Source: a virus. Taken from it: a DNA stretch of 60,379 bases. The position numbers and the translations under genes were made by a program. The stretch covers positions 1 through 60,379 of the IMG/VR virus record IMGVR_UViG_3300043331_000752; one strand, 5' to 3'. Numbering within the stretch: the stretch's first letter is position 1; every line of letters starts with the position of its first letter. Shown here piece by piece: positions 1 to 60,379 of this stretch. The notes below the pieces were generated by a model. It was not told the DNA's origin, made no database searches, and saw only the letters and a list, made by a program, of their open reading frames with translations.

Positions 1-113
1 GTCGGACCGCCCCACCGGGGCGTGTCGGCCGGGGGGGCTCACCGAGCCCTCCGGCCGATCGACGCGAGGACCGCGACTGGTCTTAGTCGCGCTTCGCTCG
101 CACGGTTAACGGG
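1..113. other. Non-coding gap with three hairpins after the scaffold gene
   Basis: I see no gene here. Three perfect inverted repeats follow one another: stem 8-13/17-22 with loop ACC; a long interrupted stem 25-32/51-58 enclosing 35-40/44-49, again with loop ACC; and stem 73-78/85-90. On the minus strand this gap follows the scaffold gene and would precede the major capsid gene, which is not in the window. The hairpins have no T-run, so they are not clear rho-independent terminators. RNA processing or translational control sites are possible. Confidence 0.6.
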
Positions 114-851
114 TTATCCGGTGGTCCGAACCACCTCCAGCTCACCCTTGGCGATCTTCTCGGCGTTGCGGCCGAACGTCAGGGGATCGGGGTCGATCAA
201 CTGCTTGCCGCTGATCGTGCCCCCGTGGCCCATCGGGGGCGCGCCGCCCCCTCGGGTGACCCCGAAGAACGCCGGCGGCATGGTCTTCAACCAGCCGTCC
301 AGCGTCACTTCCTTGCCGTTGTCTTCCACCGGCTGCCCGTCTTTGGTCAGGGCCTTGAGCGCCCCGTCCGCCGTCAGCGTGAAGCCCTTGGCGCGGGCGC
401 GGGCAATGACGTCTTCCGTGAAGTCGGGCAGCACCCCGGTCTTGACGGCCGAGTCGGTCACCGCCTTGACGAACGCGCTCTCGCGCAGCGCCGCGCGCGC
501 CATGTCCCGTTCCGACTCCAGCGTCTCCACCTTCTTGCGGAGCGGCTTGGTTTCTTTCTCCAGCGCCTCGCGAATCAGCACTTCCACTTCCGCCGGCGGT
601 TTGGCGTCTTTGGCGGCCTTGAGCCGCTTGTAATCCTCGACATCCACGTCCTTGTACTGCTCCAGGCGGGCGCGCATCTCGTCCAATTCTTTCAGCACGC
701 GGATGTTGGTCTCGCGGAGCTCTTTGGTCTGGGGATCCGGCACGCTCTCGGCTTGCAGCACATAGACGTCGCCCGCTTCGCTGTACTGCTCTTGCAGGTC
801 CTTGGAGAGTTTGCCCCAGTCGTCTTTGCTCAGCTTGGCCTTCAACGCCAT
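114..851 (-). CDS. Capsid scaffolding protein
   Basis: 245 residues, start ATG with an AGGAG Shine-Dalgarno. The sequence is highly charged. Residues about 55-130 form a likely coiled coil rich in E, K, L and R, and the C-terminal third contains a short basic/glycine segment before FGRNAEKIAKGELE. This is the usual profile of phage scaffold proteins: an acidic helical body that organises coat subunits inside the procapsid and is later lost. It lies directly after portal and MuF genes and where the coat gene should follow. Family assignment is by composition and position, not by a catalytic motif. Confidence 0.75.
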   Translation of the reverse strand: MALKAKLSKDDWGKLSKDLQEQYSEAGDVYVLQAESVPDPQTKELRETNIRVLKELDEMRARLEQYKDVDVEDYKRLKAAKDAKPPAEVEVLIREALEKETKPLRKKVETLESERDMARAALRESAFVKAVTDSAVKTGVLPDFTEDVIARARAKGFTLTADGALKALTKDGQPVEDNGKEVTLDGWLKTMPPAFFGVTRGGGAPPMGHGGTISGKQLIDPDPLTFGRNAEKIAKGELEVVRTTG

Positions 852-965
852 TGTGGGGACTCCTACGCGGGGGTGTGGTGGCGGGCGTGGCGCGCGGATC
901 TGTTCACGTCGGTGTCACCTGTAGCATTCCGGGGGGGCGCGACGGAATCGTGTAGGTGGCAAATG

Positions 966-1199
966 TCACACCGCCGGGGGGGCCCCCGCCACGCCCGTCG
1001 GCATCAGCACCCGGTCGGCCGCCGCCACGTCGACCCGAATCGTCTGCGCCGGCCCCACCCGGACGATGGGCACGATGCCCTTGTCGATCCAGCGGTAGAA
1101 CGTGCGGCGATCGACGCCGTACCGGGCCGCCGCGGTGGCGACGGACGCGAGCCGCGCCGGGCTGGCTACCGGCGCCGTCGCCGTGCGCGTGCGGCGCAT
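966..1199 (-). CDS. Small helix-turn-helix (MerR/excisionase-type) protein
   Basis: 77 residues from the ATG at 1199, which has a GGGAGG Shine-Dalgarno; an in-frame ATG at 1262 would add 21 residues. The core YGVDRRTFYRWIDKGIVPIV is the winged helix-turn-helix of the HTH_17/AlpA type, followed by a strand-turn segment ending in AADRVL. Such proteins bind DNA, but here it sits inside the head operon rather than next to int. It overlaps the end of the upstream 74-residue gene by 34 bases. Its target is unknown; it could regulate late genes. Confidence 0.75.
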   Translation of the reverse strand: MRRTRTATAPVASPARLASVATAAARYGVDRRTFYRWIDKGIVPIVRVGPAQTIRVDVAAADRVLMPTGVAGAPPAV

Positions 1200-1390
1200 C
1201 GGGCCGCCGCCTCCCGCCACCAGCCTTGCGCCCGCGCGATCTCTTGGGGGGGCGTTCCGCACTCACGCCCCACCTCCCCCACCAGGGTGGCGAGCATGTC
1301 CCCCATCGCCGTGTACATCGCAGCGTGTGCGTGGCCCACCAGACGCTTGAGCAGCGTCTTCTCCGCCCGGGTCCAGCCCGCCGGGCTCAT
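1166..1390 (-). CDS. Small helical protein of the head operon
   Basis: 74 residues. Its ATG overlaps the stop of the MuF-like gene (ATGA), so it is probably translationally coupled. The sequence is helical and amphipathic, with a very basic C-terminus ending in a run of arginines. I do not recognise the family. Its place between minor head and scaffold genes suggests a virion or assembly role. Confidence 0.6.
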   Translation of the reverse strand: MSPAGWTRAEKTLLKRLVGHAHAAMYTAMGDMLATLVGEVGRECGTPPQEIARAQGWWREAAARCAARARRRRR

Positions 1391-2256
1391 GCGGCCGCCC
1401 GCCCCCGGGTGGCCACCAGGGCTTCCGTGCACCGACAATTGGGATGGCGGGGAGGGCCGTCGCCGCCGCCCTCGGGATACGAGCCGTCGATCGGGGCGCG
1501 GGCGTCGTCCAACGGCTCGCACAACTCGCACAGCCGGTCGTCGTCCGTGATCAGCCAGATCCGCTCCATCCCGTCCAACTCCTCTCGGGCTTGCCCCCAC
1601 AATTGCCGCTGGCCCTCGTTGAGCGCCGCCATCGTCTCCGTGCGCGCGATCAGCCACGCCCGCTGCCCCAGCAGCCGCTCCGCGTACCGGGCCACCAACG
1701 CGCGGACCCGGTCGAGCGTCAAGCCGCGATTGGACACCCGCTGCAGCGCCGTCTCGACCGCCCTCCCCTCGGGCCGCCCGCGGAGCCGGAGCAACGACGC
1801 CCGGAACGCCTCGACCGCGCTCGCCTGCCGCGGCGTCAAGCCGATCACGGCCCGGAGCGCGCGGGCGGTCTCGATCGGGGGCACCCCTTGGAGCACCCCG
1901 CGCGCGATCACTTGCGCAATGGCCGCCCGCGTCTCTCGCGACACTGCCGTGACCAGGGTGGCGGCCCGCGTCTGCGCCCACCGGACGGCCTCGGGATTGG
2001 TCACGTCGAAGCGCCCCACCAGGCCGACCGTGCGCTCGGCCACCGCCGCGCCGGCCTCTTGGGCCTCGCGGAGTTGGCGGCTGAGCGCCCGCTGGAGAGC
2101 CGGGGTTTCCTCCTCCCACGCCCGGAGGGCCGACTCGGGGCCCTCCGCGACGCTCACCCGGGCCCGCGCCCGCGCCGCGGCGGCCGTGAATGTGCGGGCC
2201 ATCGCGCGCTCGCGGGGGGCGCTCTGGCGGAGCATCCGGTCCCCGGGCTTGGCCAT
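1387..2256 (-). CDS. Phage Mu gpF-like minor head protein
   Basis: 289 residues. The C-terminal third has the MuF signature: ARTETMAALNEGQRQLW, then a metal-binding-like segment with LCELCEPLDDA, and a final HPNCRC. Members sit near the portal inside the capsid and take part in head morphogenesis. The N-terminal half is long and alpha-helical. It starts at ATG 2256, whose first base is the last base of the portal stop, so the two are coupled. The family often carries a toxin domain at the C-terminus; none is present here. Confidence 0.9.
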   Translation of the reverse strand: MAKPGDRMLRQSAPRERAMARTFTAAAARARARVSVAEGPESALRAWEEETPALQRALSRQLREAQEAGAAVAERTVGLVGRFDVTNPEAVRWAQTRAATLVTAVSRETRAAIAQVIARGVLQGVPPIETARALRAVIGLTPRQASAVEAFRASLLRLRGRPEGRAVETALQRVSNRGLTLDRVRALVARYAERLLGQRAWLIARTETMAALNEGQRQLWGQAREELDGMERIWLITDDDRLCELCEPLDDARAPIDGSYPEGGGDGPPRHPNCRCTEALVATRGRAAA

Positions 2257-3737
2257 TAGGCCCCGGCCGCGGGCTCAGGGTCCGGCTCCGGGGGGTCGTC
2301 CGGCTCCGGGGGGTCGTCCGGCTCCGGGGTGGACCGACCGACCAGGGCGTCGGCCTGGATCAGCGCGCGTTCCTCCTCCTCGGTGACCCCGGGGCGCATC
2401 CACTCCCCGCGCTGGAGCAAGTAGAAATACGTGGGCCAACTGATGCCCCCGGCCTGCCACATGGTGAGCGCCGTGTTGGCCGTGGGTCCGTCCATCGGGG
2501 TGGCAAAGAAGTCTTTGTTGACCGCGACCCGCACCAGTGCCTCGTCGACCCACGCCTGATCGTCCCCGGCCCACCAGGCGTGCCAGCGGAACGCGAGCGT
2601 GGTGCCCTCGTCGATGCTGCACGCGATGGTCGACAGCGTGGCGACGTCGCCCGCGTGCCGGAGGCGCACCGACTCGGCCGTCTCGTCGGCCAGCGGCTTG
2701 CCCTCCAGCAGCCGCGCGCCCAGCACCGCCATCTGGCGCTCTTTCTGCTCGAGCGCCGTTTCCAGCGCCTTCAAGCCCTGCCCCGTGAACTCGAGCATTC
2801 CGACCTTGGCGGTGGGGTCCGCGAACGTCCACGCCGTCTCGCTGCCGATCTTGAGCTCGGCGGCGGGCACGCCGGCCACCCACGGCGTCGGCAGGCCGGT
2901 CCAGTGCCGCCCGTGCTCCAGGTCCGCCGACGAGCGGTAATGGCTCAGGTTGACGTCGACCAGGTCCAAGATCGGCGGCTTGTCGGGCATCGCCCGGACG
3001 TGCCGCGCGCCGATCCGCACGAACGGGATCGCCGGCAGCGGCGCGTTCTTCCGCAGCGGGACGATGGGCGACTCGGCGACGAACTGGCCCCCGCCGGGGA
3101 CGAGCACCTCCCCCGCCTTCGCGCGCCGCCAGACGGTGACGGTGTACTGCCCGTCGATGAGCTCCAACACGCGATAGCGCGGCTCGGTCGTCTCCGCGAA
3201 CGGGTCGGTGGGACTCGGCACCGCCGCGTCTTCTTCGAGGACGACGCGCGTGTACAAGAATCGCGTCGAGCCGTCGAACCAGCGCACGGGGCCGACGCGC
3301 CAGGACACGATCTGCTCCGCGCGGTAGACCGCCCAGTACGGGCGGCCGTCGCCGTCCTGCGACACGTCGAGCAACACGCCGACGCTGCCCACCGTCAGGA
3401 TCTCGTCGAGGACGTCGAGCAGCAGCGCCTCCCACGACGTGCCGGTGCGCGTGAGGTCCAGCACGTCGCGCTCCACGGTCCGCGGCACCTCCAGGGTCGC
3501 CGCCTTGCGGAGCACCAGCCCGGTCAAGCCCTGGACGGTACGCTCCGTGGCCGGGTAGAACAGGGCGCGCTTGAGGTACGCGGCGTAGCTGTCGAGGTCC
3601 TGCCCGCTCAACTTCGGCAGGTACTCGTGCATGTTCTGCGGGTCTTTGACGCGGTCGGTCCCGCCGACGCAGTCGCGGCAGCGTTTCCACTGGCCCTGCC
3701 GGAGCACGTACTGCGCGTGCCGAGTGTTCACGGGCAT
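2256..3737 (-). CDS. Portal protein (DUF4055-type)
   Basis: 493 residues, within the usual size for SPP1/HK97-size portals. The portal forms the dodecameric ring at the capsid vertex through which terminase pumps DNA. The N-terminus (LPKLSGQDLDSYAAYLKRA, then LTGLVLRK) and the position between terL and MuF match the DUF4055 portal family. The C-terminus is a low-complexity acidic tail of PDDPPE repeats encoded by an 18-bp tandem repeat. 21 bases separate it from terL. Confidence 0.85.
   Translation of the reverse strand: MPVNTRHAQYVLRQGQWKRCRDCVGGTDRVKDPQNMHEYLPKLSGQDLDSYAAYLKRALFYPATERTVQGLTGLVLRKAATLEVPRTVERDVLDLTRTGTSWEALLLDVLDEILTVGSVGVLLDVSQDGDGRPYWAVYRAEQIVSWRVGPVRWFDGSTRFLYTRVVLEEDAAVPSPTDPFAETTEPRYRVLELIDGQYTVTVWRRAKAGEVLVPGGGQFVAESPIVPLRKNAPLPAIPFVRIGARHVRAMPDKPPILDLVDVNLSHYRSSADLEHGRHWTGLPTPWVAGVPAAELKIGSETAWTFADPTAKVGMLEFTGQGLKALETALEQKERQMAVLGARLLEGKPLADETAESVRLRHAGDVATLSTIACSIDEGTTLAFRWHAWWAGDDQAWVDEALVRVAVNKDFFATPMDGPTANTALTMWQAGGISWPTYFYLLQRGEWMRPGVTEEEERALIQADALVGRSTPEPDDPPEPDDPPEPDPEPAAGA
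2281..2330. repeat. 18-bp tandem repeat in the portal C-terminus
   Basis: Unit tccggctccggggggtcg occurs at 2281-2298 and 2299-2316, with a partial third copy to about 2330. On the minus strand it encodes the acidic PDDPPE repeats. Copy number is likely to vary between relatives. Confidence 0.9.
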
Positions 3738-3758
3738 GGCGCGCGCCTCCCTGTGGGC

Positions 3759-5147
3759 TCAGATGCCGGTGACGCGCACCATGGCGACGCCCGTCGCCAA
3801 CGCGCACTTGTTGAACGCCCCGGCGGCGGCGATGACCTGATCGTCGTGGCCGCCCTCGGGGAACGCGTGACATTCGGCCAGAAACGCCTCGGTCCACGCC
3901 CCGGCCACCAGCCGGACGTTGCCGGCCTCGGCCTGGACGGCGAGCGGCTGGACGCGGGCGAGCGCGTCGCCCGTGACCTTGTCCGCGCGGACGGCGTAGC
4001 CCGCGAGCGAGCGCACCGTCAGTTGGGCCGACTCCTTGCCGCCGGAACCGGGCTCTTGCTCCACCCAGACGAGCGTCCCGGGCGGGTCGCTCGCCGCGCA
4101 CTGGAGCAGGACGCGCTCGCGCTGGAACGCCGACCACTGGCCGCGCACGACGTCCTCGATGACCCAGGATTTGTCCGCGCGCTGCCCGAGCCGGACGCCG
4201 GCCGTATAGTCGCCGCCGTCCTCGGTGCCGGCCTTGTCCCAATAACGCACGCGCGTATGCACGTCCGTGGGCGCGGCCGCGAGCACGGGGAACCAGCCGC
4301 GGTTGAGCACCCGGCCGGCGGTCGGGCGAATGTTCCAGTTGCCGCCCAGCAGGCGCTCGCGCTCGACGAGCGGCAGGGCCTGGAGCTTGGGCTCGTAGTC
4401 GGGATCCTTGCTGGTGAGGGCCGGGTTGTCGCTCAGGCGCATGCGAATGAACGTCAGCGAGATCGGGGACACCGGGCGGGGGAAGCGCGCGACGAGCTCG
4501 CGGCGCGTGTCGCCCCACACCAGCGTGTCGCCGTCGCGGACGAACCAGCGGACGACGCCCGAGCGCGCGTCGATCGCGTAGCCCGTGACGGGGTCGATCC
4601 ACCACTGGACGAGGCGATGCACCCAGCCGCCGATCGGGTCGTCGTCCGGGATCGGGTTGACGGTCGCCCGCACGTAGGGGCGCACGCCGCACGTGGAGCG
4701 CGCGCGGGAGAAGACGTACCAGAATTGCCCCTCGGTGAACTCCTCGAGCTGGTCGAAGCCGAGGTAGGCGACTTGCCCACCGGACTTGGCGAGCTTGTCT
4801 TTCTCGTGCTGCAGGTGCCCGAACGTGATCGACGCCCCGGACGGGAACAGCCACGACCGGGCGGGACTCAGGCGCGGGGCCCCGCCGAGCGCGGGGTACA
4901 GCAGGTACGACTCGTCCCACATGCCGCCTTCTTGCGTGACGCGCGTGATCTCACGCCGGAAGATGACGGCCCCGAACCCGGGGTTCCGCAGGTGTCGAAT
5001 GGGCTCGAGCATCAGGCCGCGCGTCTTCCCGCCGCCGGCCGACCCGCCGGCGATGGCGATGTCCGCCGGCGAGGCCAGGAACGCCGATTGCGGGCCGGGT
5101 TGCGGGCCGGCCACGACGCGCGGCGGTCGAGCCGTCGCCGTCGTCAT
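3759..5147 (-). CDS. terL: Terminase large subunit
   Basis: 462 residues from ATG 5147, which overlaps the HNH stop as ATGA. ATPase domain: GGSAGGGKT at residues 34-42 is the Walker A, and YLGFDQLEEF at 128-137 is the Walker B with catalytic glutamate. The RNase H-like nuclease domain follows: D304 in YWDKAGTEDGGD, a central strand with WVEQEPGSGGKES around 361-373, and HDDQVIAAAG near 434-443. All expected acidic residues appear present, so it should be functional. It cuts concatemeric DNA and powers packaging through the portal. Confidence 0.95.
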   Translation of the reverse strand: MTTATARPPRVVAGPQPGPQSAFLASPADIAIAGGSAGGGKTRGLMLEPIRHLRNPGFGAVIFRREITRVTQEGGMWDESYLLYPALGGAPRLSPARSWLFPSGASITFGHLQHEKDKLAKSGGQVAYLGFDQLEEFTEGQFWYVFSRARSTCGVRPYVRATVNPIPDDDPIGGWVHRLVQWWIDPVTGYAIDARSGVVRWFVRDGDTLVWGDTRRELVARFPRPVSPISLTFIRMRLSDNPALTSKDPDYEPKLQALPLVERERLLGGNWNIRPTAGRVLNRGWFPVLAAAPTDVHTRVRYWDKAGTEDGGDYTAGVRLGQRADKSWVIEDVVRGQWSAFQRERVLLQCAASDPPGTLVWVEQEPGSGGKESAQLTVRSLAGYAVRADKVTGDALARVQPLAVQAEAGNVRLVAGAWTEAFLAECHAFPEGGHDDQVIAAAGAFNKCALATGVAMVRVTGI

Positions 5148-5542
5148 GCGATCCCGTAGCGCGCCGCGCGCCACGCCTCGGGCGTCCACACGACGTCGGC
5201 GACGAACGCCTCCGGGCCCACGACGGTGATCACCAGCTTGCCCCGATGGGTGGGCCAATCCGTCCGGTCGTGGCACGGGCGACACAGCATGACGACGTTC
5301 GCCGCCGTGTCCGGGCCGCCCTGGCTCCGCTTCTGCACGTGGTGGGGATCGAGCGGCCGGACGGCGTGACAGCCGAGACAGCGGCCGGCTTGTCGAGCGA
5401 CACAGTGCGCGACGAGCGCGCGCCACCCCGCCCGATCGAGCGCCGCCCGGTGGATCGACGTCGGCCCCCCGGCTCGGATGCGCGCGCGCGCCCGCGCGCC
5501 CATCGGGCGGCGGCGGCGCAACGGCGTCCGGCGCGAGATCAC
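5144..5542 (-). CDS. HNH endonuclease
   Basis: 132 residues from a GTG at 5542 that overlaps the previous stop (GTGA). The N-terminus ISRRTPLRRRRP is typical of small phage HNH proteins. Two zinc-binding CxxC pairs (CLGCH, CRPCH) flank DPHHVQKRSQGG, the beta-beta-alpha-metal core with catalytic histidine. HNH proteins next to terminase are required for cos cleavage in several HK97-like phages, which fits this position between terS and terL. A longer in-frame extension upstream exists but has no homology or start signal. Confidence 0.85.
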   Translation of the reverse strand: MISRRTPLRRRRPMGARARARIRAGGPTSIHRAALDRAGWRALVAHCVARQAGRCLGCHAVRPLDPHHVQKRSQGGPDTAANVVMLCRPCHDRTDWPTHRGKLVITVVGPEAFVADVVWTPEAWRAARYGIA

Positions 5543-5727
5543 GGCGCAGCAGCGCCGCCGCTGGCGACCCGCAGAAGTCTCGCGAACAGCACGGCGGTGG
5601 CCCGGTCCTTCTCGGAGGACCGGTCGTTCCGCAGCACCGCCTCGATATGGTCGAAGAAGCCCTCCACGGTGGGCACGGTGGAATACAGCCACGGGTACTC
5701 CCCACAGGCGCACACCGGGGAGATCAC
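5539..5727 (-). CDS. Small conserved-looking protein between terS and HNH
   Basis: 62 residues. Start GTG 5727 overlaps the terS stop (GTGA) and its own stop overlaps the HNH start (GTGA). The N-terminus CACGEYPW holds two cysteines, and a helical part FFDHIEAVLRND follows. I do not recognise the family. The double coupling and clean composition argue that it is real. Confidence 0.6.
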   Translation of the reverse strand: MISPVCACGEYPWLYSTVPTVEGFFDHIEAVLRNDRSSEKDRATAVLFARLLRVASGGAAAP

Positions 5728-6326
5728 GCCGACCCCGCCCCGTTCCCGGTGCCGCGCCCGTTCGCGGCGGCGGCCGTCCGCCCGTTCGTTCCGCGCCGGA
5801 CGGCTTGCACCAGCGCCGCCGGGGCGTCGCCGCGCCCGTTGTCCGGCAGCTGGTAGACGACGACCTCGCCGCTGACCGGCACGGGGCCGCCCTCGGGGCC
5901 GGTCACCTCCGTCCGCATCCGCCATTCGGCGGGCCGGCGACACCGGAGCCAATCGCGCGCCGCGCGCCAATCCGGATCGTGGACGCGCCCGGGCACCACG
6001 GCCCCGTCCGTCAACGTCCGGTCGGGATCGCGCCACCCGAACGCCGCTTGGGCCCACGTGCCGGACATGCGGAGTTCCACCTTGTCTTCGGTCGCGCGTA
6101 ACGAGTCCGCGAAATCCGGGTAGCGGGCGCGCCACTCGGCCAGCGTGTCTTCGCTGATGCCGGCGTACCCACAGGCGGCGCGCAGCGTGCTGCCGGCCCC
6201 GACGGCTTCGAGCAGCCGGGCCACGCGGGCGGGCTCGTACTTGGATGGGCGGCCCGCCGCGCGCGTGGCGCGACGGCGACGACGTGCGGGACGTCGCGGG
6301 CCCGAGCGACCCTCGGCAGCGTCCAC
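5724..6326 (-). CDS. terS: Terminase small subunit
   Basis: 200 residues, start GTG 6326 with a weak AGGAT upstream. After a basic Arg-rich leader (residues 10-25), a helix-turn-helix (RVARLLEAVGAGSTLRAACG, then ISEDTLAEWRARYPDF) matches the DNA-binding domain of small terminases. A helical oligomerisation region follows, then a low-complexity C-terminus. It recognises the packaging site and feeds terL. It is the first gene of the late/head operon, and a repeat-rich non-coding region lies just upstream. Confidence 0.8.
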   Translation of the reverse strand: MDAAEGRSGPRRPARRRRRATRAAGRPSKYEPARVARLLEAVGAGSTLRAACGYAGISEDTLAEWRARYPDFADSLRATEDKVELRMSGTWAQAAFGWRDPDRTLTDGAVVPGRVHDPDWRAARDWLRCRRPAEWRMRTEVTGPEGGPVPVSGEVVVYQLPDNGRGDAPAALVQAVRRGTNGRTAAAANGRGTGNGAGSA

Positions 6327-6701
6327 GGCTCGCGATCCTACCGGAGTGGGACGTCGTTTGGCAAGCCTTTTCCGGTAGTGTCAAGTCCCTGACACACGTC
6401 AGGAACGGCTAGGACGTCTCAGGACGCGTTCTGGCACGCGTCCTGGAGGGGAGAGACGGCCTCCGGACAGTGCCGCGCAGGACGACGCGTTTCCTGCCCG
6501 TCAGGACGCGTCTGGGGCCTGGACGACGGGGCCGGGGCCGGCCCACCGGCCTCCGGCCGGGACGGCCCCCGGACGTCCGCGCGCGCCCAACAAAAAGGTG
6601 GGCCGGTCGGCCCCCCGTGACAGGGGAGCCGCCGGCCCGATCGCGGCGCCGTGTCAGGCGCGCGCGACGGTGTGGCACGTGGAACGGGTCCGGTTCTCCG
6701 G
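6327..6701. promoter_or_regulatory. Repeat-rich non-coding region upstream of terS
   Basis: 375 bases without a convincing gene. Inverted repeats: GTGTCA at 6378-6383 with TGACAC at 6390-6395; CCTGAC at 6388-6393 with GTCAGG at 6398-6403; and CAGGACGCG at 6420-6428 with its exact complement at 6437-6445. The word AGGACG recurs at 6411, 6421, 6479 and 6504 with an inverted copy near 6443. Likely content: late promoter, an operator, and possibly the cos/pac site recognised by terS. I cannot identify a consensus -35/-10. Confidence 0.55.
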
Positions 6702-6905
6702 TTAGGTCGCCAGGTCGCCGCGCTTCCGCGCGTCCGCGATCAGGCGGGTCAGGGCGTCGCGCACCAGCGTGCGACGCGTGACGCCTCGCTCGACGGCGAG
6801 GCGCTGGACGTCGCGCCACAGCGCGCGCGGCACCGGGACATGACACATGGTCTCCGGCTCCGTCGCCGGGGCCGGCACCGCTGCGAGACGACGGGGACGC
6901 GACAT
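6702..6905 (-). CDS. Ribbon-helix-helix (CopG/Arc-like) DNA-binding protein
   Basis: 67 residues from ATG 6905, preceded by GGAGAGGTT; an earlier in-frame ATG at 6953 lacks such a site. The pattern CHVPVPRALWRDVQRLAVER then RTLVRDALTRLIAD is the strand plus two helices of a ribbon-helix-helix fold. As the last gene of the 6.7-15 kb operon and the one nearest the terS control region, it is a good candidate regulator of the inverted repeats at 6378-6445. This is inference from position. Confidence 0.75.
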   Translation of the reverse strand: MSRPRRLAAVPAPATEPETMCHVPVPRALWRDVQRLAVERGVTRRTLVRDALTRLIADARKRGDLAT

Positions 6906-6942
6906 GCGGGAACCTCTCCGGGACGGTCGCGCGCGGGCCGCC

Positions 6943-7119
6943 TTACGCGGCATCGTCGGACGCGCCCCACGGCGGCGGGATTACCTCGCCCGCCGGGCAT
7001 CCGGGGCGCTCGGGCCACCACTCGACGGGACGCGCCGACGTGGACGCCAGCCCGAGCCGAGCACGGCGTTGCGGGCAGTATGACCGAAACGGGTGCAACG
7101 ACGCAAGCCGCGCGCTCAC
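6943..7119 (-). CDS. Small protein of unknown function
   Basis: 58 residues. Start GTG 7119 overlaps the stop of the YkgJ-like gene (GTGA). The sequence contains RPVEWWPERPGCPAGE and two cysteines. No family recognised. Coupling to the upstream gene is the main support. Confidence 0.5.
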   Translation of the reverse strand: MSARLASLHPFRSYCPQRRARLGLASTSARPVEWWPERPGCPAGEVIPPPWGASDDAA

Positions 7120-7658
7120 GGGGGCGGGGCCGGGGTGGTGCGCGCGGGCCACCACGCGGGCAGGATCGGGGCGTCGGCGAGCGGATGGTCCCGCATCACG
7201 GGCGGCTCGACGGGCGCGCCGGTCCCCCGAGCGAGCGTCAGCCACGCGAGCGGGTAGGCGTCGGACGCGAGGATGGCGCGCAGCCCCCAGTCCGCGCGGC
7301 GGTGGCCCTCGGCGGCGGCCAGGTGGACGTCGAAGAACGCGCACCCGAACGGGGCGACGGCGTGGACGGTGCAGCGGTCGGCAGCATCGAGGAAGACGCA
7401 GCGCCCCGCCTCCATGCGGGGCACCAGCGTCGGCACGCGCGCGGGCCCGCCGCCCGCGAGGACGACGGCCCCGCGCGACGGCGCGAGCAGCGTGAAGATG
7501 CGCTCGGGCGCGTCGAGCCGACCGGTGGCGGTGCACGCCGCCCCGAGCTGCTCGACGTCGGACGGGATTAGCTGCCCGGGCCACGTGCGGCAGAGCGCGA
7601 CGTCGGCCGGGCACGCGCAGACGGTGCGCGCGAACGGGGGGCGGACCCCGGCGCTCAT
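7116..7658 (-). CDS. YkgJ-type zinc/iron-chelating cysteine protein
   Basis: 180 residues from ATG 7658 (ATGA overlap with the upstream gene). Conserved cysteines fall as CACPADVALC near the N-terminus, GRCVFLDAADRCTVHAVAPF in the centre and GCAFFD just after; this spacing is characteristic of the YkgJ/UPF0153 family, whose cysteines bind zinc or an iron-sulfur centre. The biochemical role of the family is not settled. Such genes are rare in phages but occur in metabolic cargo. Confidence 0.7.
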   Translation of the reverse strand: MSAGVRPPFARTVCACPADVALCRTWPGQLIPSDVEQLGAACTATGRLDAPERIFTLLAPSRGAVVLAGGGPARVPTLVPRMEAGRCVFLDAADRCTVHAVAPFGCAFFDVHLAAAEGHRRADWGLRAILASDAYPLAWLTLARGTGAPVEPPVMRDHPLADAPILPAWWPARTTPAPPP

Positions 7659-7822
7659 GCCCAGCGTCCGCGCCGCGTGTCGCGCGACGGCTCCGACAGC
7701 GCCGCGAGCGTCGAGACGAACGTCCCGAGGCGCGGCGCGGGATCGTGACACCAGCACGCCGCGCAGCGCGGCGCGCCCAGACACAGCCCGTGTCTCCCGA
7801 CGAGGCAGTATTCACACCGCAT
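7655..7822 (-). CDS. Small Cys-rich protein
   Basis: 55 residues from ATG 7822 with GGAGAGG upstream. The N-terminus MRCEYCLVGRHGLC and then CAACWCHD holds six cysteines and several histidines, so it probably binds zinc. Its stop overlaps the YkgJ-like start. No family recognised. Confidence 0.6.
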   Translation of the reverse strand: MRCEYCLVGRHGLCLGAPRCAACWCHDPAPRLGTFVSTLAALSEPSRDTRRGRWA

Positions 7823-8027
7823 GGGGCCTCTCCTCGCGCCGGACGACCGGCGCACACGTGGTGCAGACGGAGTTCCCGCTCACGCGCACGAGCACACGCG
7901 CGAGCCCCCCACAGCGCGGACACGCGCGCGTCTCGCGCCGCCCCCCGTTCGGGAGGCGGCGGACGGCGCGGAGCGACGCCAGCGTGTGCTGGTGCTGGAT
8001 GATCGTCGCGGATCCCAGGTCGGTCAT
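7812..8027 (-). CDS. Zinc-ribbon protein
   Basis: 71 residues. CPRCG followed 15 residues later by CTTC makes a four-cysteine zinc ribbon. The N-terminus is helical with IIQHQHTLASLRAVRRL. It starts five bases after the stop of the DUF3150-like gene and overlaps the next gene by 11 bases. Confidence 0.65.
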   Translation of the reverse strand: MTDLGSATIIQHQHTLASLRAVRRLPNGGRRETRACPRCGGLARVLVRVSGNSVCTTCAPVVRREERPHAV

Positions 8028-8032
8028 GGCGG

Positions 8033-9109
8033 CTATTCCTCGAACCCGATGGCGCGCCGCGGCTTCGCGGTCAGCATCGGGGCGATGGCGGCCTTGATTG
8101 CGGCGAACCCGGCCTGCACGGTGCGCCGGACGTCCGCGCGCTCGCGGATCGTCTCCGGGTCCACGCCCGTCATTAGGAGGCGCGCGCGCTCCACGAGGGC
8201 GGCGAGCGCGCCGTCCTCGGTCAGGTTGCGGGCGCGGAACGTGTCGAGGAACTCCTTGACCCGGGCCAGCGACGAATCGCGGAAGACCTGCGGCTTGCCG
8301 TTCGCGCGGTCGGTCATCTTGTCGACCATCTCGTCCACGACCTCGCTCATGGCGACGCGCAGCGCGGTCTGCACGTCCTCGAACGCGTCCGCCATGCTGC
8401 GCTCGAACTCCTGCGCCGCGCGGCTGGCGAGCGCGCCGCTGATGCGGGCGAGCTGGGCGTCCGGCACGCCGAACGCGATGTAGGACCACCGAAAATCGAA
8501 GAACCGCTCGACGACGTCGGGCGACGGGTACTCGTCCGGGTTGAAGTGCGGGCCGAGGCGCTGGCGGGCGTCCTCCTGCAGGCGCGGGTACGCGGCGACG
8601 AACGCCGCGACGAGCGGCCGGCGCTGCGCCACGAACGCGGTGAGCGTCGCGTCCACCTCGGCGACGAGCCCGAGCCCGAGCAGGTAGACGCCGTGCCGGA
8701 AGAACGTCGCGGGCAGCGCCTTCTGGTAGATGTACCGGCGCGCGTCGTTGTCCAGGCGGCGGATGGCCTGGAGCGCGTCGGACTCGAGGATGATCTTGGC
8801 GACGCGGATCATGTCCTTGTCGGCCTCCACTTCGACGGCGTCCGTGCTGAGGCGCCGCCGCGTGCCGAGCCGGGACATCGTGACGGACAGGCAGACCGCG
8901 CGCTGCAACAGCTCCAGGCCGCCGCGCGGCGCCTCGGGCGCGGGCATCGCCGCGCGCGCGGCCCCGTCGGGGTCCGTGCCGTTCTGCATCGCGGCCACGC
9001 GGGCCGCGCGCTTGACCGCGACGCGCTGGCGGGAGCCGGCGCGGTCGAACTCGGGCGACGTCGGACGCCGGGCGGGCGCGGGTGTCGTCGACTTCGTCTT
9101 GGTGGCCAT
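8033..9109 (-). CDS. DUF3150-like protein
   Basis: 358 residues. After a low-complexity N-terminus, a conserved-looking core runs from VTMSRLGTRRRLS through a helical middle with YLLGLGLVAEVD to YPSPDVVERFFDFRWSYIAF (residues about 80-215). This resembles DUF3150, a family seen with AAA+ ATPases in plasmids and phages. The role is unknown. It closes the cassette that begins with the Ycf46-like ATPase at 12224. Family assignment is from memory of the pattern and is moderate. Confidence 0.6.
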   Translation of the reverse strand: MATKTKSTTPAPARRPTSPEFDRAGSRQRVAVKRAARVAAMQNGTDPDGAARAAMPAPEAPRGGLELLQRAVCLSVTMSRLGTRRRLSTDAVEVEADKDMIRVAKIILESDALQAIRRLDNDARRYIYQKALPATFFRHGVYLLGLGLVAEVDATLTAFVAQRRPLVAAFVAAYPRLQEDARQRLGPHFNPDEYPSPDVVERFFDFRWSYIAFGVPDAQLARISGALASRAAQEFERSMADAFEDVQTALRVAMSEVVDEMVDKMTDRANGKPQVFRDSSLARVKEFLDTFRARNLTEDGALAALVERARLLMTGVDPETIRERADVRRTVQAGFAAIKAAIAPMLTAKPRRAIGFEE

Positions 9110-9159
9110 TTGTGCATGGCTCCTCTCTGGACGCGCCGCGATGGGCGCGTCCGGGGCGT

Positions 9160-9390
9160 TTAGTGGGTGTGCGTCTCGAATCCGTCGTGGGTGTGGGAGT
9201 GGCCCGCGTCCGCGTCGTGGGTGTGCGGACGCGCCTCCGGCCGGCGCGTCGTCGTGGTCGTGCCGCCCTGGAGCGTGCGCATCTGCGCCAGGAAGGCGTC
9301 CGCGTTGGCGTGGTTGGGCGCGGACACGTCATCCGTCTCCGTCTTGATCGAGCCGTCGCGCAGGAGCGTCAGGCGAATCCGGTCAGCCAT
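9160..9390 (-). CDS. DUF2997-like small protein with His-rich tail
   Basis: 76 residues. The N-terminal half (MADRIRLTLLRDGSIKTETD, then H..ADAFLAQM) matches DUF2997: a short beta segment with the DG turn, a histidine and a helix. The C-terminal half is unusual: about 25 residues rich in His, Thr and Asp (HTHDADAGHSHTHD), probably metal-binding. DUF2997 genes commonly neighbour DUF1257 and Ycf46-like ATPase genes, as here. Confidence 0.6.
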   Translation of the reverse strand: MADRIRLTLLRDGSIKTETDDVSAPNHANADAFLAQMRTLQGGTTTTTRRPEARPHTHDADAGHSHTHDGFETHTH

Positions 9391-9673
9391 GCGTCACGTC
9401 CTCCTGCCCCCGGGCGGCGGGGGCGGTCTGGTTGAGCACCGCGCGGAGGTCGTCCGTCATCGCGAGGCCCCACGCGTCGCCGAGCGTGCCGAGCGCCCAG
9501 CAGAGCGCCTTGAGCTCGCGGCGCACGGCGACGTGGGTGGGGATCTCGCGGAGGCGCGCCGCCAGGTAGCGGGCGCGCCGGAGCAGCGTGGCCAGGTGCT
9601 GCCGCTCGTCGGCCGGGCGGTTGATGACCGTCCGCGCCGGCGTCGGCGTGCGGGTGTCCGTCTGCGGGATCAT
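9383..9673 (-). CDS. Small helical protein of the AAA cassette
   Basis: 96 residues, mostly helical (RRARYLAARLREIP, RELKALCWALGTLGDAWGL). It overlaps the next gene by eight bases. I do not recognise it. Confidence 0.6.
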   Translation of the reverse strand: MIPQTDTRTPTPARTVINRPADERQHLATLLRRARYLAARLREIPTHVAVRRELKALCWALGTLGDAWGLAMTDDLRAVLNQTAPAARGQEDVTHG

Positions 9674-9681
9674 GGGCGGGG

Positions 9682-10053
9682 TCACTCCTCCCGGACGAGG
9701 ACCAGCGTCGTCTCGCCGTCTGCGGTCGTTTCTTCCTCGACGGCCCACCCGTGCTGCGCCGCCGAGAACCCGACGACGATCCGGGCATAGGCCGTCTTGA
9801 GGGACGTGATGATCTCCGCGCGGCGCGCCTCCGTGACGCCCGCGACGGTGACGAGGTCCGCCCCGATGGCGACGCGCGCGCCGTCCGGGGTGGTGAACAG
9901 GACGCCGTCGGGCACGGGCTCGCCCGAGCGGTGGCGGTACACGGGCTGGCGCGTCGCGTGGACCCCGAACCGGTCGTAGATCGCGGCCAGCAAGAGGTCG
10001 CGCTGCGCCGCCTCCAATTTCGCGGTGGTGCGGCTCACAGTCCAACAGGGCAT
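9682..10053 (-). CDS. DUF1257 (Ycf35)-like protein
   Basis: 123 residues. The N-terminus MPCWTVSRTTAKLEAAQRDL leads into LLLAAIYDRFG, and the C-terminal part has YARIVVGFSAAQHGWAVEEE followed by a beta strand. This layout resembles DUF1257/Ycf35, often encoded next to DUF2997 and Ycf46-type ATPases in cyanobacteria, plastids and phages. Function unknown. The similarity is weak in the middle, so the assignment rests partly on the neighbours. Confidence 0.55.
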   Translation of the reverse strand: MPCWTVSRTTAKLEAAQRDLLLAAIYDRFGVHATRQPVYRHRSGEPVPDGVLFTTPDGARVAIGADLVTVAGVTEARRAEIITSLKTAYARIVVGFSAAQHGWAVEEETTADGETTLVLVREE

Positions 10054-10056
10054 GGG

Positions 10057-10281
10057 TCAGGCCTCCTCTCGGGCGACGACCTCGGGCGGCGCGAGAGGCG
10101 CCGGCGGGAGGCGCCGCAGTTTGATGACGACTTCGGTGAGGCGCTCGCCGCCGCGCCGCGTGGCGAGCACCGCGCGCTTCGCGGCGATGCCGGGCTCGTT
10201 GCCCGTGACGCGGACGGGCGCGGCCTCGCGCCAGTACTTCCCGTTGAGGTAGGCGACGGTGGCCATCCAGAGCGCGGGCAT
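10057..10281 (-). CDS. Small protein of unknown function
   Basis: 74 residues from ATG 10281, three bases upstream of the DUF1257-like gene. It has a short beta-rich body with VIKLRRLPPAPLAPPEVV at the end. No family recognised. Confidence 0.55.
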   Translation of the reverse strand: MPALWMATVAYLNGKYWREAAPVRVTGNEPGIAAKRAVLATRRGGERLTEVVIKLRRLPPAPLAPPEVVAREEA

Positions 10282-10284
10282 GGC

Positions 10285-10689
10285 TCAGACGCCCTCCGCC
10301 GGCGCGGGCACGATCCGGTGGATCTCCTGCAGCCGCTCGAACTCCGAGAACTCCAGCGCCGGGTGCATCCCGGACGCATAGCGCGCCGTCTGCCAGCTGT
10401 ACTGCGCGGGATGAATGCGGACCTTCCGCCACCGCTGCCCGCGCGTGTCGAGCCACGCGGTGTCCTCGGTGACGGTCCCGAAGCCGTCATAGACGACGGG
10501 CGCGGTCGTGTAGCGCGTCGCGCGGCCCTCCACGCGATACAGCGCCTCGCGGAGGTCGGTCAGCCGCTCGGCGAGGACGTCCGCCATCGCGCGCTCGCGC
10601 GCGCCGTGGCTCCGCGCCAGAGCCGCCTGCGTCTCGTCGAGCGCGGCGAACAGGGAGTGGATCAGGTCGAGGGTCGCCGACGTGGACAT
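10285..10689 (-). CDS. Unknown protein downstream of the AAA ATPase
   Basis: 134 residues, starting just after the ATPase stop. A helical N-terminus (residues 1-55) is followed by a beta-rich segment with WLDTRGQRWRKVRIHPAQYS. No family recognised. Its spot between the ATPase and the DUF1257-like gene suggests that it belongs to the same functional group. Confidence 0.6.
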   Translation of the reverse strand: MSTSATLDLIHSLFAALDETQAALARSHGARERAMADVLAERLTDLREALYRVEGRATRYTTAPVVYDGFGTVTEDTAWLDTRGQRWRKVRIHPAQYSWQTARYASGMHPALEFSEFERLQEIHRIVPAPAEGV

Positions 10690-10691
10690 GG

Positions 10692-12224
10692 CTACTCCCT
10701 CCCCGCGAGCGCGCGCCGCGTCGTCGGGCGCGCACCGCTGCTGGTCGTCAAGGTGCGGCTGTACACACCGGGCGTGGACGCGGACAGGAACCGGCCGGCG
10801 GCCTGCCCGCGCAGGCGCTCGATGGTGTCCGCGTCGCTCTTGGCGATTGGCACCACGTAGGCCGCCGCGTCGAGCAACGACGCCCCCAGCGCGTGGGCGT
10901 TGTCCACGCAATTCCGGACGTCCGCGCCCGTCCAGTCCGTGTCGTCGGGCCGCGGCTGCGTCGGGTCCACCGACGAGTAGCGCGCGAGCGTGAGCCTCCA
11001 GATGGCGCTCAATTCCTCCCGCGTGGGCAGGTCGAAGTACCACAGGCCGCCACGCTGGAAACGGCGGCGCACCTCGGGCTTGAGGACGGCCAGGTCATTG
11101 CACGTCGCGGCGAACAGCGCGCCGCCCGGGCCCGCGAGCGAGTAGATCATCTTGAACAGCGCCCGAATGCGGGCCTCGGAGCCGCCCACGTAGCGGTCCG
11201 CCGTCGCGTTCAGGTCCGCGACGACGCCGAGCGTGTCGAACTCCACGGAGAGCGCGGTCGTGAGGAACGTCTTGCCGGTGCCGGGCGCGCCGAGGGCGAG
11301 GAACCCGACGTAGTCGCGGTCCTCCATCTCGCGGCAAATGACGCCCAGCCGGTCCTTGGCGGTGCCCGACGAGTCGCCCTCGCCGGCGGTGCCGCCCATC
11401 ATCTTCTCGAACTCGTCCAGCCGGACGATCAGACGCGGCCGGCGCGGGCCGGCGAAGTAGCGGCGCGCCCACTCCTTGAAGGCCGCGTTCCCGCCGATGG
11501 CGTCGAACCCGACGCGGCCTCGGTCGACGGCGAGCCCGGGCGTGGCCTCGATCGCCACGCGACGCCGCTCGCGCAGATCCGCGATGTCCAGCCCGGTGGA
11601 CCGGACGGCCATCGCCACCACCTGTTCCACGGACGACTCGGACAGGAGCCCGCGCACGGAGTCGACAGCGCGGGCGACGGTCGCGGGCGGCGTGTCGTCG
11701 CCCGCGACGTCTTGGACGACGCGCGTCAGCGTCGCGTCGTCCGGGGCCGGCTCGTCCAGCATGACGACGTCCGGCGCCAGCTCGGGCGTGAACGTGAACG
11801 CCGGGCCGAGGAGCACCACCGTGCGCGGCGCGGGCTTGCCCGTCTCCGCGTCGCGCGTGCCCTTGAGGGCGTCGCGAAGGTTCCAGAGCGCCTGCGCCGG
11901 GCCGGGCGGGTCGCTCGGGCTGAAGTGGCGGTGGGCGTGGACGAGGAACAGCACGCTGCGCGGCAACATCTTGGGCGCGCTCATCAGGACCTCGGCGAGC
12001 TTGGCCCCGACGGGCGGCACGCCGAGCGAGGCGACCAGCGCCTCGCCGCGCCCGGTGACGGGCCGGAGGCCGCCCGCGATGTCCCACGCGGCGGCGGCGG
12101 TCTCGCCGTTCAAGGCCTCGACCAGCCGCGCTATCGTCGCGGTCGCGTCGGGCGTCGTGATGGCGAGGAGCGGCGTGTCGGCGTTGCGGGCGTGTTTGAA
12201 CGTGGTGACGAGGTCGCTGGACAT
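10692..12224 (-). CDS. Ycf46-like AAA+ ATPase with permuted motif order
   Basis: 510 residues from ATG 12224 (AAGGAG nine bases upstream). An ATGA-linked start at 12299 would add 25 Pro-rich residues. Residues 1-235 match the N-terminal Ycf46 region, an ATPase-like remnant with VLLGPAFTFTPELAPDVVML. The AAA+ core begins at GFDAIGGNAAFKEWARR (239-255), but next comes LIVRLDEFEKMMGG (265-278) and GDSSGT (283-288), normally the Walker B block; Walker A GAPGTGKT is later, at 312-319. Then YVGGSE (345-350), ATCND (373-377, sensor 1) and RRRF (386-389, arginine finger) follow in normal order. All key residues are present, so an active ATPase is likely. Confidence 0.85.
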   Translation of the reverse strand: MSSDLVTTFKHARNADTPLLAITTPDATATIARLVEALNGETAAAAWDIAGGLRPVTGRGEALVASLGVPPVGAKLAEVLMSAPKMLPRSVLFLVHAHRHFSPSDPPGPAQALWNLRDALKGTRDAETGKPAPRTVVLLGPAFTFTPELAPDVVMLDEPAPDDATLTRVVQDVAGDDTPPATVARAVDSVRGLLSESSVEQVVAMAVRSTGLDIADLRERRRVAIEATPGLAVDRGRVGFDAIGGNAAFKEWARRYFAGPRRPRLIVRLDEFEKMMGGTAGEGDSSGTAKDRLGVICREMEDRDYVGFLALGAPGTGKTFLTTALSVEFDTLGVVADLNATADRYVGGSEARIRALFKMIYSLAGPGGALFAATCNDLAVLKPEVRRRFQRGGLWYFDLPTREELSAIWRLTLARYSSVDPTQPRPDDTDWTGADVRNCVDNAHALGASLLDAAAYVVPIAKSDADTIERLRGQAAGRFLSASTPGVYSRTLTTSSGARPTTRRALAGRE

Positions 12225-12295
12225 GGCGTCAGGCTCCTTGTCTGGACGGCCGGGGCGCGGCCCGTCCGAGTGTGGGGGTGGGTCAGGAAACGTGG

Positions 12296-12418
12296 TCATC
12301 GGTCGTCTTCCGCCTGATCGTCGACGCCGGTCAGCCCGGCGAGAAAGAGCGCGGTCGCCAGGCCGCCGAGCAGCCAGGCCACGATCGCGAGCAGCACGAG
12401 CCACACCATGTCCGTCAT
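12296..12418 (-). CDS. Small single-pass membrane protein
   Basis: 40 residues. One hydrophobic segment, WLVLLAIVAWLLGGLATALF, is followed by an acidic tail DDQAEDDR. ATG 12418 overlaps the upstream stop (ATGA), and its own stop overlaps a possible early start of the ATPase gene. No family recognised. Confidence 0.6.
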   Translation of the reverse strand: MTDMVWLVLLAIVAWLLGGLATALFLAGLTGVDDQAEDDR

Positions 12419-12699
12419 GGCCGCACCTCCTGGTGGCACGTGGGACACGTCGCGGGCGCGGGCGTGTCGGTGAAGACGGCGACGATCGTGTCGCCGCGGT
12501 CGGCTTGACACGCGCGGCACTGCTGCCGGTAGAGGCCAATCGTGCCGCGCACACGGACGTAGTAGTCGGCGGGCGGTGCGGCCGGCGCGGGGCCGGCCGC
12601 GCGGTCGTGAGTGAGCACGCGCCGCGCGCGGCACGGACCGCACGGCGGGCGCGACGGGACGGGCAGGATCTCGGGCGTCTCGACCACGGGGGGCGTCAT
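12415..12699 (-). CDS. Small protein with three CxxC motifs
   Basis: 94 residues, ATG 12699 with GGAGGACGCC upstream. CGPC, CRAC and CPTC pairs plus a histidine suggest one or two zinc ribbons. An Ala/Pro-rich linker separates the first pair from the rest. No family recognised. Confidence 0.6.
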   Translation of the reverse strand: MTPPVVETPEILPVPSRPPCGPCRARRVLTHDRAAGPAPAAPPADYYVRVRGTIGLYRQQCRACQADRGDTIVAVFTDTPAPATCPTCHQEVRP

Positions 12700-12863
12700 G
12701 GCGTCCTCCGGTTCCGGTTGGGCCTGACACGAGGCCGGTGTGGGTGAGATGGGAGACGCCCCGGCCGCGCGTTGCACGCGGCGCGGGGACGTCGGACGGG
12801 GTCTCAGAACTCGGATGTCGAGGCGGGGGGTGCTGCGGGGCTGAGGGAAACGCGCGCGGCGCG

Positions 12864-13550
12864 TTAGTCCGCCTGCTCGGACGACGCGGCCTTGTCGCTC
12901 GCCTTCTTCGTCGTCGCGGCCTTCTTCTTCGTCGCGGCGGGCTTCGGCGCGGGGCGAGGCCCGGGGTGCCCGTTGCCGTTCGTCTTCTTCGCCGCCTTGG
13001 CCGTCTTCTTCTCCGCCTTGGCCGTCTTCGCTTTGGGCGGCTTCGGCTTCTTCGCCGCCTTGGCCGTCTTCTCCGGCTCCGGCTTGGCCTCGACGTTGAC
13101 GGTCTGCCCGTGCTTCAGCGCGGAGAGGAACGCGGCGACCAGCTTGGCGCGATCGCCGCCGTGCGTCGGGCGGCAGTAGAACTGGCCCTGCTCGCCGCTG
13201 GCGAGTGTGAAATCGAATGAGGACTTGCCGGGGATGACGGTGATCGCCATGGTCAGGCCTCCTGAGAGAGTGAGGGTGAACGTCTCGGCGGCGTGGCGCG
13301 CCGTCCGGGCGACGACGTGTCGCCGCCGCACGCCGTCCGCGTCGCGGACGAGCGCGACGACGGTGGCGCGCGGGGGCATCGGGGCCAGGCCCCGGTTCAC
13401 GCGCGCGTGGTTGTCGGCACACGCGAGCGAACAGTGGAGCGACGTCCGAAAGAGCGGGCGGAACCGCACGGGACACGGCGGGTAATGACAGGTGCGCCAG
13501 CCGTCGCCGTCGTCGGGCTGGGCGGCCAACAGGTCAGCGAGCGTCGCCAT
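12864..13550 (-). CDS. Zinc-finger plus histone-H1-like protein, possibly two nested products
   Basis: Open from ATG 13550 (228 residues). Residues 1-100 contain CHYPPCPVRF and LHCSLACADNH, a likely zinc-binding site. In the same frame the ATG at 13250 has a near-perfect Shine-Dalgarno (AGGAGG, seven bases upstream) and would yield 128 residues: a compact domain starting MAITVIPGKSSFDF, then a Lys/Ala/Pro-rich tail (KAAKKPKPPKAKTAKAEKKT) like bacterial histone-H1-type DNA-binding tails. Either one fused protein or a full-length and a short product are made. The tail should bind nucleic acid non-specifically. Confidence 0.65.
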   Translation of the reverse strand: MATLADLLAAQPDDGDGWRTCHYPPCPVRFRPLFRTSLHCSLACADNHARVNRGLAPMPPRATVVALVRDADGVRRRHVVARTARHAAETFTLTLSGGLTMAITVIPGKSSFDFTLASGEQGQFYCRPTHGGDRAKLVAAFLSALKHGQTVNVEAKPEPEKTAKAAKKPKPPKAKTAKAEKKTAKAAKKTNGNGHPGPRPAPKPAATKKKAATTKKASDKAASSEQAD

Positions 13551-13800
13551 CGGACGGATCCGCCTCGCCGTCGTCGGCGTCGGGCGCCTCGGCCTCCAGT
13601 TCGGCGAGCCAGTTGGCGACGAGATCGCGGACGTGCTCGCCGAGCCACCCGCCCTCGCGGCCCTCCAACTGGGCGAGGACGGTCCGGCGGATGTACTCCG
13701 TGGGCTGGGCGTTCCGCAGGAGCTCGGCAGCCTCGTCCAGCAGCGCCAGGGCTTCCTCGACGGCGTCGATCCGGTCGGCGGGCGTGATGCGCAGGGCCAT
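13534..13800 (-). CDS. Small acidic protein
   Basis: 88 residues with GGGAGG upstream. Helical, with a strongly acidic C-terminus (ELEAEAPDADDGEADPSDGD). It overlaps the start of the next gene by 17 bases. No family recognised. Confidence 0.6.
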   Translation of the reverse strand: MALRITPADRIDAVEEALALLDEAAELLRNAQPTEYIRRTVLAQLEGREGGWLGEHVRDLVANWLAELEAEAPDADDGEADPSDGDAR

Positions 13801-13803
13801 GGC

Positions 13804-14268
13804 TCAGTCCCTCCCGAATCCGAGCGGCAGATCGGCGCCCTCGGACTCCTCGACGGCGGTGGTCAGCGCGGCGACGTCGTCCTCGTCCGGCTCCAGGTCG
13901 ATGTTGCAGAGCGTGTCCAGCTTCTCGCCGAGCGCGGACTGCGTCAGGTTCTCGGGCAGGTTGTCCTTCCACGCCTCGTACTCGTCGCGCACGTCCTTGA
14001 TCTCGCCGATGGCGGTGACGAGTTGGTCCCGCGCGGCGATCAGGTCGTCCAGCGCGCGACGCGCGGCGGCCGTCGCGTCGTTCCACCGCGCGGACCGCGA
14101 CTTCGGGCGGACGCGCTTCGGGCGCGGGGCCGGCTGGGGCGGCGACGCCTCGGGCTGGCTCGGCGCGTCGGTGAGGGTGAGCGTGTTCGCCGCGTGCTCC
14201 GGGGCGCAGTAGGCGTACAGCGCGGAGTGGACGGGACACACGTCGAGACGCTTCGCGGTCGTCGTCAT
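13804..14268 (-). CDS. Coiled-coil phage protein with EYxxWxDNLPENL motif
   Basis: 154 residues. The N-terminus has CPVHSALYAYC, possibly zinc-binding, then a Pro/Ala linker. Residues about 65-125 form a helix ending in DEYEAWKDNLPENL, a motif I have met in many phage and plasmid proteins of unknown role. The C-terminus is acidic. Confidence 0.65.
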   Translation of the reverse strand: MTTTAKRLDVCPVHSALYAYCAPEHAANTLTLTDAPSQPEASPPQPAPRPKRVRPKSRSARWNDATAAARRALDDLIAARDQLVTAIGEIKDVRDEYEAWKDNLPENLTQSALGEKLDTLCNIDLEPDEDDVAALTTAVEESEGADLPLGFGRD

Positions 14269-14302
14269 GGGTGTGGGCTCCCTTTGGCCCGGGTCGGGCC
14301 GG

Positions 14303-14515
14303 TTAGAGGTTGAACGCGAGGCGGATGGCGCGCGCGGTCGCGGCGTCCACCGTCTTCCGCCGGAGGCGACGCGCCCGGTCGGCCGGGCGTTCCGTCCACC
14401 GGTCGTAGGGCCACAGGCTGCCCGCGCCGCCCGATTCGGCGGCGCGTTGCGTGCGTTCGTTCTGGACGATGGCGGAACGGGACAGGGCGCGAATCGCCGT
14501 CGCCGACAGGTTCAT
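14303..14515 (-). CDS. Small basic protein
   Basis: 70 residues. ATG 14515 overlaps the upstream stop (ATGA). Rich in arginine and alanine, mostly helical, with SLWPYDRWTERPADRARRL in the centre. No family recognised. Confidence 0.5.
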   Translation of the reverse strand: MNLSATAIRALSRSAIVQNERTQRAAESGGAGSLWPYDRWTERPADRARRLRRKTVDAATARAIRLAFNL

Positions 14516-14832
14516 CGGCGACCTCCCTTTCGATCCCAGCGGTCTCGATCCCGTGCCGTCCATGTCAGGCGATGGCACGGAGACGTCCACTTCATCCGGC
14601 CCAGGGTGACGACGCCGTCGCGGACGCGACGGCGACAGACGAACCACGTGGCGCCGCAGCGCCGGCACGTGCGGCGGTACGTCTGCGCCTCGGTCTCGGT
14701 CGTGCGCGGGCAGCGGAGCCGCGTCAGCCCGCCGCAGCAGGGGACGAACGTGGTGATGACGTCCGACCCGCGACGGGTCGGCGCATTGGTGAAGGTCCGG
14801 TACGACGTCGGCCAGAACGTGCGCGCGGTCAT
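14512..14832 (-). CDS. Zinc-ribbon protein
   Basis: 106 residues, ATGA-coupled at both ends. PCCGGLTRLRC and CRRCGATWFVC give two cysteine pairs for a zinc ribbon, set in a basic, tryptophan-containing sequence. Probably nucleic-acid binding; the exact role is unknown. Confidence 0.6.
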   Translation of the reverse strand: MTARTFWPTSYRTFTNAPTRRGSDVITTFVPCCGGLTRLRCPRTTETEAQTYRRTCRRCGATWFVCRRRVRDGVVTLGRMKWTSPCHRLTWTARDRDRWDRKGGRR

Positions 14833-14984
14833 CGGCCGGCCTCCTCACGCTTCCGGGCGTCGGTGTAGCCGTCGCGGTAGCCGATGGCGTACCAGGTCCG
14901 GGTGTCGATGGCCTTGGCGGGCTCGTGGTTCCTGGCGTCGCGCTCGCCGTGGGCATAGCCGCGGTTGTAGATGTGCTCCGGCAT
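14829..14984 (-). CDS. Small protein with repeated GYxxGxxDAR motif
   Basis: 51 residues from ATG 14984 (AAGGAG upstream). The sequence holds RGYAHGERDAR and IGYRDGYTDAR, two copies of one short motif. This is the first well-supported gene of the operon that runs down to 6702. Family not recognised. Confidence 0.65.
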   Translation of the reverse strand: MPEHIYNRGYAHGERDARNHEPAKAIDTRTWYAIGYRDGYTDARKREEAGR

Positions 14985-15711
14985 GGTGTGGGCTCCTTGG
15001 TGCCCCGTGCGGGGCGGGTGTGGGTTTCGGCCTTCGATTCGGCCATCGTCAGGGCGCGTGTCACGCGCCGACCCGATCCACGGCGAGCAGGGCGTCGGCG
15101 GCATCGTCCAAGGTGTGGGACGTCCGTCGGCCTCGGGTGGCGCGCCGTCTGGCGTGCAGGGGGCGCTGGCGGGGCTCGTCGTGGATATGGGGTGCGCGCA
15201 TCGGGCGCGCGTCCGTCGGGCTCATGCGGGCCGCAGGTCGTGCGGGCTCCGGCTCGGGCTCACGGGCCGCTCTGAGGCCAGGCTGGCGTGAAGCGCGTAG
15301 GCCGCTCAGAGGCCGCGCGCCGTAGCGCGCGGGGTTCGTCACTCCGCGGGATCGTAGGCCGCGTCTCGCCGCCTCCCCCGCTCCGTGTCCCTCACGCGGG
15401 CTTTTGTCCGGTGCCCGCTCCGTCCGTCTCGTCGGGTCCGTCCGACTCCCGCTGGTCCGGCTCTCAGCCCGCGCCGTCCGGGTCTAGGCGCGTCGTATCG
15501 TCCGATTCGTTCGTATCGCACGATACGCTTATATAATGAAGGGACGGCGGGGAGAAATCAAGGTCTATCCTGCTCAATGAAAACGCGCAGTTAACCCGTC
15601 ACAGGCCGTGAGAATTCCGCGAAAATCACGGGTCCGCCGGCCCCGACGTGTGGCACGTCGAGACGTCCAGGGGCACCGCGCGCGTCGGAATCGACGCGCG
15701 CGCGTGGCGCG
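14985..15711. promoter_or_regulatory. Regulatory gap between the two early operons
   Basis: About 730 bases with no well-supported gene; a 53-residue minus-strand frame at 15061-15225 lacks a ribosome site. It holds two near-identical 15-bp elements, GGCCGCTCTGAGGCC at 15265-15279 and GGCCGCTCAGAGGCC at 15300-15314, and an AT-rich patch at 15490-15600 that stands out in this GC-rich genome. It probably carries the promoter for the genes from 14984 downwards. Confidence 0.6.
15494..15561. promoter_or_regulatory. Operator-like palindrome with overlapping promoter elements
   Basis: CGTATCG occurs at 15494-15500 and 15512-15518, and inverted at 15521-15527; the last two form the palindrome CGTATCGCACGATACG. 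A perfect TATAAT lies at 15532-15537 on the plus strand. On the minus strand TTGATT (15561-15556) is followed by AT-rich sequence that could serve as a -10. A repressor bound at the palindrome would cover the promoter. The direction of the functional promoter is not decided; the minus strand has genes directly downstream, the plus strand has none for 3 kb. Confidence 0.5.
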
Positions 15712-15945
15712 TTACAGCCCTTGCAGCGAGACGGGCGAGCCGTCGTCGTCGTCGTCGGGATCGACGCCGACCTCGCTCAGCCGGACGACGCCGGCGCGCG
15801 GGTGGACGCGCGCGTGCGGGAGCGCGAGCGGATCGTGCGGGAACGTGATGACGGCGGCATCATCGCCCACGGTGACGCGCACGACGAGGGCGCGCGCCGT
15901 CGAAATCAGGCTGACTGCAAAGTGCCGGTCGTGCGCAGCAGGCAT
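15712..15945 (-). CDS. Small protein of unknown function
   Basis: 77 residues. ATG 15945 has AGGAG eight bases upstream and lies inside the end of the ABC-GNAT gene (40-base overlap). Beta-rich, with a five-aspartate run near the C-terminus (DPDDDDDGSP). Last gene of the early operon. No family recognised. Confidence 0.55.
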   Translation of the reverse strand: MPAAHDRHFAVSLISTARALVVRVTVGDDAAVITFPHDPLALPHARVHPRAGVVRLSEVGVDPDDDDDGSPVSLQGL

Positions 15946-17048
15946 TCCACGCGCTCCTGATCCGGCTCGGCCGGACCGATGTATGCGAACACGGCATTCG
16001 GACGCCCGCCGAAGTAGCCGTGCAGATTCTTCTTCGGCGTCGTCCAATTGGGCGTCGACCACTGCCCCGGACGCTTGACGCACGCCCATCGGGGCGACGT
16101 CGCGAACGAACGGATCAAGGCCGGGTGCGCCGGGTACGTGTGGACGCGCAGCCCGCGCGCCTTGTAACAGGCGCCCAGCAGGTCGATCAGCACCAGCGCG
16201 AGCCCGAGCCCTTGCCAGTCGGGCAACGTGACGAGCCGCGAGCAGCCCCAGATGTCGGTCACTTTCGGGTGAGGCCGGTACATCATGCCGGCGAACGACG
16301 CCGGCTGCCCGTTCACGGCGAGGACGTAACACTTGGCGCCGCGATGGAGCGACGCCGTCAGATAGTGAAACCGACGAAACACGTCCCAGGCCCCGTGGGG
16401 CACCCGCGCCACTTCGACGTTGAGCCGGGGGCGGGGTTGAACCGACCTCCGGCTGAACGTCAGCGTGGCGGGCTCGAGGAGCCAATCGGGCTGGAGCCAG
16501 TCGACGACGTCGTAGTGGCACGTCGCCGCCACGAACTGCCGGCCGGGCGTCCGACGCACCCATTTCTGGACCGCGTGCGCGCCGATCTTCGCCACCTGGC
16601 GGTCGACCACGGACGTGAACTCGTCGACGACGATCGGTGTCTCGGCAGGCGTCTCCAGAAGCCGGCGCGCCAGCTCGACGCGGAACCGTTCGCCGTTGGA
16701 GAGCACGGCATAGGGGCGCATCCAGGCTGGGATGGTGTTGAACCCGACCGCCTGACAGACTGCGCTGATCGCGTCCATCGTCTGCGCGCGGTCGAAGTCG
16801 TCGACGACCGCCTTGGCGTCCCACGTGAGATCGCGCGGCGCGCCGAACAGCGCCCGGAGCAGCGTGGACTTGCCCGACCCGGACGGCCCGACCAAGAGCC
16901 CCAGCTGCCAGGGCTCGGCCTCGATCGGCGCCTCGCCGGCCCACTCCAGACGCGACGTCGTCGCCAGCGGGACGTCGAAAAGAGCCGCGAGTTGCTTAAC
17001 CCTGGCGCTTTGGGACAGCGGGGTTTCAACCGCCACGTCAATCTTCAT
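15906..17048 (-). CDS. ABC-type ATPase fused to a GNAT acetyltransferase fold
   Basis: 380 residues, ATG 17048 with AGAGGAG. Residues 1-200 are a small ABC-class ATPase without membrane parts: Walker A GPSGSGKS at 54-61, signature LSNGERFRVELARRL at 116-130, Walker B IVVDEF at 139-144 and H-loop H178. Residues about 205-360 look like a GNAT domain: FRRFHYLTASLHRG at its start, a strand with CSRLVTLP and the acetyl-CoA loop WQGLGLA (278-284). No transporter subunit is nearby. The layout recalls Mom-type DNA-modifying GNAT proteins, but that is inference. Confidence 0.8.
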   Translation of the reverse strand: MKIDVAVETPLSQSARVKQLAALFDVPLATTSRLEWAGEAPIEAEPWQLGLLVGPSGSGKSTLLRALFGAPRDLTWDAKAVVDDFDRAQTMDAISAVCQAVGFNTIPAWMRPYAVLSNGERFRVELARRLLETPAETPIVVDEFTSVVDRQVAKIGAHAVQKWVRRTPGRQFVAATCHYDVVDWLQPDWLLEPATLTFSRRSVQPRPRLNVEVARVPHGAWDVFRRFHYLTASLHRGAKCYVLAVNGQPASFAGMMYRPHPKVTDIWGCSRLVTLPDWQGLGLALVLIDLLGACYKARGLRVHTYPAHPALIRSFATSPRWACVKRPGQWSTPNWTTPKKNLHGYFGGRPNAVFAYIGPAEPDQERVECLLRTTGTLQSA

Positions 17049-17272
17049 GCGGACTGCTCCTCTCTGAATCGGTCGTCATTGGCGACGGTGCGGCCGTGCG
17101 GGCCCATGTAGACGATCCGGGCGCCCTCGGGGAACAGGGACCCCAGCGCGCCCGTGTACGGCTCGATCCGCGTGATGGGCTGGCCGTCGAGACTGTCCCC
17201 GACCTGGATCGTGCGGCCGGCGATGCGGCCGCCCGTGGACGTGACCAGCCGGCGGTAGCGGCGGCGGCTCAT
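17045..17272 (-). CDS. Small beta-rich protein
   Basis: 75 residues, ATGA-coupled to the ParB-like gene upstream and to the ABC-GNAT gene downstream. Basic N-terminus (MSRRRYRRL), then strands with GRTIQVGDSLDG. No family recognised; the tight coupling suggests a shared role with its two neighbours. Confidence 0.55.
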   Translation of the reverse strand: MSRRRYRRLVTSTGGRIAGRTIQVGDSLDGQPITRIEPYTGALGSLFPEGARIVYMGPHGRTVANDDRFREEQSA

Positions 17273-17925
17273 ATGATGAGCGCCTTCACGTCCAGGCCCT
17301 CTTGGGCGAACCGTTCCAACAAGGCGTGTTGCTCCGCCTCGTCGCGACACGTCACGATGACCTGATAGACGCGCCGGACGCTCAAATCGACCGGCGGCCC
17401 CGGCCCCGCCAGGCGTTTGAGCAGCGCGTCGACGTCGTCGCCATCGTAGCCGACCCCGGCGAGGGCGCCGGCCGCGGCGAGTTCCTGGAGCATGGTGGCG
17501 AGGAGCGCGTCGTCCCAGCCGCCGAGCGTGACTAAGCGATTCAGCGCGATGGCGGCCGCGCGCTCGTCTTGCTCCGTCAGCGTCACGTAATCGACCGGGA
17601 CCAGCCACTCGTCGTCATTGCGCACGACGACGCCGACCGGGGGCGACTCGCCCGCGCGCTTCAACGCGGCGAGCGTCTCCAGTCGGCCGTGCCCGGAGAC
17701 GGTGTGGCCCGTACGCCGGTTGACCACGACGCGCTCCAGGAATCCGAAGCGCCCCATGCTCTGCGTGATCGCGCCGACGTCGTGGCTCTTGGGATTCCCG
17801 GGCAACGCCTGCGCCGTCGACAGCGGCATCAGCCCGGGCGCCAGCGCCACCTCCGGCTCCGGACGACCCTCGGCGCGAGCGCGTCGCGGCGTCTTCTTCG
17901 TGAAGACGGTCGGGGTCGGTTTCAT
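17269..17925 (-). CDS. ParB-like N-terminal domain protein
   Basis: 218 residues, GGAGGAG upstream. Residues 30-100 form a ParB/sulfiredoxin-like domain: PLSTAQALPGNPKSHD, then FGFLERVVVNRRTGHTVSGH and GRLETLAALK. The middle part (TEQDERAAAIALNRL) is typical of phage ParB-domain proteins linked to DNA methylation. There is no helix-turn-helix, so it is not a partition protein. No methyltransferase is encoded nearby; its operon partner is the ABC-GNAT fusion. Confidence 0.85.
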   Translation of the reverse strand: MKPTPTVFTKKTPRRARAEGRPEPEVALAPGLMPLSTAQALPGNPKSHDVGAITQSMGRFGFLERVVVNRRTGHTVSGHGRLETLAALKRAGESPPVGVVVRNDDEWLVPVDYVTLTEQDERAAAIALNRLVTLGGWDDALLATMLQELAAAGALAGVGYDGDDVDALLKRLAGPGPPVDLSVRRVYQVIVTCRDEAEQHALLERFAQEGLDVKALII

Positions 17926-18128
17926 CGGCGCTCCTCCCCCAGCCCCCGCTGACAGGCAAGGAGCGGGCGATCATGGTCTGAGCAATCGGATGTGGCGAGC
18001 CACACATCCGCGTCCTCAAGCGTCTGACAGACTGTCATCGCAAAGCCGCCCTCACCAAACAGGTTGGACCGGAATTCGATAAGGTAGCCGCCCCTCACGG
18101 CCCGGATGTACACGCACACATCACTCAT
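17922..18128 (-). CDS. Small protein of unknown function
   Basis: 68 residues, ATGA-coupled at both ends. It has a short beta-strand body with YLIEFRSNLFGEGG and an acidic helix. No family recognised. Confidence 0.55.
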   Translation of the reverse strand: MSDVCVYIRAVRGGYLIEFRSNLFGEGGFAMTVCQTLEDADVWLATSDCSDHDRPLLACQRGLGEERR

Positions 18129-18394
18129 GGGGCCTCCGGGAATTCTCTGATCCGGAGATCCTCGGGCCATTCGCTCGGGTCGCCGCCCTTGCGGTCGCGG
18201 CACTCGAGGAAGTGTTCGCCGTCGCGCACGCGATAGTAGGCGCGGTCCCGGAATGGCGCCTCGTATTCCCACCGGTCCATTGGGGCGATCCGAGGCCATG
18301 CCCCGAGCTGCTTCACGAACACCGGCACCCCGGCCGCCCGGCACTGCCGAACGATCGACCGCGCCCACGCCAGATCGCAGGGCCGCGCCTTCAT
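18125..18394 (-). pseudogene. C-terminal fragment of a DUF5131 (Gp37/Gp68-like) protein
   Basis: 89 residues. RPCDLAWARSIVRQCRAAGV, then PVFVKQLGAWPR, matches the C-terminal third of DUF5131 proteins, in which it normally follows the VVGGES motif directly. That motif lies 700 bases upstream, at the end of the fragment at 19094-19723. The gap is filled by a homing endonuclease gene on the opposite strand. The fragment has its own ATG and GGAG and may be made as a separate polypeptide, so a two-chain functional protein is possible. Confidence 0.8.
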
Positions 18395-18400
18395 GGTACA

Positions 18401-18414
18401 CTCCGTATGCGGAG
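18401..18414. promoter_or_regulatory. Palindrome giving a Shine-Dalgarno to both strands
   Basis: CTCCGTATGCGGAG is a perfect inverted repeat with a 4-base loop. Read rightwards its GGAG precedes the homing endonuclease ATG at 18424; read leftwards the same GGAG precedes the ATG (18394) of the DUF5131 C-terminal fragment. Confidence 0.7.
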
Positions 18415-18423
18415 GTATAAGCT

Positions 18424-19158
18424 ATGCCGAGACACCGTAAGGGCGTTGCCACTCCTATTCTCGCGGACGAATACCTTGGTGGGCTCACAAGTGTTGACTT
18501 GGCGGCTAAGTACGGCATGACCCCGGCAGCAATATGCCGTCGCCTCGGCAGAGCCGGTGTCCGACTGCGACCCGCTCGTCGACGCACCATATACGACAAG
18601 GCTGAACTCGCGGTTGAGATCGCATCCGCCTATAGGTCTGGAGAGCCGATGAATCAGATAGGCGTCAGATTCGGGGTCAGCCGAAGCACCGTATGCCGCG
18701 CGATTCATTCGGCAGGCGCTAGCACGCGCCCACATGGCCTTCGGCGGCGAACAGTCAGTGTTCCCACCGGTATCAATCTCGGCTATCTGGCTGGACTCTT
18801 TGACGGCGAAGGCAACCTCCAAATGCGATACAAGTCTGAAACCTCCTTGGCGTGCAAGATCGCCATCTACAGCACGACGCCCGAGGTCATGACTTGGTTG
18901 ACCGACAATGTGGGCGGCGCGGTGCGATGGGATCATGCGAGAGTAAAGCGACGCGGATGGTTGCCCATTGGGTCGTGGTGCGTCTATCGGGCACAGGATG
19001 TCGCTGCGTTGCTCGCGGCCATGCTGCCTCTCCTCCTCGTCAAGAGAGCGACGGCAGTGAAGACTCTTCGCGTCATTCGTTCTAGGCTTCATCTCACGAT
19101 TCCCCGCCCACCACCACCCAATCCAGCGCAGGCTGACGCGGGGGGAACCACGGACTAA
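18424..19158 (+). CDS. LAGLIDADG homing endonuclease
   Basis: 244 residues, ATG 18424 with ggagg nine bases upstream. Two helix-turn-helix segments (SVDLAAKYGMTPAAICRRLG at 23-42; PMNQIGVRFGVSRSTVCRAI at 75-94) precede a single LAGLIDADG motif, YLAGLFDGEG at 121-130, so it probably works as a dimer. Its GC content is visibly lower than its neighbours, a sign of recent transfer. It sits antisense inside the DUF5131 gene, and its last 20 or so codons run over the end of the N-terminal fragment. It is expected to cut intact DUF5131 alleles at the insertion point. Confidence 0.85.
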   Translation: MPRHRKGVATPILADEYLGGLTSVDLAAKYGMTPAAICRRLGRAGVRLRPARRRTIYDKAELAVEIASAYRSGEPMNQIGVRFGVSRSTVCRAIHSAGASTRPHGLRRRTVSVPTGINLGYLAGLFDGEGNLQMRYKSETSLACKIAIYSTTPEVMTWLTDNVGGAVRWDHARVKRRGWLPIGSWCVYRAQDVAALLAAMLPLLLVKRATAVKTLRVIRSRLHLTIPRPPPPNPAQADAGGTTD

Positions 19159-19723
19159 AGTCCACCGGCCCGAGTAACGGTTCCGCACTGACCCACCGCA
19201 CCTCGGCCGGCGTCTCCAAGAGCAGCGGGATCCGTTCATCCGCCGTCGCCTGGTCCTCCACGGAGACGCCGAGCCAGACGTGTTTCCACACTGGTCCAAA
19301 CGGCGCTCGGCCCTGCTCTCGCAACGTCGGGTTGATCCGCTCGATCACGGCGGCCATACGCTCGGGCCGCTTCGTGAGAAGTTGGTAGGTGTGCCACCAC
19401 GCGCCGCCCATCACTTCGAAGATGCTGAGCACCCACTCGTCGGGCACCGACTCATGGAATAGGTCGGACAGGCTGTTCACGAACACTCGACGCGGCGTCT
19501 TCCACCGGAGCGGCAGCGACAGCGCCGACTCGACCAGCCGCACCTCGCCGGTCCATCGCGGCTCGCCGCCGACGAGCTTGGTCAGGCCGCGATGCTGCGG
19601 CGCGAGGCCGCGATGGACCAGCCGCTCCGCATAGCACCGTTGGCAGCCAGCCGAGACGCGCGAGCAGCCGACGAGCGGATTCCACGTCGCCTCCGTCCAT
19701 TCAATCGTGGTCCCCGTGCTCAT
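19094..19723 (-). pseudogene. N-terminal fragment of a DUF5131 (Gp37/Gp68-like) protein
   Basis: 209 residues. TIEWTEATWNPLVGC, then GCQRCYAE, is the three-cysteine signature of DUF5131; FVNSLSDLFHESVPDEW, QLLTKRPERM and WLGVSVEDQ follow in family order. It ends at VVVGGES with an immediate TGA exactly where intact proteins continue to GxxARP. The missing part is at 18125-18394. The family is frequent in actinobacterial and proteobacterial phages; its biochemical role is unknown. Confidence 0.85.
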
Positions 19724-20229
19724 GGCCCGACCCGCAGCTGCACGGTCATCGCGATCTCGCACGCCGCCGCGCTCGTCGCGCTCTTGCCCGGACACCGAAA
19801 CTCCAGAAAGAGCTGATCCCCGGCCGCCATGTGGTGCCCGGGCTCTGGGAGCATCGACCAAGGAATGGCTTTGACTGCGTGTGATCGGCCGATGACGGCA
19901 TCGTCTGGCGAGAACGAAAAGAGCACCGTGTCCAACAAATGGGGCGTCCCCCCGTCATGCCACAGCCGCACCTCGACGTAGAGCGGGAGCGGCGCCGTGG
20001 GGTACACCCAGCCGCTCCAGCCGACAATCCGCACCACGTTGCCGGGAATCTGCGCGGCCGGGAAATCCACCCTGACGAACGGCACCTCGGCACCCACGAA
20101 CCGGGTGACCGGCACCCACACGCCGACCGGGACCACGTTGCGCGGGTCCCCGTCGTGGGCGGCGCCCGCCGCGAGCGGGAGAAGCAGGAGCAGCCAGAAC
20201 AGGACTCGTCGCATGGCGTCGCCTTTCAC
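19720..20229 (-). CDS. Exported protein of unknown function
   Basis: 169 residues from a GTG at 20229 (GTGA overlap), or 164 from ATG 20214. A clear Sec signal peptide (MRRVLFWLLLLLPLAAGAA) is followed by a beta-rich domain with two cysteines (FRCPGKSATSAAACE). It overlaps the DUF5131 start. Why an early-operon protein is secreted is not evident; superinfection exclusion or envelope modification would fit. Confidence 0.6.
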   Translation of the reverse strand: MKGDAMRRVLFWLLLLLPLAAGAAHDGDPRNVVPVGVWVPVTRFVGAEVPFVRVDFPAAQIPGNVVRIVGWSGWVYPTAPLPLYVEVRLWHDGGTPHLLDTVLFSFSPDDAVIGRSHAVKAIPWSMLPEPGHHMAAGDQLFLEFRCPGKSATSAAACEIAMTVQLRVGP

Positions 20230-20582
20230 AGCCGCACGTCGGAGCCGCGCTTGTCCGACACGATGTTGAACTTATCGCGCACGGCGTCCCCGAGATGGAT
20301 GCCCGCCCGAGCGGCGAGCAGATCCGCGTAGATCACCACGTCGGCCAGCTCGTGTCCGAGCGCCTCTCTCGATGTCGCCAGCGTGAGGTCGCCCCGGTGA
20401 ATCTTCTTGATGAGGTTGCACGCCTCGCCGGTCTCTCCGGCCATCGCGCAAGCCCATTCCGGCAGCGACCACGACCGGACCGGATGAAAGACCTGTTCGG
20501 AGCGTTTAACGTTGGCCTCGCGGAGCAGGTCAAAGGTCAGGCCATGCGTGGAATATCCCATAACTCCTCCTTCCGCCGTCAT
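20226..20582 (-). CDS. MazG-like nucleotide pyrophosphohydrolase
   Basis: 118 residues from ATG 20582 (ATGA overlap), or 111 from ATG 20561 with a strong AGGAGG. The all-alpha NTP-PPase motifs are present: EWACAMAGETGEACNLIKK (first metal site) and ELADVVIYADLLAARAG (second). Such enzymes hydrolyse (d)NTPs to monophosphates, affecting nucleotide pools or alarmone levels during infection. Confidence 0.85.
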   Translation of the reverse strand: MTAEGGVMGYSTHGLTFDLLREANVKRSEQVFHPVRSWSLPEWACAMAGETGEACNLIKKIHRGDLTLATSREALGHELADVVIYADLLAARAGIHLGDAVRDKFNIVSDKRGSDVRL

Positions 20583-21142
20583 GTCGTCGGCTCCTCTCGC
20601 GTGGGGGGTGCCACGGTGGCAGAATCTGCGGCCCGCAGGGCGCGCAGGGCGGCCCGTGCACGATCGCGCCAATATTCGGCAGCGGCTGGATACCACTCGA
20701 TAACGGCGTCCCAGGACATCATGTCGCGCGCAGATGGGTAAATCGCCAGCGCCACCCGCTCCACGGTCTCCGGCGTGTCGGCCAGCGTCGCCTCCGCCGC
20801 CTCGGCGCGCTGCTTCTCCTGCGCAATCTCACGTCGCAGGTTCGCCACCTTAATCTCGCCCGGTTGATGGATCACGTCGTGTTCCGCCATGATGTCAAGC
20901 GGGCAGCTATCGCTCGGGCAGGTACAGTCCAGCTTGTCGTCCAGTACATCAGCGAGCGCCCGCGCGAGACGTTCCCGCTCCCGCTGTGCCGCGTCGAGGG
21001 CGTCGAGCAATAGCTTTGTCGTACACGGCCACTCCTCCCGGCAGCCTACGCAGAGCCCACGTGTCTCGACGTAGCCAGGCGCACGCATGTGGTGTTCGCT
21101 CACGTGCAAGGCCCGCAGCCGCGCGAGCTGCTCGGAGGTCAT
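20579..21142 (-). CDS. Cys-containing helical protein
   Basis: 187 residues. The N-terminal part has CVGCREEWPC, typical of small phage zinc-binding proteins. A long helix follows (residues 40-120, with a further CTCPSDSC), then IYPSARDMMSWDAVIEWYP and a helical C-terminus. Coupled at both ends by ATGA. Family not recognised. Confidence 0.6.
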   Translation of the reverse strand: MTSEQLARLRALHVSEHHMRAPGYVETRGLCVGCREEWPCTTKLLLDALDAAQRERERLARALADVLDDKLDCTCPSDSCPLDIMAEHDVIHQPGEIKVANLRREIAQEKQRAEAAEATLADTPETVERVALAIYPSARDMMSWDAVIEWYPAAAEYWRDRARAALRALRAADSATVAPPTREEPTT

Positions 21143-21312
21143 GGCCGCGTCACCTCCGCCAGCTCCTCCCGGGTATACGGCACGCACAGGAGCACCGAGC
21201 CATGCCCGGGCACCGTGCAGAGGTAGTACGGGGCCGCCGCGCACCCCGTCAGGGCCAGCACTAGGGCCACGAGCGCCAGCATCGCGAGCGCCAGAATCAC
21301 CTCGGGTCTCAT
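21139..21312 (-). CDS. Small lipoprotein
   Basis: 57 residues. A hydrophobic leader ends in the lipobox LTGC (C24), so the mature protein is about 34 residues with two more cysteines. Coupled to its neighbours by ATGA at both ends. Size and type fit an outer-membrane spanin, but it is far from the lysis genes. Confidence 0.65.
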   Translation of the reverse strand: MRPEVILALAMLALVALVLALTGCAAAPYYLCTVPGHGSVLLCVPYTREELAEVTRP

Positions 21313-21884
21313 GCCACCCCCTCGCCGGCCACCGCCTCGGCCGCCTCGATCCAGATGCGGCACGCACGCTGGAGGACGGGGTCCTCCGCCGACCCCGCCT
21401 CCCGCGCCGCCTCCGCCGCCGCCCACGCCGCTCCCGCCGCCGCCGCCCCCGCCGCTTCCGCCTCCGCCGCCGCCCACGCCGCTCCCGCCGCCGCCGCCGC
21501 CGGGAGCGTGTCGGCTGCCCGGCACTGATCCCGGACGGCGGACGTGAGCCCAGGCAGTTCCGCCACAATCTGACGCACGGTCTCGATCACCACGCGCTTC
21601 GCCCACCGATTCCGCTGCGCGCGGGTCCACGCCGGCCAGTCCCACAGCGCCTCGACCACGGGCACGAGCGCGGCGGTGCGCGCGGCATCGGAGGACCAGG
21701 GACCGTCGTTCAGTGGCCGGAGATCGGGCAGGCCGGCATGGGTCGGTTCGTCGCACCACGCGAGCCCTCGCGCCACACTCGCCGCCTCGAGCGCGCACGC
21801 CTGGCCGTCGGGCTCGTGCTTACCATGGCGCAGCACGCCGCCAAATCGGTCTCGGACCACGTCGCGGAAGGTCGTGTTGGTCAT
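21309..21884 (-). CDS. Phage protein with Ala-rich repeats
   Basis: 191 residues, AAGGAGGAG upstream. The N-terminal two thirds have a conserved look (DGQACALEAASVARGLAWC; PDLRPLNDGPWSSDAARTA; AELPGL) that I associate with a common phage family of unknown function. Residues about 128-165 are repeats of GAAWAAAEA and neighbouring Ala-rich units, probably a long helix. Confidence 0.65.
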   Translation of the reverse strand: MTNTTFRDVVRDRFGGVLRHGKHEPDGQACALEAASVARGLAWCDEPTHAGLPDLRPLNDGPWSSDAARTAALVPVVEALWDWPAWTRAQRNRWAKRVVIETVRQIVAELPGLTSAVRDQCRAADTLPAAAAAGAAWAAAEAEAAGAAAAGAAWAAAEAAREAGSAEDPVLQRACRIWIEAAEAVAGEGVA

Positions 21885-21908
21885 AGCTCCTCCTTGCTTG
21901 TCATGGCA

Positions 21909-22010
21909 TCATTCCTCCAGGCCCACCAGCCACGCGCCCCATGCCAGCACGCCGCCGGCCCCGAGCACCAGGCCCAGCAGCAGGGCCACGACGATCGCGG
22001 GCCGGCTCAT
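21909..22010 (-). CDS. Very small membrane protein
   Basis: 33 residues: MSRPAIVVALLLGLVLGAGG and then VLAWGAWLVGLEE. One transmembrane segment. Preceded by GGAGAGG. Small single-span proteins recur in this operon; role unknown. Confidence 0.5.
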   Translation of the reverse strand: MSRPAIVVALLLGLVLGAGGVLAWGAWLVGLEE

Positions 22011-22118
22011 GCGTCAGACCTCTCCTGGCCCACGATGTCGTCCCACTCCAACACCGAGAGCCAACACGCCCGCCACATGTCCTGCGCGGTCGCCCGGAGC
22101 GCCGTTTCCGTGGTCATT
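22007..22118 (-). other. Two alternative tiny frames, undecided
   Basis: One frame starts at ATG 22118 and gives 34 residues ending at 22014. Another starts at ATG 22078 and gives 23 tryptophan-containing residues ending at 22007 with an ATGA overlap to the next gene. The second looks more protein-like, but I cannot decide whether either is translated. Confidence 0.3.
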
Positions 22119-22123
22119 CTCCC

Positions 22124-22474
22124 TCACCTCCCCGCCCGAGCGTCCGCCAGTTCCGCTTCCATGTCCCGGTGCAACTCCAGCCAATAGGCCAGGTCCATCA
22201 TCGACAGCATCAGCTCAGAGACGGCGCGCACCGTGCGCAGCTGCTCTGTGCCGATTTCCGCCAAATGGACCCCCGGTGCCCCGGATCGCATCCACAGCAG
22301 CCGATGCCCGCACGCACAACGCGCCGCGGGTCGGCGCGTTGTGCAGTCCGTCGGCAATGTCGCCGGAGTGTCCAAGCCGGTGAGGTCTATCCCGGTGAGG
22401 TCTATCCCGGCGAGCGTGGGGCCGGCGGGATGACGGGCCTCCACCCCGGTGCAGATCAGCACGCGCTCGGTCAT
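22124..22474 (-). CDS. Small protein with GIDLT repeats
   Basis: 116 residues. The N-terminal third contains LAGIDLTGIDLTGLD, encoded by a 15-bp direct repeat around 22376-22412; pentapeptide-repeat-like, but too short for a solenoid. CACGH follows, then a helical C-terminus. ATGA overlap with the upstream gene. No family recognised. Confidence 0.6.
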   Translation of the reverse strand: MTERVLICTGVEARHPAGPTLAGIDLTGIDLTGLDTPATLPTDCTTRRPAARCACGHRLLWMRSGAPGVHLAEIGTEQLRTVRAVSELMLSMMDLAYWLELHRDMEAELADARAGR

Positions 22475-22803
22475 GCCGTCGTCCGTTTCATCGCGAGCAC
22501 GTGGTCCTCGATCCGGTCCAGGATGTCCTCCGCGTGAATGAGACACTTCTTCTCGATCAGGCCTTGATTGTGGGCGGCGGTGAAAATCATGCTGTAAAAG
22601 GCCGAGCCCAGCAACGAGAGGTGAGCGTCCTCGGGCACGTCGGTTTTCTGCACCCTGTCGAATTGATACACCACCACCGTCGGGTGCGCGGCGTGCTGCT
22701 CCCCTACGGCACACGTGGCCCACGCTTTGGCCTCGGCGACCTCCAGCGGGGTCGGCCCGCGCCCCTCCGCCCGCATCGCCGCCAGTCGGTCACGCCAGGT
22801 CAT
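22471..22803 (-). CDS. Unknown protein
   Basis: 110 residues, ATGA-coupled at both ends. Mixed alpha/beta: a strand VVVYQFDRVQK, then helices with GSAFYSMIFTAAHNQGLIEK. No family recognised. Confidence 0.6.
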   Translation of the reverse strand: MTWRDRLAAMRAEGRGPTPLEVAEAKAWATCAVGEQHAAHPTVVVYQFDRVQKTDVPEDAHLSLLGSAFYSMIFTAAHNQGLIEKKCLIHAEDILDRIEDHVLAMKRTTA

Positions 22804-23333
22804 CGCATGTCCTCCTTCACGCGCGCCAACGCCTGCCGGATCTTGGCCAGCTCGGCTTGGGCGGCCTTGCCGGCAGCGACCCGCGCGACCAATTCACGCA
22901 CCCGCACGACGAGCGTCCCCCGGGGCTCTCCGTTGCTGGTGAGTGGCGACGCCACCACGGGGGCACGATGTCGTCGGCGACGGCCGTTCGTCGCCGCCCC
23001 AGGCGACGGCCCGCGCGGACATGTCGCGCTGTGCCCGGGCGCGCGTTTGCAATACCCGCAGGGGCGGCTCGGCTTGCGTGTCATGGTCCTCGTGCGGGAG
23101 TCCGACCGCGCCACGCGCCCCGGTCGGGCCGGCGGGGCCGCCGTCGAGACAGACGCCGGGGGCCACGGTTCCTCCCCGTCGGCGTAGGTTTCGTCGATCG
23201 GCACCCGATGCTCGCTGAGCCGGTGGGCCGCCATTTCGGCGAACGTTTTGTAGGCCCGCGTACAGCCGGCGTTGAAACAATCGACCAACGCGTGCTCGTC
23301 GCGGACCAGCGCCTCGCTGTGTGGGCTCGTCAT
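22800..23333 (-). CDS. Zinc-finger protein
   Basis: 177 residues. The N-terminus has CFNAGCTRAYKTFAEMAAH followed by LSEH, a C2H2-type finger. A second cluster, CGYCKRAPGHSATC, lies near residue 95 in a basic low-complexity linker, and the C-terminus is a helix. Probably DNA- or RNA-binding. ATGA overlap with the RusA-like gene. Confidence 0.6.
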   Translation of the reverse strand: MTSPHSEALVRDEHALVDCFNAGCTRAYKTFAEMAAHRLSEHRVPIDETYADGEEPWPPASVSTAAPPARPGRVARSDSRTRTMTRKPSRPCGYCKRAPGHSATCPRGPSPGAATNGRRRRHRAPVVASPLTSNGEPRGTLVVRVRELVARVAAGKAAQAELAKIRQALARVKEDMR

Positions 23334-23779
23334 GCCGGCTCCTCTCGCAAGTGAATGGTGAGCGTCACGCCGCGCCGGCCGTCGACCACCTGGTCGTACG
23401 TGAACACGTGCCCGGCGCTGTCCCGATCGTCGTGGATCACCCCCGCGTCCCGCAGCCCGTCCACCAGGGGCTTACACGCCGCGCGCAAGTTGTCGTGGGA
23501 ATCGAACCGCCGCGCCACGTGGGCCAGCAGATGGACCGCCTTGGGGGCGTCGCGGCGGGTGATGGTCCAGCGCAACCCCGGCCCGTGTGGGTTGCGCAGC
23601 GCCGCCCACACGGCCAGACTCGTCGTCTCGCGCTGCCGCTGCGCGCGCGCGTTGCGCGTGTAGCCGGTCTCCCACGTGTTCAGCGGATTGACCAACCGCG
23701 TGGCGACGAACACCACGATCCCATGCGCGTCCACCGTCGCGGGGGGATCAGGCGGGGGCGGCCGTACGGCGCGCCTCAC
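23330..23779 (-). CDS. RusA-like Holliday junction resolvase
   Basis: 149 residues from GTG 23779 (GTGA overlap). RLVNPLNTWETGYTR at 28-42 is the RusA entry motif. The catalytic region has RFDSHDNLRAACKPLVDGLR at 91-110 with its aspartates and lysine, then DAGVIHDDRDS, the final acidic pair. RusA resolves four-way junctions formed in phage replication and recombination. No inactivating change seen. Confidence 0.85.
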   Translation of the reverse strand: MRRAVRPPPPDPPATVDAHGIVVFVATRLVNPLNTWETGYTRNARAQRQRETTSLAVWAALRNPHGPGLRWTITRRDAPKAVHLLAHVARRFDSHDNLRAACKPLVDGLRDAGVIHDDRDSAGHVFTYDQVVDGRRGVTLTIHLREEPA

Positions 23780-24081
23780 AGGGGACTCGCCGCCGCATCG
23801 CCGCGCACGCGTCGCGTCCGCAACAGTGGCGCGAGCTCCGGCATGTCGGCGATCAGATCCCGCGCCACGTAGGCGCGGTAGTCGTTGTTGAGTTTGAAGC
23901 CGGCGGCATCGGGCGCCCATTCCGCGTGGACCTCCCAGCGCACGCGCTCCGCGAGCAGCCCGATGCCGAACCGCCGACGGCGCGCGGCCATATCCGCCGC
24001 GAACCGCCGGAACAGCGCCAGGACCTCGGGATGCGTCCGCGCCCATTCGCGGTAGCGCGCCTCGAGATCCGTCCGTCGCAT
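23776..24081 (-). CDS. Conserved-looking phage protein upstream of RusA
   Basis: 101 residues. RFGIGLLAERVRWEVH, then FKLNNDYRAYVARDLIADMP, resembles a small phage family often found near replication and recombination genes. Function not known. Confidence 0.65.
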   Translation of the reverse strand: MRRTDLEARYREWARTHPEVLALFRRFAADMAARRRRFGIGLLAERVRWEVHAEWAPDAAGFKLNNDYRAYVARDLIADMPELAPLLRTRRVRGDAAASPL

Positions 24082-24099
24082 CGCCCCCGATCCTCTCCG

Positions 24100-25581
24100 C
24101 TACTTCGTCTTCGATGTCGCGGTCGACTTCGTCGCCGCGCGACGCGGCGTGGTCTTGACGGGCTCGGGCGCCGGAGCCGGGGGGACGTGTTTCGTCACGT
24201 CAAACCCCAGGCGTTTGGCGATGGCCGGGAATCGGTCGACCGCATCCCAGCGACGCGTCAGATCCATGAGCGCGTGGAACGCGGCGAGCCGCACGACGTC
24301 CGCCGCGCCGTCGCCCGGCGCGACCATCCTGACGAGATCCGGCGCCAGCGTGCGCCCGTCGAGCAGGATCGCCGCCAACGGGGTACCGACCCCCGCCGGC
24401 AGCGTGCGCACGTGTTTGCCGAGCGCCCGGCACAGGCCCGGTCGCGCGGTCTCCCATCGTCGGCGCGCGGCGGCCTCGCGCTCGCGTTCGGCGACGTCGG
24501 CCGCGCGCTGCTTGGCGTAGCGATCGTCCGCCGTGCGCGCCTTCGCGCTCTCGATCGACCGCGCTTGGGACGCCTTCTGCTCCGCCGCCCAATGCGCCTT
24601 ACAGGCTTTCTTCTCGATGCAGACGCGCACCGTCTGCCCGCGCGCGAACCCGACGACGAAGACGCCCGTCACGGCGCGCGCACAGGTCGGGTGCCCCTTG
24701 CTGCCATCGGCGCGCTTCCACGAACGCGGGCCGTACACGCGTTGCCCGTCGCGCGCCTCGGGCTGAATGAAGTGGTCGTGCGTGATCGGCACGACGCGCT
24801 CGGCGCGCTCGGTCGCCTGCGCCACCGCGCGCGCGGTCTCAGGGAACAGCTCGCCGTCCACCGTGTCGGGCGTGACCTTCACGTGCTGATCGATCCACGC
24901 CGCCAGCTCGCGGACGCTAATCGCGCGGACGGAGTCGGCTTGTGCGGTGGGGGCGTCGGGATCGTAGAGCAGCGTTTCCGGACGGAACAGCGGGGTGTCG
25001 GCGCGAGAGCCTTTGCGTCCCACCAGAGATTTCTGGACGTCCGGGCTCACGCGCGCCAGCAAGATCGCGTGCCCGAGCGTGAGCGTGCCGTCCGTCACGA
25101 GCGCCCGCGCCTCGCCGATCAAGCCGAGCAACGCGAGCCGATCCACCACGTACCGGACGGGACGGCCGACGCGCGCCGCGACGCGGGCGACGGACTGCCC
25201 GGCTGCCAGGAGCGTCCGGTAGCCCTCGGCTTCGTCCAGCGGCGAGAGCCCCTGACGTTGCAAATTCGCGACGAGCGCGATCTCGTGCGCCTCCGTGGGC
25301 GACGCGGTCACGACGCGCACCGGCACGCGCTCGAGCCGCAGCGCCCGCGCCACTTTCAGCCGGCGATGGCCGTCCAACACCGTGTACGTCGCGTCACCAT
25401 TCGCGACGACCAACAGCGGCACCAGCACCCCGTGCGTGGACACCGACTCGCTCAACGCCCGCTCCGCGGGCTCGCTGTCGGGCGTGATCGTCTCGCGGAC
25501 ATTGCCGTTGGTCGTGAGCGCGCTCACCGGCACCTCGGGGGCGTCGAGCGCGCGCGCAGCGGTCGAGACGGACTCTGTCAT
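24100..25581 (-). CDS. Large ParB/Spo0J-like protein
   Basis: 493 residues from ATG 25581 (ATGA overlap). ParB domain: VPVSALTTNGNVRETI and DATYTVLDGHRRLKVARAL at about 14-90; helix-turn-helix region LQRQGLSPLDEAEGYRTLLA, then VGRPVRYVVDRLALLG to about 180. A cysteine-rich insert (HPTCARAVTG; CIEKKACKAHW) around 280-320 may bind metal. The C-terminus is Lys/Ala/Thr-rich. Plasmid-like partition is possible but no ParA is encoded, so a regulatory or replication role next to DnaC is more likely. Confidence 0.85.
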   Translation of the reverse strand: MTESVSTAARALDAPEVPVSALTTNGNVRETITPDSEPAERALSESVSTHGVLVPLLVVANGDATYTVLDGHRRLKVARALRLERVPVRVVTASPTEAHEIALVANLQRQGLSPLDEAEGYRTLLAAGQSVARVAARVGRPVRYVVDRLALLGLIGEARALVTDGTLTLGHAILLARVSPDVQKSLVGRKGSRADTPLFRPETLLYDPDAPTAQADSVRAISVRELAAWIDQHVKVTPDTVDGELFPETARAVAQATERAERVVPITHDHFIQPEARDGQRVYGPRSWKRADGSKGHPTCARAVTGVFVVGFARGQTVRVCIEKKACKAHWAAEQKASQARSIESAKARTADDRYAKQRAADVAEREREAAARRRWETARPGLCRALGKHVRTLPAGVGTPLAAILLDGRTLAPDLVRMVAPGDGAADVVRLAAFHALMDLTRRWDAVDRFPAIAKRLGFDVTKHVPPAPAPEPVKTTPRRAATKSTATSKTK

Positions 25582-26300
25582 CGAGAGACTCCTTTCTTGC
25601 GCGAAGACGCGACGGGGGCCGCCGTCGCTCGGCGAGCGCGGAGACTCGCGCCCGGCAATTCGTAGACGCGGCCCCAGGCGCGCCAGCGATCGATCGTGCG
25701 ATCGGTGACGCGCGCCTTGAGCTGCTCGGTCGTCAGATTCGTCGTGAACACCGTGGGCCGACATTCCGCCTCGCGGGTCCAGATCACTTCGTCGATCTGC
25801 CCCTCCAGATACGAGCCGGCGGCTTTGATGTATTCGGCGCCGAAGTCGTCGCACACCAGCACCGGCGTGTGCAGCGCGAGCGCGCGCGCCTCCGCGCGCC
25901 GATCGGGGTCCATGAGCATCGCGCAGAGCGCCGGGAAGTAGACAAAGCGCCGCCCGATCGGCGGCACCTGCAACAGGCCCCACGCGGCCGCGTAGGTCTT
26001 CCCGATGCCGGTCGGGCCACAGAGCACGACGCAGTCGCCCGCGTCGCGCCCGCTCGCGAGCCACGTCCGCATGGCGGCGAGCGCGGGCGTGTCGGCGACC
26101 GCCGGGGCCGCCTGCCCCACCGTGCCGATCAGTTCGCCCCGGAGTCGGAGCGGAATGCCCACGCGTTCCGCCACGGACAGCGCGTGCGAGCGGGCACGCT
26201 GCTCGACCTCGTCGGAGCTTGACGCGTCTGCGACGACCTCGCGCCCGCGCAGGTGCGCCAACACCGTGTCCACGACCGTGGCGACCGGCGTGGCCGTCAC
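25578..26300 (-). CDS. DnaC-like helicase loader
   Basis: 240 residues from GTG 26300 (GTGA overlap). Walker A CGPTGIGKT at 94-102, Walker B VLVCDDFG at 147-154 and sensor 1 TVFTTNLTTEQL. The N-terminal helical part is short. It should load the host replicative helicase at the phage origin together with the upstream initiator; the pair mirrors lambda O/P or DnaD/DnaC-type modules. No phage helicase is seen in the window. Confidence 0.85.
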   Translation of the reverse strand: MTATPVATVVDTVLAHLRGREVVADASSSDEVEQRARSHALSVAERVGIPLRLRGELIGTVGQAAPAVADTPALAAMRTWLASGRDAGDCVVLCGPTGIGKTYAAAWGLLQVPPIGRRFVYFPALCAMLMDPDRRAEARALALHTPVLVCDDFGAEYIKAAGSYLEGQIDEVIWTREAECRPTVFTTNLTTEQLKARVTDRTIDRWRAWGRVYELPGASLRARRATAAPVASSRKKGVSR

Positions 26301-26914
26301 AACGTCACCTCCCGCGCATCGCGCCGATCCGCCCACGCGGCGTTGACGCGTCGCGCGTCCGGCATCGCGCGCAGTCCCGGCCGGCCGCGCGCGTCGCGCT
26401 CCGCGGTGCGGAACCAATTGCGCAGGAACCGGGAGAAATCGACGTAGCGTCGCGTGGAATCGGCGAGCCAGAGTTCGGCTCGGGCGATCTCCGTCGCGAT
26501 GTCCACCGTGGGGAACGCGCGGCCCCACGCCGCTCGGTCGTCGGCGACCATGCCCGTCAACCGTCGCGTCGCGCGATCGTATGTGATGCGTTGGGCCGGT
26601 CGCAATTCGTGGTCAGTCGCCACTACGGACGACTGCACGGAACGGATTAACTTCGACGGAGACGGAGAACTACTCGGAAACGGAGTAGTTTCCGACGTGC
26701 GTACGCGCGCGCGTTCCTTAGAAGTCGACTGTCCGCCGGACATGTCCGCCGGACATTTCGGTTGTCCGCCGGACATTTTCGCGCGTTGTCGCTGTTTCTG
26801 CGTGCGCCACGTGTCGCGTCGCTCGTCGTCTCGCGTGCGCATGGTCGCCAGCTCCTTGGTGAGGCGTCGGAGGTCGTGCACGAGCGCGCGGCGATCGGCC
26901 GGTCGTCGCGTCAT
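26297..26914 (-). CDS. Replication initiator with internal origin
   Basis: 205 residues, ATGA overlap with the KH-domain gene. A basic helical N-terminus (residues 1-45) is followed by a low-complexity linker (KCPADMSGGQ; PFPSSSPSPSK), then a C-terminal domain with AELWLADSTRRYVDFSRFLR and NWFRTAERDARGRPG, as in phage replication proteins that act with DnaC-type loaders. The linker is encoded by the iteron region, as in lambda gene O. Confidence 0.7.
   Translation of the reverse strand: MTRRPADRRALVHDLRRLTKELATMRTRDDERRDTWRTQKQRQRAKMSGGQPKCPADMSGGQSTSKERARVRTSETTPFPSSSPSPSKLIRSVQSSVVATDHELRPAQRITYDRATRRLTGMVADDRAAWGRAFPTVDIATEIARAELWLADSTRRYVDFSRFLRNWFRTAERDARGRPGLRAMPDARRVNAAWADRRDAREVTL
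26620..26775. other. Putative origin of replication
   Basis: Three copies of the 13-bp palindrome TGTCCGCCGGACA lie at 26730-26742, 26743-26755 and 26763-26775. Next to them, at 26620-26720, is the lowest-GC stretch of the gene, including an 8-bp inverted repeat (AACTACTC 26668-26675 with its complement at 26683-26690). Iterons plus AT-richer flank inside the initiator gene is the lambda-type arrangement. Confidence 0.6.
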
Positions 26915-27180
26915 GCGGGGGAGTCTCCGAGGGTATCGAGGACGGTGATGACGACGCCGGCCGGCCCGCTCGCGTACGCCATGCGACTGGCCAGCGAGCG
27001 AATCGACCGAATGGCCGAGCCCTGTCGGCCGATGACATGGCGCACCGCGCGCGGGGTTGAGGCAATGTCGATGTAAAGCGCCTCGGGCGAGACGGTCTCG
27101 ACGATCGCCACGGGCGAGTCGGGAATCAATTGGCGCACGGTCGCGTCCACCCACACCGTAATGGGATGTCGCGTCGCCAT
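26911..27180 (-). CDS. KH-domain RNA-binding protein
   Basis: 89 residues. ALYIDIASTPRAVRHVIG, then the GRQG loop (51-54) and SAIRSIRSLASRMAY, form a KH domain of the KhpA/type II kind; the protein is about the size of KhpA. It should bind single-stranded RNA. It is encoded between the initiator and the RecB-like nuclease and coupled to both (TGATG and ATGA). Confidence 0.8.
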   Translation of the reverse strand: MATRHPITVWVDATVRQLIPDSPVAIVETVSPEALYIDIASTPRAVRHVIGRQGSAIRSIRSLASRMAYASGPAGVVITVLDTLGDSPA

Positions 27181-28058
27181 CAGCGCGCTCGCGTCGTCTT
27201 CGGGCGTCGCCGGGCCTGGCCGTTCGTCGGCTGCGGCGGCGTCTCGGGTGCGGCGCCGAGCGCGACCGTCAGCGGGTACTCGGCCTTGAACACGTCGACG
27301 CCCTCCTGTTCTTTGGCCCAAATGCGTTGCGCCGCCAAGAACAACTCCCACTGATCGGCGACGTCGTGGTAGCGGTACCGCACCCGATTCCGTCGGTAGC
27401 CTAACTGGAGCAGCCCCAAGCGGACGTCGGCGGCCGTGAGACCGTGCGGCTCCAAGAGCGTGGCAGGGAGCAGCTGCTTGTACCCGGACAACTGGATCTC
27501 GTATTCCGGCCACACGTCGTTGCCCGTCTTGAAATCGATGAGGCGCGCAAAGGGCTCGCGCGCGAATCGCACGAGCCAATCCATGGTGCCCGCCACATTG
27601 TGCTCGTCGGAGAACAGCACCGTGTCGCGCGCCAGCGTGACCATCGCCCCGTGTTGCGCCATCATGAACGTGCACCACGCGACGAAACTGACGATGCACT
27701 CCCATTCCTCGACGGTGAACGCCTCCGCTTGCCCGGTAGTGGGATTGAGAAACGTGGCGTCATTCCACGTCACGGGGCGCCCGTCGATGAGCGCCGTACA
27801 CGCTTGGTGGACCTTGGAGCCTTTGTCCGCCGCCGCGCGCTTGATCGCTTGCGCCTCGTCCCAGCCGTGTTGCGCCAGCCATTTGTAGAAGCCGATGCCC
27901 TTGGGGTAATGGCCGGCGACCCAGGTAATGGACGGGACGTAGCGATACTCCGGCAGCCCCGTCGTGGCGTTGAGCGCCGTGCGCGCGTACCAGCGTTCGT
28001 CGGCGACGGTGACGCGCACGACGTCGTGGTCGACTTGCACGATCTCTTTGCGGATCAT
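27180..28058 (-). CDS. RecB/Cas4-like PD-(D/E)XK nuclease
   Basis: 292 residues, ATGA overlap. Motifs in order: GSKVHQAC (H84), GTMDWL (D160), RLIDFKTG (D175, K177) and EIQLSGYKQL (Q189, Y193). This is the full active site of the RecB-type exonuclease family. No four-cysteine iron-sulfur cluster is visible. It probably resects DNA ends for phage recombination or replication. The C-terminus is a basic Pro/Arg tail. Confidence 0.85.
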   Translation of the reverse strand: MIRKEIVQVDHDVVRVTVADERWYARTALNATTGLPEYRYVPSITWVAGHYPKGIGFYKWLAQHGWDEAQAIKRAAADKGSKVHQACTALIDGRPVTWNDATFLNPTTGQAEAFTVEEWECIVSFVAWCTFMMAQHGAMVTLARDTVLFSDEHNVAGTMDWLVRFAREPFARLIDFKTGNDVWPEYEIQLSGYKQLLPATLLEPHGLTAADVRLGLLQLGYRRNRVRYRYHDVADQWELFLAAQRIWAKEQEGVDVFKAEYPLTVALGAAPETPPQPTNGQARRRPKTTRAR

Positions 28059-29044
28059 CGCCGCACCGGCGCCAACGTCTCGAGATGCGCCTTGAACTCC
28101 GCGAGGCGCGTCGGCTTTTCGGCGAGGTCGGTCAACAGCGACGTCTGTTGCGCGATGTCGGCGAGGTCGATGTCCGTGCTCTTGTACCGATGGAGCAGAT
28201 ACATCGCGTAGGGTTTCGCCTCGATGCCGAGCGCCTTGGCCGCGGCGTAACACCGCTCAATCGTCCACGGCTCGTCCGCGACCGGGTCGATCGGCGGCGC
28301 CGCCGGCAATGCGGCCGGCTCGTCCGGGTCGTCGTGATCGTCGGGGTCGTCGACGATCAGACTCGGCAGCGCGGTCAGGTCGCGGCCGCGCGCCTTGAGA
28401 GCATCCATCACCGTGAAGTTGCACCGCACGGTGACCGGCCAGCCGGTCTTCGCGAGGCGCGAGCCATCCTCGCGCCGGATCTGGACCTCGGTCGCGATGC
28501 GCTCCAGCGTGAACGGGATCTCGGTTAAGCGGCCAAACACGCGCGCGAAGACGTGCAGTTGATTCCACAGGTCGGCGATGCGTTGCGCGCCGCCGATCAG
28601 GACTTGATACACGCCCACCGGGCCGTCGATGACAATGACGTGGAGCCGCCCCTTGGGTTTGGCGCCGCACACGCACTCGGCCTCGTCGGCGCGGCGGCGA
28701 CAGACGCCGACGAGTTCGGCGCCGCCCTCGCGCGGCAGTTCCACGTAGTTGCGACCGTCGCAGCGGAGCGTCAGGAGCGCGCCGCTGTAGCGCGTGTAGT
28801 TGGCCGTGAGGACGTGCGCCGGGTCATCGAAGGGGAACAGCACGCGGAGCGTCTTCGGCTCCGCGCCCAGCAACGCGCGCAGCGTGTCCGGCAGGACGAA
28901 GTAGTCGACTTCGGACGGGATGGTGACGGGCTCGCCGTTTTTGATGGCGGGTTTCCCGTCGCGGACGAGGGGGACTTTGATCCCCAGGCGAATGACGCCC
29001 ATGCGCGGCAGACGAGAGCGATCGGCGATCTGCGGAGGGATCAT
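28055..29044 (-). CDS. Gp3-like / putative recombination directionality family protein
   Basis: 329 residues, GGGAGG upstream. GVIRLGIKVPL near the N-terminus, DYFVLPDTLRALLG, then KTLRVLFPFDDPAH and a short cysteine cluster (CRRRADEAECVCG) match a family of phage proteins annotated variously as Gp3-like or metal-binding. A middle beta-domain (GPVGVYQVLIGG) follows; an acidic Asp/Pro linker (DDPDDHDDPDEP) leads to a helical C-terminal domain. Role uncertain; some relatives are recombination directionality factors, though those usually serve serine integrases. Confidence 0.55.
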   Translation of the reverse strand: MIPPQIADRSRLPRMGVIRLGIKVPLVRDGKPAIKNGEPVTIPSEVDYFVLPDTLRALLGAEPKTLRVLFPFDDPAHVLTANYTRYSGALLTLRCDGRNYVELPREGGAELVGVCRRRADEAECVCGAKPKGRLHVIVIDGPVGVYQVLIGGAQRIADLWNQLHVFARVFGRLTEIPFTLERIATEVQIRREDGSRLAKTGWPVTVRCNFTVMDALKARGRDLTALPSLIVDDPDDHDDPDEPAALPAAPPIDPVADEPWTIERCYAAAKALGIEAKPYAMYLLHRYKSTDIDLADIAQQTSLLTDLAEKPTRLAEFKAHLETLAPVRR

Positions 29045-29088
29045 CGAGGGAACCTCCCTTTACGGGTGTCGGAGTGTTGGGGACCGGC

Positions 29089-29310
29089 TCACCACGTCCA
29101 GTCGAAGGCGATGATCGAGAGCGCGAGCGACACGATGCCGAAGACGAGTACCAGGAGCACCACCCCGCCGATGTCGCGCGGGGCCAGGAACGGATACTCG
29201 CCATCGAGGCGCGCGCGTTGACGGGCGCGCGCGCGCAACGCGAACGCCGTCACGCCGGGGTCCAGAGTGTGCGGCGCGAGCAACCGGGCGACATCACGGC
29301 GGAGTTTCAT
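29089..29310 (-). CDS. Small membrane protein
   Basis: 73 residues, AAAGGAGG upstream. Basic N-terminal half (RARARQRARLDG), then one transmembrane segment GGVVLLVLVFGIVSLALSII ending FDWTW. Topology is probably N-inside. Function unknown. Confidence 0.65.
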   Translation of the reverse strand: MKLRRDVARLLAPHTLDPGVTAFALRARARQRARLDGEYPFLAPRDIGGVVLLVLVFGIVSLALSIIAFDWTW

Positions 29311-29567
29311 CGGGCGCCTCCTTTCAGGTGTGGCGGCCGCAGCCACGCGTGCGTCCGCGCCGACCAGACGGGCGACGCGGGCCGCACGGACGCGGCGACG
29401 TACGCGTCCAGGTCCAATGCGCGCATGCGGACGGCCGCGCGCGGCCCGAGCCCGAGCTTGACGACCGGGAAGCGGCGTTGACTAATCCAGCGCCGAATAC
29501 ACGCGGGTGTGACCGCCAGGTAGCGAGCCGCGTCCGCGACCGTGAGGAGCCCCGCGCGCTCGGTCAT
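29307..29567 (-). CDS. Excisionase-like helix-turn-helix protein
   Basis: 86 residues, ATGA-coupled at both ends. TVADAARYLAVTPACIRRWI, then SQRRFPVVKLG and LDLDAYVAA, is the HTH_17/Xis-type winged helix. It is the third gene from the early promoter and within 2 kb of int and attP, a fitting place for an excisionase. Confidence 0.75.
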   Translation of the reverse strand: MTERAGLLTVADAARYLAVTPACIRRWISQRRFPVVKLGLGPRAAVRMRALDLDAYVAASVRPASPVWSARTHAWLRPPHLKGGAR

Positions 29568-29872
29568 CGGCGCGTCGTCGCGCTCACCGGGCTGACAGGT
29601 GTCACGCGCGCGGACACGGCGTCATCAGGCTCGCCGGCGATCCGACGCAGGAGACGTTGCGCGCCCTCGACGTCGGCGCGCATCATCAGCGCGATGCACC
29701 CGAACAGCACGCCGCTCACGCCCAAGAACGTCGGCCACGTCATCGTGGGCGGCTTGACGTCTTGCAGCACGTCGAACAGATCCGGCCCGACGCGCACTTG
29801 GTCGAGCCCGGGCCACCCGAGGTCGATCCGTTTGGACCGCGTCTGGTCGAGAAACAGGTTTGGAACGGCCAT
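29564..29872 (-). CDS. Small membrane protein
   Basis: 102 residues from ATG 29872, seven bases after GGAGGT; a GTG at 29881 would add three. Soluble N-terminal part, then TFLGVSGVLFGCIALMM as a likely transmembrane or re-entrant segment. Its 5' end is covered by the long 3' overlap of the Cro-like gene. Confidence 0.6.
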   Translation of the reverse strand: MAVPNLFLDQTRSKRIDLGWPGLDQVRVGPDLFDVLQDVKPPTMTWPTFLGVSGVLFGCIALMMRADVEGAQRLLRRIAGEPDDAVSARVTPVSPVSATTRR

Positions 29873-30167
29873 GACGGGCACCTCCCTGGCGGGCGCCGGC
29901 CGCCGTCACGCGCGCGATGCGCAGGAACAGCGGGAGTGAGACGGAGCGGCCGGCTCGATAGTTGGACATCATGGCGCGACCGACGCCGCACCGGCGGGCC
30001 AATTCCGCGTGAGTCCAGCCCAAATGTCGGCACGCGGCATCGATCCACGCGACGTGCCGACGCCAGACGGCACGCGGGATGCGAGAGCGCGGCCGGCCCG
30101 GCTTGAGCGTGATGACGCGCCTTGACAGCAGGCGGCGCCACGCGGTAGACGTTTCAGTAAACGACAT
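29625..30167 (-). CDS. Cro-like helix-turn-helix regulator
   Basis: 180 residues open from ATG 30167; no stop before 29625. Residues 38-92 contain the XRE-type domain: AWIDAACRHLGWTHAELARR, then CGVGRAMMSNYRAGRS and LPLFLRIARVT. The last 80 or so codons overlap the next gene in another frame and look like random translation, so the functional part ends near 29890. It starts right at the predicted transcription start of a consensus promoter and is the first gene of the early operon, opposite the repressor. It probably acts as Cro or as a second repressor. Confidence 0.7.
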   Translation of the reverse strand: MSFTETSTAWRRLLSRRVITLKPGRPRSRIPRAVWRRHVAWIDAACRHLGWTHAELARRCGVGRAMMSNYRAGRSVSLPLFLRIARVTAAGARQGGARHGRSKPVSRPDAVQTDRPRVARARPSARRAGSVRRAARRQAAHDDVADVLGRERRAVRVHRADDARRRRGRATSPASDRRRA

Positions 30168-30173
30168 GGTCGG

Positions 30174-30203
30174 ATTCTAGTGCATGAACGTCTGTGATGT
30201 CAA
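30174..30203 (-). promoter_or_regulatory. Consensus early promoter (PR-like) giving a leaderless mRNA
   Basis: Minus strand: TTGACA at 30203-30198, an 18-base spacer, then TAGAAT at 30179-30174. The predicted start of transcription is about 30167-30168, the A of the Cro-like ATG, so the message would have no leader. The -35 box overlaps the Shine-Dalgarno of the repressor gene on the other strand. Confidence 0.75.
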
Positions 30204-30212
30204 GGAGAGTCT

Positions 30213-30719
30213 ATGACGGCACCGAAAGTGTTATTCGGCGGGAAATTCCGGGCCGAGCGCACCCGACTCGGCGTGAAGCAGAGCGACGTCGCGGCGGCGG
30301 TCGGCGTGACGTCGGTCAGCGTCTCGCGCTGGGAACGCGACGAGACGGAACCAGGACTTGCCGAATTCATCCGACTCGGGCAATATTTCGGCCGGTCGGT
30401 GGCGTGGTTTCTCGACAACGGCGCGAGTGAGACCGTGACGGCGCCGCCACCACCGGCCCCCGCGCAACTCATCGCGCAGGGCGAACTCGTGGCACTGGCG
30501 GCGGCTCGAGAGGCGATCGATCGGGAACTAGCGCGCTCGCTCCGCGCGTTTATCGAGCGGTTTGACGTCGACGCGTTGCCGCCTGCACTCCGACGACTCG
30601 CTCAGGAGGACGATCATCGGCAAGATCCCGTCGTCACGCGAGGGCCTGCTCATCGCAGCACCATTGCGCGCCGTAGAATGGACCGACCGCGTCGTCCGGC
30701 GCGTGGACGCATCGCCTGA
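30213..30719 (+). CDS. Phage repressor, XRE family
   Basis: 168 residues, ATG 30213 with aaggag. HTH at residues 12-60: KFRAERTRLGVKQSDVAAAV, then GVTSVSVSRWERDET and LAEFIRLGQYFGRS. There is no LexA-type peptidase domain, so induction by RecA-stimulated self-cleavage is not expected. The last 40 codons overlap the next gene. A weak promoter (TTGACA 30122-30127, TAGACG 30146-30151) lies inside the divergent gene, as lambda PRM lies near cro. It is the likely lysogeny repressor. Confidence 0.8.
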   Translation: MTAPKVLFGGKFRAERTRLGVKQSDVAAAVGVTSVSVSRWERDETEPGLAEFIRLGQYFGRSVAWFLDNGASETVTAPPPPAPAQLIAQGELVALAAAREAIDRELARSLRAFIERFDVDALPPALRRLAQEDDHRQDPVVTRGPAHRSTIARRRMDRPRRPARGRIA

Positions 30720-31041
30720 TGGGCGCTTCACGGTCGATGCGCAGCTGCGCGTCCAGCGCGTTACCATGAATCCCGACGTGACGTGGCTGGTCGACGCCGA
30801 CGACGTGCTCGGCCGGCGCCTCGCCGACGCGTTCCCGCCCTGGCTGGCCGAGGTCTTTGGGCACGCGGTCGCGTTGACGTTTGCGTATCGCCGCGCCGTC
30901 CCGTTCTCGTATGAATGGGTGGCTCACGGGATCGCCCACGCGCGCATCGGGTGGGCGCGCGCGCGCCGCGCCGCGCCGTTCGCGGACATCGACGTGTCGG
31001 TGCTCGGCACTCGACACGTCACGGAAGACGACACGCTCTGA
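30562..31041 (+). CDS. Unknown protein between repressor and integrase
   Basis: 159 residues if started at TTG 30562. The best ribosome site, AGGAGG at 30604-30609, has no ATG/GTG/TTG after it but two ATC codons (30613, 30616), so either an AUC start or the TTG is used. Body: LLIAAPLRAVEWTDRVVRRV, then WLVDADDVLGRRLADAFP and a C-terminal alpha/beta part. Family not recognised. It overlaps the repressor by 158 bases and ends in CTGA with the integrase frame. Confidence 0.55.
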   Translation: MTSTRCRLHSDDSLRRTIIGKIPSSREGLLIAAPLRAVEWTDRVVRRVDASPDGRFTVDAQLRVQRVTMNPDVTWLVDADDVLGRRLADAFPPWLAEVFGHAVALTFAYRRAVPFSYEWVAHGIAHARIGWARARRAAPFADIDVSVLGTRHVTEDDTL

Positions 31042-32108
31042 CGCTCGTCAAATACGTCGGCGCGCGCGGCGTCCGCTGGGGCTACCGGTTCTGGGCCGGC
31101 GGGCGCTTATATAAGCATCAGGTCGGATCCTACGAGCTCGCCAAAGAGGCGGAGAAGCGCGCGCGGCGCGGCGTCGAGACGACGGCCTTTGAGCGGCACT
31201 GGGGGCCAGTCACGGCGCCGCTGACGGATTGGGACACCGCGCTCGAGAAGTACGCCGCCGCCAAGGCGAAGAAGCGCACGCTGGTCGATGACCAGGCGCG
31301 CCTCGCGTGGTGGCGCGCCTGGTCGGTCTCGCAGGGCGTCACGCACCTCCAGGGGCTCACGCCCGACGTGATCGATGGCGGCCTGACCGCGCTCGCCGAT
31401 GCGACGCACCCCACGACGGGCCGCGCGCGCCATCGGCCGCAGACCATTCGGCACTACTACAACGTCCTCCGACACCTCGGCAATCTCGCCGTCCGGCGCT
31501 GGCGGTGGCTGAAAGAGAATCCCGTCCTGGTGATCCCGCCGCCGCCCGTGCCCACGATTCGGAAGTCCATTCCGACGCTCGCGCAAGCGCACGCACTCAT
31601 TCAAGCGGCGCCGCTGCCGTTGCGTCGGCTGATCCTGGCCGCGCTCTACACCGGGCAGCGGCAGACGGCCGTGCTCCGCATGACCGCGCAGCTCGCCGCG
31701 GAGCGGCCCGGCTACTACCCGGCGGTCGACGACAAGGGCGACGTCGAATACTGGATTCCCGTCGCGCCGCCGCTCGCGGAGCTGATGCGCGCGACGGGCG
31801 TGGGCGTCGGCCCGCTCTGGCGCGACGCTTCGGGCGCCCCGTTCCGTCGCTTTCCTCGCGTCGAGTGGGAACGCGCGCGCGCGCAGGCGAGTCTGCCGCA
31901 GTTCCGATTCCACGGGCTCCGCGATCTCGTCGGCATTACCCTCGCGGAGGCGGGCATCGCGGACGCGGTGATTCAGGCGTTTCTCGGTCACGCGAGCCGG
32001 CAGGCGACGCTGATCTATACGCGGTGGGTGCGCGATCAGGCGCTCCAAGACGCCGCGCAGACGATCGGCCGGGCGTTCCGCCCGCCGCGCCGACGACCAC
32101 ACGCCTGA
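31038..32108 (+). CDS. int: Tyrosine recombinase (integrase)
   Basis: About 356 residues if started at CTG 31038, which overlaps the upstream stop (CTGA); the frame is open further up to 30915 but that part is another gene's shadow. N-terminal arm-binding part: GVRWGYRFWAGGRLYKHQVG. Catalytic residues: Arg in LYTGQRQTAVLRM, HGLRDLVGITLAEAG (HxxR), FLGHASRQATLIYTRW (His and nucleophilic Tyr). All are present. It inserts the phage at the tRNA-Arg 3' end represented by the attP just downstream. Confidence 0.9.
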   Translation: MTLVKYVGARGVRWGYRFWAGGRLYKHQVGSYELAKEAEKRARRGVETTAFERHWGPVTAPLTDWDTALEKYAAAKAKKRTLVDDQARLAWWRAWSVSQGVTHLQGLTPDVIDGGLTALADATHPTTGRARHRPQTIRHYYNVLRHLGNLAVRRWRWLKENPVLVIPPPPVPTIRKSIPTLAQAHALIQAAPLPLRRLILAALYTGQRQTAVLRMTAQLAAERPGYYPAVDDKGDVEYWIPVAPPLAELMRATGVGVGPLWRDASGAPFRRFPRVEWERARAQASLPQFRFHGLRDLVGITLAEAGIADAVIQAFLGHASRQATLIYTRWVRDQALQDAAQTIGRAFRPPRRRPHA

Positions 32109-32121
32109 TTAGTTGACGCAT

Positions 32122-32376
32122 GCGATCGTACCGGCGATTGTACCGACGGCGTGTCTAAGTCCGCGACACCGCGAACGAATGGCGCGGCCTTCTAAGCCGT
32201 GGGTCGGGGGTTCGATTCCCTCCAGGCGCGCCCCGTTGCGCGACCGCGCCCACGCGGGCGTTGCGCTGTGTGGGCGCGGGGTTGGCCGCGGACGGGCTGG
32301 CCGGCGACGCGTGTGCAGGATGCTCACACATGGCGCTGAATCGCGCGGGGGTAGTGTACCTGAGACCGTACCGACG
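32122..32376. other. attP region with arm-type repeats
   Basis: A 12-bp tandem direct repeat, GCGATcGTACCG (32122-32133) and GCGATtGTACCG (32134-32145), lies between int and the core. GTACCGACG occurs at 32140-32148 and again at 32368-32376, on either side of the core. These are candidate arm-type sites for the integrase N-terminal domain. A small hairpin, gtgtc 32151-32155 with gacac 32164-32168, may be part of the int terminator. Confidence 0.55.
32184..32230 (+). other. attP core: 3' half of tRNA-Arg(UCU)
   Basis: Anticodon stem 32184-32188/32196-32200, loop CTTCTAA with anticodon TCT at 32191-32193, variable loop 32201-32205, T stem and loop (GGGGG, TTCGATT, CCCTC) 32206-32222, then the 3' acceptor strand CAGGCGC and discriminator G. 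There is no D arm or 5' acceptor strand, so this is not a working tRNA. Integration by recombination here would restore the host tRNA 3' end. Confidence 0.8.
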
Positions 32377-32389
32377 ACTCGGGAGCGGC

Positions 32390-32713
32390 GTGTGGCGCGC
32401 GCTCGTCGTGCGCCAACCGTGGGCCACGTTGATCGCGCGCCGCGAGAAGACCATCGAAGTCCGCGCGTGGTCGACGTCGTATCGCGGTCCGTTGTTGATC
32501 GTCTCCGCGCAACGGCCCGCCGTCGCGCCGGCGGGCTACGTCGTCTGTCGCGTCACGCTCGTCGATGTGCGTCCGATGACGCGCTCGGACGAGGCGGCGG
32601 CGATGTGTCGCGTTGGACGCGGGCAGTACGCCTGGGTCCTCGCCGACGCGCAGCCGTGTGTGCCGCCCGTGCGCGTGCGCGGACGCCTCGGACTCTTTAC
32701 CGTTTACCTCTGA
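32390..32713 (+). CDS. ASCH-domain protein
   Basis: 107 residues from GTG 32390 with GGGAG; an ATG at 32330 would add 20 residues but lies in the attP arm. WRALVVRQPWATLIARREKT, then IEVRAWSTSYRGPLLIVSAQ, is the conserved start of ASCH/PUA-like domains, and the end has YAWVLADAQPCVPPVRVRG. Such domains bind RNA or modified nucleotides. It lies on the far side of attP, so in a prophage it would be at the host junction opposite int: cargo expressed in lysogens is possible. Confidence 0.8.
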   Translation: MWRALVVRQPWATLIARREKTIEVRAWSTSYRGPLLIVSAQRPAVAPAGYVVCRVTLVDVRPMTRSDEAAAMCRVGRGQYAWVLADAQPCVPPVRVRGRLGLFTVYL

Positions 32714-32733
32714 CAGAAGGGAGGCCGCGTCCC

Positions 32734-33216
32734 ATGCGTCTCACAGTGGCGTGTCTGATCGTGATGGGTGCAGGCGTGCTCGTCGCGTGTAGCGGCGATG
32801 GGGGCGGCACCGGTGTGGATGCGGATGCCCCGGTGGCCCTGTCGCTGGAGGTCACCCCCCTAACCCCGGAGCGCGCGGGGACCACCGTGCGGTACGAGTT
32901 CCGGGTGGTGGGCCAGGATCGCAACGGGGACGTGTTCGGGGGCCAGTGCGAGATCGCCACCAACGTGGGCACGGGCACCGGCCCGATCAGCACCCTGGCC
33001 CCGGGGGCCAATCCCGCCGCCACCACGTGGGCCGTGACGTGTACCCGAGACTTCGCGGTCAGCGTGCCGCAAGACATCATCGGGACGGCGGTCATCATCG
33101 ACGGGGCGGGCCGGCGGTCCAACGCGCTCGCCTTCAGGCTGGGCATTCGCGAGGGCGCCCGCTCGAGCTGGCCGCAACGGCTCCCGATGCCGGCGGATCG
33201 GCTGCAGCGACCGTAA
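32734..33216 (+). CDS. Lipoprotein, probable lysogenic cargo
   Basis: 160 residues, ATG 32734 with GGGAGG. Leader MRLTVACLIVMGAGVLVACS ends in the lipobox LVAC (C19). A Gly/Asp linker is followed by an immunoglobulin-like beta domain (VALSLEVTPLTPERAGTTVR; YEFRVVGQDRNGDVFGG) with two cysteines. Same strand as the repressor and int, converging with the late genes. A surface lipoprotein expressed from a prophage would fit superinfection exclusion or host fitness; this is inference. Confidence 0.7.
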   Translation: MRLTVACLIVMGAGVLVACSGDGGGTGVDADAPVALSLEVTPLTPERAGTTVRYEFRVVGQDRNGDVFGGQCEIATNVGTGTGPISTLAPGANPAATTWAVTCTRDFAVSVPQDIIGTAVIIDGAGRRSNALAFRLGIREGARSSWPQRLPMPADRLQRP

Positions 33217-33226
33217 CCCGAGGCTG

Positions 33227-33592
33227 TCATGGGCACCAGCGCCGCTCCCCGCCCCAGCGGACGGCCCGGTACATGAGGGCCGTCACCCACGCGGACACCC
33301 CTTCGCACCGCATCGCCTCAAGGAACACGTCGTCCGCGATCTGTCGACCGCCGAGATGGCGGTCGTACAAGAAATCGTGCACCAGTGCCGCCTTTCGGGC
33401 GGTATCCCCCGCGAGCCAGAACGCGACGGGGAGCCGCGGCACCGAGGCGAGGTCCGTTACGAAGCCGGCCGGGACGATGATGCGCGCCCCCATGACGGCG
33501 GAGTCATAGCGAAACTCGACAAGAGTCTGCCACCTGGTCGCGTCCAGCATCTCGAGCCGGAGCGGATCCAGGAAGCGCGGGGTTATTGGCAC
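33227..33592 (-). CDS. DUF1353 protein
   Basis: 121 residues from GTG 33592. FVTDLASVPRLPVAFWLAGD, then KAALVHDFLYDRH and ADDVFLEAMRCEGVSAW, is the DUF1353 signature with conserved D, H and Y. The family is common at the end of phage late operons near the lysis genes; its function is unknown. It ends ten bases from the convergent lipoprotein stop. Confidence 0.85.
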   Translation of the reverse strand: MPITPRFLDPLRLEMLDATRWQTLVEFRYDSAVMGARIIVPAGFVTDLASVPRLPVAFWLAGDTARKAALVHDFLYDRHLGGRQIADDVFLEAMRCEGVSAWVTALMYRAVRWGGERRWCP

Positions 33593-33942
33593 TCGGTCAC
33601 CGTGGTCCGCGGCGCCTGGGTCCGCGTGACCACCTCGGCCACCACATTCCGATGACTCTGGCAGCATCCACGCGAGGCGTAGACGTATGTCGAGCGCCAG
33701 AGCACGCGCCGATCCTCCGCCGTCACCCACACATCAAACTGAAAGCTCTGGACCTGGCGCACGTCGGGCTCCAGCGTCCAATAGGCCGGCACACACCCGG
33801 GCAGCGTCGACCCCATCGGCGTGGCGGTGGCCGATCCGGCGAGCAGGAGCCCCGCCGCGAGACTTACTCCCACCACCCCGGATGTCGCCACCACACCCAG
33901 GTCCAGAGCCAGCGTCCACGTGGCGGCGGAGAGGCGAGTCAC
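33583..33942 (-). CDS. Membrane-anchored or exported protein
   Basis: 119 residues from GTG 33942 (GTGA overlap). A hydrophobic stretch at 10-40 (LGVVATSGVVGVSLAAGLLL) is a signal anchor or signal peptide. The remainder is beta-rich with FDVWVTAEDRRVLWRSTYVY and four cysteines. Position in the lysis region allows a spanin-like role, but no family match is clear. Confidence 0.55.
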   Translation of the reverse strand: MTRLSAATWTLALDLGVVATSGVVGVSLAAGLLLAGSATATPMGSTLPGCVPAYWTLEPDVRQVQSFQFDVWVTAEDRRVLWRSTYVYASRGCCQSHRNVVAEVVTRTQAPRTTVTECQ

Positions 33943-34028
33943 CGCGCGTCGACCACGATGTAGATCACGAACACGACCGCCGCCGCGGCGAGTACCACCG
34001 CCGCGCCCGCGATGATCCAGAGGGCCAT
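33939..34028 (-). CDS. Very small membrane protein
   Basis: 29 residues: MALWIIAGAAVVLAAAAVVF, then VIYIVVDAR. Essentially one transmembrane helix, GTGA-coupled to the next gene. Possible holin accessory. Confidence 0.5.
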   Translation of the reverse strand: MALWIIAGAAVVLAAAAVVFVIYIVVDAR

Positions 34029-34035
34029 TGGGGGG

Positions 34036-34269
34036 CTACTTCTTCTCGACGACCTTCTCGACCTTGACGGTGACGTTGTCCGGGGCCGGCCCGATCCGCG
34101 TGAAGCCGAGGATGCCAAGGGCGACCACCAGCCCCTGCATGATGGGTTGGAACATCCCGTCCCAGGTGATCTCGGAGAAGCCCTTGAACACCATGAGGTT
34201 GGTGACGACGACCAAGACAAACTGGCCGACGCTCTGAATCAGTTGCCGCAGGGTAAAGATCGGTTCCAT
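34036..34269 (-). CDS. Putative holin-like membrane protein
   Basis: 77 residues, AAAGGAGG upstream. Two hydrophobic stretches (SVGQFVLVVVTNLMVF; MQGLVVALGILGF) are separated by an acidic turn, and the C-terminus is charged (VKVEKVVEKK). The size, two spans and charged tail near the SleB-like lysin fit a class II holin. This is an inference. Confidence 0.6.
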   Translation of the reverse strand: MEPIFTLRQLIQSVGQFVLVVVTNLMVFKGFSEITWDGMFQPIMQGLVVALGILGFTRIGPAPDNVTVKVEKVVEKK

Positions 34270-34282
34270 AGAGACGCCTCCT

Positions 34283-34369
34283 TTATCCGAGGTGCGCCAG
34301 CAAGCGGGCCACGACGCTCGCCAACGCGATGCCCAGCGCGATTTGCAGTGGAAGATTGAGCCAGCCCAT
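34283..34369 (-). CDS. Very small membrane protein
   Basis: 28 residues: MGWLNLPLQIALGIALASVV, then ARLLAHLG. Strong AAAAGGAGG Shine-Dalgarno. One amphipathic or transmembrane helix. Role unknown; it sits with the holin candidate. Confidence 0.5.
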   Translation of the reverse strand: MGWLNLPLQIALGIALASVVARLLAHLG

Positions 34370-34381
34370 GTGGGCCTCCTT

Positions 34382-36196
34382 TTACCCGTGGTACACGTCG
34401 CCGCGCTCCACGCGCGACGCGACGCCGTCCAGCTGTTGGAGCGAATACTGCGACAGCACGTCCCCGCACTTGTCGTGCCCATCGTTGCGCAAGAACAGCG
34501 CCGTCGTCGACGGCGCGGCTTGCATCGCCTTGCCGATCGCGTCGAGATACTTCCACCAGAAGTCGTGGATCTCCCGCCGTTGGGTGCTCAGATGCGCGTC
34601 CGGGTCGCCGTCCCGCAGCTGCCACGGCCATTCGGCATAGGAGCGGGAGAGCGTATACCACAGCGCGTTGTCCCGCCCCTGAAAGCCCGCCAGGCGCTCC
34701 TGGCCGCACGTCTGGTCCATGTTCGCGATGACCAGGTGCGTCTTGCCGCCGCGGCAGTAGCGCGCCAGCCAGTCCGCCCACGTCGGATCGATGGTCGTGA
34801 GCGTGCCCGCCACCCACGGACGCTTCTCCGCGAGTAGATCCACCTCGATCGGCGGGTGGGGAATGGGATCGTCGGCGCCGACTGGCGGTGGCTGGGCCAC
34901 GCGGACGGGGGTCCCCCCATTGCCGAAGCCATCCGCCCCGGCGGCCATCGCGGCGTTGCCGAGCTGCACCGCCTTGGCCTCATCGTCCACCTCGTACTCA
35001 CCCGCGACGACCGGCTTACCCAGTCCACTCTTGACGGCCCGCGTCTCGCTGCCCATCCCGGCGACCGTGCGATTGCTGTACTGATGGACGTGGTAGTCCA
35101 CCCAGCCCTGCCGCGCGTAGCTCCACTCCCCGGAGGTCATGTGCGACGCGAGCGGTTTCTGGGTCAACGTGTTCAGATGCGTGCCAAGCCGCTCGACGCG
35201 GCTCGCGTCCCAGTATTCGTTGAGCTCCAGGCCGAGCACGTACGACGACACCAGATCGTCCACGACCGGCACGAAGCCCGACAGCAGGCTCCGCAGCGTC
35301 GTTTCGGCCGTGCCGTGGATCGTCGGCGCATCGTCGGGGAACAGCCACACCACCGCCTTCAACCCCGCGGCGCGGATCTCCTCCAGCCGCGCGCGAAACT
35401 CCTGGGGATTGCGCAGGCCGTCGACGCTCGGCCCGCCATAGTCGCGCTCGTTGTAGGCGTACACGTAGAGGTGGGTATACTGGCGACTCGTCATCGCCCG
35501 CAGGATCTGCTGTCGATGCTCCGGCGGATAGCCCGCGTAGGGATGCGTCCGCACGCCAGCCGCGAGGAAATCCGTCTGATGCGGCAGATCCGCCCCGGTG
35601 GGCGGCGCCACCGTCGTGGTGGTAAACGCCGTGCGCGCGGTCGTCGACTGCGTGCTAGTGCGCGCCGTGATCTCCACGAGGTACCGCGTACCCGGCCGGC
35701 AGGGACCGATGCGCTGCGCATGCTCCAGCGTGGCGGTGGCATGTCCCCACGTGCCGCGCTGCGTCGGATCCGTCTCCTGCCAGGCGAGAATGGCCGCCGT
35801 GGTTGGCACGTCGGTCTGCCACGCGATCGTCGCGCCGTCTGGCGACACCGCCCCCGCCGTCGGCGCGTGGGTGAACTGCGGCCCGGTGGACGGTGGCGGG
35901 GCGCCGGTCTGTTCCAGGTATCGAATCACTGCCGCGCGCACGACTTCCAACGTGGCGTCCGCGAAGCGGAGCTCTTTGACCAGCGTGGCGAGCGCGGCCG
36001 CATTCTCGGGCGGCGCCCAGTCGCCGGCCGGTGAGGTCAACGCGTCGCGCCGCTGCGCCTGGCACCAGTCGCCAAGCGCCTGCCAGGCGGCCGTCAGGTT
36101 GGGATCGTCCGTCTGCGCGCGGAAGTACAGCGAGGCGAGCCAGAGTTCCAGCACCCCGTCCGCCGTGATCGTCGCCGTGATCGTCGCGTCAGTCAT
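34382..36196 (-). CDS. Glycoside-hydrolase-like tail or receptor-binding protein
   Basis: 604 residues, ATGA overlap. Residues 1-100 form a helical N-terminal part; 105-205 a fibronectin-III-like domain (AGAVSPDGATIAWQTDVPTT; GTRYLVEITARTSTQS). Residues 220-430 look like a TIM-barrel glycosidase: QYTHLYVYAYNERDYGG, GLKAVVWLFPDD, VLGLELNEYWD (possible catalytic acid in ELNE) and KPVVAGEYEVD. The C-terminal 170 residues are unassigned. Likely binds or trims host surface glycans. It lies after the lysin rather than with the tail tip. Confidence 0.6.
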   Translation of the reverse strand: MTDATITATITADGVLELWLASLYFRAQTDDPNLTAAWQALGDWCQAQRRDALTSPAGDWAPPENAAALATLVKELRFADATLEVVRAAVIRYLEQTGAPPPSTGPQFTHAPTAGAVSPDGATIAWQTDVPTTAAILAWQETDPTQRGTWGHATATLEHAQRIGPCRPGTRYLVEITARTSTQSTTARTAFTTTTVAPPTGADLPHQTDFLAAGVRTHPYAGYPPEHRQQILRAMTSRQYTHLYVYAYNERDYGGPSVDGLRNPQEFRARLEEIRAAGLKAVVWLFPDDAPTIHGTAETTLRSLLSGFVPVVDDLVSSYVLGLELNEYWDASRVERLGTHLNTLTQKPLASHMTSGEWSYARQGWVDYHVHQYSNRTVAGMGSETRAVKSGLGKPVVAGEYEVDDEAKAVQLGNAAMAAGADGFGNGGTPVRVAQPPPVGADDPIPHPPIEVDLLAEKRPWVAGTLTTIDPTWADWLARYCRGGKTHLVIANMDQTCGQERLAGFQGRDNALWYTLSRSYAEWPWQLRDGDPDAHLSTQRREIHDFWWKYLDAIGKAMQAAPSTTALFLRNDGHDKCGDVLSQYSLQQLDGVASRVERGDVYHG

Positions 36197-36651
36197 AGGG
36201 CGATGTCCGCCGCGATCTTGGCGAGCTTGAGGCCCAGCTCGAACGCACGGTCAAGATCGACGGCCCGGACGGTCTGCCCCGCCGTCATCGCGCCGAACAC
36301 GATCGCGTCCTGCTCGCTCCATTCTTTCTCGACCTCGGCGAGTCTCACGCATTTCAGCTCCACGGGCGCCCCGGCCGGCGCGCGTTCGCACTTCAGATGC
36401 GCCGCGGCCGTGCTCCGGACAAAGTCATCCCGTTGGCGCATGTACCGCTTGATGAACCCCGTGGCCTCGAAGGTCACCACCGGTGGCCCCGGCTGGGCGC
36501 AGCCGAGGAGGAGACAGAGTGCGAGGGCTGGGGACGTTATCCGCCTCTTAGCGCCCCCACTCCGGTTCGTTCGCAGCCCGGTGCACACACGGGGCACCCG
36601 CGGCGGAGCTAGCGGCCCTCGCGCCCTGACAGAATGCCATAAGAATGCCAT
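36193..36651 (-). CDS. Lipoprotein of the lysis region
   Basis: 152 residues from ATG 36651; the true start is unclear because the first 35 residues are basic and precede the hydrophobic segment ALALCLLLGC with lipobox LLGC. The mature part is helical with LKCERAPAGAPVELKCVRLA. Near the lysin and membrane proteins, so an outer-membrane spanin is a reasonable guess. Confidence 0.55.
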   Translation of the reverse strand: MAFLWHSVRARGPLAPPRVPRVCTGLRTNRSGGAKRRITSPALALCLLLGCAQPGPPVVTFEATGFIKRYMRQRDDFVRSTAAAHLKCERAPAGAPVELKCVRLAEVEKEWSEQDAIVFGAMTAGQTVRAVDLDRAFELGLKLAKIAADIAL

Positions 36652-36666
36652 TCTTACTCCCCCTCC

Positions 36667-37104
36667 CTAGAGTTTGAGGAACACGTGGCCGCCCTCTCGG
36701 CACGTCACGAGCGCCTCGGCCAGTTTCGTCACGTCATGGGGATCGCAGGCCCACGAGGGGAGCCGCCCGGTCACGGCCAGCACCAGCGTGGGGTTGAGGT
36801 AGTGCGTCGCCCCCTTGGCCCAATGGCTGGTGGCGCTTTCGGCCCACGCGCGCTCACACGAGCGCCACGCGGGATCATCGGCGTGGACGGACCCCAACGA
36901 CCGGCGGTTGTCGTCCTCCCAGCCCGAGAATTGCCGTCGCCAGAACACGGTGCCCGCCACGGTGCCGTCGCTGAAGATGTGCCGCCGCATGCGCTCGCGG
37001 ATCACCTCGCCGACGCACACCTGTCCCCGGTAGGGTTCGCCCCGCGACTCGACGAACAGCGTGGCGATTGCCAAGAGGTCGGGCGGGAAGACGCGCGGTG
37101 TCAT
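36667..37104 (-). CDS. SleB-like cell wall hydrolase (endolysin)
   Basis: 145 residues, ATGA overlap. LLAIATLFVESRGEPYRGQV has the catalytic glutamate of SleB-type (Hydrolase_2) enzymes; VIRERMRRHIFSDGTVAGTV and RRQFSGW follow in family order. There is no signal peptide, so release would need a holin. It should cut peptidoglycan at host lysis. Confidence 0.85.
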   Translation of the reverse strand: MTPRVFPPDLLAIATLFVESRGEPYRGQVCVGEVIRERMRRHIFSDGTVAGTVFWRRQFSGWEDDNRRSLGSVHADDPAWRSCERAWAESATSHWAKGATHYLNPTLVLAVTGRLPSWACDPHDVTKLAEALVTCREGGHVFLKL

Positions 37105-37436
37105 CGGGTCCGATCCGGGGTGGTGCGGTACAACATCCGCGCGTAGTGGCAAATCCCTTTGGGGTCGAGGATCGCGGCCGGCCGCGCCGATTGCTCCATG
37201 GCCAGGATGCACGCCAGGTCGTTCTGCGCGCCCAGAATCGCCGTGTGCTCCGCCATACGGTGCCGGCTATCGTCGGCAATGACATCAAACCCACGATGGA
37301 GCAAATAGCCGAGGCTGCCGAAGCCCGCGATCATAATCAAGATGATGATGACCAGCGGGCCGGTGGCGGTGAGCCGGAGGCCGGCTGGCCCAGAGATGTG
37401 CAGGCCGTTCACAGGGCTGGATGGGTCGCCGTTCAT
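37101..37436 (-). CDS. Single-span membrane protein (inner-membrane spanin or holin candidate)
   Basis: 111 residues. A soluble N-terminus of about 26 residues is followed by PLVIIILIMIAGFGSLGYLL, then a helical part of about 60 residues with two cysteines. It directly precedes the lysin, to which it is ATGA-coupled. Confidence 0.6.
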   Translation of the reverse strand: MNGDPSSPVNGLHISGPAGLRLTATGPLVIIILIMIAGFGSLGYLLHRGFDVIADDSRHRMAEHTAILGAQNDLACILAMEQSARPAAILDPKGICHYARMLYRTTPDRTR

Positions 37437-37438
37437 CC

Positions 37439-38695
37439 CTAGCCCACGCGACTCCGCACCGACAGCGCGGACAGGAGGAGCTTCTCCGGGCCACTCGTGC
37501 CCTCCCAGGTCCCCGTGCCGCCCGCCACGTTGACGAGCACCGCGATCTGATGCCACGCCTCCGACATGCTGGCTTGCGTGACCGAGACCGGGCAGGGCAT
37601 CAGCGTATTGGCCGGCATGCCCGCGTTGATGCACACGCCGTTCTCGGGCAACGCGAGGCTGTCGACCCCGATCCCGGTCCGCGTCGCGGTGTTCGCGTTC
37701 GAGTTGCGGCACGAGCCCGAGACGGTGGCGATCAGCACCTCGTCGAACCACGTGAGGAGCTTCAGCTCCGCCTCCACGCTGAGATGCTCGTACGCGCCGG
37801 TATTGGACTTTGACCGATCATTCGTGATCGCGGATCGGCACGACACCCCCGCGTCGTGGAACCACGAGCGCACGCCCCGCGCCGACGGGGTGTCCTGGAA
37901 CTGCCCCAGGAAGTTGGTCCGCGCCATGCCGACCAGCGTCCGCGTCGGATCGCCGAGCTTGATCTGAACGCCGTTCGTGTGCAGAGCGCGAGCGGTCGTC
38001 GAGGCGTCCAGCACGATGGCCGAGCCCGTCCACAGAGCATAAATGAAATACGTCGTCTCGGCCGACAGCCCGCTCGAGGACAGCGTGATGCCGGCCGTGG
38101 GCACCACGCGGGGCGTCCCGTCGATGACGAGCAGCGTGCCATCCCGCGGGTAGAGCTTGAGATCGCCGGCTTCGAGGATCAGCACACATTGCCCATGGAT
38201 GAAGGCCGAGATCGAGAGGCTGTTGAGCATCTCGTAGCTGGTGAGGTTCGTGATCGCGGCGCCGTCCCAGATCAGCTCCCCGAGCGGGACGTGGTCGGTA
38301 TCCGGCGGCGTCGCGCTCGTGGTCATCACCAGCGTGACCACGCTGTTATGGCCCGGGTCGATCAGGGTGCCGTCGCCGGGATGGAGGTAGCGGAGCGCGG
38401 CGACCCAATCCGCCCGATTCCACCCGAGCACTAGGCTCATTATCCGGTAGAGGATCCCGCCGAAGGCCGTGCTGTAGGCATCGACGCTGGGCGCCGCCAG
38501 GCTCGCGTAGATGTACTTGGTGCCGGCGCTGCCGCTGATCGTCACCGGCGAGGGGAGCGCCGTCATCGCCGCCTGCCGCCCGCTGAGCGACCAGAGTCGG
38601 ATCGGCCGCACCGCGAGCGCCGTCGAGGTGGAGAATTGCACGGTGGTGGCGCTGGCGGCGTGAATGTCGGCGCGGTCGGTCGAGTTGGCCAGCAT
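37439..38695 (-). CDS. Distal tail or fibre protein
   Basis: 418 residues of mostly beta structure: TGTWEGTSGPEKLLLSALSV at the end and SAETTYFIYALWTGSAIVLD in the middle, features of phage fibre and trimeric knob proteins. The last gene of the tail-tip block before lysis. Function inferred from position. Confidence 0.6.
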   Translation of the reverse strand: MLANSTDRADIHAASATTVQFSTSTALAVRPIRLWSLSGRQAAMTALPSPVTISGSAGTKYIYASLAAPSVDAYSTAFGGILYRIMSLVLGWNRADWVAALRYLHPGDGTLIDPGHNSVVTLVMTTSATPPDTDHVPLGELIWDGAAITNLTSYEMLNSLSISAFIHGQCVLILEAGDLKLYPRDGTLLVIDGTPRVVPTAGITLSSSGLSAETTYFIYALWTGSAIVLDASTTARALHTNGVQIKLGDPTRTLVGMARTNFLGQFQDTPSARGVRSWFHDAGVSCRSAITNDRSKSNTGAYEHLSVEAELKLLTWFDEVLIATVSGSCRNSNANTATRTGIGVDSLALPENGVCINAGMPANTLMPCPVSVTQASMSEAWHQIAVLVNVAGGTGTWEGTSGPEKLLLSALSVRSRVG

Positions 38696-38696
38696 G

Positions 38697-40340
38697 TCAG
38701 GGGGTCCCCCACGCGAGCAGCAGCAGGCCCACCATCACGGGAAACTCGGTCCCGGGCTCGGCGGTGAGCACGGGAATATCGCGCACCAGGCACCGCGCCC
38801 GCCGCGCCTGGTAGGCATCTGCGCCGGGCTCCGTCGAGCCGAGGAACGGCGTCGTGGTCGGCAGCATTCGCGCCATGGCGGATGGGAACAGGTCCGACTC
38901 GAGATCGAGTTCGTCGTTGAGCCGGAGCCCCAGCGCCCACATGTCCAACCAGACGCGGATCACGCCGATCGGCTTGGGGCGCTCGCGCGACCGGTCCCAC
39001 TGCCATTGCGCGATCCGGATGCCGGTCTCCACCCCGGGGCGGTCGAGCGGCACCCACTCGTACCCGTCCACCGTGCCCGCCTGCGGCCCTCCAGGCTGGC
39101 GCACGCCGTAGCGCGCCTCGGCGTCGGCCGCCTGCGCCTGCCGCACGCTGTCCGGCGGCACCGTCTCCTCCGACGAGATCAGCGCGTGCCGGCGCCAGCC
39201 GGTCCGAGACAGCCCCAGCCAGTCGAAGGCGTATGGCACCTCCACGCGCGACACGGGGTCGACCGATCCGTCCGCGCTCAGCAGCGCCACGGCCTCGATC
39301 GCGCCGTGCTCCCCGGGCTGCACCGTTCGAACCGGCGTGGCCCCGGAGCCGCCGATCGGCTCCACCCACAGCGCCTCCCGGCCGAACTGGTCGACGTAGT
39401 GGAACCCGCGGCAGCTCCGCAGCAGGCGGGCCGTCACGTCGCGCACGTCCCGGACCTCCGTGAGCCCGCCCGCGAGCGGGAACCAGTCGGCCAGCCGGGT
39501 GCGGGCCTGCACGAGCTGCCCGCCGTTGATCTGACTTGGTGTGAGTCCCAGCCCCTCGTCGACGGAGCGGTTCAGGAAGTGCCAGATATCCGGGCCGGTC
39601 TGAATGGGCGAGCTCGGCGTGCCCGTGTGGGTGCCCTGGGGATCGTCCACCAGCCCTGCCACCGTGGCAGCGAGGCGCACGCTGGGACCGAGGGTCGGGT
39701 GCTCGGTCGTCCCGGTCTCCACCACGGCCACGCGATCCCCGAGGGCGTCGGTGTAGTCGAGTGTGACCGACACCTTCGTGGCAATGACCTCGAGCCGCAG
39801 ATCCTGCCCATTCGCCCACGTGAGCAGCAGCACGGGCGCCCATTCGCCGGTCCCGCCCACGCGATACCAGCGACCGGACCCGACCCCTTCGTCCTCGGTG
39901 TCGTACTGGAGCTTCACGCAAAAGTGCGAGAGTCCGACGACCTTCGCCGTGTTGTAGGCGTCGGTGCAGTCCAGGCTTAGCACCGTGTTCTCATTCGTCG
40001 CCGGGGTGATCGCAGTGGCGGTGATCTCCCCCCGCGACGCCACGCCCCAGTCCGCGCTCCCGAGCGTCCCGAAGTCGGCCACCTCGATGAGCCTGACATT
40101 CCCGGTCGGCTGCGATTTGTCGAGGTAGCGCCATTCGATCCGCGCGCTGTTCACACCACCCGCGAGGTCCGAAATCTTCCACCGCTTGAACACGCGCCGT
40201 CGCTCGATCGTCGTGCCCTCGCGCACCATGCCGACAAGATCCGCCTTGTTGTCGAACCCACTCTCGCTCGGCTCCGGGGCCGGCGCCGTCGGGGTCGGAC
40301 CCGCCGGAACCTGCCGCCGTCGCGCAAGGCGTGTCGCCAT
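38697..40340 (-). CDS. Tail-tip (hub-like) protein
   Basis: 547 residues. Residues about 230-360 (PDIWHFLNRSVDEGLGLTPS, then ARTRLADWFPLAGG and VTARLLRSCRGFHY) resemble the part of siphovirus tip/hub proteins that contains a domain pair around a short helical insertion. The rest is beta-rich. It lies within a series of three large tail-tip genes. Confidence 0.6.
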   Translation of the reverse strand: MATRLARRRQVPAGPTPTAPAPEPSESGFDNKADLVGMVREGTTIERRRVFKRWKISDLAGGVNSARIEWRYLDKSQPTGNVRLIEVADFGTLGSADWGVASRGEITATAITPATNENTVLSLDCTDAYNTAKVVGLSHFCVKLQYDTEDEGVGSGRWYRVGGTGEWAPVLLLTWANGQDLRLEVIATKVSVTLDYTDALGDRVAVVETGTTEHPTLGPSVRLAATVAGLVDDPQGTHTGTPSSPIQTGPDIWHFLNRSVDEGLGLTPSQINGGQLVQARTRLADWFPLAGGLTEVRDVRDVTARLLRSCRGFHYVDQFGREALWVEPIGGSGATPVRTVQPGEHGAIEAVALLSADGSVDPVSRVEVPYAFDWLGLSRTGWRRHALISSEETVPPDSVRQAQAADAEARYGVRQPGGPQAGTVDGYEWVPLDRPGVETGIRIAQWQWDRSRERPKPIGVIRVWLDMWALGLRLNDELDLESDLFPSAMARMLPTTTPFLGSTEPGADAYQARRARCLVRDIPVLTAEPGTEFPVMVGLLLLAWGTP

Positions 40341-41743
40341 CAGAAGCCCGGCACGCTGAGCGGCTCTTTCAGGTAGACGTTGCCGAAGGTGACGTGTTGC
40401 GCAAGTGACCCGCCGCCCTCGTACGTATCGCGGACAATCGGCTGCCGGTGCTGATCCCCGGTGAGGACCCAGCCGCCCCCCTCGGTGCGCGTCGCCAGGA
40501 TGCCCTTGCGGTACGCGCCGCCCCCGCTGTGGACTTCGATGTGGAGCCCTCCGGCCGACTCGTCGGCCTTGACGTACTCCACGATTTGCCAGAGACCGCG
40601 CCGCCCCGGCATGAAGGCCGCCACGGCCGCCCCGCTGTTATCCAAGAGCCGCGCCGCGACGGCGCTGTAGGACGTCGACGTGACCACCGCGGCGTTGAGC
40701 TCGGCCGTGGCCGCCGGGTCGACCAGGGTCTCCCCGGGCAGCCCATCCGCATCGAGCACCGTCCGGAAGGCGATGGAGCCCGCCGGCGCCGTGGCGTCGA
40801 CCTTCTTCAGCCGCACGCGGATGCGCGACACGAACGCCCCGTCCCCGGCAATCTCGAACCGCTGCGCCACGGCCTCGAGCAAGTGACTCGTGCCGTCGCC
40901 CGCGAGGTCGACCACGGCGTCCCCGGCCGACGTGAGCTGCACCGGGAGCGCGATCGGATCATCGGATTCGGCGGCGCCGGGGTTGGGTCGGATCGTCCAG
41001 AGCTTCGACACCCCGCCGAGCGGCGTGGCCGCGGGCGAGGCGCCGGTCAGATAGAGCCCGCCGTCGGTGTCGAGCGGGAGGAGCGGCACCCGGAGCTTCG
41101 CCGCGGCGGCTCCGAACCAGACCGGCACCGGCTGGCCGATGGACCCGTCCGGCGCGTGCGGGTAGCGTTGCGTGCTCACGGTGGTGCGCGGGAGCGTGCG
41201 ATAGCGCCGGAGATCCGGGCCGAAGCTCAGGCGCACCGTCTCGGGCTCGCTCGGCGCGGCCCGCCACACGAGGCTCTCCGGTTGGAGCAGCAGCCCGTCG
41301 GTGACGATCAGCGGCTCAAAGGGCAGGTCCTCCCACCAGATGCGGGCGCGCAGCGTCGCGGTAAAGAGGTCATAGGGCTCGGAGTAGCCGGGCGCCGGCG
41401 TGACGAAGGTGTCCATGAATTTCCGCCCAGGGCCGTCGCCGGTGCCGAGCCCGTTGTCGAGCGTGAGCCCGACCCCGGCGACGCCGCCCTGCCCGCCAAG
41501 CGCGGCGGAGGCGGCGACGCCGGTATGCTCGAGGATCAGACTGCGGTACACCGTCCCGGTCACGTCGAGATCCGCGGCGGCCAGGTGCCACGTGTGGGGC
41601 GTCGGGTGCGTAACCGAAAGATCAAAGAGCGTATAGACGCGAGCACCCAGCCGCTCGCTGATCGCCCGCCAGGCGTCGCTGACATCAGTCCCCGCGCCAG
41701 CGGGCGGGAGGTGCGTTTGTCGGAGAAGAAGAAGAGTCGGCAT
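40340..41743 (-). CDS. Tail-tip protein
   Basis: 467 residues. Beta-rich throughout: HTWHLAAADLDVTGTVYRSL and LFTATLRARIWWEDLPFEPL near the N-terminus; WLPG-type linkers are absent and the C-terminus ends in a jelly-roll-like segment. It shares one base with the following gene. Family not recognised; position supports a baseplate or tip role. Confidence 0.6.
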   Translation of the reverse strand: MPTLLLLRQTHLPPAGAGTDVSDAWRAISERLGARVYTLFDLSVTHPTPHTWHLAAADLDVTGTVYRSLILEHTGVAASAALGGQGGVAGVGLTLDNGLGTGDGPGRKFMDTFVTPAPGYSEPYDLFTATLRARIWWEDLPFEPLIVTDGLLLQPESLVWRAAPSEPETVRLSFGPDLRRYRTLPRTTVSTQRYPHAPDGSIGQPVPVWFGAAAAKLRVPLLPLDTDGGLYLTGASPAATPLGGVSKLWTIRPNPGAAESDDPIALPVQLTSAGDAVVDLAGDGTSHLLEAVAQRFEIAGDGAFVSRIRVRLKKVDATAPAGSIAFRTVLDADGLPGETLVDPAATAELNAAVVTSTSYSAVAARLLDNSGAAVAAFMPGRRGLWQIVEYVKADESAGGLHIEVHSGGGAYRKGILATRTEGGGWVLTGDQHRQPIVRDTYEGGGSLAQHVTFGNVYLKEPLSVPGF

Positions 41744-41746
41744 CGG

Positions 41747-44590
41747 TTACCGGACGGTCAGCGCCCCCGGCGCGACCGCCGACACGGGATCGACCACGGT
41801 GATTTGGATCTCCGGCGTGGCGGTGCCGGCGGTGGCACCGAACATCGGCTCGCCAATGCAGAAGTAGGTATTCGCAGTTCCGACCAACGTCGCGAGCGGC
41901 ACGCGGAGCTTGGCCAGCGGGCCGCCGACCACGTGGTTGTAGGCAATGGTGCGCGTGATCGTGTAGTTGCCCGATGAGGTGCCGCAGCGGACCCGGAACG
42001 CCGAGGGCACCCCGTCCGCCGTGTTGGGATCCCAGGTCATTTCGAGCGACTTGAGCCGGATGTTGTACGCGACGTCATCGATGGTGGCCGAGGTGGTCGC
42101 GAAGTCTGAGTCTGGGTTTGTGACAGTCACCGTCCGGGACCCGAGGGTCGCCCCGTCCGCACATACGAGATCCGCCGTGATGCTCGTGCCGCTCGCAATG
42201 ACGACGTTCTGGAACACGCAGCCGACGCCGTTGATCGTGACCAGCGTGCCGGCCACGAAGTTCGTCCCGGTGATCTCCACCGCGGTGATGGCCCCCTGAA
42301 ACACGGTCGACGGCGCCATGCCGCTGACGGTCGGGGCCGTGGTGTTGGCCGGCGCCGAGGGGGTGATGACGGATTCCGTGGCGTAGGCCGAGTAGAGGCA
42401 CCCGCCCGGCTTGTCACACGCATTCCTGGCCCGGGTCTTGTAGCGGTACTCCGTGCCGGCCGCGGTGGTGGTGTCGTCGTAGGTGCCGTCGCCCGCGAGC
42501 GGCGCGCACGTCAACTCGGCGTAGGCGCCCGCGCCGATTTTCTTGTCGATACAGAAGTTATCCTCATTATTGCTGTTATCGGTCCAGGTCACGCGGACAT
42601 GGGACGTCCCCGTGATCTGCGCGGTCCCCATGCCCGACGGGGCGGCCGATGGCCCCGTCGCGGTGTACTTGAAGCTCGCCGAGGTCACCACGTCAGGGTC
42701 AACGAATCCGCTGACCGAACACTTCAGCCCGTCACACGTCGGCGACGTGGGCCAGCTCGTGACCGTGCAGGGGGTCGTCGCGAGGGTATAGGTGCACGAG
42801 CCGTAGGTTTCCGTGTATCCGGGCATGTCGGTGGCCCGGATCGCATAGGTCCCCGTCCCGAGCCCCGACGTCATGGACGGATTGAGGACTTGCTCTGGCA
42901 GGCTCTCGACCTGACTCTGCGTGCTCGGGGCGGGCACGGTCGTGGTGATCCCGTCAATCCCGACGCGGGAGATTTCGACCGCGCCAGGCGCGGACCCTCC
43001 GGTTCCGGCGAGGGCTGCGACCTCGGCATCGCTCAGCGTGCGGTTCCAGATCGCCGCGGCATCAATGTCCACCGAGGGGCACTCGCTGATCGGCGTCGAC
43101 AACCGGAAGCAGCCGACCCACGTGCGATTCGGCGTGCCCGCGTGCTGGGTCGTGGTGGTGGTGTTCGACGACGAGATTCCGTCGACGAACACTCGGTGTG
43201 TCACCGCGTCGGTGCGATAGATCAGGCTGTGCCAGGCGTTGGTGCTCGGGAGATCCGACCACGCCAGCATCGGAAAGCCAGACCGCCAGCAGCCCACTTT
43301 GATCCCGAGCGGTCCGGCCCCATCGGGGTCGTGGAATCCGCAGAAGGTCCCCGTATTGGTGCTCTCCGAGACCGAGGCGTAGAGGAGCGCCGGGCTCGCC
43401 GGGGTCGAGGAGTACCGAAACCGGATGGCGATCGACTTGGAGGCATTGACCGACGGGTGGCCGACGGCATTCCCGGTCCAGTAGTTCTGGCTCGCCGCGG
43501 TCAGCCGCGTCGCCTGCCCCAGGAATCCCGTAATCCATGTGGGATTATTCGTGCCCGTCAGATGGTTCGCGCTGCGCGCGTCGTTCGACGTGGTGCCGGT
43601 CCCCTCGTCAAACTGGTACTCCGAGATCGGCTCCTGTTGCGACGGCGGCGGGGGCGGCGGGGGCGGCGGCGGCGGCAACGGGGGGTCCGGGGGGCCCGGA
43701 TCGCTGCCGATGCACCCGACGCGCTGCGTGGAGATGACGATGTTGTCGGCATACCGGAACATCTCGGGATGCGCGTCTTGCGGGTCCTGGCAGTTGGTGC
43801 TCGCGCAGTTGTAGAACGCCGACAGGAGCGTCTGGAGATGCTCGGCGTTCGCGATCGTGACCACATTGGCGGTCGGGTAGTTCGCGAGCTGCGTCCCGTT
43901 GATGTAGTACTGGACCGCGCCGTCGAGCACGTTGGGCGCGGAAGACATTTTGAATCGGGTTTCCAAGCACACCCACTGCCCGAGCGGATAGCCCCCGGCG
44001 CTCTGGTTCATATTCGGCCAGTAGTAGGTCGCCGGGCTGTGGCTGTACGTGATGAGGGCCGCGCTGCCCCACTGCGAGTGCCCGATGAACGCCGCCGTGC
44101 CGGTCCCACCGACCGGGGCCATTTGATGAATCCAGAACTTGTGGCCGATCACGCTCTCGCGGAAGTTCGTGGACCACTTGGCGTAGTAGCGGATCCAGTA
44201 GTCTTTCCCGGTGTACCGCGGCCACGTGGCGACCAAGTAGCCCGCGCCCCCGTTCGACGGATCGCCCGTGTTCGATGGAATGCCCGGTCCCCGTGGGGGA
44301 TATCGGATTTCGAGACCCCGTGACCCCAAGAACCCGATGCCGTCGCGGAGCGTGAAGCCGCCGCCCGTGGACCCCAGGGCGGGCGATTTGAAGATCGACC
44401 GGTTGAAGTCGCCGGTCCCGACCGCGCGCCCCTCCCAGTTCTCGCAGAAGAGCACGTAGGGCTGGCTGCACACCGCTTCCTGGCCGTTTTGCGCCTCGAC
44501 CGGGCGCGGGCCCCAGTGGGCGGTGAGTCCGACCAGTACCGCCGCCGTCACGAGCCAGAGACACACCCCGCCGATGATCCACCGTCGCAT
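41747..44590 (-). CDS. Large multidomain exported glycan-binding protein
   Basis: 947 residues from ATG 44590 with GGAGAG. An N-terminal signal peptide or anchor (WIIGGVCLWLVTAAVLVGL) is unusual for a tail protein. Residues 40-270: lyase-type jelly roll (YWIRYYAKWSTNFRESVIGH). A poly-proline linker follows. Residues 330-540: LamG/concanavalin-like domain (WHSLIYRTDAVTHRVFVDGI; IWNRTLSDAEVAAL). Residues 640-790: fibronectin-III-like; 795-870: IPT/TIG (SGMAPSTVFQGAITAVEITG). C-terminal beta domain. Likely binds host carbohydrate. Confidence 0.7.
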   Translation of the reverse strand: MRRWIIGGVCLWLVTAAVLVGLTAHWGPRPVEAQNGQEAVCSQPYVLFCENWEGRAVGTGDFNRSIFKSPALGSTGGGFTLRDGIGFLGSRGLEIRYPPRGPGIPSNTGDPSNGGAGYLVATWPRYTGKDYWIRYYAKWSTNFRESVIGHKFWIHQMAPVGGTGTAAFIGHSQWGSAALITYSHSPATYYWPNMNQSAGGYPLGQWVCLETRFKMSSAPNVLDGAVQYYINGTQLANYPTANVVTIANAEHLQTLLSAFYNCASTNCQDPQDAHPEMFRYADNIVISTQRVGCIGSDPGPPDPPLPPPPPPPPPPPSQQEPISEYQFDEGTGTTSNDARSANHLTGTNNPTWITGFLGQATRLTAASQNYWTGNAVGHPSVNASKSIAIRFRYSSTPASPALLYASVSESTNTGTFCGFHDPDGAGPLGIKVGCWRSGFPMLAWSDLPSTNAWHSLIYRTDAVTHRVFVDGISSSNTTTTTQHAGTPNRTWVGCFRLSTPISECPSVDIDAAAIWNRTLSDAEVAALAGTGGSAPGAVEISRVGIDGITTTVPAPSTQSQVESLPEQVLNPSMTSGLGTGTYAIRATDMPGYTETYGSCTYTLATTPCTVTSWPTSPTCDGLKCSVSGFVDPDVVTSASFKYTATGPSAAPSGMGTAQITGTSHVRVTWTDNSNNEDNFCIDKKIGAGAYAELTCAPLAGDGTYDDTTTAAGTEYRYKTRARNACDKPGGCLYSAYATESVITPSAPANTTAPTVSGMAPSTVFQGAITAVEITGTNFVAGTLVTINGVGCVFQNVVIASGTSITADLVCADGATLGSRTVTVTNPDSDFATTSATIDDVAYNIRLKSLEMTWDPNTADGVPSAFRVRCGTSSGNYTITRTIAYNHVVGGPLAKLRVPLATLVGTANTYFCIGEPMFGATAGTATPEIQITVVDPVSAVAPGALTVR

Positions 44591-44601
44591 CGCGTCTCTC
44601 C

Positions 44602-45738
44602 TTATCGCCCCACGCCCAGCGGGAGCAGGCGGCGCAGGCCGCCGGACGCTACCAAGTTGTCGAGTCGAAACACCGCGCCCGGCTCGGTCCTCACGCCTCG
44701 GATCCCGACCCGCGTGCCGCCTGCAATCCCCGTGTCCGTTGTGGTCAGCACCAGTCCGCCATTCTTGTGCCCACGCAACGTCGAGCCCTCGACAGAGCCC
44801 AGCAGCAGTTCGCCGTTGGCCGCGTCCGTCGTGTCCTGCGCGAGCTGCGTCTCCGCCCCGGCCACGAACTTGCTCCAGTCGTGATCGCTGCCGCCCCCGT
44901 TCACGATGACCTGCCACAGGTAGGCCGTGTCCGCCGCCGACGCGAAGCGGAGCAGCACCCCGCCCGCGGACACGCCAGGCCCGATGGGGATAGACGCCTC
45001 CACCACCGTCACCTGACACCGATGGTCGATCGACGGCAGATCGTGCTCCGCCCGCGCGTGGCCGTCGTTGTCCTCGGCCACCACCTTGGCCTCGTTGCTG
45101 ACGCGCTCCAAAGACGTGCCGGTCACTTCCGTCCACGTGAGATCCCCGGCGAGCGCCGCGGAGTCCGACCCGGTGAACGTATCGGTCAGCACGGCGGCCT
45201 CGACCGGCGCGTCGAGCGACAGGGCCGAAAGAGCCAGCGCGCTCGCGATCAGCCACTCCCGGCGCGACCATCGCCCCCGCGGCCCGTGCCCGAGCCCGAT
45301 CGACGCGGCCATGACATCCAGCCAGTCCAGGCTCGCGCGGGTCGGCTCAGCCCAGATGCGCCCGCCGAGATAGATTTCGAGCACACCCTTGGACGGTTGG
45401 AGCGGCTTGACGCGCGTCCCATCCTGTCGCGCGTGTTGGGTCAGGGACTCCGCAATCGCCACGTCCAGCGTGGGCGCCGCGAACGTCACGCCCATCGCGT
45501 TGCCGAGGCGCGTCTTGGTCGCGCCCGGCATCGGGTCGGTCAGGCTCTCCCCGAGATACTCCGCGTTTCGCGGGTCCTGGCGCACCGGCAGCGCCAGCCA
45601 GGCGCGCCCGTCGACTTGGGACCCGTCCGGCCGGAGGTCGATCGACGCCGCCCCGGGCTGATCCTGGCCGCGCACGCGGAACGGGTCCACGACCGGTCGG
45701 CCCGTGCCCGTGTAGTCCGAGAGGTAGTAGTGCATCAC
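44602..45738 (-). CDS. Tail protein with internal Tat-like hydrophobic segment
   Basis: 378 residues. Residues 1-130 (DPFRVRGQDQPGAASIDLRP; DPRNAEYLGESL) and the C-terminal LamG-like domain from about 186 (DTFTGSDSAALAGDLTWTEV) both resemble the protein at 55828-56895, so the two are paralogues. Between them lies SRREWLIASALALSALSL and then a VEAA cleavage-like site, looking like a twin-arginine signal; an ATG at residue 143 could start a separate exported product. Confidence 0.65.
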   Translation of the reverse strand: MMHYYLSDYTGTGRPVVDPFRVRGQDQPGAASIDLRPDGSQVDGRAWLALPVRQDPRNAEYLGESLTDPMPGATKTRLGNAMGVTFAAPTLDVAIAESLTQHARQDGTRVKPLQPSKGVLEIYLGGRIWAEPTRASLDWLDVMAASIGLGHGPRGRWSRREWLIASALALSALSLDAPVEAAVLTDTFTGSDSAALAGDLTWTEVTGTSLERVSNEAKVVAEDNDGHARAEHDLPSIDHRCQVTVVEASIPIGPGVSAGGVLLRFASAADTAYLWQVIVNGGGSDHDWSKFVAGAETQLAQDTTDAANGELLLGSVEGSTLRGHKNGGLVLTTTDTGIAGGTRVGIRGVRTEPGAVFRLDNLVASGGLRRLLPLGVGR

Positions 45739-46556
45739 TTATGGATGAGGTTCACGAGGACCTCGCCGGCCGCGACCGCGTTGTTATCGGTGTCCCCGGA
45801 ACCCGTGGTCAGGCAGTAGCTGATGCCCGTGCTGAACGCGATCCCGAATGGGCCGAGGTTAATCACGTGGCCCGCCCCCGTGGCATCGCCGGGAATGGCG
45901 AACCGGCCCGCGATGCCGGTCGCGGAGGAACACGTCGGGGCGCTCGACAGGTTGTAGAACCGGATATATCTGACCGCCGGGTTGGTGTTCGTGACCGAGA
46001 TCACGTAGAGCGTCCCGGCCGAGTTCTTCACGTTCGTGGCGTTCGTGGACGCGGCGGAGATCAACGAGTGCCACGTCGCCCCGTCGCCGCTGGCGAGCGT
46101 GACGCGCGGTGAGTTCGCCGCGGTCGCCCCAGTTCCGCCGACGATCCCGGTCTGGCCCGGAATCAGGTTGACCTTGGCGCGATTAGATTCGTCCCAGTTG
46201 TCCAGCTTCTGGAGCGACGTGGCCGCCGCCTCCAGGTTGCCCCCCGCTTCCAGCGCCCGCGTCCCCAGCGTGGCCTCCGTCGCCCGGGTCCCCAGCGTGG
46301 TCTCCGTCGCGGCCCCGATCGGCAGCGGCAGGGACGTGGCGCTCACGGGCTGCACTGACTCCGACCCGTTCGTCTTCACCCGGCCGCTGTTATCGGTCGC
46401 GATGGACCGCGTGTTGCCGGATTCGTCTTTGCCCCCGATCCGCACCGGATTCGAGGTGGCCGGCGTGCCGTCCGGCGTCGGGCCCACGGCCTGCGCCCAC
46501 GCGAGCCCAGTCCACGCGCACAGCACCAGGGCCAGGACTCCGCTGCGTCGGATCAT
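45735..46556 (-). CDS. Exported fibre-like protein
   Basis: 273 residues from ATG 46556 (ATGA overlap). A clear signal peptide, GVLALVLCAWTGLAWA, is followed by a Gly/Asn/Thr-rich sequence with SETTLGTRATEATLGTRALE style repeats, typical of phage fibre proteins, and a C-terminal beta domain. The secretion signal on a gene in the tail block is unusual. Confidence 0.65.
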   Translation of the reverse strand: MIRRSGVLALVLCAWTGLAWAQAVGPTPDGTPATSNPVRIGGKDESGNTRSIATDNSGRVKTNGSESVQPVSATSLPLPIGAATETTLGTRATEATLGTRALEAGGNLEAAATSLQKLDNWDESNRAKVNLIPGQTGIVGGTGATAANSPRVTLASGDGATWHSLISAASTNATNVKNSAGTLYVISVTNTNPAVRYIRFYNLSSAPTCSSATGIAGRFAIPGDATGAGHVINLGPFGIAFSTGISYCLTTGSGDTDNNAVAAGEVLVNLIHK

Positions 46557-46954
46557 GCCGGCACCTCTGCCATCCACGCGAGCTTTTGGCTGGCCGCATC
46601 CGTGATGGCGTGGATCACGTTCAAGTTCTCGATCGTCAGCGGCTGGATGAGCTGCTGGCCGGGAAAGAGGAGGAAGCCGGTGGCCATCGTGACGCCCGTG
46701 CCGCCGAGCGCGATCGGGTTCGTGTTGGTCGGCGGCGCCGAGAGGTAGATCCGCCGCGCCGCCTGGCTCGAGAGCGCCGCCTCGGTGCCGGTGGCCACGG
46801 TGGCTTGGCCGGCCGCGAGCGTGATGCCGAGGACCAACGCGTCGAGATACTCCACGACGATCGGCAGCCCGCCGTCGGTCCCGACCTGCCGGGTGAGGAG
46901 CTTGTGGGTGGCGGTGCCTGCGGGCGGGACGTACCCGAGGAACAGATCAGCCAC
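46553..46954 (-). CDS. Small structural protein
   Basis: 133 residues, start GTG 46954. Beta-rich with ALVLGITLAAGQATVATGTE and an IYLSAPPTNTNPIALGGTG segment. It lies between tail-tip genes. Likely virion component; family not recognised. Confidence 0.55.
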   Translation of the reverse strand: MADLFLGYVPPAGTATHKLLTRQVGTDGGLPIVVEYLDALVLGITLAAGQATVATGTEAALSSQAARRIYLSAPPTNTNPIALGGTGVTMATGFLLFPGQQLIQPLTIENLNVIHAITDAASQKLAWMAEVPA

Positions 46955-46976
46955 GACGAGGCCCTCCCGGGGTCAT

Positions 46977-47804
46977 CTAGCGTTGCTCCCGCCAGCGAAC
47001 GCCGCTGGGCGGCATGTCCAACGTGCCGGTCAAGCTGCGCGACATCGCGGCCTCCGGGGTCACACAGAACACGGGGAGCAGATACGGCGTCTGGGGGTCC
47101 GTTTCGCTGAATGTGCGGCCCGCCGGATCCCAGAGCCAATGGGGAATACCCCCGCGCATCACGGCGTGGGCCGTCTCACGCGGCCGGTCGGCGGCATTGG
47201 GGGTGACCGCGGCCAGCGCCGCTTTGATCGCGCGGGCGTTCACGCGCGTCATGGGCGGCCACGCGGCGACGAGATCCCGGCCTCGATGCGGCCGCTCCAC
47301 CCCGTGCTCGCGCCCATAGACCGGGCTGGTGGGCAGCTCCGTCCGGGTGCCGAGAAACCAGCCGCCAGCGAGACGCGCCGGGGCGCTGACGCTCCCGTAG
47401 AGGTGGAGGTACCAGCCGCGCTTGGCGACCGGCGTCCACTCGGCGACCGCGTGGAGCGCCGTCGGCCCGGCCAGATGCCCGCTCGTGATCGGCGCCCACG
47501 GGAAGCCTTGCCCGATGGAGGTGCCCACCGAGGTGCCGTCGGTGCTCCACCGCACGTCGACCGACGCGCCGATCGACACGAGGTAGTCGGCGCGCGGGAG
47601 GACCAGCGCGTTCGGGCTCCGCGTCTGCCCGGTGCCGGCGTCGTACCCGAGGTATTGCGCCGCGGTGCTCGACGCCTGCCAGGACCGATGCAGGTCGCCC
47701 GTCTCCACCGCCCACGCAGGGAAGTCGGCGTGCGCGCTCGACCAAACCAGCGCCAGCGCGCGCCCCAGGTGGTCCCAGAGGATGCGGAGACTGGTCGCCG
47801 CCAT
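46977..47804 (-). CDS. Distal tail protein candidate
   Basis: 275 residues, the gene right after the tape measure (TAATG overlap), the usual place of Dit-like genes. Mixed beta: YLVSIGASVDVRWSTDG, WFLGTRTELPTSP, and a C-terminal GIPHWLWDPAGRTFSETDP. No sequence match to Dit recognised; the role is from position. Confidence 0.6.
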   Translation of the reverse strand: MAATSLRILWDHLGRALALVWSSAHADFPAWAVETGDLHRSWQASSTAAQYLGYDAGTGQTRSPNALVLPRADYLVSIGASVDVRWSTDGTSVGTSIGQGFPWAPITSGHLAGPTALHAVAEWTPVAKRGWYLHLYGSVSAPARLAGGWFLGTRTELPTSPVYGREHGVERPHRGRDLVAAWPPMTRVNARAIKAALAAVTPNAADRPRETAHAVMRGGIPHWLWDPAGRTFSETDPQTPYLLPVFCVTPEAAMSRSLTGTLDMPPSGVRWREQR

Positions 47805-50800
47805 TAGGCGATTGCCCCCACGACGCGGCCCCCGCGCGTCGCCGTCTCCAGCGCGCGGCGAATCTTGCGCAATTCCTGGACCGTCTCGGGACCATCCCCC
47901 GTGAGGCCCGACAGGCTGGCCATCAGCGCCGCGACATCAGCCACCCCGCTGGCCTTCACCTCGCCGAGCGCCTGCGCGGGGTTGCGATTGAACGCTTCCG
48001 TAAACGCCGGGCTGTAGGCCGCCGAGCGCGCGTTGACCACGTACTCCCCGCGCGCCATCATCGCGGGCACGCTGTCCCGATGGGCGAGCCCCTGGGTCAC
48101 CCACCCGCCCGAGGCGAAACTCCCGACGCCGCCACCCTCGCCGGTGGTGCCGCCCGGCGCGGCCCCCGGGCTGTCGGGGCCGCCCGTCGCCCCCCCGGGA
48201 GTCGATCCACCGAAGCCGGACCCGACAATGCCACCCGGCTCCGCGGCAGACATCGCGGCGTCCATCAACCCGCTGATCTCGGCCGCCGTACTGCCAAGAT
48301 CGACGGCCATGTCCGCGGTCGCGTCCGCCAGATCGATCAGCCCGCGTTCCATGTCCTGCGCGCTCAAGGTGTTCAGGTCCATGGTCGGCGCGAGGTCTCC
48401 CATGCTCCGCTCCATGTCCTGCACGCTCGCCGTCGTCAGCGCGGCGGTGGTCGCCAAGTCGGTCAGGCGGCCCTCCAGGTTGCTCAGGCTGGTCGCCGCC
48501 GCCGTGGCGGCGGGTCCGATCGTGGCAGTCGTCCCCGCGATCTTGTCGCCGATCTTGTCGCCCAACGCGCCAAACGCGGCACCGAGCAACGCGGCGCCGG
48601 GCGCCCCGCCGAGCAAGCCGCCCAGCGCCGTGCCCACGATCGTGCCGACCGTGCGGCCCACTTGCTCCTCCAGCACCAGCGTCCGTTGCTTCTCCAGCAC
48701 CAGTCGCTTCTGGGACTCGGCGGTCGTCTGTTTCTCCAGCGTCACGGCCTGTTGCGACAGCGTCGTCTGCCGCTCCTGGGAAAACAGCTTCGCGACCGCG
48801 TCCCCGAGGATGCCGAAGCCGCTGCCCCCGGCACTCCCGCTGCTCGCCGAGGCGCTGGACCCAAAGGACGTGCTGGCCAGCGCGATGAGGCCTTGGACCG
48901 CCTCGGCGGCCATGAAGGCCGCGATCTCGCGGAGCACCGCGTCCAGCGCCGTCTTCCAGATGTCGTCGAAGTCGTCCAGGTTGCCCTTCATCAGCTGGAA
49001 GAACGATTCCTCAAACGTGTCGGCCAGTTCGTGCGCCACTTCCGCGCCAGCCTGCCCGAAGCGATCCATGGTGGTGCCCCAGCCCGCGGCCTCTTGCTGA
49101 AAGCGCGCCGAGAACACCCCCCAGGCGTCGCCGCTTTCGGTGGCCACCAGCCGCTGGTGCTCCAGAATGAGCGCCCCGGCCCGCTGCTCGGCCGTGATGC
49201 GGGTCTCGATGATCGCGTTCATCCGCGCCTGCGCGGCGATCTCCAGCTCAAAGCCGCGATCGACTTTCCGTTCCTCCAGCTCGAGATCCCGGGCGAGGCT
49301 CAGTTCCTTGATCCGCAGCTTGGCGTCCTCGGCCTCCCGCACCCCCAGTACTTCGTCGTCCAGCATCTTGCGGAGGGCGTCGCGCTCGCGCTCCAGAATC
49401 GCGAGGCGCCCCGCCGACGTGGACTGCGTGAAGCGCAGGATCTCCGCGGCGGACTCCTGGCGAGACGCCGCCTCCGGCTCGCTGATTTCCGCCCGCTGCT
49501 CGCCCAGGATTGTCTGAATCTGCCCCTCGGCCGCGAGGGCGGACGCGATGCGGTCGCGCGCCAGCTTCTGATCCGCCAGGTGCATGGCCTCGTTGCGCTT
49601 CTCGTAGTCGTCCACCGCGTCCATGTACAGCTTGGCGAGCGCGGTGCGCGTGTTCTGCTCGGCTTGCAGCTCGGCATCCAGGCGTTGGCGGAGCGCCCGA
49701 TCCAGCAGTTCGTTGATTTCCTGCTCCAGCTGTTCGGCATCGCGCCGCCGCGCCTCGCTGGCCTCGACGTACAGCTTGCGCTCGGCGTCTATCGCGGTCT
49801 TCCGCGCCGCGATCGCCGCCGGCGACTCGGCCGGGACGCGCGGGGTGAGGACGTCCTGCGGCGGGGGCCGCTCCCCCATCTCGGCGCGCAGCCGCGTCGC
49901 ATTCTCGATGATCTCTTTCCCGAGCTTGAAGCCGGCCGCGGCGGGATTGGTCAGGAACTCCAGCAGGCGCTGCCAGTCGGTGGCGATCTGCTTCGCCGTC
50001 TCGGCAAAGCCGACCACCAATTCCACGGACCACCCCTTCATCCGCTTGACCATGCCGGTGAGCGCCCGGTCGAATTGATCGGCCATGCGATCGAAATGGC
50101 GCGCCATGTTCCGGGTGGCGTCGTCGGTGATGACCCCCGTCTCGCGCATCGCGGCGATCAGGCCGGTAAAGCCCGAGTCGGCCAGCGTCTGCAGCACCGC
50201 TTGCAGCGCCTTGGTGCGGGCCCCGAAGATGTCTTGCATCGCGGCCCCGCGGCGCAGCGGGTCCTCGATCTTGACGACCGCCTTGGCCACGGCTTCCAGC
50301 ACGTCTTCGGCGGACGCGCCCGCCCGCACCAGCGCGTCCAGGTTCACCCCGATGTCCGAGAACGCTTTGGCCGACTCTGTCTTGCCCGCCAGGACATCGG
50401 CGAGCGCCTGGTTGACCTTGCCCAGCCCCAGCGCGAGCGACTCGGGCGCCTCGCCGGCTTCGCGCGCCGCTTGCTCCAGCGCCTCCAGGCTGGAGACCGC
50501 CAGTCCGGTGCGCCGGGACATGTTATCCAGCCGCTCCACCTCGTCGGCCAGGCTCTTGGCCATCAGGCCGATGCCCGCGACCACCGCCCCGATCGCCAAC
50601 ACCAACCCGCCCGGCCCCACCAGGAGCCCGACCCACGTGGTGGTCGCCCGCGTGACGTCGCCCAGCGGGCCGGGAATGTTGCCCAGCGCCTGCCCGTAGG
50701 CCGTCAGCGACGTGCCCACCTTGTCCGACGCCTTGGCTTGGTCCGCGAACGCCTTTTCGCTCGCCCGGACTTGGGCGTCCAGCGCCTTGAGCTTGGCGTC

Positions 50801-50980
50801 CCACTTCGCCGTGTCGAAGGCGCCACTGATCGCCGTCCCGGAGGCCGTTGCCGACTTGGCGGCTTTGTCGAACGAGGTCGCCACCATCGCCATGTTCCGC
50901 TCGGTGGTGGCGACGCCCTTCTCCAGCTTGGAGGTTTCGAGGGCGATCTGCCCTTCCAGCTGCGCGACGGTTAGGGCCAT
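47804..50980 (-). CDS. Tail tape measure protein
   Basis: 1058 residues. Long coiled coils (about 1-60 and 360-640), a transmembrane-type hydrophobic segment LLVGPGGLVLAIGAVVAGIG near 135, repeated IDLADATADM/MERSMGDLAP segments around 860-930 and a Gly-rich C-terminal part. It sets tail length; at about 1.5 angstrom per residue the tail would be near 160 nm. It overlaps the next gene by one base. Confidence 0.9.
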   Translation of the reverse strand: MALTVAQLEGQIALETSKLEKGVATTERNMAMVATSFDKAAKSATASGTAISGAFDTAKWDAKLKALDAQVRASEKAFADQAKASDKVGTSLTAYGQALGNIPGPLGDVTRATTTWVGLLVGPGGLVLAIGAVVAGIGLMAKSLADEVERLDNMSRRTGLAVSSLEALEQAAREAGEAPESLALGLGKVNQALADVLAGKTESAKAFSDIGVNLDALVRAGASAEDVLEAVAKAVVKIEDPLRRGAAMQDIFGARTKALQAVLQTLADSGFTGLIAAMRETGVITDDATRNMARHFDRMADQFDRALTGMVKRMKGWSVELVVGFAETAKQIATDWQRLLEFLTNPAAAGFKLGKEIIENATRLRAEMGERPPPQDVLTPRVPAESPAAIAARKTAIDAERKLYVEASEARRRDAEQLEQEINELLDRALRQRLDAELQAEQNTRTALAKLYMDAVDDYEKRNEAMHLADQKLARDRIASALAAEGQIQTILGEQRAEISEPEAASRQESAAEILRFTQSTSAGRLAILERERDALRKMLDDEVLGVREAEDAKLRIKELSLARDLELEERKVDRGFELEIAAQARMNAIIETRITAEQRAGALILEHQRLVATESGDAWGVFSARFQQEAAGWGTTMDRFGQAGAEVAHELADTFEESFFQLMKGNLDDFDDIWKTALDAVLREIAAFMAAEAVQGLIALASTSFGSSASASSGSAGGSGFGILGDAVAKLFSQERQTTLSQQAVTLEKQTTAESQKRLVLEKQRTLVLEEQVGRTVGTIVGTALGGLLGGAPGAALLGAAFGALGDKIGDKIAGTTATIGPAATAAATSLSNLEGRLTDLATTAALTTASVQDMERSMGDLAPTMDLNTLSAQDMERGLIDLADATADMAVDLGSTAAEISGLMDAAMSAAEPGGIVGSGFGGSTPGGATGGPDSPGAAPGGTTGEGGGVGSFASGGWVTQGLAHRDSVPAMMARGEYVVNARSAAYSPAFTEAFNRNPAQALGEVKASGVADVAALMASLSGLTGDGPETVQELRKIRRALETATRGGRVVGAIA

Positions 50981-50981
50981 G

Positions 50982-51227
50982 TCACGTCCGCCGATCGGTC
51001 CCGCCCAGCGCGGCGTTCAACATCGCCACGAAATCCAGCCCCGCATCGGGGGCCGGCTCGCTGGGGGGCTCGGGCCGTGCGGGCGTCGCCGCCTCGCCCA
51101 ACAGATCGTCGGGCGTGACGCGGTTCCGCACGATCTTGCCGGAGACGTTCAGCAGATGCGCCGTCTGCCACGCGATCCGGCGATAGCGCGCTTCTTCGCG
51201 AGCGCGGTACCCCCGCAGGAGCGCCAT
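50982..51227 (-). CDS. Tail assembly chaperone, frameshift (T) part
   Basis: 81 residues from the only ATG, 51227, which lacks a ribosome site. The same frame is open upstream to about 51380 and there encodes WLDFLEDEAATWLGLSPVQC followed by ARLTPRAIMALLRGYR, which looks like genuine chaperone sequence. It lies in the -1 frame relative to the upstream chaperone, so it is probably made as a fusion by programmed frameshifting, as with lambda gpG/gpGT. Confidence 0.7.
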   Translation of the reverse strand: MALLRGYRAREEARYRRIAWQTAHLLNVSGKIVRNRVTPDDLLGEAATPARPEPPSEPAPDAGLDFVAMLNAALGGTDRRT

Positions 51228-51295
51228 GATCGCTCGCGGCGTCAGCCGGGCGCACTGGACCGGGGACAGCCCCAGCCAGGTCGCCGCCTCGTCCT

Positions 51296-51380
51296 CTAGG
51301 AAATCGAGCCATCCGTCGAGGCCGCCGGGCTGCTCGAGATCCCACTCTCGGGCGCCGCGTCGGCCATCGGAGGGCGGCCA
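51296..51380 (-). other. Overlap window for -1 programmed frameshift
   Basis: In this window the G frame and the T frame are both open; the G frame ends in TAG at 51296-51298. I could not pick one canonical slippery heptamer. The T frame across the window reads as sensible protein (REWDLEQPGGLDGWLDFL), which indicates selection on both frames. Confidence 0.55.
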
Positions 51381-51724
51381 TTCTCCGCAGCGTCGCCGTC
51401 GCCGTCGTCGGCGCGGAACGGCAGGTTAGACACGTTGAACGCCTGAATCAGCACCAGCGCCGCCGCCAGATACCCCGGGCCGGTCGCCCAGTGCGCGTCC
51501 AGTTGCCGCTGGAACACTTGCGGGGTGAGCCGGCGGTTTTGCCGCCGCACCTGAACCCAGAGCAGTTGTTCTGTCTGTTCCAGCGTCAACCCATGCCCCG
51601 CGCGCACGATCCCAAAGAGCGGGCGCTCCAGCGCCCGCTCGGATTCCCGGAGGATCGGCGGCGTAAACTCGATGTCGTAGACGCGCCCGTCCAGTTCCCA
51701 CGTGTGTCGCGCGGCACTCGCCAT
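51296..51724 (-). CDS. Tail assembly chaperone, first (G) part
   Basis: 142 residues. HTWELDGRVYDIEFTPPILR is typical of chaperones of this class, and TLEQTEQLLWVQVRRQNRRL and a helical core with GYLAAALVLIQAFN follow. It ends in a low-complexity acidic/serine tail whose last 28 codons overlap the open -1 frame. It coats the tape measure during tail assembly and is not in the virion. Confidence 0.75.
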   Translation of the reverse strand: MASAARHTWELDGRVYDIEFTPPILRESERALERPLFGIVRAGHGLTLEQTEQLLWVQVRRQNRRLTPQVFQRQLDAHWATGPGYLAAALVLIQAFNVSNLPFRADDGDGDAAENGRPPMADAAPESGISSSPAASTDGSIS

Positions 51725-51816
51725 AACGGTCCGGTCCCTTCTCGTGGGCGCGGGAGCCCGCTCGGGCTCCGGCGCCACGTACGTGAGTCGCCCTGACGCG
51801 CGCGCGGGCGCGCGTC

Positions 51817-52251
51817 TTACGCCAAGATGGGCGGCTCGGTGATCGTCAGCGTGACGTTGCTTTCCAGGACGTTGTCCACCGGGGCCGTGATCGGACAGCC
51901 CGTCACCTGCGCGTTGGGAAAGTTCCACGTGGTCTGCGGGCCGTCCGGGAAGATCAGCCGGTGATCGCGCTTGGTCCGATTGACGAAGTCCGCCACGAAG
52001 CCCACGGTGGCGTTGTGGGTGACGTGGCTCGGAATGAAGTTGACGGCGAACGTGAGCTCCCCGGCGTCGAGCAAGCCGGCCAGCTTCTCCTCCCAGTTGC
52101 CCAGCGTGTCGTGGCTGGTGACCACGAGCGTGGCGCCCTTCATCGACGGCCCCGTGATCGACTTCACCTCCGCGATCGTGGCCCAGGTGGGGGGACTCCC
52201 CATGTCACTGCGCTGCAACCGCGTGCCCTTGCCGAAGATCTGCCCAGGCAT
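51817..52251 (-). CDS. Major tail tube protein
   Basis: 144 residues. SITGPSMKGATLVVTSHDTL, then NWEEKLAGLLDAGELTFAVN and VGFVADFVNRTKRDHRLIFP, is the common tail tube fold of siphoviruses. The gene order (tube, chaperone, tape measure) agrees. It polymerises into the hexameric tube. Confidence 0.85.
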   Translation of the reverse strand: MPGQIFGKGTRLQRSDMGSPPTWATIAEVKSITGPSMKGATLVVTSHDTLGNWEEKLAGLLDAGELTFAVNFIPSHVTHNATVGFVADFVNRTKRDHRLIFPDGPQTTWNFPNAQVTGCPITAPVDNVLESNVTLTITEPPILA

Positions 52252-52308
52252 TGTCGGTGCCCTCCCTTTCGTCTATCTCCGCGTCGCCTGCCCGCGGGCC
52301 AGAAGCCG

Positions 52309-52818
52309 TTACGCCGAACAGCCCACGATCATCACGTCGTAGGTGTACGTGCCGACCGTGGCCGCGCTGGCTACGTTGATGAGATCCGCCGTGGAGGCCG
52401 TCACCGCCACCCCGGCACTCGGGGCCACCCAGAGATTGGCGCCCCCCGGGGGAATCACCACGCCCGCCGAGACGGCCGAGATCCACACCACCCCGTTGCT
52501 GGCCCCGCGCCCCACCGTGATGTTGCCGGGACTGGTGGACCGGTTGAGCACCGCCAGCGCCTTGAGCTTCAGCAGGTTGAACGCCGCCCCGTAGACGTTG
52601 AACAGCACGCCGTTGACATCCAGGTCCGCGTTGGCGGACTGCGCCAGCGACAGCCCGGCGGCCGGCGTGGTGTACAACAGATCTGCTTGGCCCGTGCCGG
52701 TGCCGTTCGCGATAAGCCACTCGAACAGCAGTTGCGGGTTGTACGACGGCGTCGCGAACGCCGCTGCCTTGGTGTCCACCGGCGTCCCCATGAACTTGAA
52801 CGATCCTGCGAGTGGCAT
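52309..52818 (-). CDS. Virion structural protein
   Basis: 169 residues. LLYTTPAAGLSLAQSANADL, then DVNGVLFNVYGAAFNLLKLK and a beta-rich C-terminus, match a family seen in many siphovirus head/tail modules and virion preparations; exact position in the particle is not known. Confidence 0.7.
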   Translation of the reverse strand: MPLAGSFKFMGTPVDTKAAAFATPSYNPQLLFEWLIANGTGTGQADLLYTTPAAGLSLAQSANADLDVNGVLFNVYGAAFNLLKLKALAVLNRSTSPGNITVGRGASNGVVWISAVSAGVVIPPGGANLWVAPSAGVAVTASTADLINVASAATVGTYTYDVMIVGCSA

Positions 52819-52854
52819 TGACTTACCCTCCCCTTGTCGCGCTCCCGCGCGTGC

Positions 52855-53262
52855 TCACACCGCCTCCACCGCTACCGCCACGTTGAACGCCCAGCGAGCG
52901 CGCCCCGTGGCATCCGGCCCCAGATCAAACGGCGGCTGAATCGGCACGACGCGCAGATAGCGGGTCCCCTCGATCAGCCGATTGGTCACCTGACTCAACG
53001 CCCGGTGACACTGCTGCGCCCGGTTCTCCGCCGACGGCGTGGTCGCCGCGTGGACGACCACCTGGACCCGCGGCCGCTCGATCGCAGTGCCCCCGTCATC
53101 GTGGGTTTCGTCCGGCAGCTCCCCGCCGTAGGCCACCACGTGGGTGAACGGCCCCGGCCCCGTGGCCGGCACCGTGGCGAGCAAGCCCCCGAAGACGTCG
53201 ACCCCCGGGGTGCCGAGCCCCGCCTGCTGCAACACCGCCTGCAGCGCCGTCACCGTGCTCAT
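52855..53262 (-). CDS. Tail terminator protein
   Basis: 135 residues. A helical start (TALQAVLQQAGL) is followed by strands with RPRVQVVVHAATTPSAENRA, a helix and WAFNVAVAVEAV at the end: the layout of lambda gpU-like terminators. It caps the tail tube and joins it to the head. ATGA overlap with the next upstream gene. Confidence 0.75.
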   Translation of the reverse strand: MSTVTALQAVLQQAGLGTPGVDVFGGLLATVPATGPGPFTHVVAYGGELPDETHDDGGTAIERPRVQVVVHAATTPSAENRAQQCHRALSQVTNRLIEGTRYLRVVPIQPPFDLGPDATGRARWAFNVAVAVEAV

Positions 53263-53501
53263 GGGTCACTCGGCCCGATCTGTAGGCCGCATCGGCGGCA
53301 GAACACGGTATCGGGGCGATCCAGGGACGTGGAGATCGCCAGCTGATCGTGCGCACACATCGCGTCGGACTGCGTCGCCGCCGCCACCACCGGCGGCATG
53401 AGCGTCGAGGCATCGAGCACCAGCGCCAGCAACTCGGCCTCGGCCAGCAACACCTTGGCCTGCGCGATCAGGCACGTGACGTGTTCGCGCAGCGGGTCCA
53501 T
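53259..53501 (-). CDS. Small protein with C-terminal CxxC
   Basis: 80 residues from ATG 53501 (TGATG overlap). Helical (CLIAQAKVLLAEAELLALVL), with one CRRCG near the end. No family recognised. Confidence 0.55.
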   Translation of the reverse strand: MDPLREHVTCLIAQAKVLLAEAELLALVLDASTLMPPVVAAATQSDAMCAHDQLAISTSLDRPDTVFCRRCGLQIGPSDP

Positions 53502-53797
53502 CAGTTGGCGTCCCGCACCAGCATCACGACCTCCAGCTGGTGCACGTCCCCGTTGCTCATGGTCACGGTGCACGTCACCCAGTAGTCCTTGCCGGTGACC
53601 CCGCCCGACACGCGGGCGAACACCGTCAAGTCCACCGGAGTCGGGCTTGGGGTAACCACCGTCAGGCCCGTCTGTGCCACCACGCTGGCCGAGCCCACGA
53701 TCGTGCTGGTGCCGGCGGGCAGCGTGAAGTCAAACGCAATCGTCACGGTCTCCGCCGCCCGCTTGGTCGCCGTGTCGCGCAGCGTCGGGGGCGCCAT
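53501..53797 (-). CDS. Small beta-rich phage structural protein
   Basis: 98 residues. IAFDFTLPAGTSTIVGSASV, then VTGKDYWVTCTVTMSNGDVH, is a pattern I have seen in many phage adaptor regions; a beta-sandwich. Function unknown, probably part of the virion or assembly. Confidence 0.65.
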   Translation of the reverse strand: MAPPTLRDTATKRAAETVTIAFDFTLPAGTSTIVGSASVVAQTGLTVVTPSPTPVDLTVFARVSGGVTGKDYWVTCTVTMSNGDVHQLEVVMLVRDAN

Positions 53798-53798
53798 G

Positions 53799-54977
53799 TC
53801 ACGCGTCTCCAGCGACGGGAGCGAGCGCCCGGCCCACCACCGTCACCCAGGGACGGCCGGCGACGCCGGCCATCGCGCGGCCCGTGCCCGACGCCATCAC
53901 GCGGCCGCGAATCGGGTCGAGCGGGCGGCCGATGATGCGCACCGTGTACGAGGCGCTCGCGTCCTGCGGCGCCACCAGCACGGCCTCGAGATGCTCGCTG
54001 AGCCCAACCAGCTCGTCGCGCAGCCACGTCGACGCGCGCGTCAACGACTCCCCCAGTAGGATCGTCTCGGCGAACTGCCGCGCGACGCTCACCAGGCGGG
54101 CCTCGGACAACCCAAGCGTCTCCACAGCCTGGCGCTGCACCAGCCGCTGGAGGGTGTCGACCAGCCCTAGCGTCTCGCCGAATTGCGCGGTGGTCAGCTT
54201 GAACGCGGCCAACTGCTCGGACAGCCCGGCGAGGTCCGACAGTGTCTTGTCCGCGCGGCGTAGCAAGCTCTCCGTGGCCAGCAAGTTCTCCACGGTGAGG
54301 CGCTCCGCCCGCTTGGTCAGGGTCTCGGTCAGCCCCGCGGTCTCGCTGAGCGTCTTCTGCGCCATCTTGAGCAGCGCCTCGCTCAGCCCCACCGCGTCAC
54401 TCCGGGTGAGCTGGACTTGCACGTCGAGGTTCTCGGAGAGCCCGAGCGTGTCGCCTACGTCCGCGATTACGAGCCGCGCCGCCTGGAGCTGCCCACTGAG
54501 CCCCACCGTCTCCCCGACCGTGCGCGCCAGCTGCTTGACCAGGGCTTCCGCCAGGCCGACCGCCTCGGTCGCCGTCCGGGACACCCGCTTGGACAGCGTC
54601 TCCGACAGCCCCACCGTCTCCGCGAGCGCCTTCTGCACCTGGCGCGAGAGCGTGTCCGACAGCCCAGCGGTTTCGGCGAGCGCCTTCTGCGCCTGGCGTC
54701 GCAACGTCTCGGTCAAGGCGACGGTCTCCGCGATCGGCGCCTTGCTGGTGAGCCGCACCAGCGTTTCGCTCAGGCCCACCGTCTCCGCCTTCGTGGTGCT
54801 GACGAGCTTGAGCAGCGCCTCAGTCAGCCCGATGGTGTCGCCGACGCCCTGTGTGATGGCGCCGCCGGCAGCTGGGACGACTTCGCGATCGAACCACGCC
54901 TCGACCGCCAGCGCCGGGTCGCACCAAGCCGACACCCGGTACGTCGTGCCGCGATCGAACGTCCCGAGGCGAGCCAT
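53799..54977 (-). CDS. Protein with about 16 copies of an 18-residue repeat
   Basis: 392 residues, TGATG overlap. After a 50-residue N-terminal domain (GTTYRVSAWCDPALAVEAWF) come about 16 tandem copies of an 18-residue unit, typical copy ETVGLSETLSKRVSRTAT, ending near residue 335. A Gly/Ala/Arg C-terminal domain follows (GTGRAMAGVAGRPWVTVVGR). The even 18-residue period suggests a long fibrous helix or solenoid. Possibly a head fibre or whisker, since it sits between head-tail joining genes. Confidence 0.7.
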   Translation of the reverse strand: MARLGTFDRGTTYRVSAWCDPALAVEAWFDREVVPAAGGAITQGVGDTIGLTEALLKLVSTTKAETVGLSETLVRLTSKAPIAETVALTETLRRQAQKALAETAGLSDTLSRQVQKALAETVGLSETLSKRVSRTATEAVGLAEALVKQLARTVGETVGLSGQLQAARLVIADVGDTLGLSENLDVQVQLTRSDAVGLSEALLKMAQKTLSETAGLTETLTKRAERLTVENLLATESLLRRADKTLSDLAGLSEQLAAFKLTTAQFGETLGLVDTLQRLVQRQAVETLGLSEARLVSVARQFAETILLGESLTRASTWLRDELVGLSEHLEAVLVAPQDASASYTVRIIGRPLDPIRGRVMASGTGRAMAGVAGRPWVTVVGRALAPVAGDA

Positions 54978-55831
54978 CAGGCGGTCTTCGTCAGCCGGAG
55001 CGACGACCCGGCCTTGACCGTGGATTGCGCGGCCGCCTCGGAGCCGTGCCACAGCTCCATGTTCCCGGCGACGCTGACGACCATGATCCCGCTGAGGTAG
55101 TAGAGGACGTCCGCGTTGGCCGTATCGACGTCCGTGGTCTGGCCCCACCCGGCCGTCGACTTGGCGCGGGCCGAGAACCCCGAGAACACGCCGCCCGGCG
55201 CGGCCACGTGGTCCTGATCGGGCACGTCGTCGGAGGCGAGCGTCGCCGCGGTGAGCCAGTTCAGGAAGGCGACGAACGACGTCACCGTACCGTCGTAGTT
55301 GGCCGACAGCTTGTGCCCGGTGGTCGTCGCGGCCGACTGGAGGATCAGGAAGTACTCGAAGATGAAGGTGCCGGTATTGGTGGCCACCGTCAGGCCGGTC
55401 ACCTCGGTCGGCGTGGTGGTGCTGTTGGACTGATCGGCCGACAGCCGCTTCACAACGACGGGGTTCTCCAGCGGGTTCGCCTTGTTCAGGAAGAACCCGA
55501 GCGCGTCGATGTAGACCAGGCACTCGCCGGCCAGCATGGTCGTGCTGTACAGCTCGTAGTCGGTCCCGTTGGCGTCGTACAGCAGCGTGACCACCACGGC
55601 ACTGCTGGCGTGCTTGTTGCGAATCGTCATGAGCCGCACGCTGCGCTGCGTGCTCGACGCCGGGGCAGCGAGAATGTCGGTGGTGGTGGCCGTCGTGATA
55701 GCGGTCAGCTGGCGGCTCGGAGTGAACGCCCCGGCATTGTGGTCCGTGTAGCTGACCTGGACGTCGACCGTTACGGCCGCATCGGTCACCAGCTGCAGCT
55801 TGTCGGTGGTGTTGGCGAGGAACAGACTCAC
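54977..55831 (-). CDS. Virion-associated structural protein
   Basis: 284 residues from GTG 55831 (GTGA overlap). Begins SLFLANTTDKLQLVTDAAVT and continues VDVQVSYTDHN, a conserved start of a common phage structural family, then a beta-rich body with RNKHASSAVVVTLLYDANGT. Position in the particle unknown. Confidence 0.75.
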   Translation of the reverse strand: MSLFLANTTDKLQLVTDAAVTVDVQVSYTDHNAGAFTPSRQLTAITTATTTDILAAPASSTQRSVRLMTIRNKHASSAVVVTLLYDANGTDYELYSTTMLAGECLVYIDALGFFLNKANPLENPVVVKRLSADQSNSTTTPTEVTGLTVATNTGTFIFEYFLILQSAATTTGHKLSANYDGTVTSFVAFLNWLTAATLASDDVPDQDHVAAPGGVFSGFSARAKSTAGWGQTTDVDTANADVLYYLSGIMVVSVAGNMELWHGSEAAAQSTVKAGSSLRLTKTA

Positions 55832-56895
55832 CGCACCGCTCCCGCCGCCTGGCGAATCTTCCACTTGGGATGGTCGCGATAGTGGGGGCGGATCGCCGCG
55901 TAGTCCGCGACGCGGAAGTTATCGCCCTTCGCGGTGCCGCCGTTGCTCGGGGCGGCGCGGAGCCCCCCGTACCGCCCGCCCACTACCACCCCGTCGATCG
56001 CCGTGTCGGTCACGGACAGCTGGGGCAGTGAGCCGTACGTGGCGAGGAGGAGCGACCCCAACATCCGCAGTTGGAATCGGCCCCCGGCGGCCATGGTGGT
56101 GGGGCGCGTCTGCAGCGTGGTCTCGGTGCCGCCCACGATCTTGCCCAGGACGACTTCGTTGGTCACCGACGCATTCTGGAGGCCACCGACCATATAGAAC
56201 GTCTGCCCGCTGGTGGCGACGCGGCCCAGCACCGCGAGATAACAGACGTCGTCCACGGTGTCGCACGTCCAGTTGGTCAGATCCATCTCGACGGCGAAAT
56301 CGTTGCCGGCCAGTTGGAAATCGGCCCGCGCCTCGCCGAGGCCCATCCCGATGGGGGCATGCAGCGCGTTTCCCTGTATGGCAAAGCCGGTGCCCGTGAA
56401 TTCCACCCAGCTCAGGTCCGGCCCCAGCGTGCTGGAGTCGGCCGCGTTGAAGCTCTCCGTCCCCACCGCCCCGCCGGAGATCCCGCGCACGCGCGACTGC
56501 GCCGGCCCCAACGTCATCACGTACTCGCCGTGCGGCGTGGGCCGGAGCGGCGCCCACCCGGTGGCCGGCGGGTCCAAGAGCAGCCGGGTCATCCACTGGC
56601 GCGCCGTCTCTCCCCGCGCCCACGTCTTGCCCAGCCGACTCTCCAGCGCGTCCTGATTCGCGCCACCCATCACCTCGTCGGGGTCATCGGCCACCTTGCG
56701 AATGCGGCCCCCATCCGACTGATCGCTCGGCAGGTAGACCAGGCACTGGTTGAGCCCGTCTCCGGTGGGCGAGGCGCCGCCGTCCGCGCGCAGGTCGATC
56801 GCGCGCATCCCGACCTGCTCGAAGCCGCGCGGGCGGCAGGGGTCGTGACTGGGGAACGGCGTCCCCGCCCCGACGTATTCGCTGAGGGCCAGCAT
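55828..56895 (-). CDS. LamG-like structural protein, paralogue of 44602-45738
   Basis: 355 residues. N-terminal domain DPCRPRGFEQVGMRAIDLRA and YLPSDQSDGGRIRKVADDPD; C-terminal concanavalin-type domain from about 145 (SFNAADSSTLGPDLSWVEFT; FQLAGNDFAVEMDL). Both halves parallel the protein at 44602-45738. No hydrophobic segment here. Probably binds carbohydrate on the particle. Confidence 0.7.
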   Translation of the reverse strand: MLALSEYVGAGTPFPSHDPCRPRGFEQVGMRAIDLRADGGASPTGDGLNQCLVYLPSDQSDGGRIRKVADDPDEVMGGANQDALESRLGKTWARGETARQWMTRLLLDPPATGWAPLRPTPHGEYVMTLGPAQSRVRGISGGAVGTESFNAADSSTLGPDLSWVEFTGTGFAIQGNALHAPIGMGLGEARADFQLAGNDFAVEMDLTNWTCDTVDDVCYLAVLGRVATSGQTFYMVGGLQNASVTNEVVLGKIVGGTETTLQTRPTTMAAGGRFQLRMLGSLLLATYGSLPQLSVTDTAIDGVVVGGRYGGLRAAPSNGGTAKGDNFRVADYAAIRPHYRDHPKWKIRQAAGAVR

Positions 56896-56896
56896 C

Positions 56897-57586
56897 TCAG
56901 TCGATAGTCAAATCGTAGGTTGTTTGGAGTGCATCCGAGCTGGCCAGGTTGATCGTCGAGAAGGTCAGGTGGCTCCACGTGACCACCGAGCCGGTCGACG
57001 CGGACTCCAAGCAGAACTCGACGACAGCGGCCGATGCATCCACGGTGTTCGTGCCAATTGTCTGATAGATGTTCGCGCCATTGGTTGTCTGGCTGCCCGT
57101 CGCCCGCGTGTTGTCCGGGTTGTACTGTGTCGTCAGCTCGGTCCCGCACCCGGTGTCCGCTTCCGCCGCACCGGTGGCGTTCGTCCCGAGCCCATGGAAA
57201 TTCAGGTTGTCGATGACGTCGCCGCACTCGGTCCCCGAGTTCGCGTTGAAGCAGTCGCGAAGCGCCGTCTCGCCTTCGTTGACGATCAGGTTCTGGAGCG
57301 GCCCCACGTGCCGCAGCTTGACGCAGTCCAGGCCGTTCGAGGCGAAGGCGGCCGGCGCCATGAGCCGCGCCATCATCGAGAGCCCCACGTCCTTGACGAA
57401 CGCCGCCTGGGCCAGCTGCACCGACAGCGGGGTCGCGCACCCGCCGGCCACCATGGGCCGGAAATGCTCGACCGTCAGCTTCCCGCCGAAGCCACGCGGC
57501 GCCGCCGGCCCGCGCAGCCAGAGATCCGCCGCCACGCCGCCGAGCAGCGCAGCCAGGCTCACCAGGGCGATCGTTTGCTTCCGCAT
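56897..57586 (-). CDS. Exported or anchored protein in the adaptor module
   Basis: 229 residues. The N-terminus TIALVSLAALLGGVAADLWL is a signal peptide or anchor. The rest is mixed with an even number of cysteines (GCATP, DCV, DCFNANSGTECG, GCGTE, FCLE), compatible with disulfides formed outside the cytoplasm. Family not recognised. Confidence 0.6.
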   Translation of the reverse strand: MRKQTIALVSLAALLGGVAADLWLRGPAAPRGFGGKLTVEHFRPMVAGGCATPLSVQLAQAAFVKDVGLSMMARLMAPAAFASNGLDCVKLRHVGPLQNLIVNEGETALRDCFNANSGTECGDVIDNLNFHGLGTNATGAAEADTGCGTELTTQYNPDNTRATGSQTTNGANIYQTIGTNTVDASAAVVEFCLESASTGSVVTWSHLTFSTINLASSDALQTTYDLTID

Positions 57587-57599
57587 TGTCGTTCTCCCT

Positions 57600-58115
57600 C
57601 TACGGAGCCACTTCGACCCCGGTGATTGTCACCCAGCCATCCGGCGCCGTCGTGTACGTCAGCCGCGCCGGCCCGCGGTAGTCCGCGCTCCCCGCCTTCA
57701 AGCCCAGCTCGGCGACGCGCACCCCGTCCGGCGGCTCGACCGTCAGCCCCTTCACGGGAAAGACCAGCGTCATCGTCCCGGCCTTGACCTGGCGGCGCAG
57801 GATCGTCACCGGCACGTCGGGATCGAACAGCACCCGGCCCGGCGGCCCCGTCACCGTCGAGCGACCCTTGCCCCAGCGGATCAGGAAGGCGAGCGCCGCC
57901 TGGATCTCGCGCGGGAGCTTCTGGCCCACTGGCGCGCCCGACACCCCAACCCCGCCCGAGGGCGCGACGTCGAGGGACACGGCCGGCGTCGGCGGGGCAC
58001 TGCCGGGCCGAATGACCGCCGCGCCGAAGGACTCGCCGAGCTTGGCCCCATCGCCCGCCGCCCACCCCAGCCCCGCGCTCAGCACCACCAGCAGCAGCGC
58101 CGCGCCGATCCGCAT
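57600..58115 (-). CDS. Exported protein in the adaptor module
   Basis: 171 residues. A clear signal peptide, IGAALLLVVLSAGLGWAAG, then a beta-rich body with VKAGTMTLVFPVKGLTVEPP and a C-terminal GWVTITGVEVAP. No cysteine. Follows the gp10-like gene at 13 bases. Function unknown. Confidence 0.6.
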   Translation of the reverse strand: MRIGAALLLVVLSAGLGWAAGDGAKLGESFGAAVIRPGSAPPTPAVSLDVAPSGGVGVSGAPVGQKLPREIQAALAFLIRWGKGRSTVTGPPGRVLFDPDVPVTILRRQVKAGTMTLVFPVKGLTVEPPDGVRVAELGLKAGSADYRGPARLTYTTAPDGWVTITGVEVAP

Positions 58116-58127
58116 GGTCGTTCTCCC

Positions 58128-58520
58128 TTACCGGCTCGTCATGCGCCGTCGAATGTGCGCCGCCAGGCGATCGGCCAGGCCGCTCTGCGCCTCGAGCACG
58201 GCGGTCTCATAGAACTTGGCCTGGCCCACCGGATGCCGCGCCGTCAGGTCCTCGTGGACATACACGGCATACGGCGCGGCCGGCCCGCCGAACCCGCCCA
58301 CGCTCACCAGACGCCCGCCCGCGTCCACGCGCGTGGGTTGCACGTGCCCGCTCGCGCGCAACGCGCCCGTGGCCACGGGGGTCCGCTGCTTGGCGGTCGT
58401 CATGATGCGTTCGTGCTCGATCCGAATGGCCGCCGCCGCCGCCTCGCGGAGATCGCCGACCATGCGATTCGCGATCCTCACCATCACCGTGACCGCCGGG
58501 GGCGTGAGGACGAGCGACAT
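58128..58520 (-). CDS. HK97 gp10-like head-tail joining protein
   Basis: 130 residues from ATG 58520. TAKQRTPVATGALRASGHVQ, then YAVYVHEDLTARHPVGQAKF, is the gp10/neck protein signature. It binds between connector and tail. An upstream in-frame extension lacks homology. Confidence 0.85.
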   Translation of the reverse strand: MSLVLTPPAVTVMVRIANRMVGDLREAAAAAIRIEHERIMTTAKQRTPVATGALRASGHVQPTRVDAGGRLVSVGGFGGPAAPYAVYVHEDLTARHPVGQAKFYETAVLEAQSGLADRLAAHIRRRMTSR

Positions 58521-58527
58521 GGCGCCG

Positions 58528-58893
58528 CTACCCCATCCACACTTCGACGAGATAGGGCTGGCCGGGCACCGTGGCCCCGGGATCGACCAGCCCCTCCACC
58601 GCCAAGATGGGCGGCGTCGAGCCATCGGGCAGCGTGAGCCGATCGCGCGTGGTCACCGTGCGCGGCTCCAGCAACGTGAGCTTGGTGGTGGCCAGCACTT
58701 CGCGGCCGTCCACCGCCGTGAGCCGGCGCGTCTTGGCTTCCACCAGCGCACGCGTGGCCACCACCGGCCCGTAGCCCGGCGTGCCCAGCGCGTCCTGACT
58801 CAGCCAGGACTGCACCAGCACCACGGCTTGGAGCGACGCGGTCAACGTGTTCGCCAGCGCCACCCCGGAGCGGACCAGCGCGTCAAGCGCCAC
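58528..58893 (-). CDS. Head closure / adaptor protein
   Basis: 121 residues, start GTG 58893. A helical start leads to GTPGYGPVVATRALVEAKTR, then TRDRLTLPDGSTPPILAVEG, as in gp16/stopper-type head-tail adaptors. Position between connector and gp10-like genes agrees. Confidence 0.75.
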   Translation of the reverse strand: MALDALVRSGVALANTLTASLQAVVLVQSWLSQDALGTPGYGPVVATRALVEAKTRRLTAVDGREVLATTKLTLLEPRTVTTRDRLTLPDGSTPPILAVEGLVDPGATVPGQPYLVEVWMG

Positions 58894-59191
58894 GGTCGTG
58901 GTCCTCCGCGTGCGGGGCGAACCGGCGCCACTCGGCGTCGCTGAACGCCGTCAGCTCCGGCTGCGTGTGACTCGGCCGCTGGCCGATCAGCGACGCCACC
59001 AGCTGTGTCGTCTGGACATTGACCTCGGCCTCCACCAGCACCCCATGGAGTTCCAGCGTCACCGCCGTCAGATGCCCCACGCGCCCCTCGATCGTGGTGG
59101 CGCGACACAGATGCCCGAGCGAGACGCCATCCACGAACAAGGTGCCGCGTCCGAACGCGTCCAGCTTCAGGACCACGTGGGGCTCGCTCAT
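58883..59191 (-). CDS. Small protein of the connector region
   Basis: 102 residues, ATGA-coupled. Beta-rich start (HVVLKLDAFGRGTLFVDGVS), then helices. Resembles small phage proteins often found next to the head-tail connector; role unknown. Confidence 0.6.
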   Translation of the reverse strand: MSEPHVVLKLDAFGRGTLFVDGVSLGHLCRATTIEGRVGHLTAVTLELHGVLVEAEVNVQTTQLVASLIGQRPSHTQPELTAFSDAEWRRFAPHAEDHDRGA

Positions 59192-59712
59192 ACCCGTACC
59201 AGCCGCGCGTAGAGCCCGGACCCGCGCCGCCGGCCCCACGCCTGAATGAGTCCCCACACGGAATCGGGAATGATGCGATCGCCCACCGGCTGGCGGGCGG
59301 CGATCCCCACGAAATCCAGCGAGACCGGTCCCGCCGTGAGCGACGAGAGGCCCCCGGTGACAGGATCCGGGGTCTGGGTGACGTCGGCGCCGACCAGCGC
59401 CCACGCCAATTCCGCCGTGGCGGCCTTGAGATTGTCGGGCAGCACGGTCTCCGGGATCACATCGTCGGTCACCGTCAGCAGCCCCGAGCGCGGCCACGCC
59501 AACCGTTGGGTGTAGCTGGCCGCCCGCCCGTCCCACTCCACCCACGCATCCAGAAGCCGCGTGGCCCACAGGCACGCGCGGCACTTGTCGTCCGGCGTCA
59601 GCGCGGGCCACGTGGTGGCGTGGAGCCGCGTCGTCATGTAGGCGTCCGCCTCGTCCAGCGTCACGTAGCTGTTGGCGTCCACCGCGCCCGGGGTGGCCAG
59701 CACGGTGCACAT
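59188..59712 (-). CDS. Head-tail connector (gp6/DnaT-like family)
   Basis: 174 residues. SYVTLDEADAYMTTRLHATT, then LWATRLLDAWVEWDGR and LPDNLKAATAELAWAL, is the gp6-like adaptor family (sometimes annotated DnaT-like). It forms the ring under the portal. Confidence 0.85.
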   Translation of the reverse strand: MCTVLATPGAVDANSYVTLDEADAYMTTRLHATTWPALTPDDKCRACLWATRLLDAWVEWDGRAASYTQRLAWPRSGLLTVTDDVIPETVLPDNLKAATAELAWALVGADVTQTPDPVTGGLSSLTAGPVSLDFVGIAARQPVGDRIIPDSVWGLIQAWGRRRGSGLYARLVRV

Positions 59713-59714
59713 GG

Positions 59715-59903
59715 TCAGGCCACGTCCCCCACGGGCCGGCGCGCCACCGGAAGATTCAGCGACGGGTGATGGACGTACACTCGCGCCGGCTGGCCGTCCT
59801 GCGCCACCCCGTAGTCCTCCAGCGTGGGCTCACACCAGCAATCCCCGCCGTTCTGCGCGTGCGGCTGCCGATCCGTGACGGGGCGCCTGTGATAGGTAGC
59901 CAT
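59715..59903 (-). CDS. Small protein of unknown function
   Basis: 62 residues. CWCEPTLEDYGVAQDG and a histidine-containing linker. Ends two bases from the connector gene start. No family recognised. Confidence 0.55.
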   Translation of the reverse strand: MATYHRRPVTDRQPHAQNGGDCWCEPTLEDYGVAQDGQPARVYVHHPSLNLPVARRPVGDVA

Positions 59904-59909
59904 CGCGCT

Positions 59910-60104
59910 CTAGGCGAACCGCTCGCGGCCGCGTCGGACCACTCGGCCGGGCGTCGCGCTCCGGGGTGGCGTCTCCGCCACCGGAGCCGGGGCCGCGTCC
60001 CCGTCCACGTGGGTATGGAGCGCGGGATCGAAGTCGTCGCGATTGATCAGGGCTTCATGGCCGGACGCCGTGTAGCGCACCCGGATCGTGGCAATCTCGC
60101 CCAT
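59910..60104 (-). CDS. Small protein downstream of the missing coat region
   Basis: 64 residues from ATG 60104 (GGGGAG upstream). MGEIATIRVRYTASGHEALI, then NRDDFDPALH, resembles short phage proteins that often follow the major capsid gene. Function unknown. Confidence 0.6.
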   Translation of the reverse strand: MGEIATIRVRYTASGHEALINRDDFDPALHTHVDGDAAPAPVAETPPRSATPGRVVRRGRERFA

Positions 60105-60197
60105 GGTGCTGTCTCCCCTCCGGGGTCTCCGTGTGTGCGGAGCACCCACGGCGCGCGCGAGGGTCTGCGGGCCCCCGCGCGCGTCGCGCGCGTGCGA

Positions 60198-60379
60198 TTA
60201 GTAGCCGAACGCGATCCAGCTCACCACCTTGCCGAACGTGGTCGCCGCAATCGGCGTGGGGTCGGTGCCCCCGGTGTTCTTCCAGGTCTTCAGCGTGAAC
60301 GTCCCCCCGGTGGCGGGAATCGTCACCGAGACGTGCATGGGGTCGTCCACCAGATCGCTGGCCAGCACGGCCGTCACGC
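60198..60379 (-). CDS. Partial structural protein cut by the window edge
   Basis: Only the last 60 residues are present; the start lies beyond 60379. The tail end VSVTIPATGGTFTLKTWKNT, then TFGKVVSWIAFGY, looks like a small beta-rich head protein (decoration type) rather than the coat protein itself. The coat gene is expected between this gene and the scaffold gene at position 851-114. Confidence 0.7.
   Translation of the reverse strand, partial: VTAVLASDLVDDPMHVSVTIPATGGTFTLKTWKNTGGTDPTPIAATTFGKVVSWIAFGY

Follow-up and report, generated by a model that had tools for sequence, protein, structure and literature searches.

Ycf46-like ATPases of bacterial viruses with a non-circularly permuted AAA+ catalytic core

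In a Ycf46-like ATPase encoded by a tailed phage, the AAA+ catalytic core has undergone a natural permutation of the non-circular kind, for which no earlier description was found: the strand and helix that carry the Walker B motif precede the P-loop (Walker A) in the protein chain. The swap is not peculiar to this protein, but is a fixed feature of a large clade of bacterial viruses, most of them uncultivated. The gene lies in a 60-kb viral record, the whole of which (60,379 nucleotides) was analysed and is termed the ‘window’ here, and its product is in all likelihood an active ATPase of the classical type (the activity being predicted) in which two core blocks have changed places. Few enzymes are commoner than AAA+ motors, and to our knowledge the order of their motifs along the chain has so far been treated as fixed, an order that motif scanners and order-dependent structure searches likewise assume.

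When positions 10692 to 12224 are read on the minus strand, reverse translation yields an uninterrupted Ycf46-like AAA+ protein of 510 residues, whereas the plus-strand reading of the same interval gives a meaningless translation. The motif order can be read directly from the minus-strand product: LIVRLDEFEK (residues 265 to 274) and GDSSGT (ending at residue 288) are followed by GAPGTGKT (312 to 319), GGSE (347 to 350), the sensor 1 motif ATCND (373 to 377) and the arginine finger RRRF (386 to 389). The chain accordingly passes through Walker B, a helix, Walker A, the pore loop with its GGSE, sensor 1 and the arginine finger; in place of the usual AAA+ succession (P-loop, b2, Walker B, sensor 1) it runs Walker B, P-loop, b2, sensor 1 (Table 1). 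An initial annotation, made from the sequence alone, had already placed Walker B ahead of Walker A, and its residue numbers are exact; the strand, which it did not give, is the minus strand.

Table 1. Features of the permuted ATPase and of the genes beside it (window coordinates)
Feature	Position	Strand	Remarks
Swapped Ycf46-like AAA+ ATPase, 510 aa	10692..12224	-	stop codon 10692-10694
Segment A, residues 1-260: N-terminal domain and a0 linker with IGG motif	11445..12224	-	strand/helix pattern
Segment C, residues 261-303: b3 with Walker B (LIVRLDEFEK) and a3, before the P-loop	11316..11444	-	
Walker B, residues 265-274	11403..11432	-	D270, E271, K274 invariant (122/122)
Segment B, residues 304-367: b1, P-loop, a1, b2, pore-loop-1-like YVGGSE, a2	11124..11315	-	
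Walker A GAPGTGKT, residues 312-319	11268..11291	-	G312, G315, K318 invariant; 319 always S/T
Pore-loop-1-like YVGGSE, residues 345-350	11175..11192	-	G347 invariant
Segment D, residues 368-490: b4 sensor 1, Arg finger, b5, helical lid	10755..11123	-	
Sensor 1 ATCND, residues 373-377	11094..11108	-	T374, N376 invariant
Arg finger RRRF, residues 386-389	11058..11069	-	R388 invariant
134-aa gene directly downstream of the ATPase	10285..10689	-	
DUF1257 (Ycf35)-like protein, distant	9682..10038	-	Pfam DUF1257 E=0.052, below cut-off
DUF2997-like protein, distant, His-rich tail	9160..9390	-	cluster profile E=5.9e-27
DUF3150-like partner, 358 aa, mostly helical	8033..9109	-	

The departure from the rest of the AAA+ superfamily is one of connectivity only, and homology to the superfamily is established independently. 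Walker A, Walker B, the sensor 1 asparagine, the arginine finger and the helical lid are all present, and the Pfam AAA model (PF00004) matches the protein above its cut-off (E=1.3e-7), over residues 309 to 362 only. That this model covers the P-loop block alone is expected if the usual second half of the domain lies elsewhere than the model requires; a sequence search of the PDB also covers only about 60 residues.

Relatives were gathered from viral contigs, from the contigs of bacterial (metagenome-assembled) genomes, or MAGs, and from the cultured Tunturiibacter phage Tunturi_3. The family alignment was cut into the four segments of Table 1, and a profile made from each was placed in every relative. 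The order A-C-B-D was found in 122 of 133 distinct relatives, the window protein counted, at identities to that protein of mostly 33-43%; the remainder comprise two fragments with C-B-D, one fragment with D alone, and eight full-length proteins with the ordinary order A-B-C-D. The initial annotation had expected similar phage proteins to exist, and had proposed a search for homologues of the same order, an expectation borne out by these 122 proteins, which include gp103 from the complete genome of Tunturi_3. As the window comes from one metagenomic viral contig only, an assembly chimera, a frameshift or a chance motif match in an ordinary, misread AAA+ protein could be suspected, but the frame is open throughout, and such an artefact is refuted by the recurrence of the order in 122 distinct proteins, whose sources include many metagenomes and MAGs, and in the genome of a cultured phage.

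Within the genome collection, the swapped relatives come mainly from Acidobacteriota, and also from Deltaproteobacteria and Nitrospira. Only three of the 297 Acidobacteriota genomes searched contain the gene, a rarity that is expected of phage genes; a terminase match is present in four viral records, other than the window, that encode the swapped ATPase. One Acidobacteria MAG contig (G002:C67, probably JAFKEE010000023.1, 301 kb) holds genes for two distinct swapped ATPases, separated by about 127 kb; a profile search of that contig gave no Terminase_6N match, and it is possibly a large mobile element.

The eight ordinary-order proteins consist of two of the Corndogvirus gp95 type, two from Planctomycete MAGs (L110 and L111) and four from plasmids of Manganitrophus, Thermovibrio, Geminocystis and Treponema. 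The B, C and D profiles match all eight with E-values from 1e-7 to 1e-41, so that the pieces are homologous and differ in order alone. Segment A is also detected in ordinary-order relatives, and all four segments, the N-terminal domain included, thus place the window protein in the Ycf46-like family; the name Ycf46 itself is one that we take to be appropriate from the BFVD/UniProt names of structural matches. The segment profiles revealed further ordinary-order relatives in other genomes and plasmids and in additional phages (Pseudomonas phage SM1, Rhizobium phage L338C, Rhodobacter phage RcKickapoo, Aeromonas phage HJ05 and a Vibrio phage).

With segments A and D in place and only B and C exchanged, the rearrangement is not a circular permutation. 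It is very probably an exchange of the adjacent blocks C (b3, Walker B and a3) and B (b1, P-loop, a1, b2 and a2), cut at strand boundaries, which is equivalent to one block having moved past the other. Where the initial annotation had about 50 residues moving in front of the P-loop, the relocation holds and the length is slightly smaller, the moved piece being about 43 residues (261 to 303). For the tree of homologues that it had also proposed, all sequences were rearranged into the ordinary block order, and an IQ-TREE analysis was made of 65 sequences, plastid Ycf46 not being included. The swapped proteins group in a single clade (UFBoot 100; FastTree 1.0) nested within the ordinary-order family, with the two Planctomycete MAG proteins as sisters (UFBoot 99; FastTree 0.94) and the Manganitrophus and Thermovibrio plasmid proteins next out (100; 0.998), and the unmoved segments alone give the same picture. 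This nesting implies that the ordinary order is ancestral and that, most simply, the swap arose once.

It might be supposed instead that the Walker B block was grafted from a different AAA+ protein and the original deleted, as the C block is short and a tree made from C only does not resolve the swapped clade. However, C carries the pattern DEIEK...(D/G)SG(T/V)...LGxxLTWMQ of the ordinary-order relatives, in all of which the C profile finds its segment, and a tree of the B and C blocks alone keeps the swapped clade (support 0.87). Moreover, identity to the two sister proteins is similar for B, C and D (about 38-40%, with a mean of 37.6% for C), which favours an internal exchange and makes a graft very unlikely. 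The internal exchange could have come about if B-C was duplicated in tandem and the outermost B and C were then lost, leaving A-C-B-D; no partly duplicated intermediate (A-B-C-B-D and the like) occurs among the 133 relatives, and the duplication route is thus unproven.

The active site has remained complete throughout. D270, E271, K274, G312, G315, K318, G347, T374, N376 and R388 are identical in every one of the 122 swapped proteins, position 319 is always serine or threonine, and V346 and S349 are nearly constant. The claim that every catalytic residue was kept is thereby upheld, and such invariance at identities of mostly 33-43% indicates that the whole active site, along with the pore-loop-1 region, is under strong purifying selection. 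A degenerate scaffold that does not hydrolyse ATP, and that could tolerate the permutation because its function had been lost, would be compatible with an N-terminal domain that lacks a P-loop and with the residue at P-loop position 317, which is other than glycine in 74 of the 122 proteins (alanine in 61, serine in 12, cysteine in one) and glycine in the window protein. MoxR-type ATPases, however, are active with alanine at that position, and the Walker A lysine and serine or threonine, the Walker B aspartate and glutamate, the sensor 1 asparagine and the arginine finger are invariant at about 35-40% identity, which renders a degenerate scaffold highly improbable.

Structure prediction, also proposed in the initial annotation, yielded a confident AlphaFold2 model (81-sequence alignment; mean pLDDT 93.8, pTM 0.89) with core strands at residues 265-269, 306-312, 332-336, 369-375 and 394-397, together with the helices of the lid. 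A single helix (a2, 346-367) leads straight into the sensor 1 strand, such that the GSE and ATCND blocks join directly, as had been claimed; the model has no extra strand between them, and hence no place for the second, conventional Walker B that would have overturned the permutation reading. The arrangement of the sheet was addressed through coevolution among the 122 swapped sequences (Neff 103), which was scored for ten possible strand pairs. The top four (b1-b5, b3-b4, b2-b3 and b1-b4) are the neighbours in the canonical 5-1-4-3-2 sheet, and the strongest single strand-to-strand pair, L269-F371, joins b3 to b4. Coevolution thereby sets the DEFEK strand between the sensor 1 strand and b2, in the Walker B position, and agrees with the predicted secondary structure on a canonical sheet with b3 beside b4; on this evidence the other outcome named in the initial annotation as overturning the permutation, a DEFEK block outside the Walker B position, did not arise either. 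In subsamples of 80% of the sequences the exact canonical set was recovered in 31 of 60, with a mean overlap of 3.5 of 4 pairs as opposed to 1.7 of 4 in column-shuffled controls; at this Neff the support is good, imperfect and not perfectly stable, and it favours the canonical sheet. Residues of the IGG motif, before a0, also couple to P-loop residue 317, a link that an intact nucleotide pocket would lead one to expect. Ordinary-order homologues, a confident structure prediction and coevolution all support the permutation.

Since coevolution cannot separate contacts within a subunit from those between subunits, the early b3-a3 block could conceivably fill the Walker B position of a neighbouring subunit in a ring. 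Such a strand exchange is extremely unlikely, given the confident monomer model and the span of about three residues between the end of a3 (302) and the start of b1 (306), which keeps the block near its own sheet. The chain would instead re-thread the same 5-1-4-3-2 sheet, with a0 leading to b3 and not b1, a3 to b1 and not b4, and a2 to b4 and not b3, a possibility that stems from the location of all three new joints in sheet-edge loops before a strand. Reasoning from the fold, any order of strand-helix units can in principle be threaded at the edge of the sheet, and two of the new crossovers skip one strand. The fold is apparently unchanged by the permutation.

Comparison of the model with solved structures, using the order-dependent program Foldseek, returned tandem AAA+ proteins (p97, Rix7, Cdc48 and NVL), with alignments long enough for both halves; TMq was about 0.5 to p97, Rix7 and NVL, and for viral Ycf46-like models it did not exceed 0.66. 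The matches to tandem proteins, the succession of strands and helices in residues 1-230 and the lack of a P-loop in that part suggest that the N-terminal domain, too, is probably an AAA+ module, one that has degenerated.

The ATPase gene belongs to a conserved multi-gene module, and the same operon partners are present on either side of the swap event. Among the 122 swapped loci a DUF3150-like partner is found at 108, a DUF2997-type gene at 109 and a DUF1257-type gene at 103, and a gene resembling a radical-SAM activating enzyme occurs at 18. The genomic link of Ycf46-like proteins to DUF1257 (Ycf35) and DUF2997 holds in the window as well, where both are distant members identified by profile comparison only: the DUF1257-like protein matches its cluster profile at E=7.5e-12, and this cluster aligns to a clear DUF1257 cluster (hhalign probability 92%, E 8.5e-7), as does that of the DUF2997-like protein to a clear DUF2997 cluster (83%, E 9e-6). 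The cluster of the DUF2997-like window protein spans 21 loci, and the histidine-rich tail of the window member (HTHDADAGHSHTHDGFETHTH), which is possibly metal-binding, has a counterpart in the member from locus L032. Pfam DUF3150 recognises 31 of the 71 proteins in the partner family, with a best value of 4e-9, the window copy not among them; the window partner is modelled confidently over most of its length (pLDDT 85.5), and a structure comparison gave no PDB match for its fold at E<=0.001. The 134-residue protein has no Pfam or PHROG match. Across genomes of the phylum of G004, DUF3150 was found in one of 113, at the locus already known. One Tunturi_3 gene (L007:15603-16562) is labelled an HNH endonuclease, an annotation that looks wrong; its product falls in the DUF3150-like partner family (profile E=8e-101).

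Ordinary-order relatives keep similar company. The Manganitrophus plasmid has the series AAA-DUF1257-DUF2997-DUF3150 and a Paenibacillus plasmid AAA-DUF1257-DUF2997-4Fe4S; cyanobacterial plasmids with ordinary-order relatives share the partner set, and DUF1257 and DUF2997 adjoin four ordinary-order phage proteins. In the cultured phages SM1, L338C, RcKickapoo and HJ05 (L216, L217, L218 and L220) the nearby DUF1257- and DUF2997-type genes are annotated as hypothetical. A duf2997-ycf35-fed7 cluster is on record in cyanobacteria (PMC4284462), and in red-algal plastids the presence of ycf35 and that of ycf46 follow habitat in parallel (PMC5940233).

The swapped ATPase would form a hexamer that hydrolyses ATP at its subunit interfaces and pulls or remodels protein by way of pore loop 1, a catalytic cycle that the permuted connectivity need not alter. 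We tentatively suggest, as a proposal of somewhat less than even likelihood, that this AAA+ ring remodels a protein substrate and that the DUF3150-, DUF1257- and DUF2997-like proteins are its adaptors or clients; the same partners probably act as adaptors or substrates for the ordinary-order relatives. In some lineages the client may be an iron-sulphur or redox protein, as is hinted by the recurrence of ferredoxin or radical-SAM genes nearby. A role in phage DNA replication (as a helicase or in clamp loading) in place of protein remodelling is unlikely: DnaB-like helicase genes, named from sequence and not by a family search, lie near some relatives (for example, an ORF in L003), but the pore-loop-1-like V-G-x-S-E is conserved, the closest solved relatives are p97, Rix7, katanin and Vps4, the constant partners are of the DUF1257, DUF2997 and DUF3150 types, and the window encodes a separate IstB/DnaC-like protein (25578-26300).

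That protein is one of a set of recognisable phage genes in the window, which include those for terminase, portal, head morphogenesis, scaffold, tape measure, exonuclease, integrase, a recombination directionality factor and ParB. A general link between the module and packaging genes is not claimed, as in profile-search counts the window's terminase and portal went unrecognised near the other loci. The ParB-like gene (24100-25581, minus strand) adjoins that of the IstB-like ATPase, and Corndogviruses with an ordinary-order ATPase have a ParB-like gene nearby too. Elsewhere on the minus strand, 15906-17048 combines an ABC-type ATPase part with a C-terminal part like a GNAT acetyltransferase (Pfam ABC_tran 9e-8, Acetyltransf_7 9e-4), with a similar ORF in the close relative L001 (907-2493), and 19094-19723 encodes a DUF5131 protein (E=9e-67), a similar gene being present near several other swapped loci.

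An order broken once, with catalytic residues kept and with unswapped sisters that have the same operon partners, provides a ‘natural experiment’ on which connections of the motor matter for folding and coupling. The re-wired links (from a2 to the sensor 1 strand, and from a3 to the P-loop strand) might conceivably change the coupling of hydrolysis to substrate movement and have been selected for it, so that the phage machine works differently from ordinary Ycf46-like proteins, although we regard this as doubtful. The permutation also exposes a blind spot, in that Pfam AAA and the PDB sequence search catch only part of a swapped protein. The initial annotation knew of no account of such a permutation, and our own search of the open-access literature, where absence is not proof, likewise found no description of permuted or circularly permuted AAA+ proteins, its matches concerning methylases, capsid folds or RNA; a paper on Tunturiibacter phages contains none either.

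Among the known systems, the IetA and SgiA antitoxins of mobile elements, which are of the SpoVK/Ycf46/Vps4 type and are paired with serine-protease toxins (PMC10954446), are distant AAA relatives; the scanned neighbours of the window gene gave no match to a subtilisin-like serine protease. The Ycf46-like ATPases (plastid and cyanobacterial Ycf46 and their plasmid and phage relatives, among them L110/L111, the Manganitrophus plasmid protein, Mycobacterium phage Dylan gp95 and Pseudomonas phage SM1 gp26) share all four homologous segments and the same catalytic residues with the swapped proteins, and most also share the DUF1257/DUF2997 neighbours; they differ in the order of the two core blocks, and the DUF3150-like partner, almost constant beside the swapped proteins, accompanies only some of them. 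Classical AAA proteins (p97/Cdc48, Rix7, NVL, Vps4 and katanin) resemble the window protein in Walker A, pore loop 1, sensor 1, arginine finger and, by fold comparison, tandem-domain architecture, but their Walker B follows the P-loop and they are not permuted. Circularly permuted GTPases of the RsgA/YlqF type are P-loop NTPases that have retained activity with a changed motif order; theirs are circular permutations, whereas the window protein is an ASCE ATPase with an internal exchange. Non-circular permutations are known, and rare, in other folds: DNA methyltransferases and the HK97-fold capsid protein of phage BPP-1 have exchanged adjacent blocks and kept the fold, as here, in folds unrelated to that of the AAA+ core (PMC5701804).

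Follow-up and report, generated by a model that had tools for sequence, protein, structure and literature searches.

Fibre-like proteins with export signals encoded among the particle genes of a phage probably leave the cell interior, as predicted from sequence

The window studied here comprises a complete linear virus record (60379 bases) with a GC content of about 70%, and no tRNA genes were found along its length. Profile matches revealed terminase, portal, head morphogenesis and scaffold genes at 5147–114, an adaptor block at 59712–58128 and genes for the tail terminator, the major tail protein and the tape measure protein at 53262–47804, together with an endolysin and an integrase. No major head protein was matched among the 30 window proteins scanned with profiles and the scaffold and adaptor genes point toward the two record ends, and the record therefore looks like a temperate siphophage in permuted form, nearly complete and with a gap where the head gene would lie.

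Two gene groups on the minus strand of this late block are of interest. The first, consisting of genes 82-81-80-79-78, is bordered upstream by a neck1/tail completion protein (58128–58520, minus strand; phrog_5, 4.8e-8) and downstream by a tail terminator or connector (52855–53262, minus strand; phrog_2595 and phrog_123). The second, genes 69–65, has the tape measure gene (47804–50980, minus strand; profile match) upstream of it, a gene for which no close relatives appeared in viral contigs when these were searched with its six patterns. Gene 82 (57600–58115, 171 aa) encodes a signal peptide followed by the motif GESFGAAVIR and contains no cysteines, and gene 81 (56897–57586, 229 aa) a signal peptide or anchor followed by a phrog_5417 domain with paired cysteines in GCGTEL and EFCLE. 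In the second group, gene 67 (45735–46556, 273 aa) carries a Sec signal peptide (MIRRSGVLALVLCAWTGLAWA, followed by QAV), a fibre-like linker and a C-terminal jelly-roll with Cys209 and Cys248, and gene 65 (41747–44590, 947 aa) a Sec signal peptide (MRRW...PVEA, followed by QNG) with 22 cysteines in the mature part. Gene 82 begins 12 bases after gene 83 and gene 81 13 bases after gene 82, gene 67 starts within a 4-base overlap with the 3' end of the cytosolic gene 68 (46553–46954, minus strand; ORF list) and gene 65 begins 11 bases after gene 66; the sequence GGAGA precedes genes 65, 81 and 82. An artefact of start calling was rejected for all four signal-bearing genes since their starts are fixed by the neighbouring genes through overlap or short gaps.

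Export signals were searched for with a home-made rule demanding a positive n-region, an uncharged hydrophobic core and an AxA site or lipobox. The initial annotation had placed signal peptides or anchors on genes 65, 67, 81 and 82 and grouped these with late genes; with the open reading frames in place, the starts constrained and all four flagged by the rule the former was confirmed, and the positions within the late block bear out the latter, late expression being suggested by gene position. All four show the features of a Sec signal peptidase I substrate (n-region, core and AxA-type site), as do homologues of genes 67 and 82, and under the home-made rule they are classed as SP and not LIPO, no lipobox being found. 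Over the window the rule flags 6 out of 89 genes, the other two being genes 32 and 53, when 2.75 are expected from shuffled N-termini, and among genes 59–89 it flags 4 out of 31 with 1.24 expected. Taken from the window alone this excess is modest and within the reach of chance, and the case therefore rests on the relatives. The small excess of 6 over 2.75 would suit a reading in which the hydrophobic N-termini are remnants, captured by virion proteins from secreted host proteins and causing no export. The four proteins are also rich in cysteine, with 30 in 1528 residues compared to 30 in 5490 for the other genes among 62–89 (gene 66 set aside). In our view the products of genes 65, 67, 81 and 82 very probably cross the inner membrane. 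A Sec signal alone carries a protein across the inner membrane, and when an outer membrane is present the protein stays in the periplasm until lysis; placement on the cell surface, as suggested in the initial annotation, is just one possible end point of the predicted export.

Between genes 67 and 65 lies gene 66 (44602–45738, minus strand; 378 aa, or 377 from the ATG at 45735), whose start overlaps the stop of gene 67 and whose product consists of an N-domain, the segment SRREWLIASALALSALSLDAPVEAA and a C-terminal domain that by eye appears ConA-like. It is a paralogue (blastp 1e-18) of gene 80 (55828–56895, minus strand; phrog_4978 tail protein, 5e-6), and the twin-arginine-like segment is absent from gene 80. 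Tat substrates have an N-terminal SRRxFLK-like motif, a moderately hydrophobic core and an AxA site. Gene 66 has the sequence SRREWLI and a core, but these come after some 158 residues. Arg-Arg is at positions 159–160 (counting from the GTG at 45738), and the stretch after it is moderately hydrophobic (15-residue mean 1.77). Before the segment lies an ATG in the same frame (45312), with no clear ribosome site. The internal twin-arginine-like segment noted in the initial annotation is thus indeed there; its role in export, as a signal reached through the start codon at 45312 or as an anchor, is unsure. A weak internal stretch in a protein resembling that of gene 80 at locus L007 was not counted in favour of gene 66. 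The internal position of the segment and its absence from the paralogue would again fit remnant signals.

Binding-type domains, for example for glycans, had been suggested earlier, and fibre- or binding-type matches were obtained for genes 65, 67 and 81. Gene 65 contains a ConA/Laminin_G_3-like domain (Laminin_G_3 at 2.5e-5, under the curated Pfam cut-off) and, by eye, fibronectin- and IPT-like domains; blastp gave two weak matches, in L046 (5.8e-6) and L032 (7.7e-4), and there was no match in the phage collection at E 0.1. When genes 65, 66 and 80 were run by tblastn against the loci of the relatives none was found at 1e-3. The C-terminal domain of gene 67 is predicted with confidence as all-beta (pLDDT 86.7), a jelly-roll according to PDB matches and similar to the folds of many uncharacterised phage proteins. 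Foldseek against PDB gave no match to it at E <= 0.001, the best being coat proteins and nucleoplasmins. Searching PDB sequences, alignment A2 gave two weak matches to TarM (E about 0.1) and alignment A1 no match. The same jelly-roll domain occurs with 28.7–36.2% identity in 11 records of Caulobacter phages KSC, S2B and Cr30, Synechococcus phage S-SRP01 and others, with S-SRP01 also being a BFVD fold match. Gene 81 matches phrog_5417 (1.4e-10), as do the 20 other members of alignment A6, and 8 of these 21 match phrog_4176, annotated "tail fiber protein". The predicted structure of gene 81 (mean pLDDT 59.5) was too poor for a fold search. In the phage collection gene 81 had no match (E 0.01) and gene 79 one match, and a cytosolic relative of gene 81 gave three weak matches, two of them annotated as tail fibre or tail collar fibre. 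A search of genome contigs gave a single relative, itself cytosolic, located in a Chloroflexi MAG.

A survey of relatives showed that copies with a signal or anchor recur and that the cysteine pair is confined to such copies. For the gene-67 family, 4 loci came from a first round of scans and 28 from a second, and the phage collection gave 11 records, of which 8 were read, the remaining 3 representing, from the match rows, the same phages again or very near ones. The N-terminus could be assigned in 36 rows. A signal peptide is present in 9 of these and absent from 27, and the cysteine pair is found in all 9 of the former and in 0 of the 27 latter (Fisher p 1e-8, kinship ignored). In this count L100, whose start is not known, was left out and L115, with a cut 5' end, was taken as lacking a signal; L122 was left out of alignment A5, and L033 and L034 duplicate L105 and L110. 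The eight isolate copies, all annotated as hypothetical, have neither signal peptide nor cysteine pair, unlike gene 67. In record G016 (L111) a copy that has both the signal and the pair adjoins a cytosolic copy without the pair. By eye, an AxA-type site followed by Gln is seen in 7 of the 9 signal-bearing copies (window, L032, L099, L103, L104, L107 and L111), and the signal peptide stands where the cytosolic L098, L113 and L117 have a MADN-type start. On the family tree both traits need three changes, of which well-supported branches force only one, and a test of independent pairs found a single pair and hence had no power.

The gene-81 family was collected in the same kind of viral contig scans, giving 29 and then 55 loci, many common to both. 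The alignment holds 56 usable rows, 53 of them different, after L044 (duplicate) and L064, L095 and L096 (truncated) had been dropped, and the N-terminus of L029 is cut. A hydrophobic anchor or signal peptide precedes the domain in 7 rows, gene 81 included (the window, L043 and L045–L049), a feature by which these differ from the rest of the phrog_5417 relatives, and the other 49, among them L073 with an ambiguous segment, were not called anchored. Two alignment columns are Leu and Gly in all 49 unanchored rows and in 3 anchored ones, and Cys and Cys in the remaining 4 of the 7 anchored rows, with no row holding a single Cys (Fisher p 1e-4, L073 excluded). All anchored rows fall into a single clade, in which the anchor occupies the place of another N-terminal part found in the unanchored relatives, and the cysteine pair changes twice on the tree, indicating few evolutionary events. 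Since signal-bearing copies in related phages tend to carry matched cysteine pairs, it is probable that the fibre-like proteins with predicted export signals leave the cell interior.

To the neighbours of these genes the same rule was applied, with gene calls and start choices in the relatives made by in-house scripts. Around 14 loci with exported or anchored copies, 26 of 177 neighbours within 5 kb are flagged as having a signal peptide or lipobox (shuffles predict 4.2), compared to 27 of 620 around 58 loci with cytosolic copies (11.8 expected). The difference gives a Fisher p of 8e-6 when genes of one locus are treated as independent and a Mann-Whitney p of 7.5e-5 by locus; L021, L027–L029, L052, L064, L073, L089, L091, L095–L097, L100, L115, L122 and the isolates were excluded. 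In the mature parts of the 26 flagged neighbours the cysteine count is even in 14, odd in 3 and zero in 9, and in the 151 unflagged ones even in 41, odd in 59 and zero in 51 (even versus odd, Fisher p 0.003). This count of all flagged neighbours replaced one of a hand-picked set of 28 exported proteins, 8 being gene-67 family copies, with 21 even, 2 odd and 5 zero compared to 28, 32 and 38. The cysteine pairing, the even counts, the signals kept across diverged N-termini and the AxA-Gln arrangement shared by most signal-bearing gene-67 copies all speak against remnant signals without export, which we regard as very unlikely.

The exported neighbours include a fibre-like protein in L104 (7808–10441), itself not flagged by the rule, and, by eye, a beta-helix-like protein in L046 (7487–10003; weak NosD match) and fibronectin-like proteins. 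Long fibre-like proteins with signal peptides are present in L104 and L110. Among ten exported neighbours searched with Pfam there was one clear match, to a DPBB lytic-transglycosylase domain, and one weak, to NosD; the L104 protein has 13 weak isolate records as relatives and for the L046 protein no isolate relatives were found. In six of seven loci tested the exported copies share their stretch with head, portal or adaptor genes (L103, L104, L110, L111 and L007) or terminase (L002), and in L107 the protein tested gave no match. As the head and portal families differ, the phages carrying exported copies are of different kinds.

At L002 a gene 82 homologue with a signal peptide is located directly upstream of the anchored gene-81 homologue, and at L005 and L007 the same place is taken by short signal-bearing genes with the motif GE.F.A.V(I/V)(R/K) or a near form of it. 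At L004 the motif opens the anchored gene-81 homologue itself, at L006 a near form is found in a gene without a signal and at L046 the pattern is unmatched; no signal-bearing gene-82-like gene was seen upstream at L004, L006 or L046.

When counting copies, many records being fragments, a single copy, either exported or cytosolic, was found in 24 of the 24 gene-81 family records searched (of roughly 55) and in 26 of 28 gene-67 family records (the L122 record and the eight isolates left out). This mostly rejects a decoy copy kept beside a virion copy, and makes it less likely that the proteins are plain decoys for a virion component. With one copy per record the exported and cytosolic forms may fill one role, and the proteins might then be virion appendages that are translocated, oxidised in the periplasm and joined to the particle at or after lysis, so that the fibres are finished outside the cytoplasm. 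The use of one slot by either form, the signal peptides on the long fibre-like proteins of L104 and L110 and on the beta-helix-like protein of L046, and the GE.F.A.VI(R/K)-type motif, which follows a signal peptide in gene 82, L002, L005 and L007 and is N-terminal in the L004 gene-81 homologue, all agree with such appendages. The replacement of the N-terminal part by the signal gives the opposite hint, of an exported form freed from the virion, as the part replaced may be the one docking to it, and to our knowledge there is no route by which exported parts join tailed phage particles. We consider virion appendages unlikely. The single copy also allows a bolder reading, slightly less likely again, in which several tailed phage lineages make fibre-type parts by a secretory route, with disulphides formed in the periplasm and the virion met at lysis.

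The nearest precedent is Lom of phage lambda, a signal-peptide protein which is encoded between tail genes (PMC12309495). Lom is an outer-membrane beta-barrel moron while the present proteins, of which a phage has several, show jelly-roll, ConA-like and fibre-like features, and no Lom-type beta-barrel family was among the Pfam matches, the gene 67 domain being predicted as a jelly-roll. Genes 65, 67, 81 and 82 might likewise be lysogenic-conversion cargo that lies in the tail block by chance and alters the surface or periplasm of the lysogen, as the integrase in the window and the example of lom would allow. Cargo would not be expected to exchange with cytosolic forms as a single copy, and the genes form part of a block read in one direction, in which they overlap or are closely spaced, and their domains are of phage fibre type, which leaves cargo of this sort rather unlikely. 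A further comparison is with Ltp-like exclusion lipoproteins, described in PMC11480721 as phage-coded and extracytoplasmic with signal peptides. An exclusion function, with the proteins acting from the periplasm or inner membrane to stop a second phage entering and not by covering receptors, would suit the anchored topology of the gene-81 family, and known exclusion proteins bear signal peptides (PMC11480721). The Ltp-like proteins are of lipobox type and the window proteins are without lipobox, no exclusion family, Ltp-like or other, was among the profile matches (padloc being outside the search), and gene 65 is large and multi-domain; this function is accordingly given a low probability. A survey of phage DGR proteins reports no signal peptides on them (PMC6199706), and a term search of PMC6157547, PMC3426561 and PMC3556154 gave nothing relevant. 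Titles and abstract openings, in a coverage that leaves out most subscription journals, yielded no description of exported fibre-type proteins in late operons.

As leading reading we tentatively propose, at somewhat under even probability, that genes 65, 67, 81 and 82, and perhaps 66, encode late-block proteins built from phage-fibre-type domains which occlude receptors at lysis. Sec signal peptides or membrane anchors would send the proteins out of the cytoplasm, where they would fold with disulphide bonds. The part fixing the protein to the virion seems to have given way to the export element, as this element stands where cytosolic relatives have another N-terminal part or a MADN-type start, the docking role of that N-terminus being presumed. 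Late in infection the proteins would reside in the periplasm or on the periplasmic side of the inner membrane and be freed at lysis, and by then binding host glycans or envelope parts they may keep progeny and rival phages off receptors on debris and the dying cell. The location beyond the inner membrane, the ligand and the purpose in this scheme we infer; the signals, the cysteine pairing, the gene position and the recurrence are read from the sequence.

Receptor occlusion is supported by the cysteine pair tracking the signal or anchor in both families, by the adjoining exported and cytosolic copies of G016, by the even cysteine counts and cysteine richness of signal-bearing proteins, by the clustering of signal-bearing genes, near structural genes in most loci tested, and by the signal-bearing GE-motif gene directly upstream of the anchored gene-81 homologue at L002, L005 and L007. 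Against it stand the simplicity of the signal rule and the small window-only excess, the few forced trait changes in the gene-67 tree, the three anchored gene-81 rows without the pair and their single clade, the excess over shuffles also at cytosolic-type loci, the three loci lacking a gene-82-like gene upstream and the cysteine-free gene 82. No receptor-occlusion protein was found among the family matches. We rank receptor occlusion first, followed by lysogenic-conversion cargo, virion appendages made by a secretory route, exclusion from the periplasm and, last, remnant signals; these readings overlap, and their probabilities do not add up to one.

Signal peptides are not expected on phage fibre-type proteins, and the exported copies described here, with matched cysteine pairs, recur beside the structural genes of different phages. 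If they are parts of the virion, the assembly of tailed phages would not be confined to the cytoplasm and there would be a second place of assembly. If they are not, phages would carry a class of exported binding proteins derived from fibres and made late, with the potential to block receptors or rivals. In both cases N-termini of this sort merit attention in the annotation of phage genomes.

When looking at the relatives of gene 67, one viral contig (L111, 5191-6354) was found to encode this domain twice, in a cytosolic copy and, adjacent to it, a signal-bearing one; only the signal-bearing copy contains the cysteine pair. On a second contig (L099), the gene immediately upstream of the signal-bearing gene 67 relative (3327-5111) contains a signal-like stretch, MLHKLCLVLAAMMVILEATVAFG, but as this is situated ~44 residues into the protein the true start of the gene may be internal; the gene was left out of the counts of signal-bearing proteins.

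Gene 78 (window 53799-54977) is made up of repeated units of the type LSETVGLSE.L, and relatives of it come after the gene 81 homologue in three loci (L005, L006 and L007). In L007 the gene next after the anchored gene 81 homologue (10453-11595) shows C-terminal similarity to gene 66 (blastp E 0.026), and a weakly hydrophobic segment lies within its product.

Profile scans of 30 proteins of the window gave no match to a major head protein, and the record ends (window 1-114 and 60198-60379) are located between the scaffold and adaptor genes, therefore the ends probably cut the head-gene region at this point. A small HTH gene (window 966-1199), by profile match excisionase-like or terminase-small-subunit-like, is situated between head genes. 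The portal protein of another related locus (L104, 1078-4803) is 1241 aa long and its C-terminal part matches the Alt-like ADP-ribosyltransferase family (phrog_802, 1.9e-7).

Beyond the late block, signal-peptide or lipoprotein-like character was noted in genes 32 (window 19720-20214) and 53 (window 32734-33216), using our own N-terminus rule, and by eye alone in gene 35 (window 21139-21312). The gene directly after the endolysin (window 36193-36651) contains a lipobox-like LLGC and is possibly an outer spanin, its start position being uncertain.
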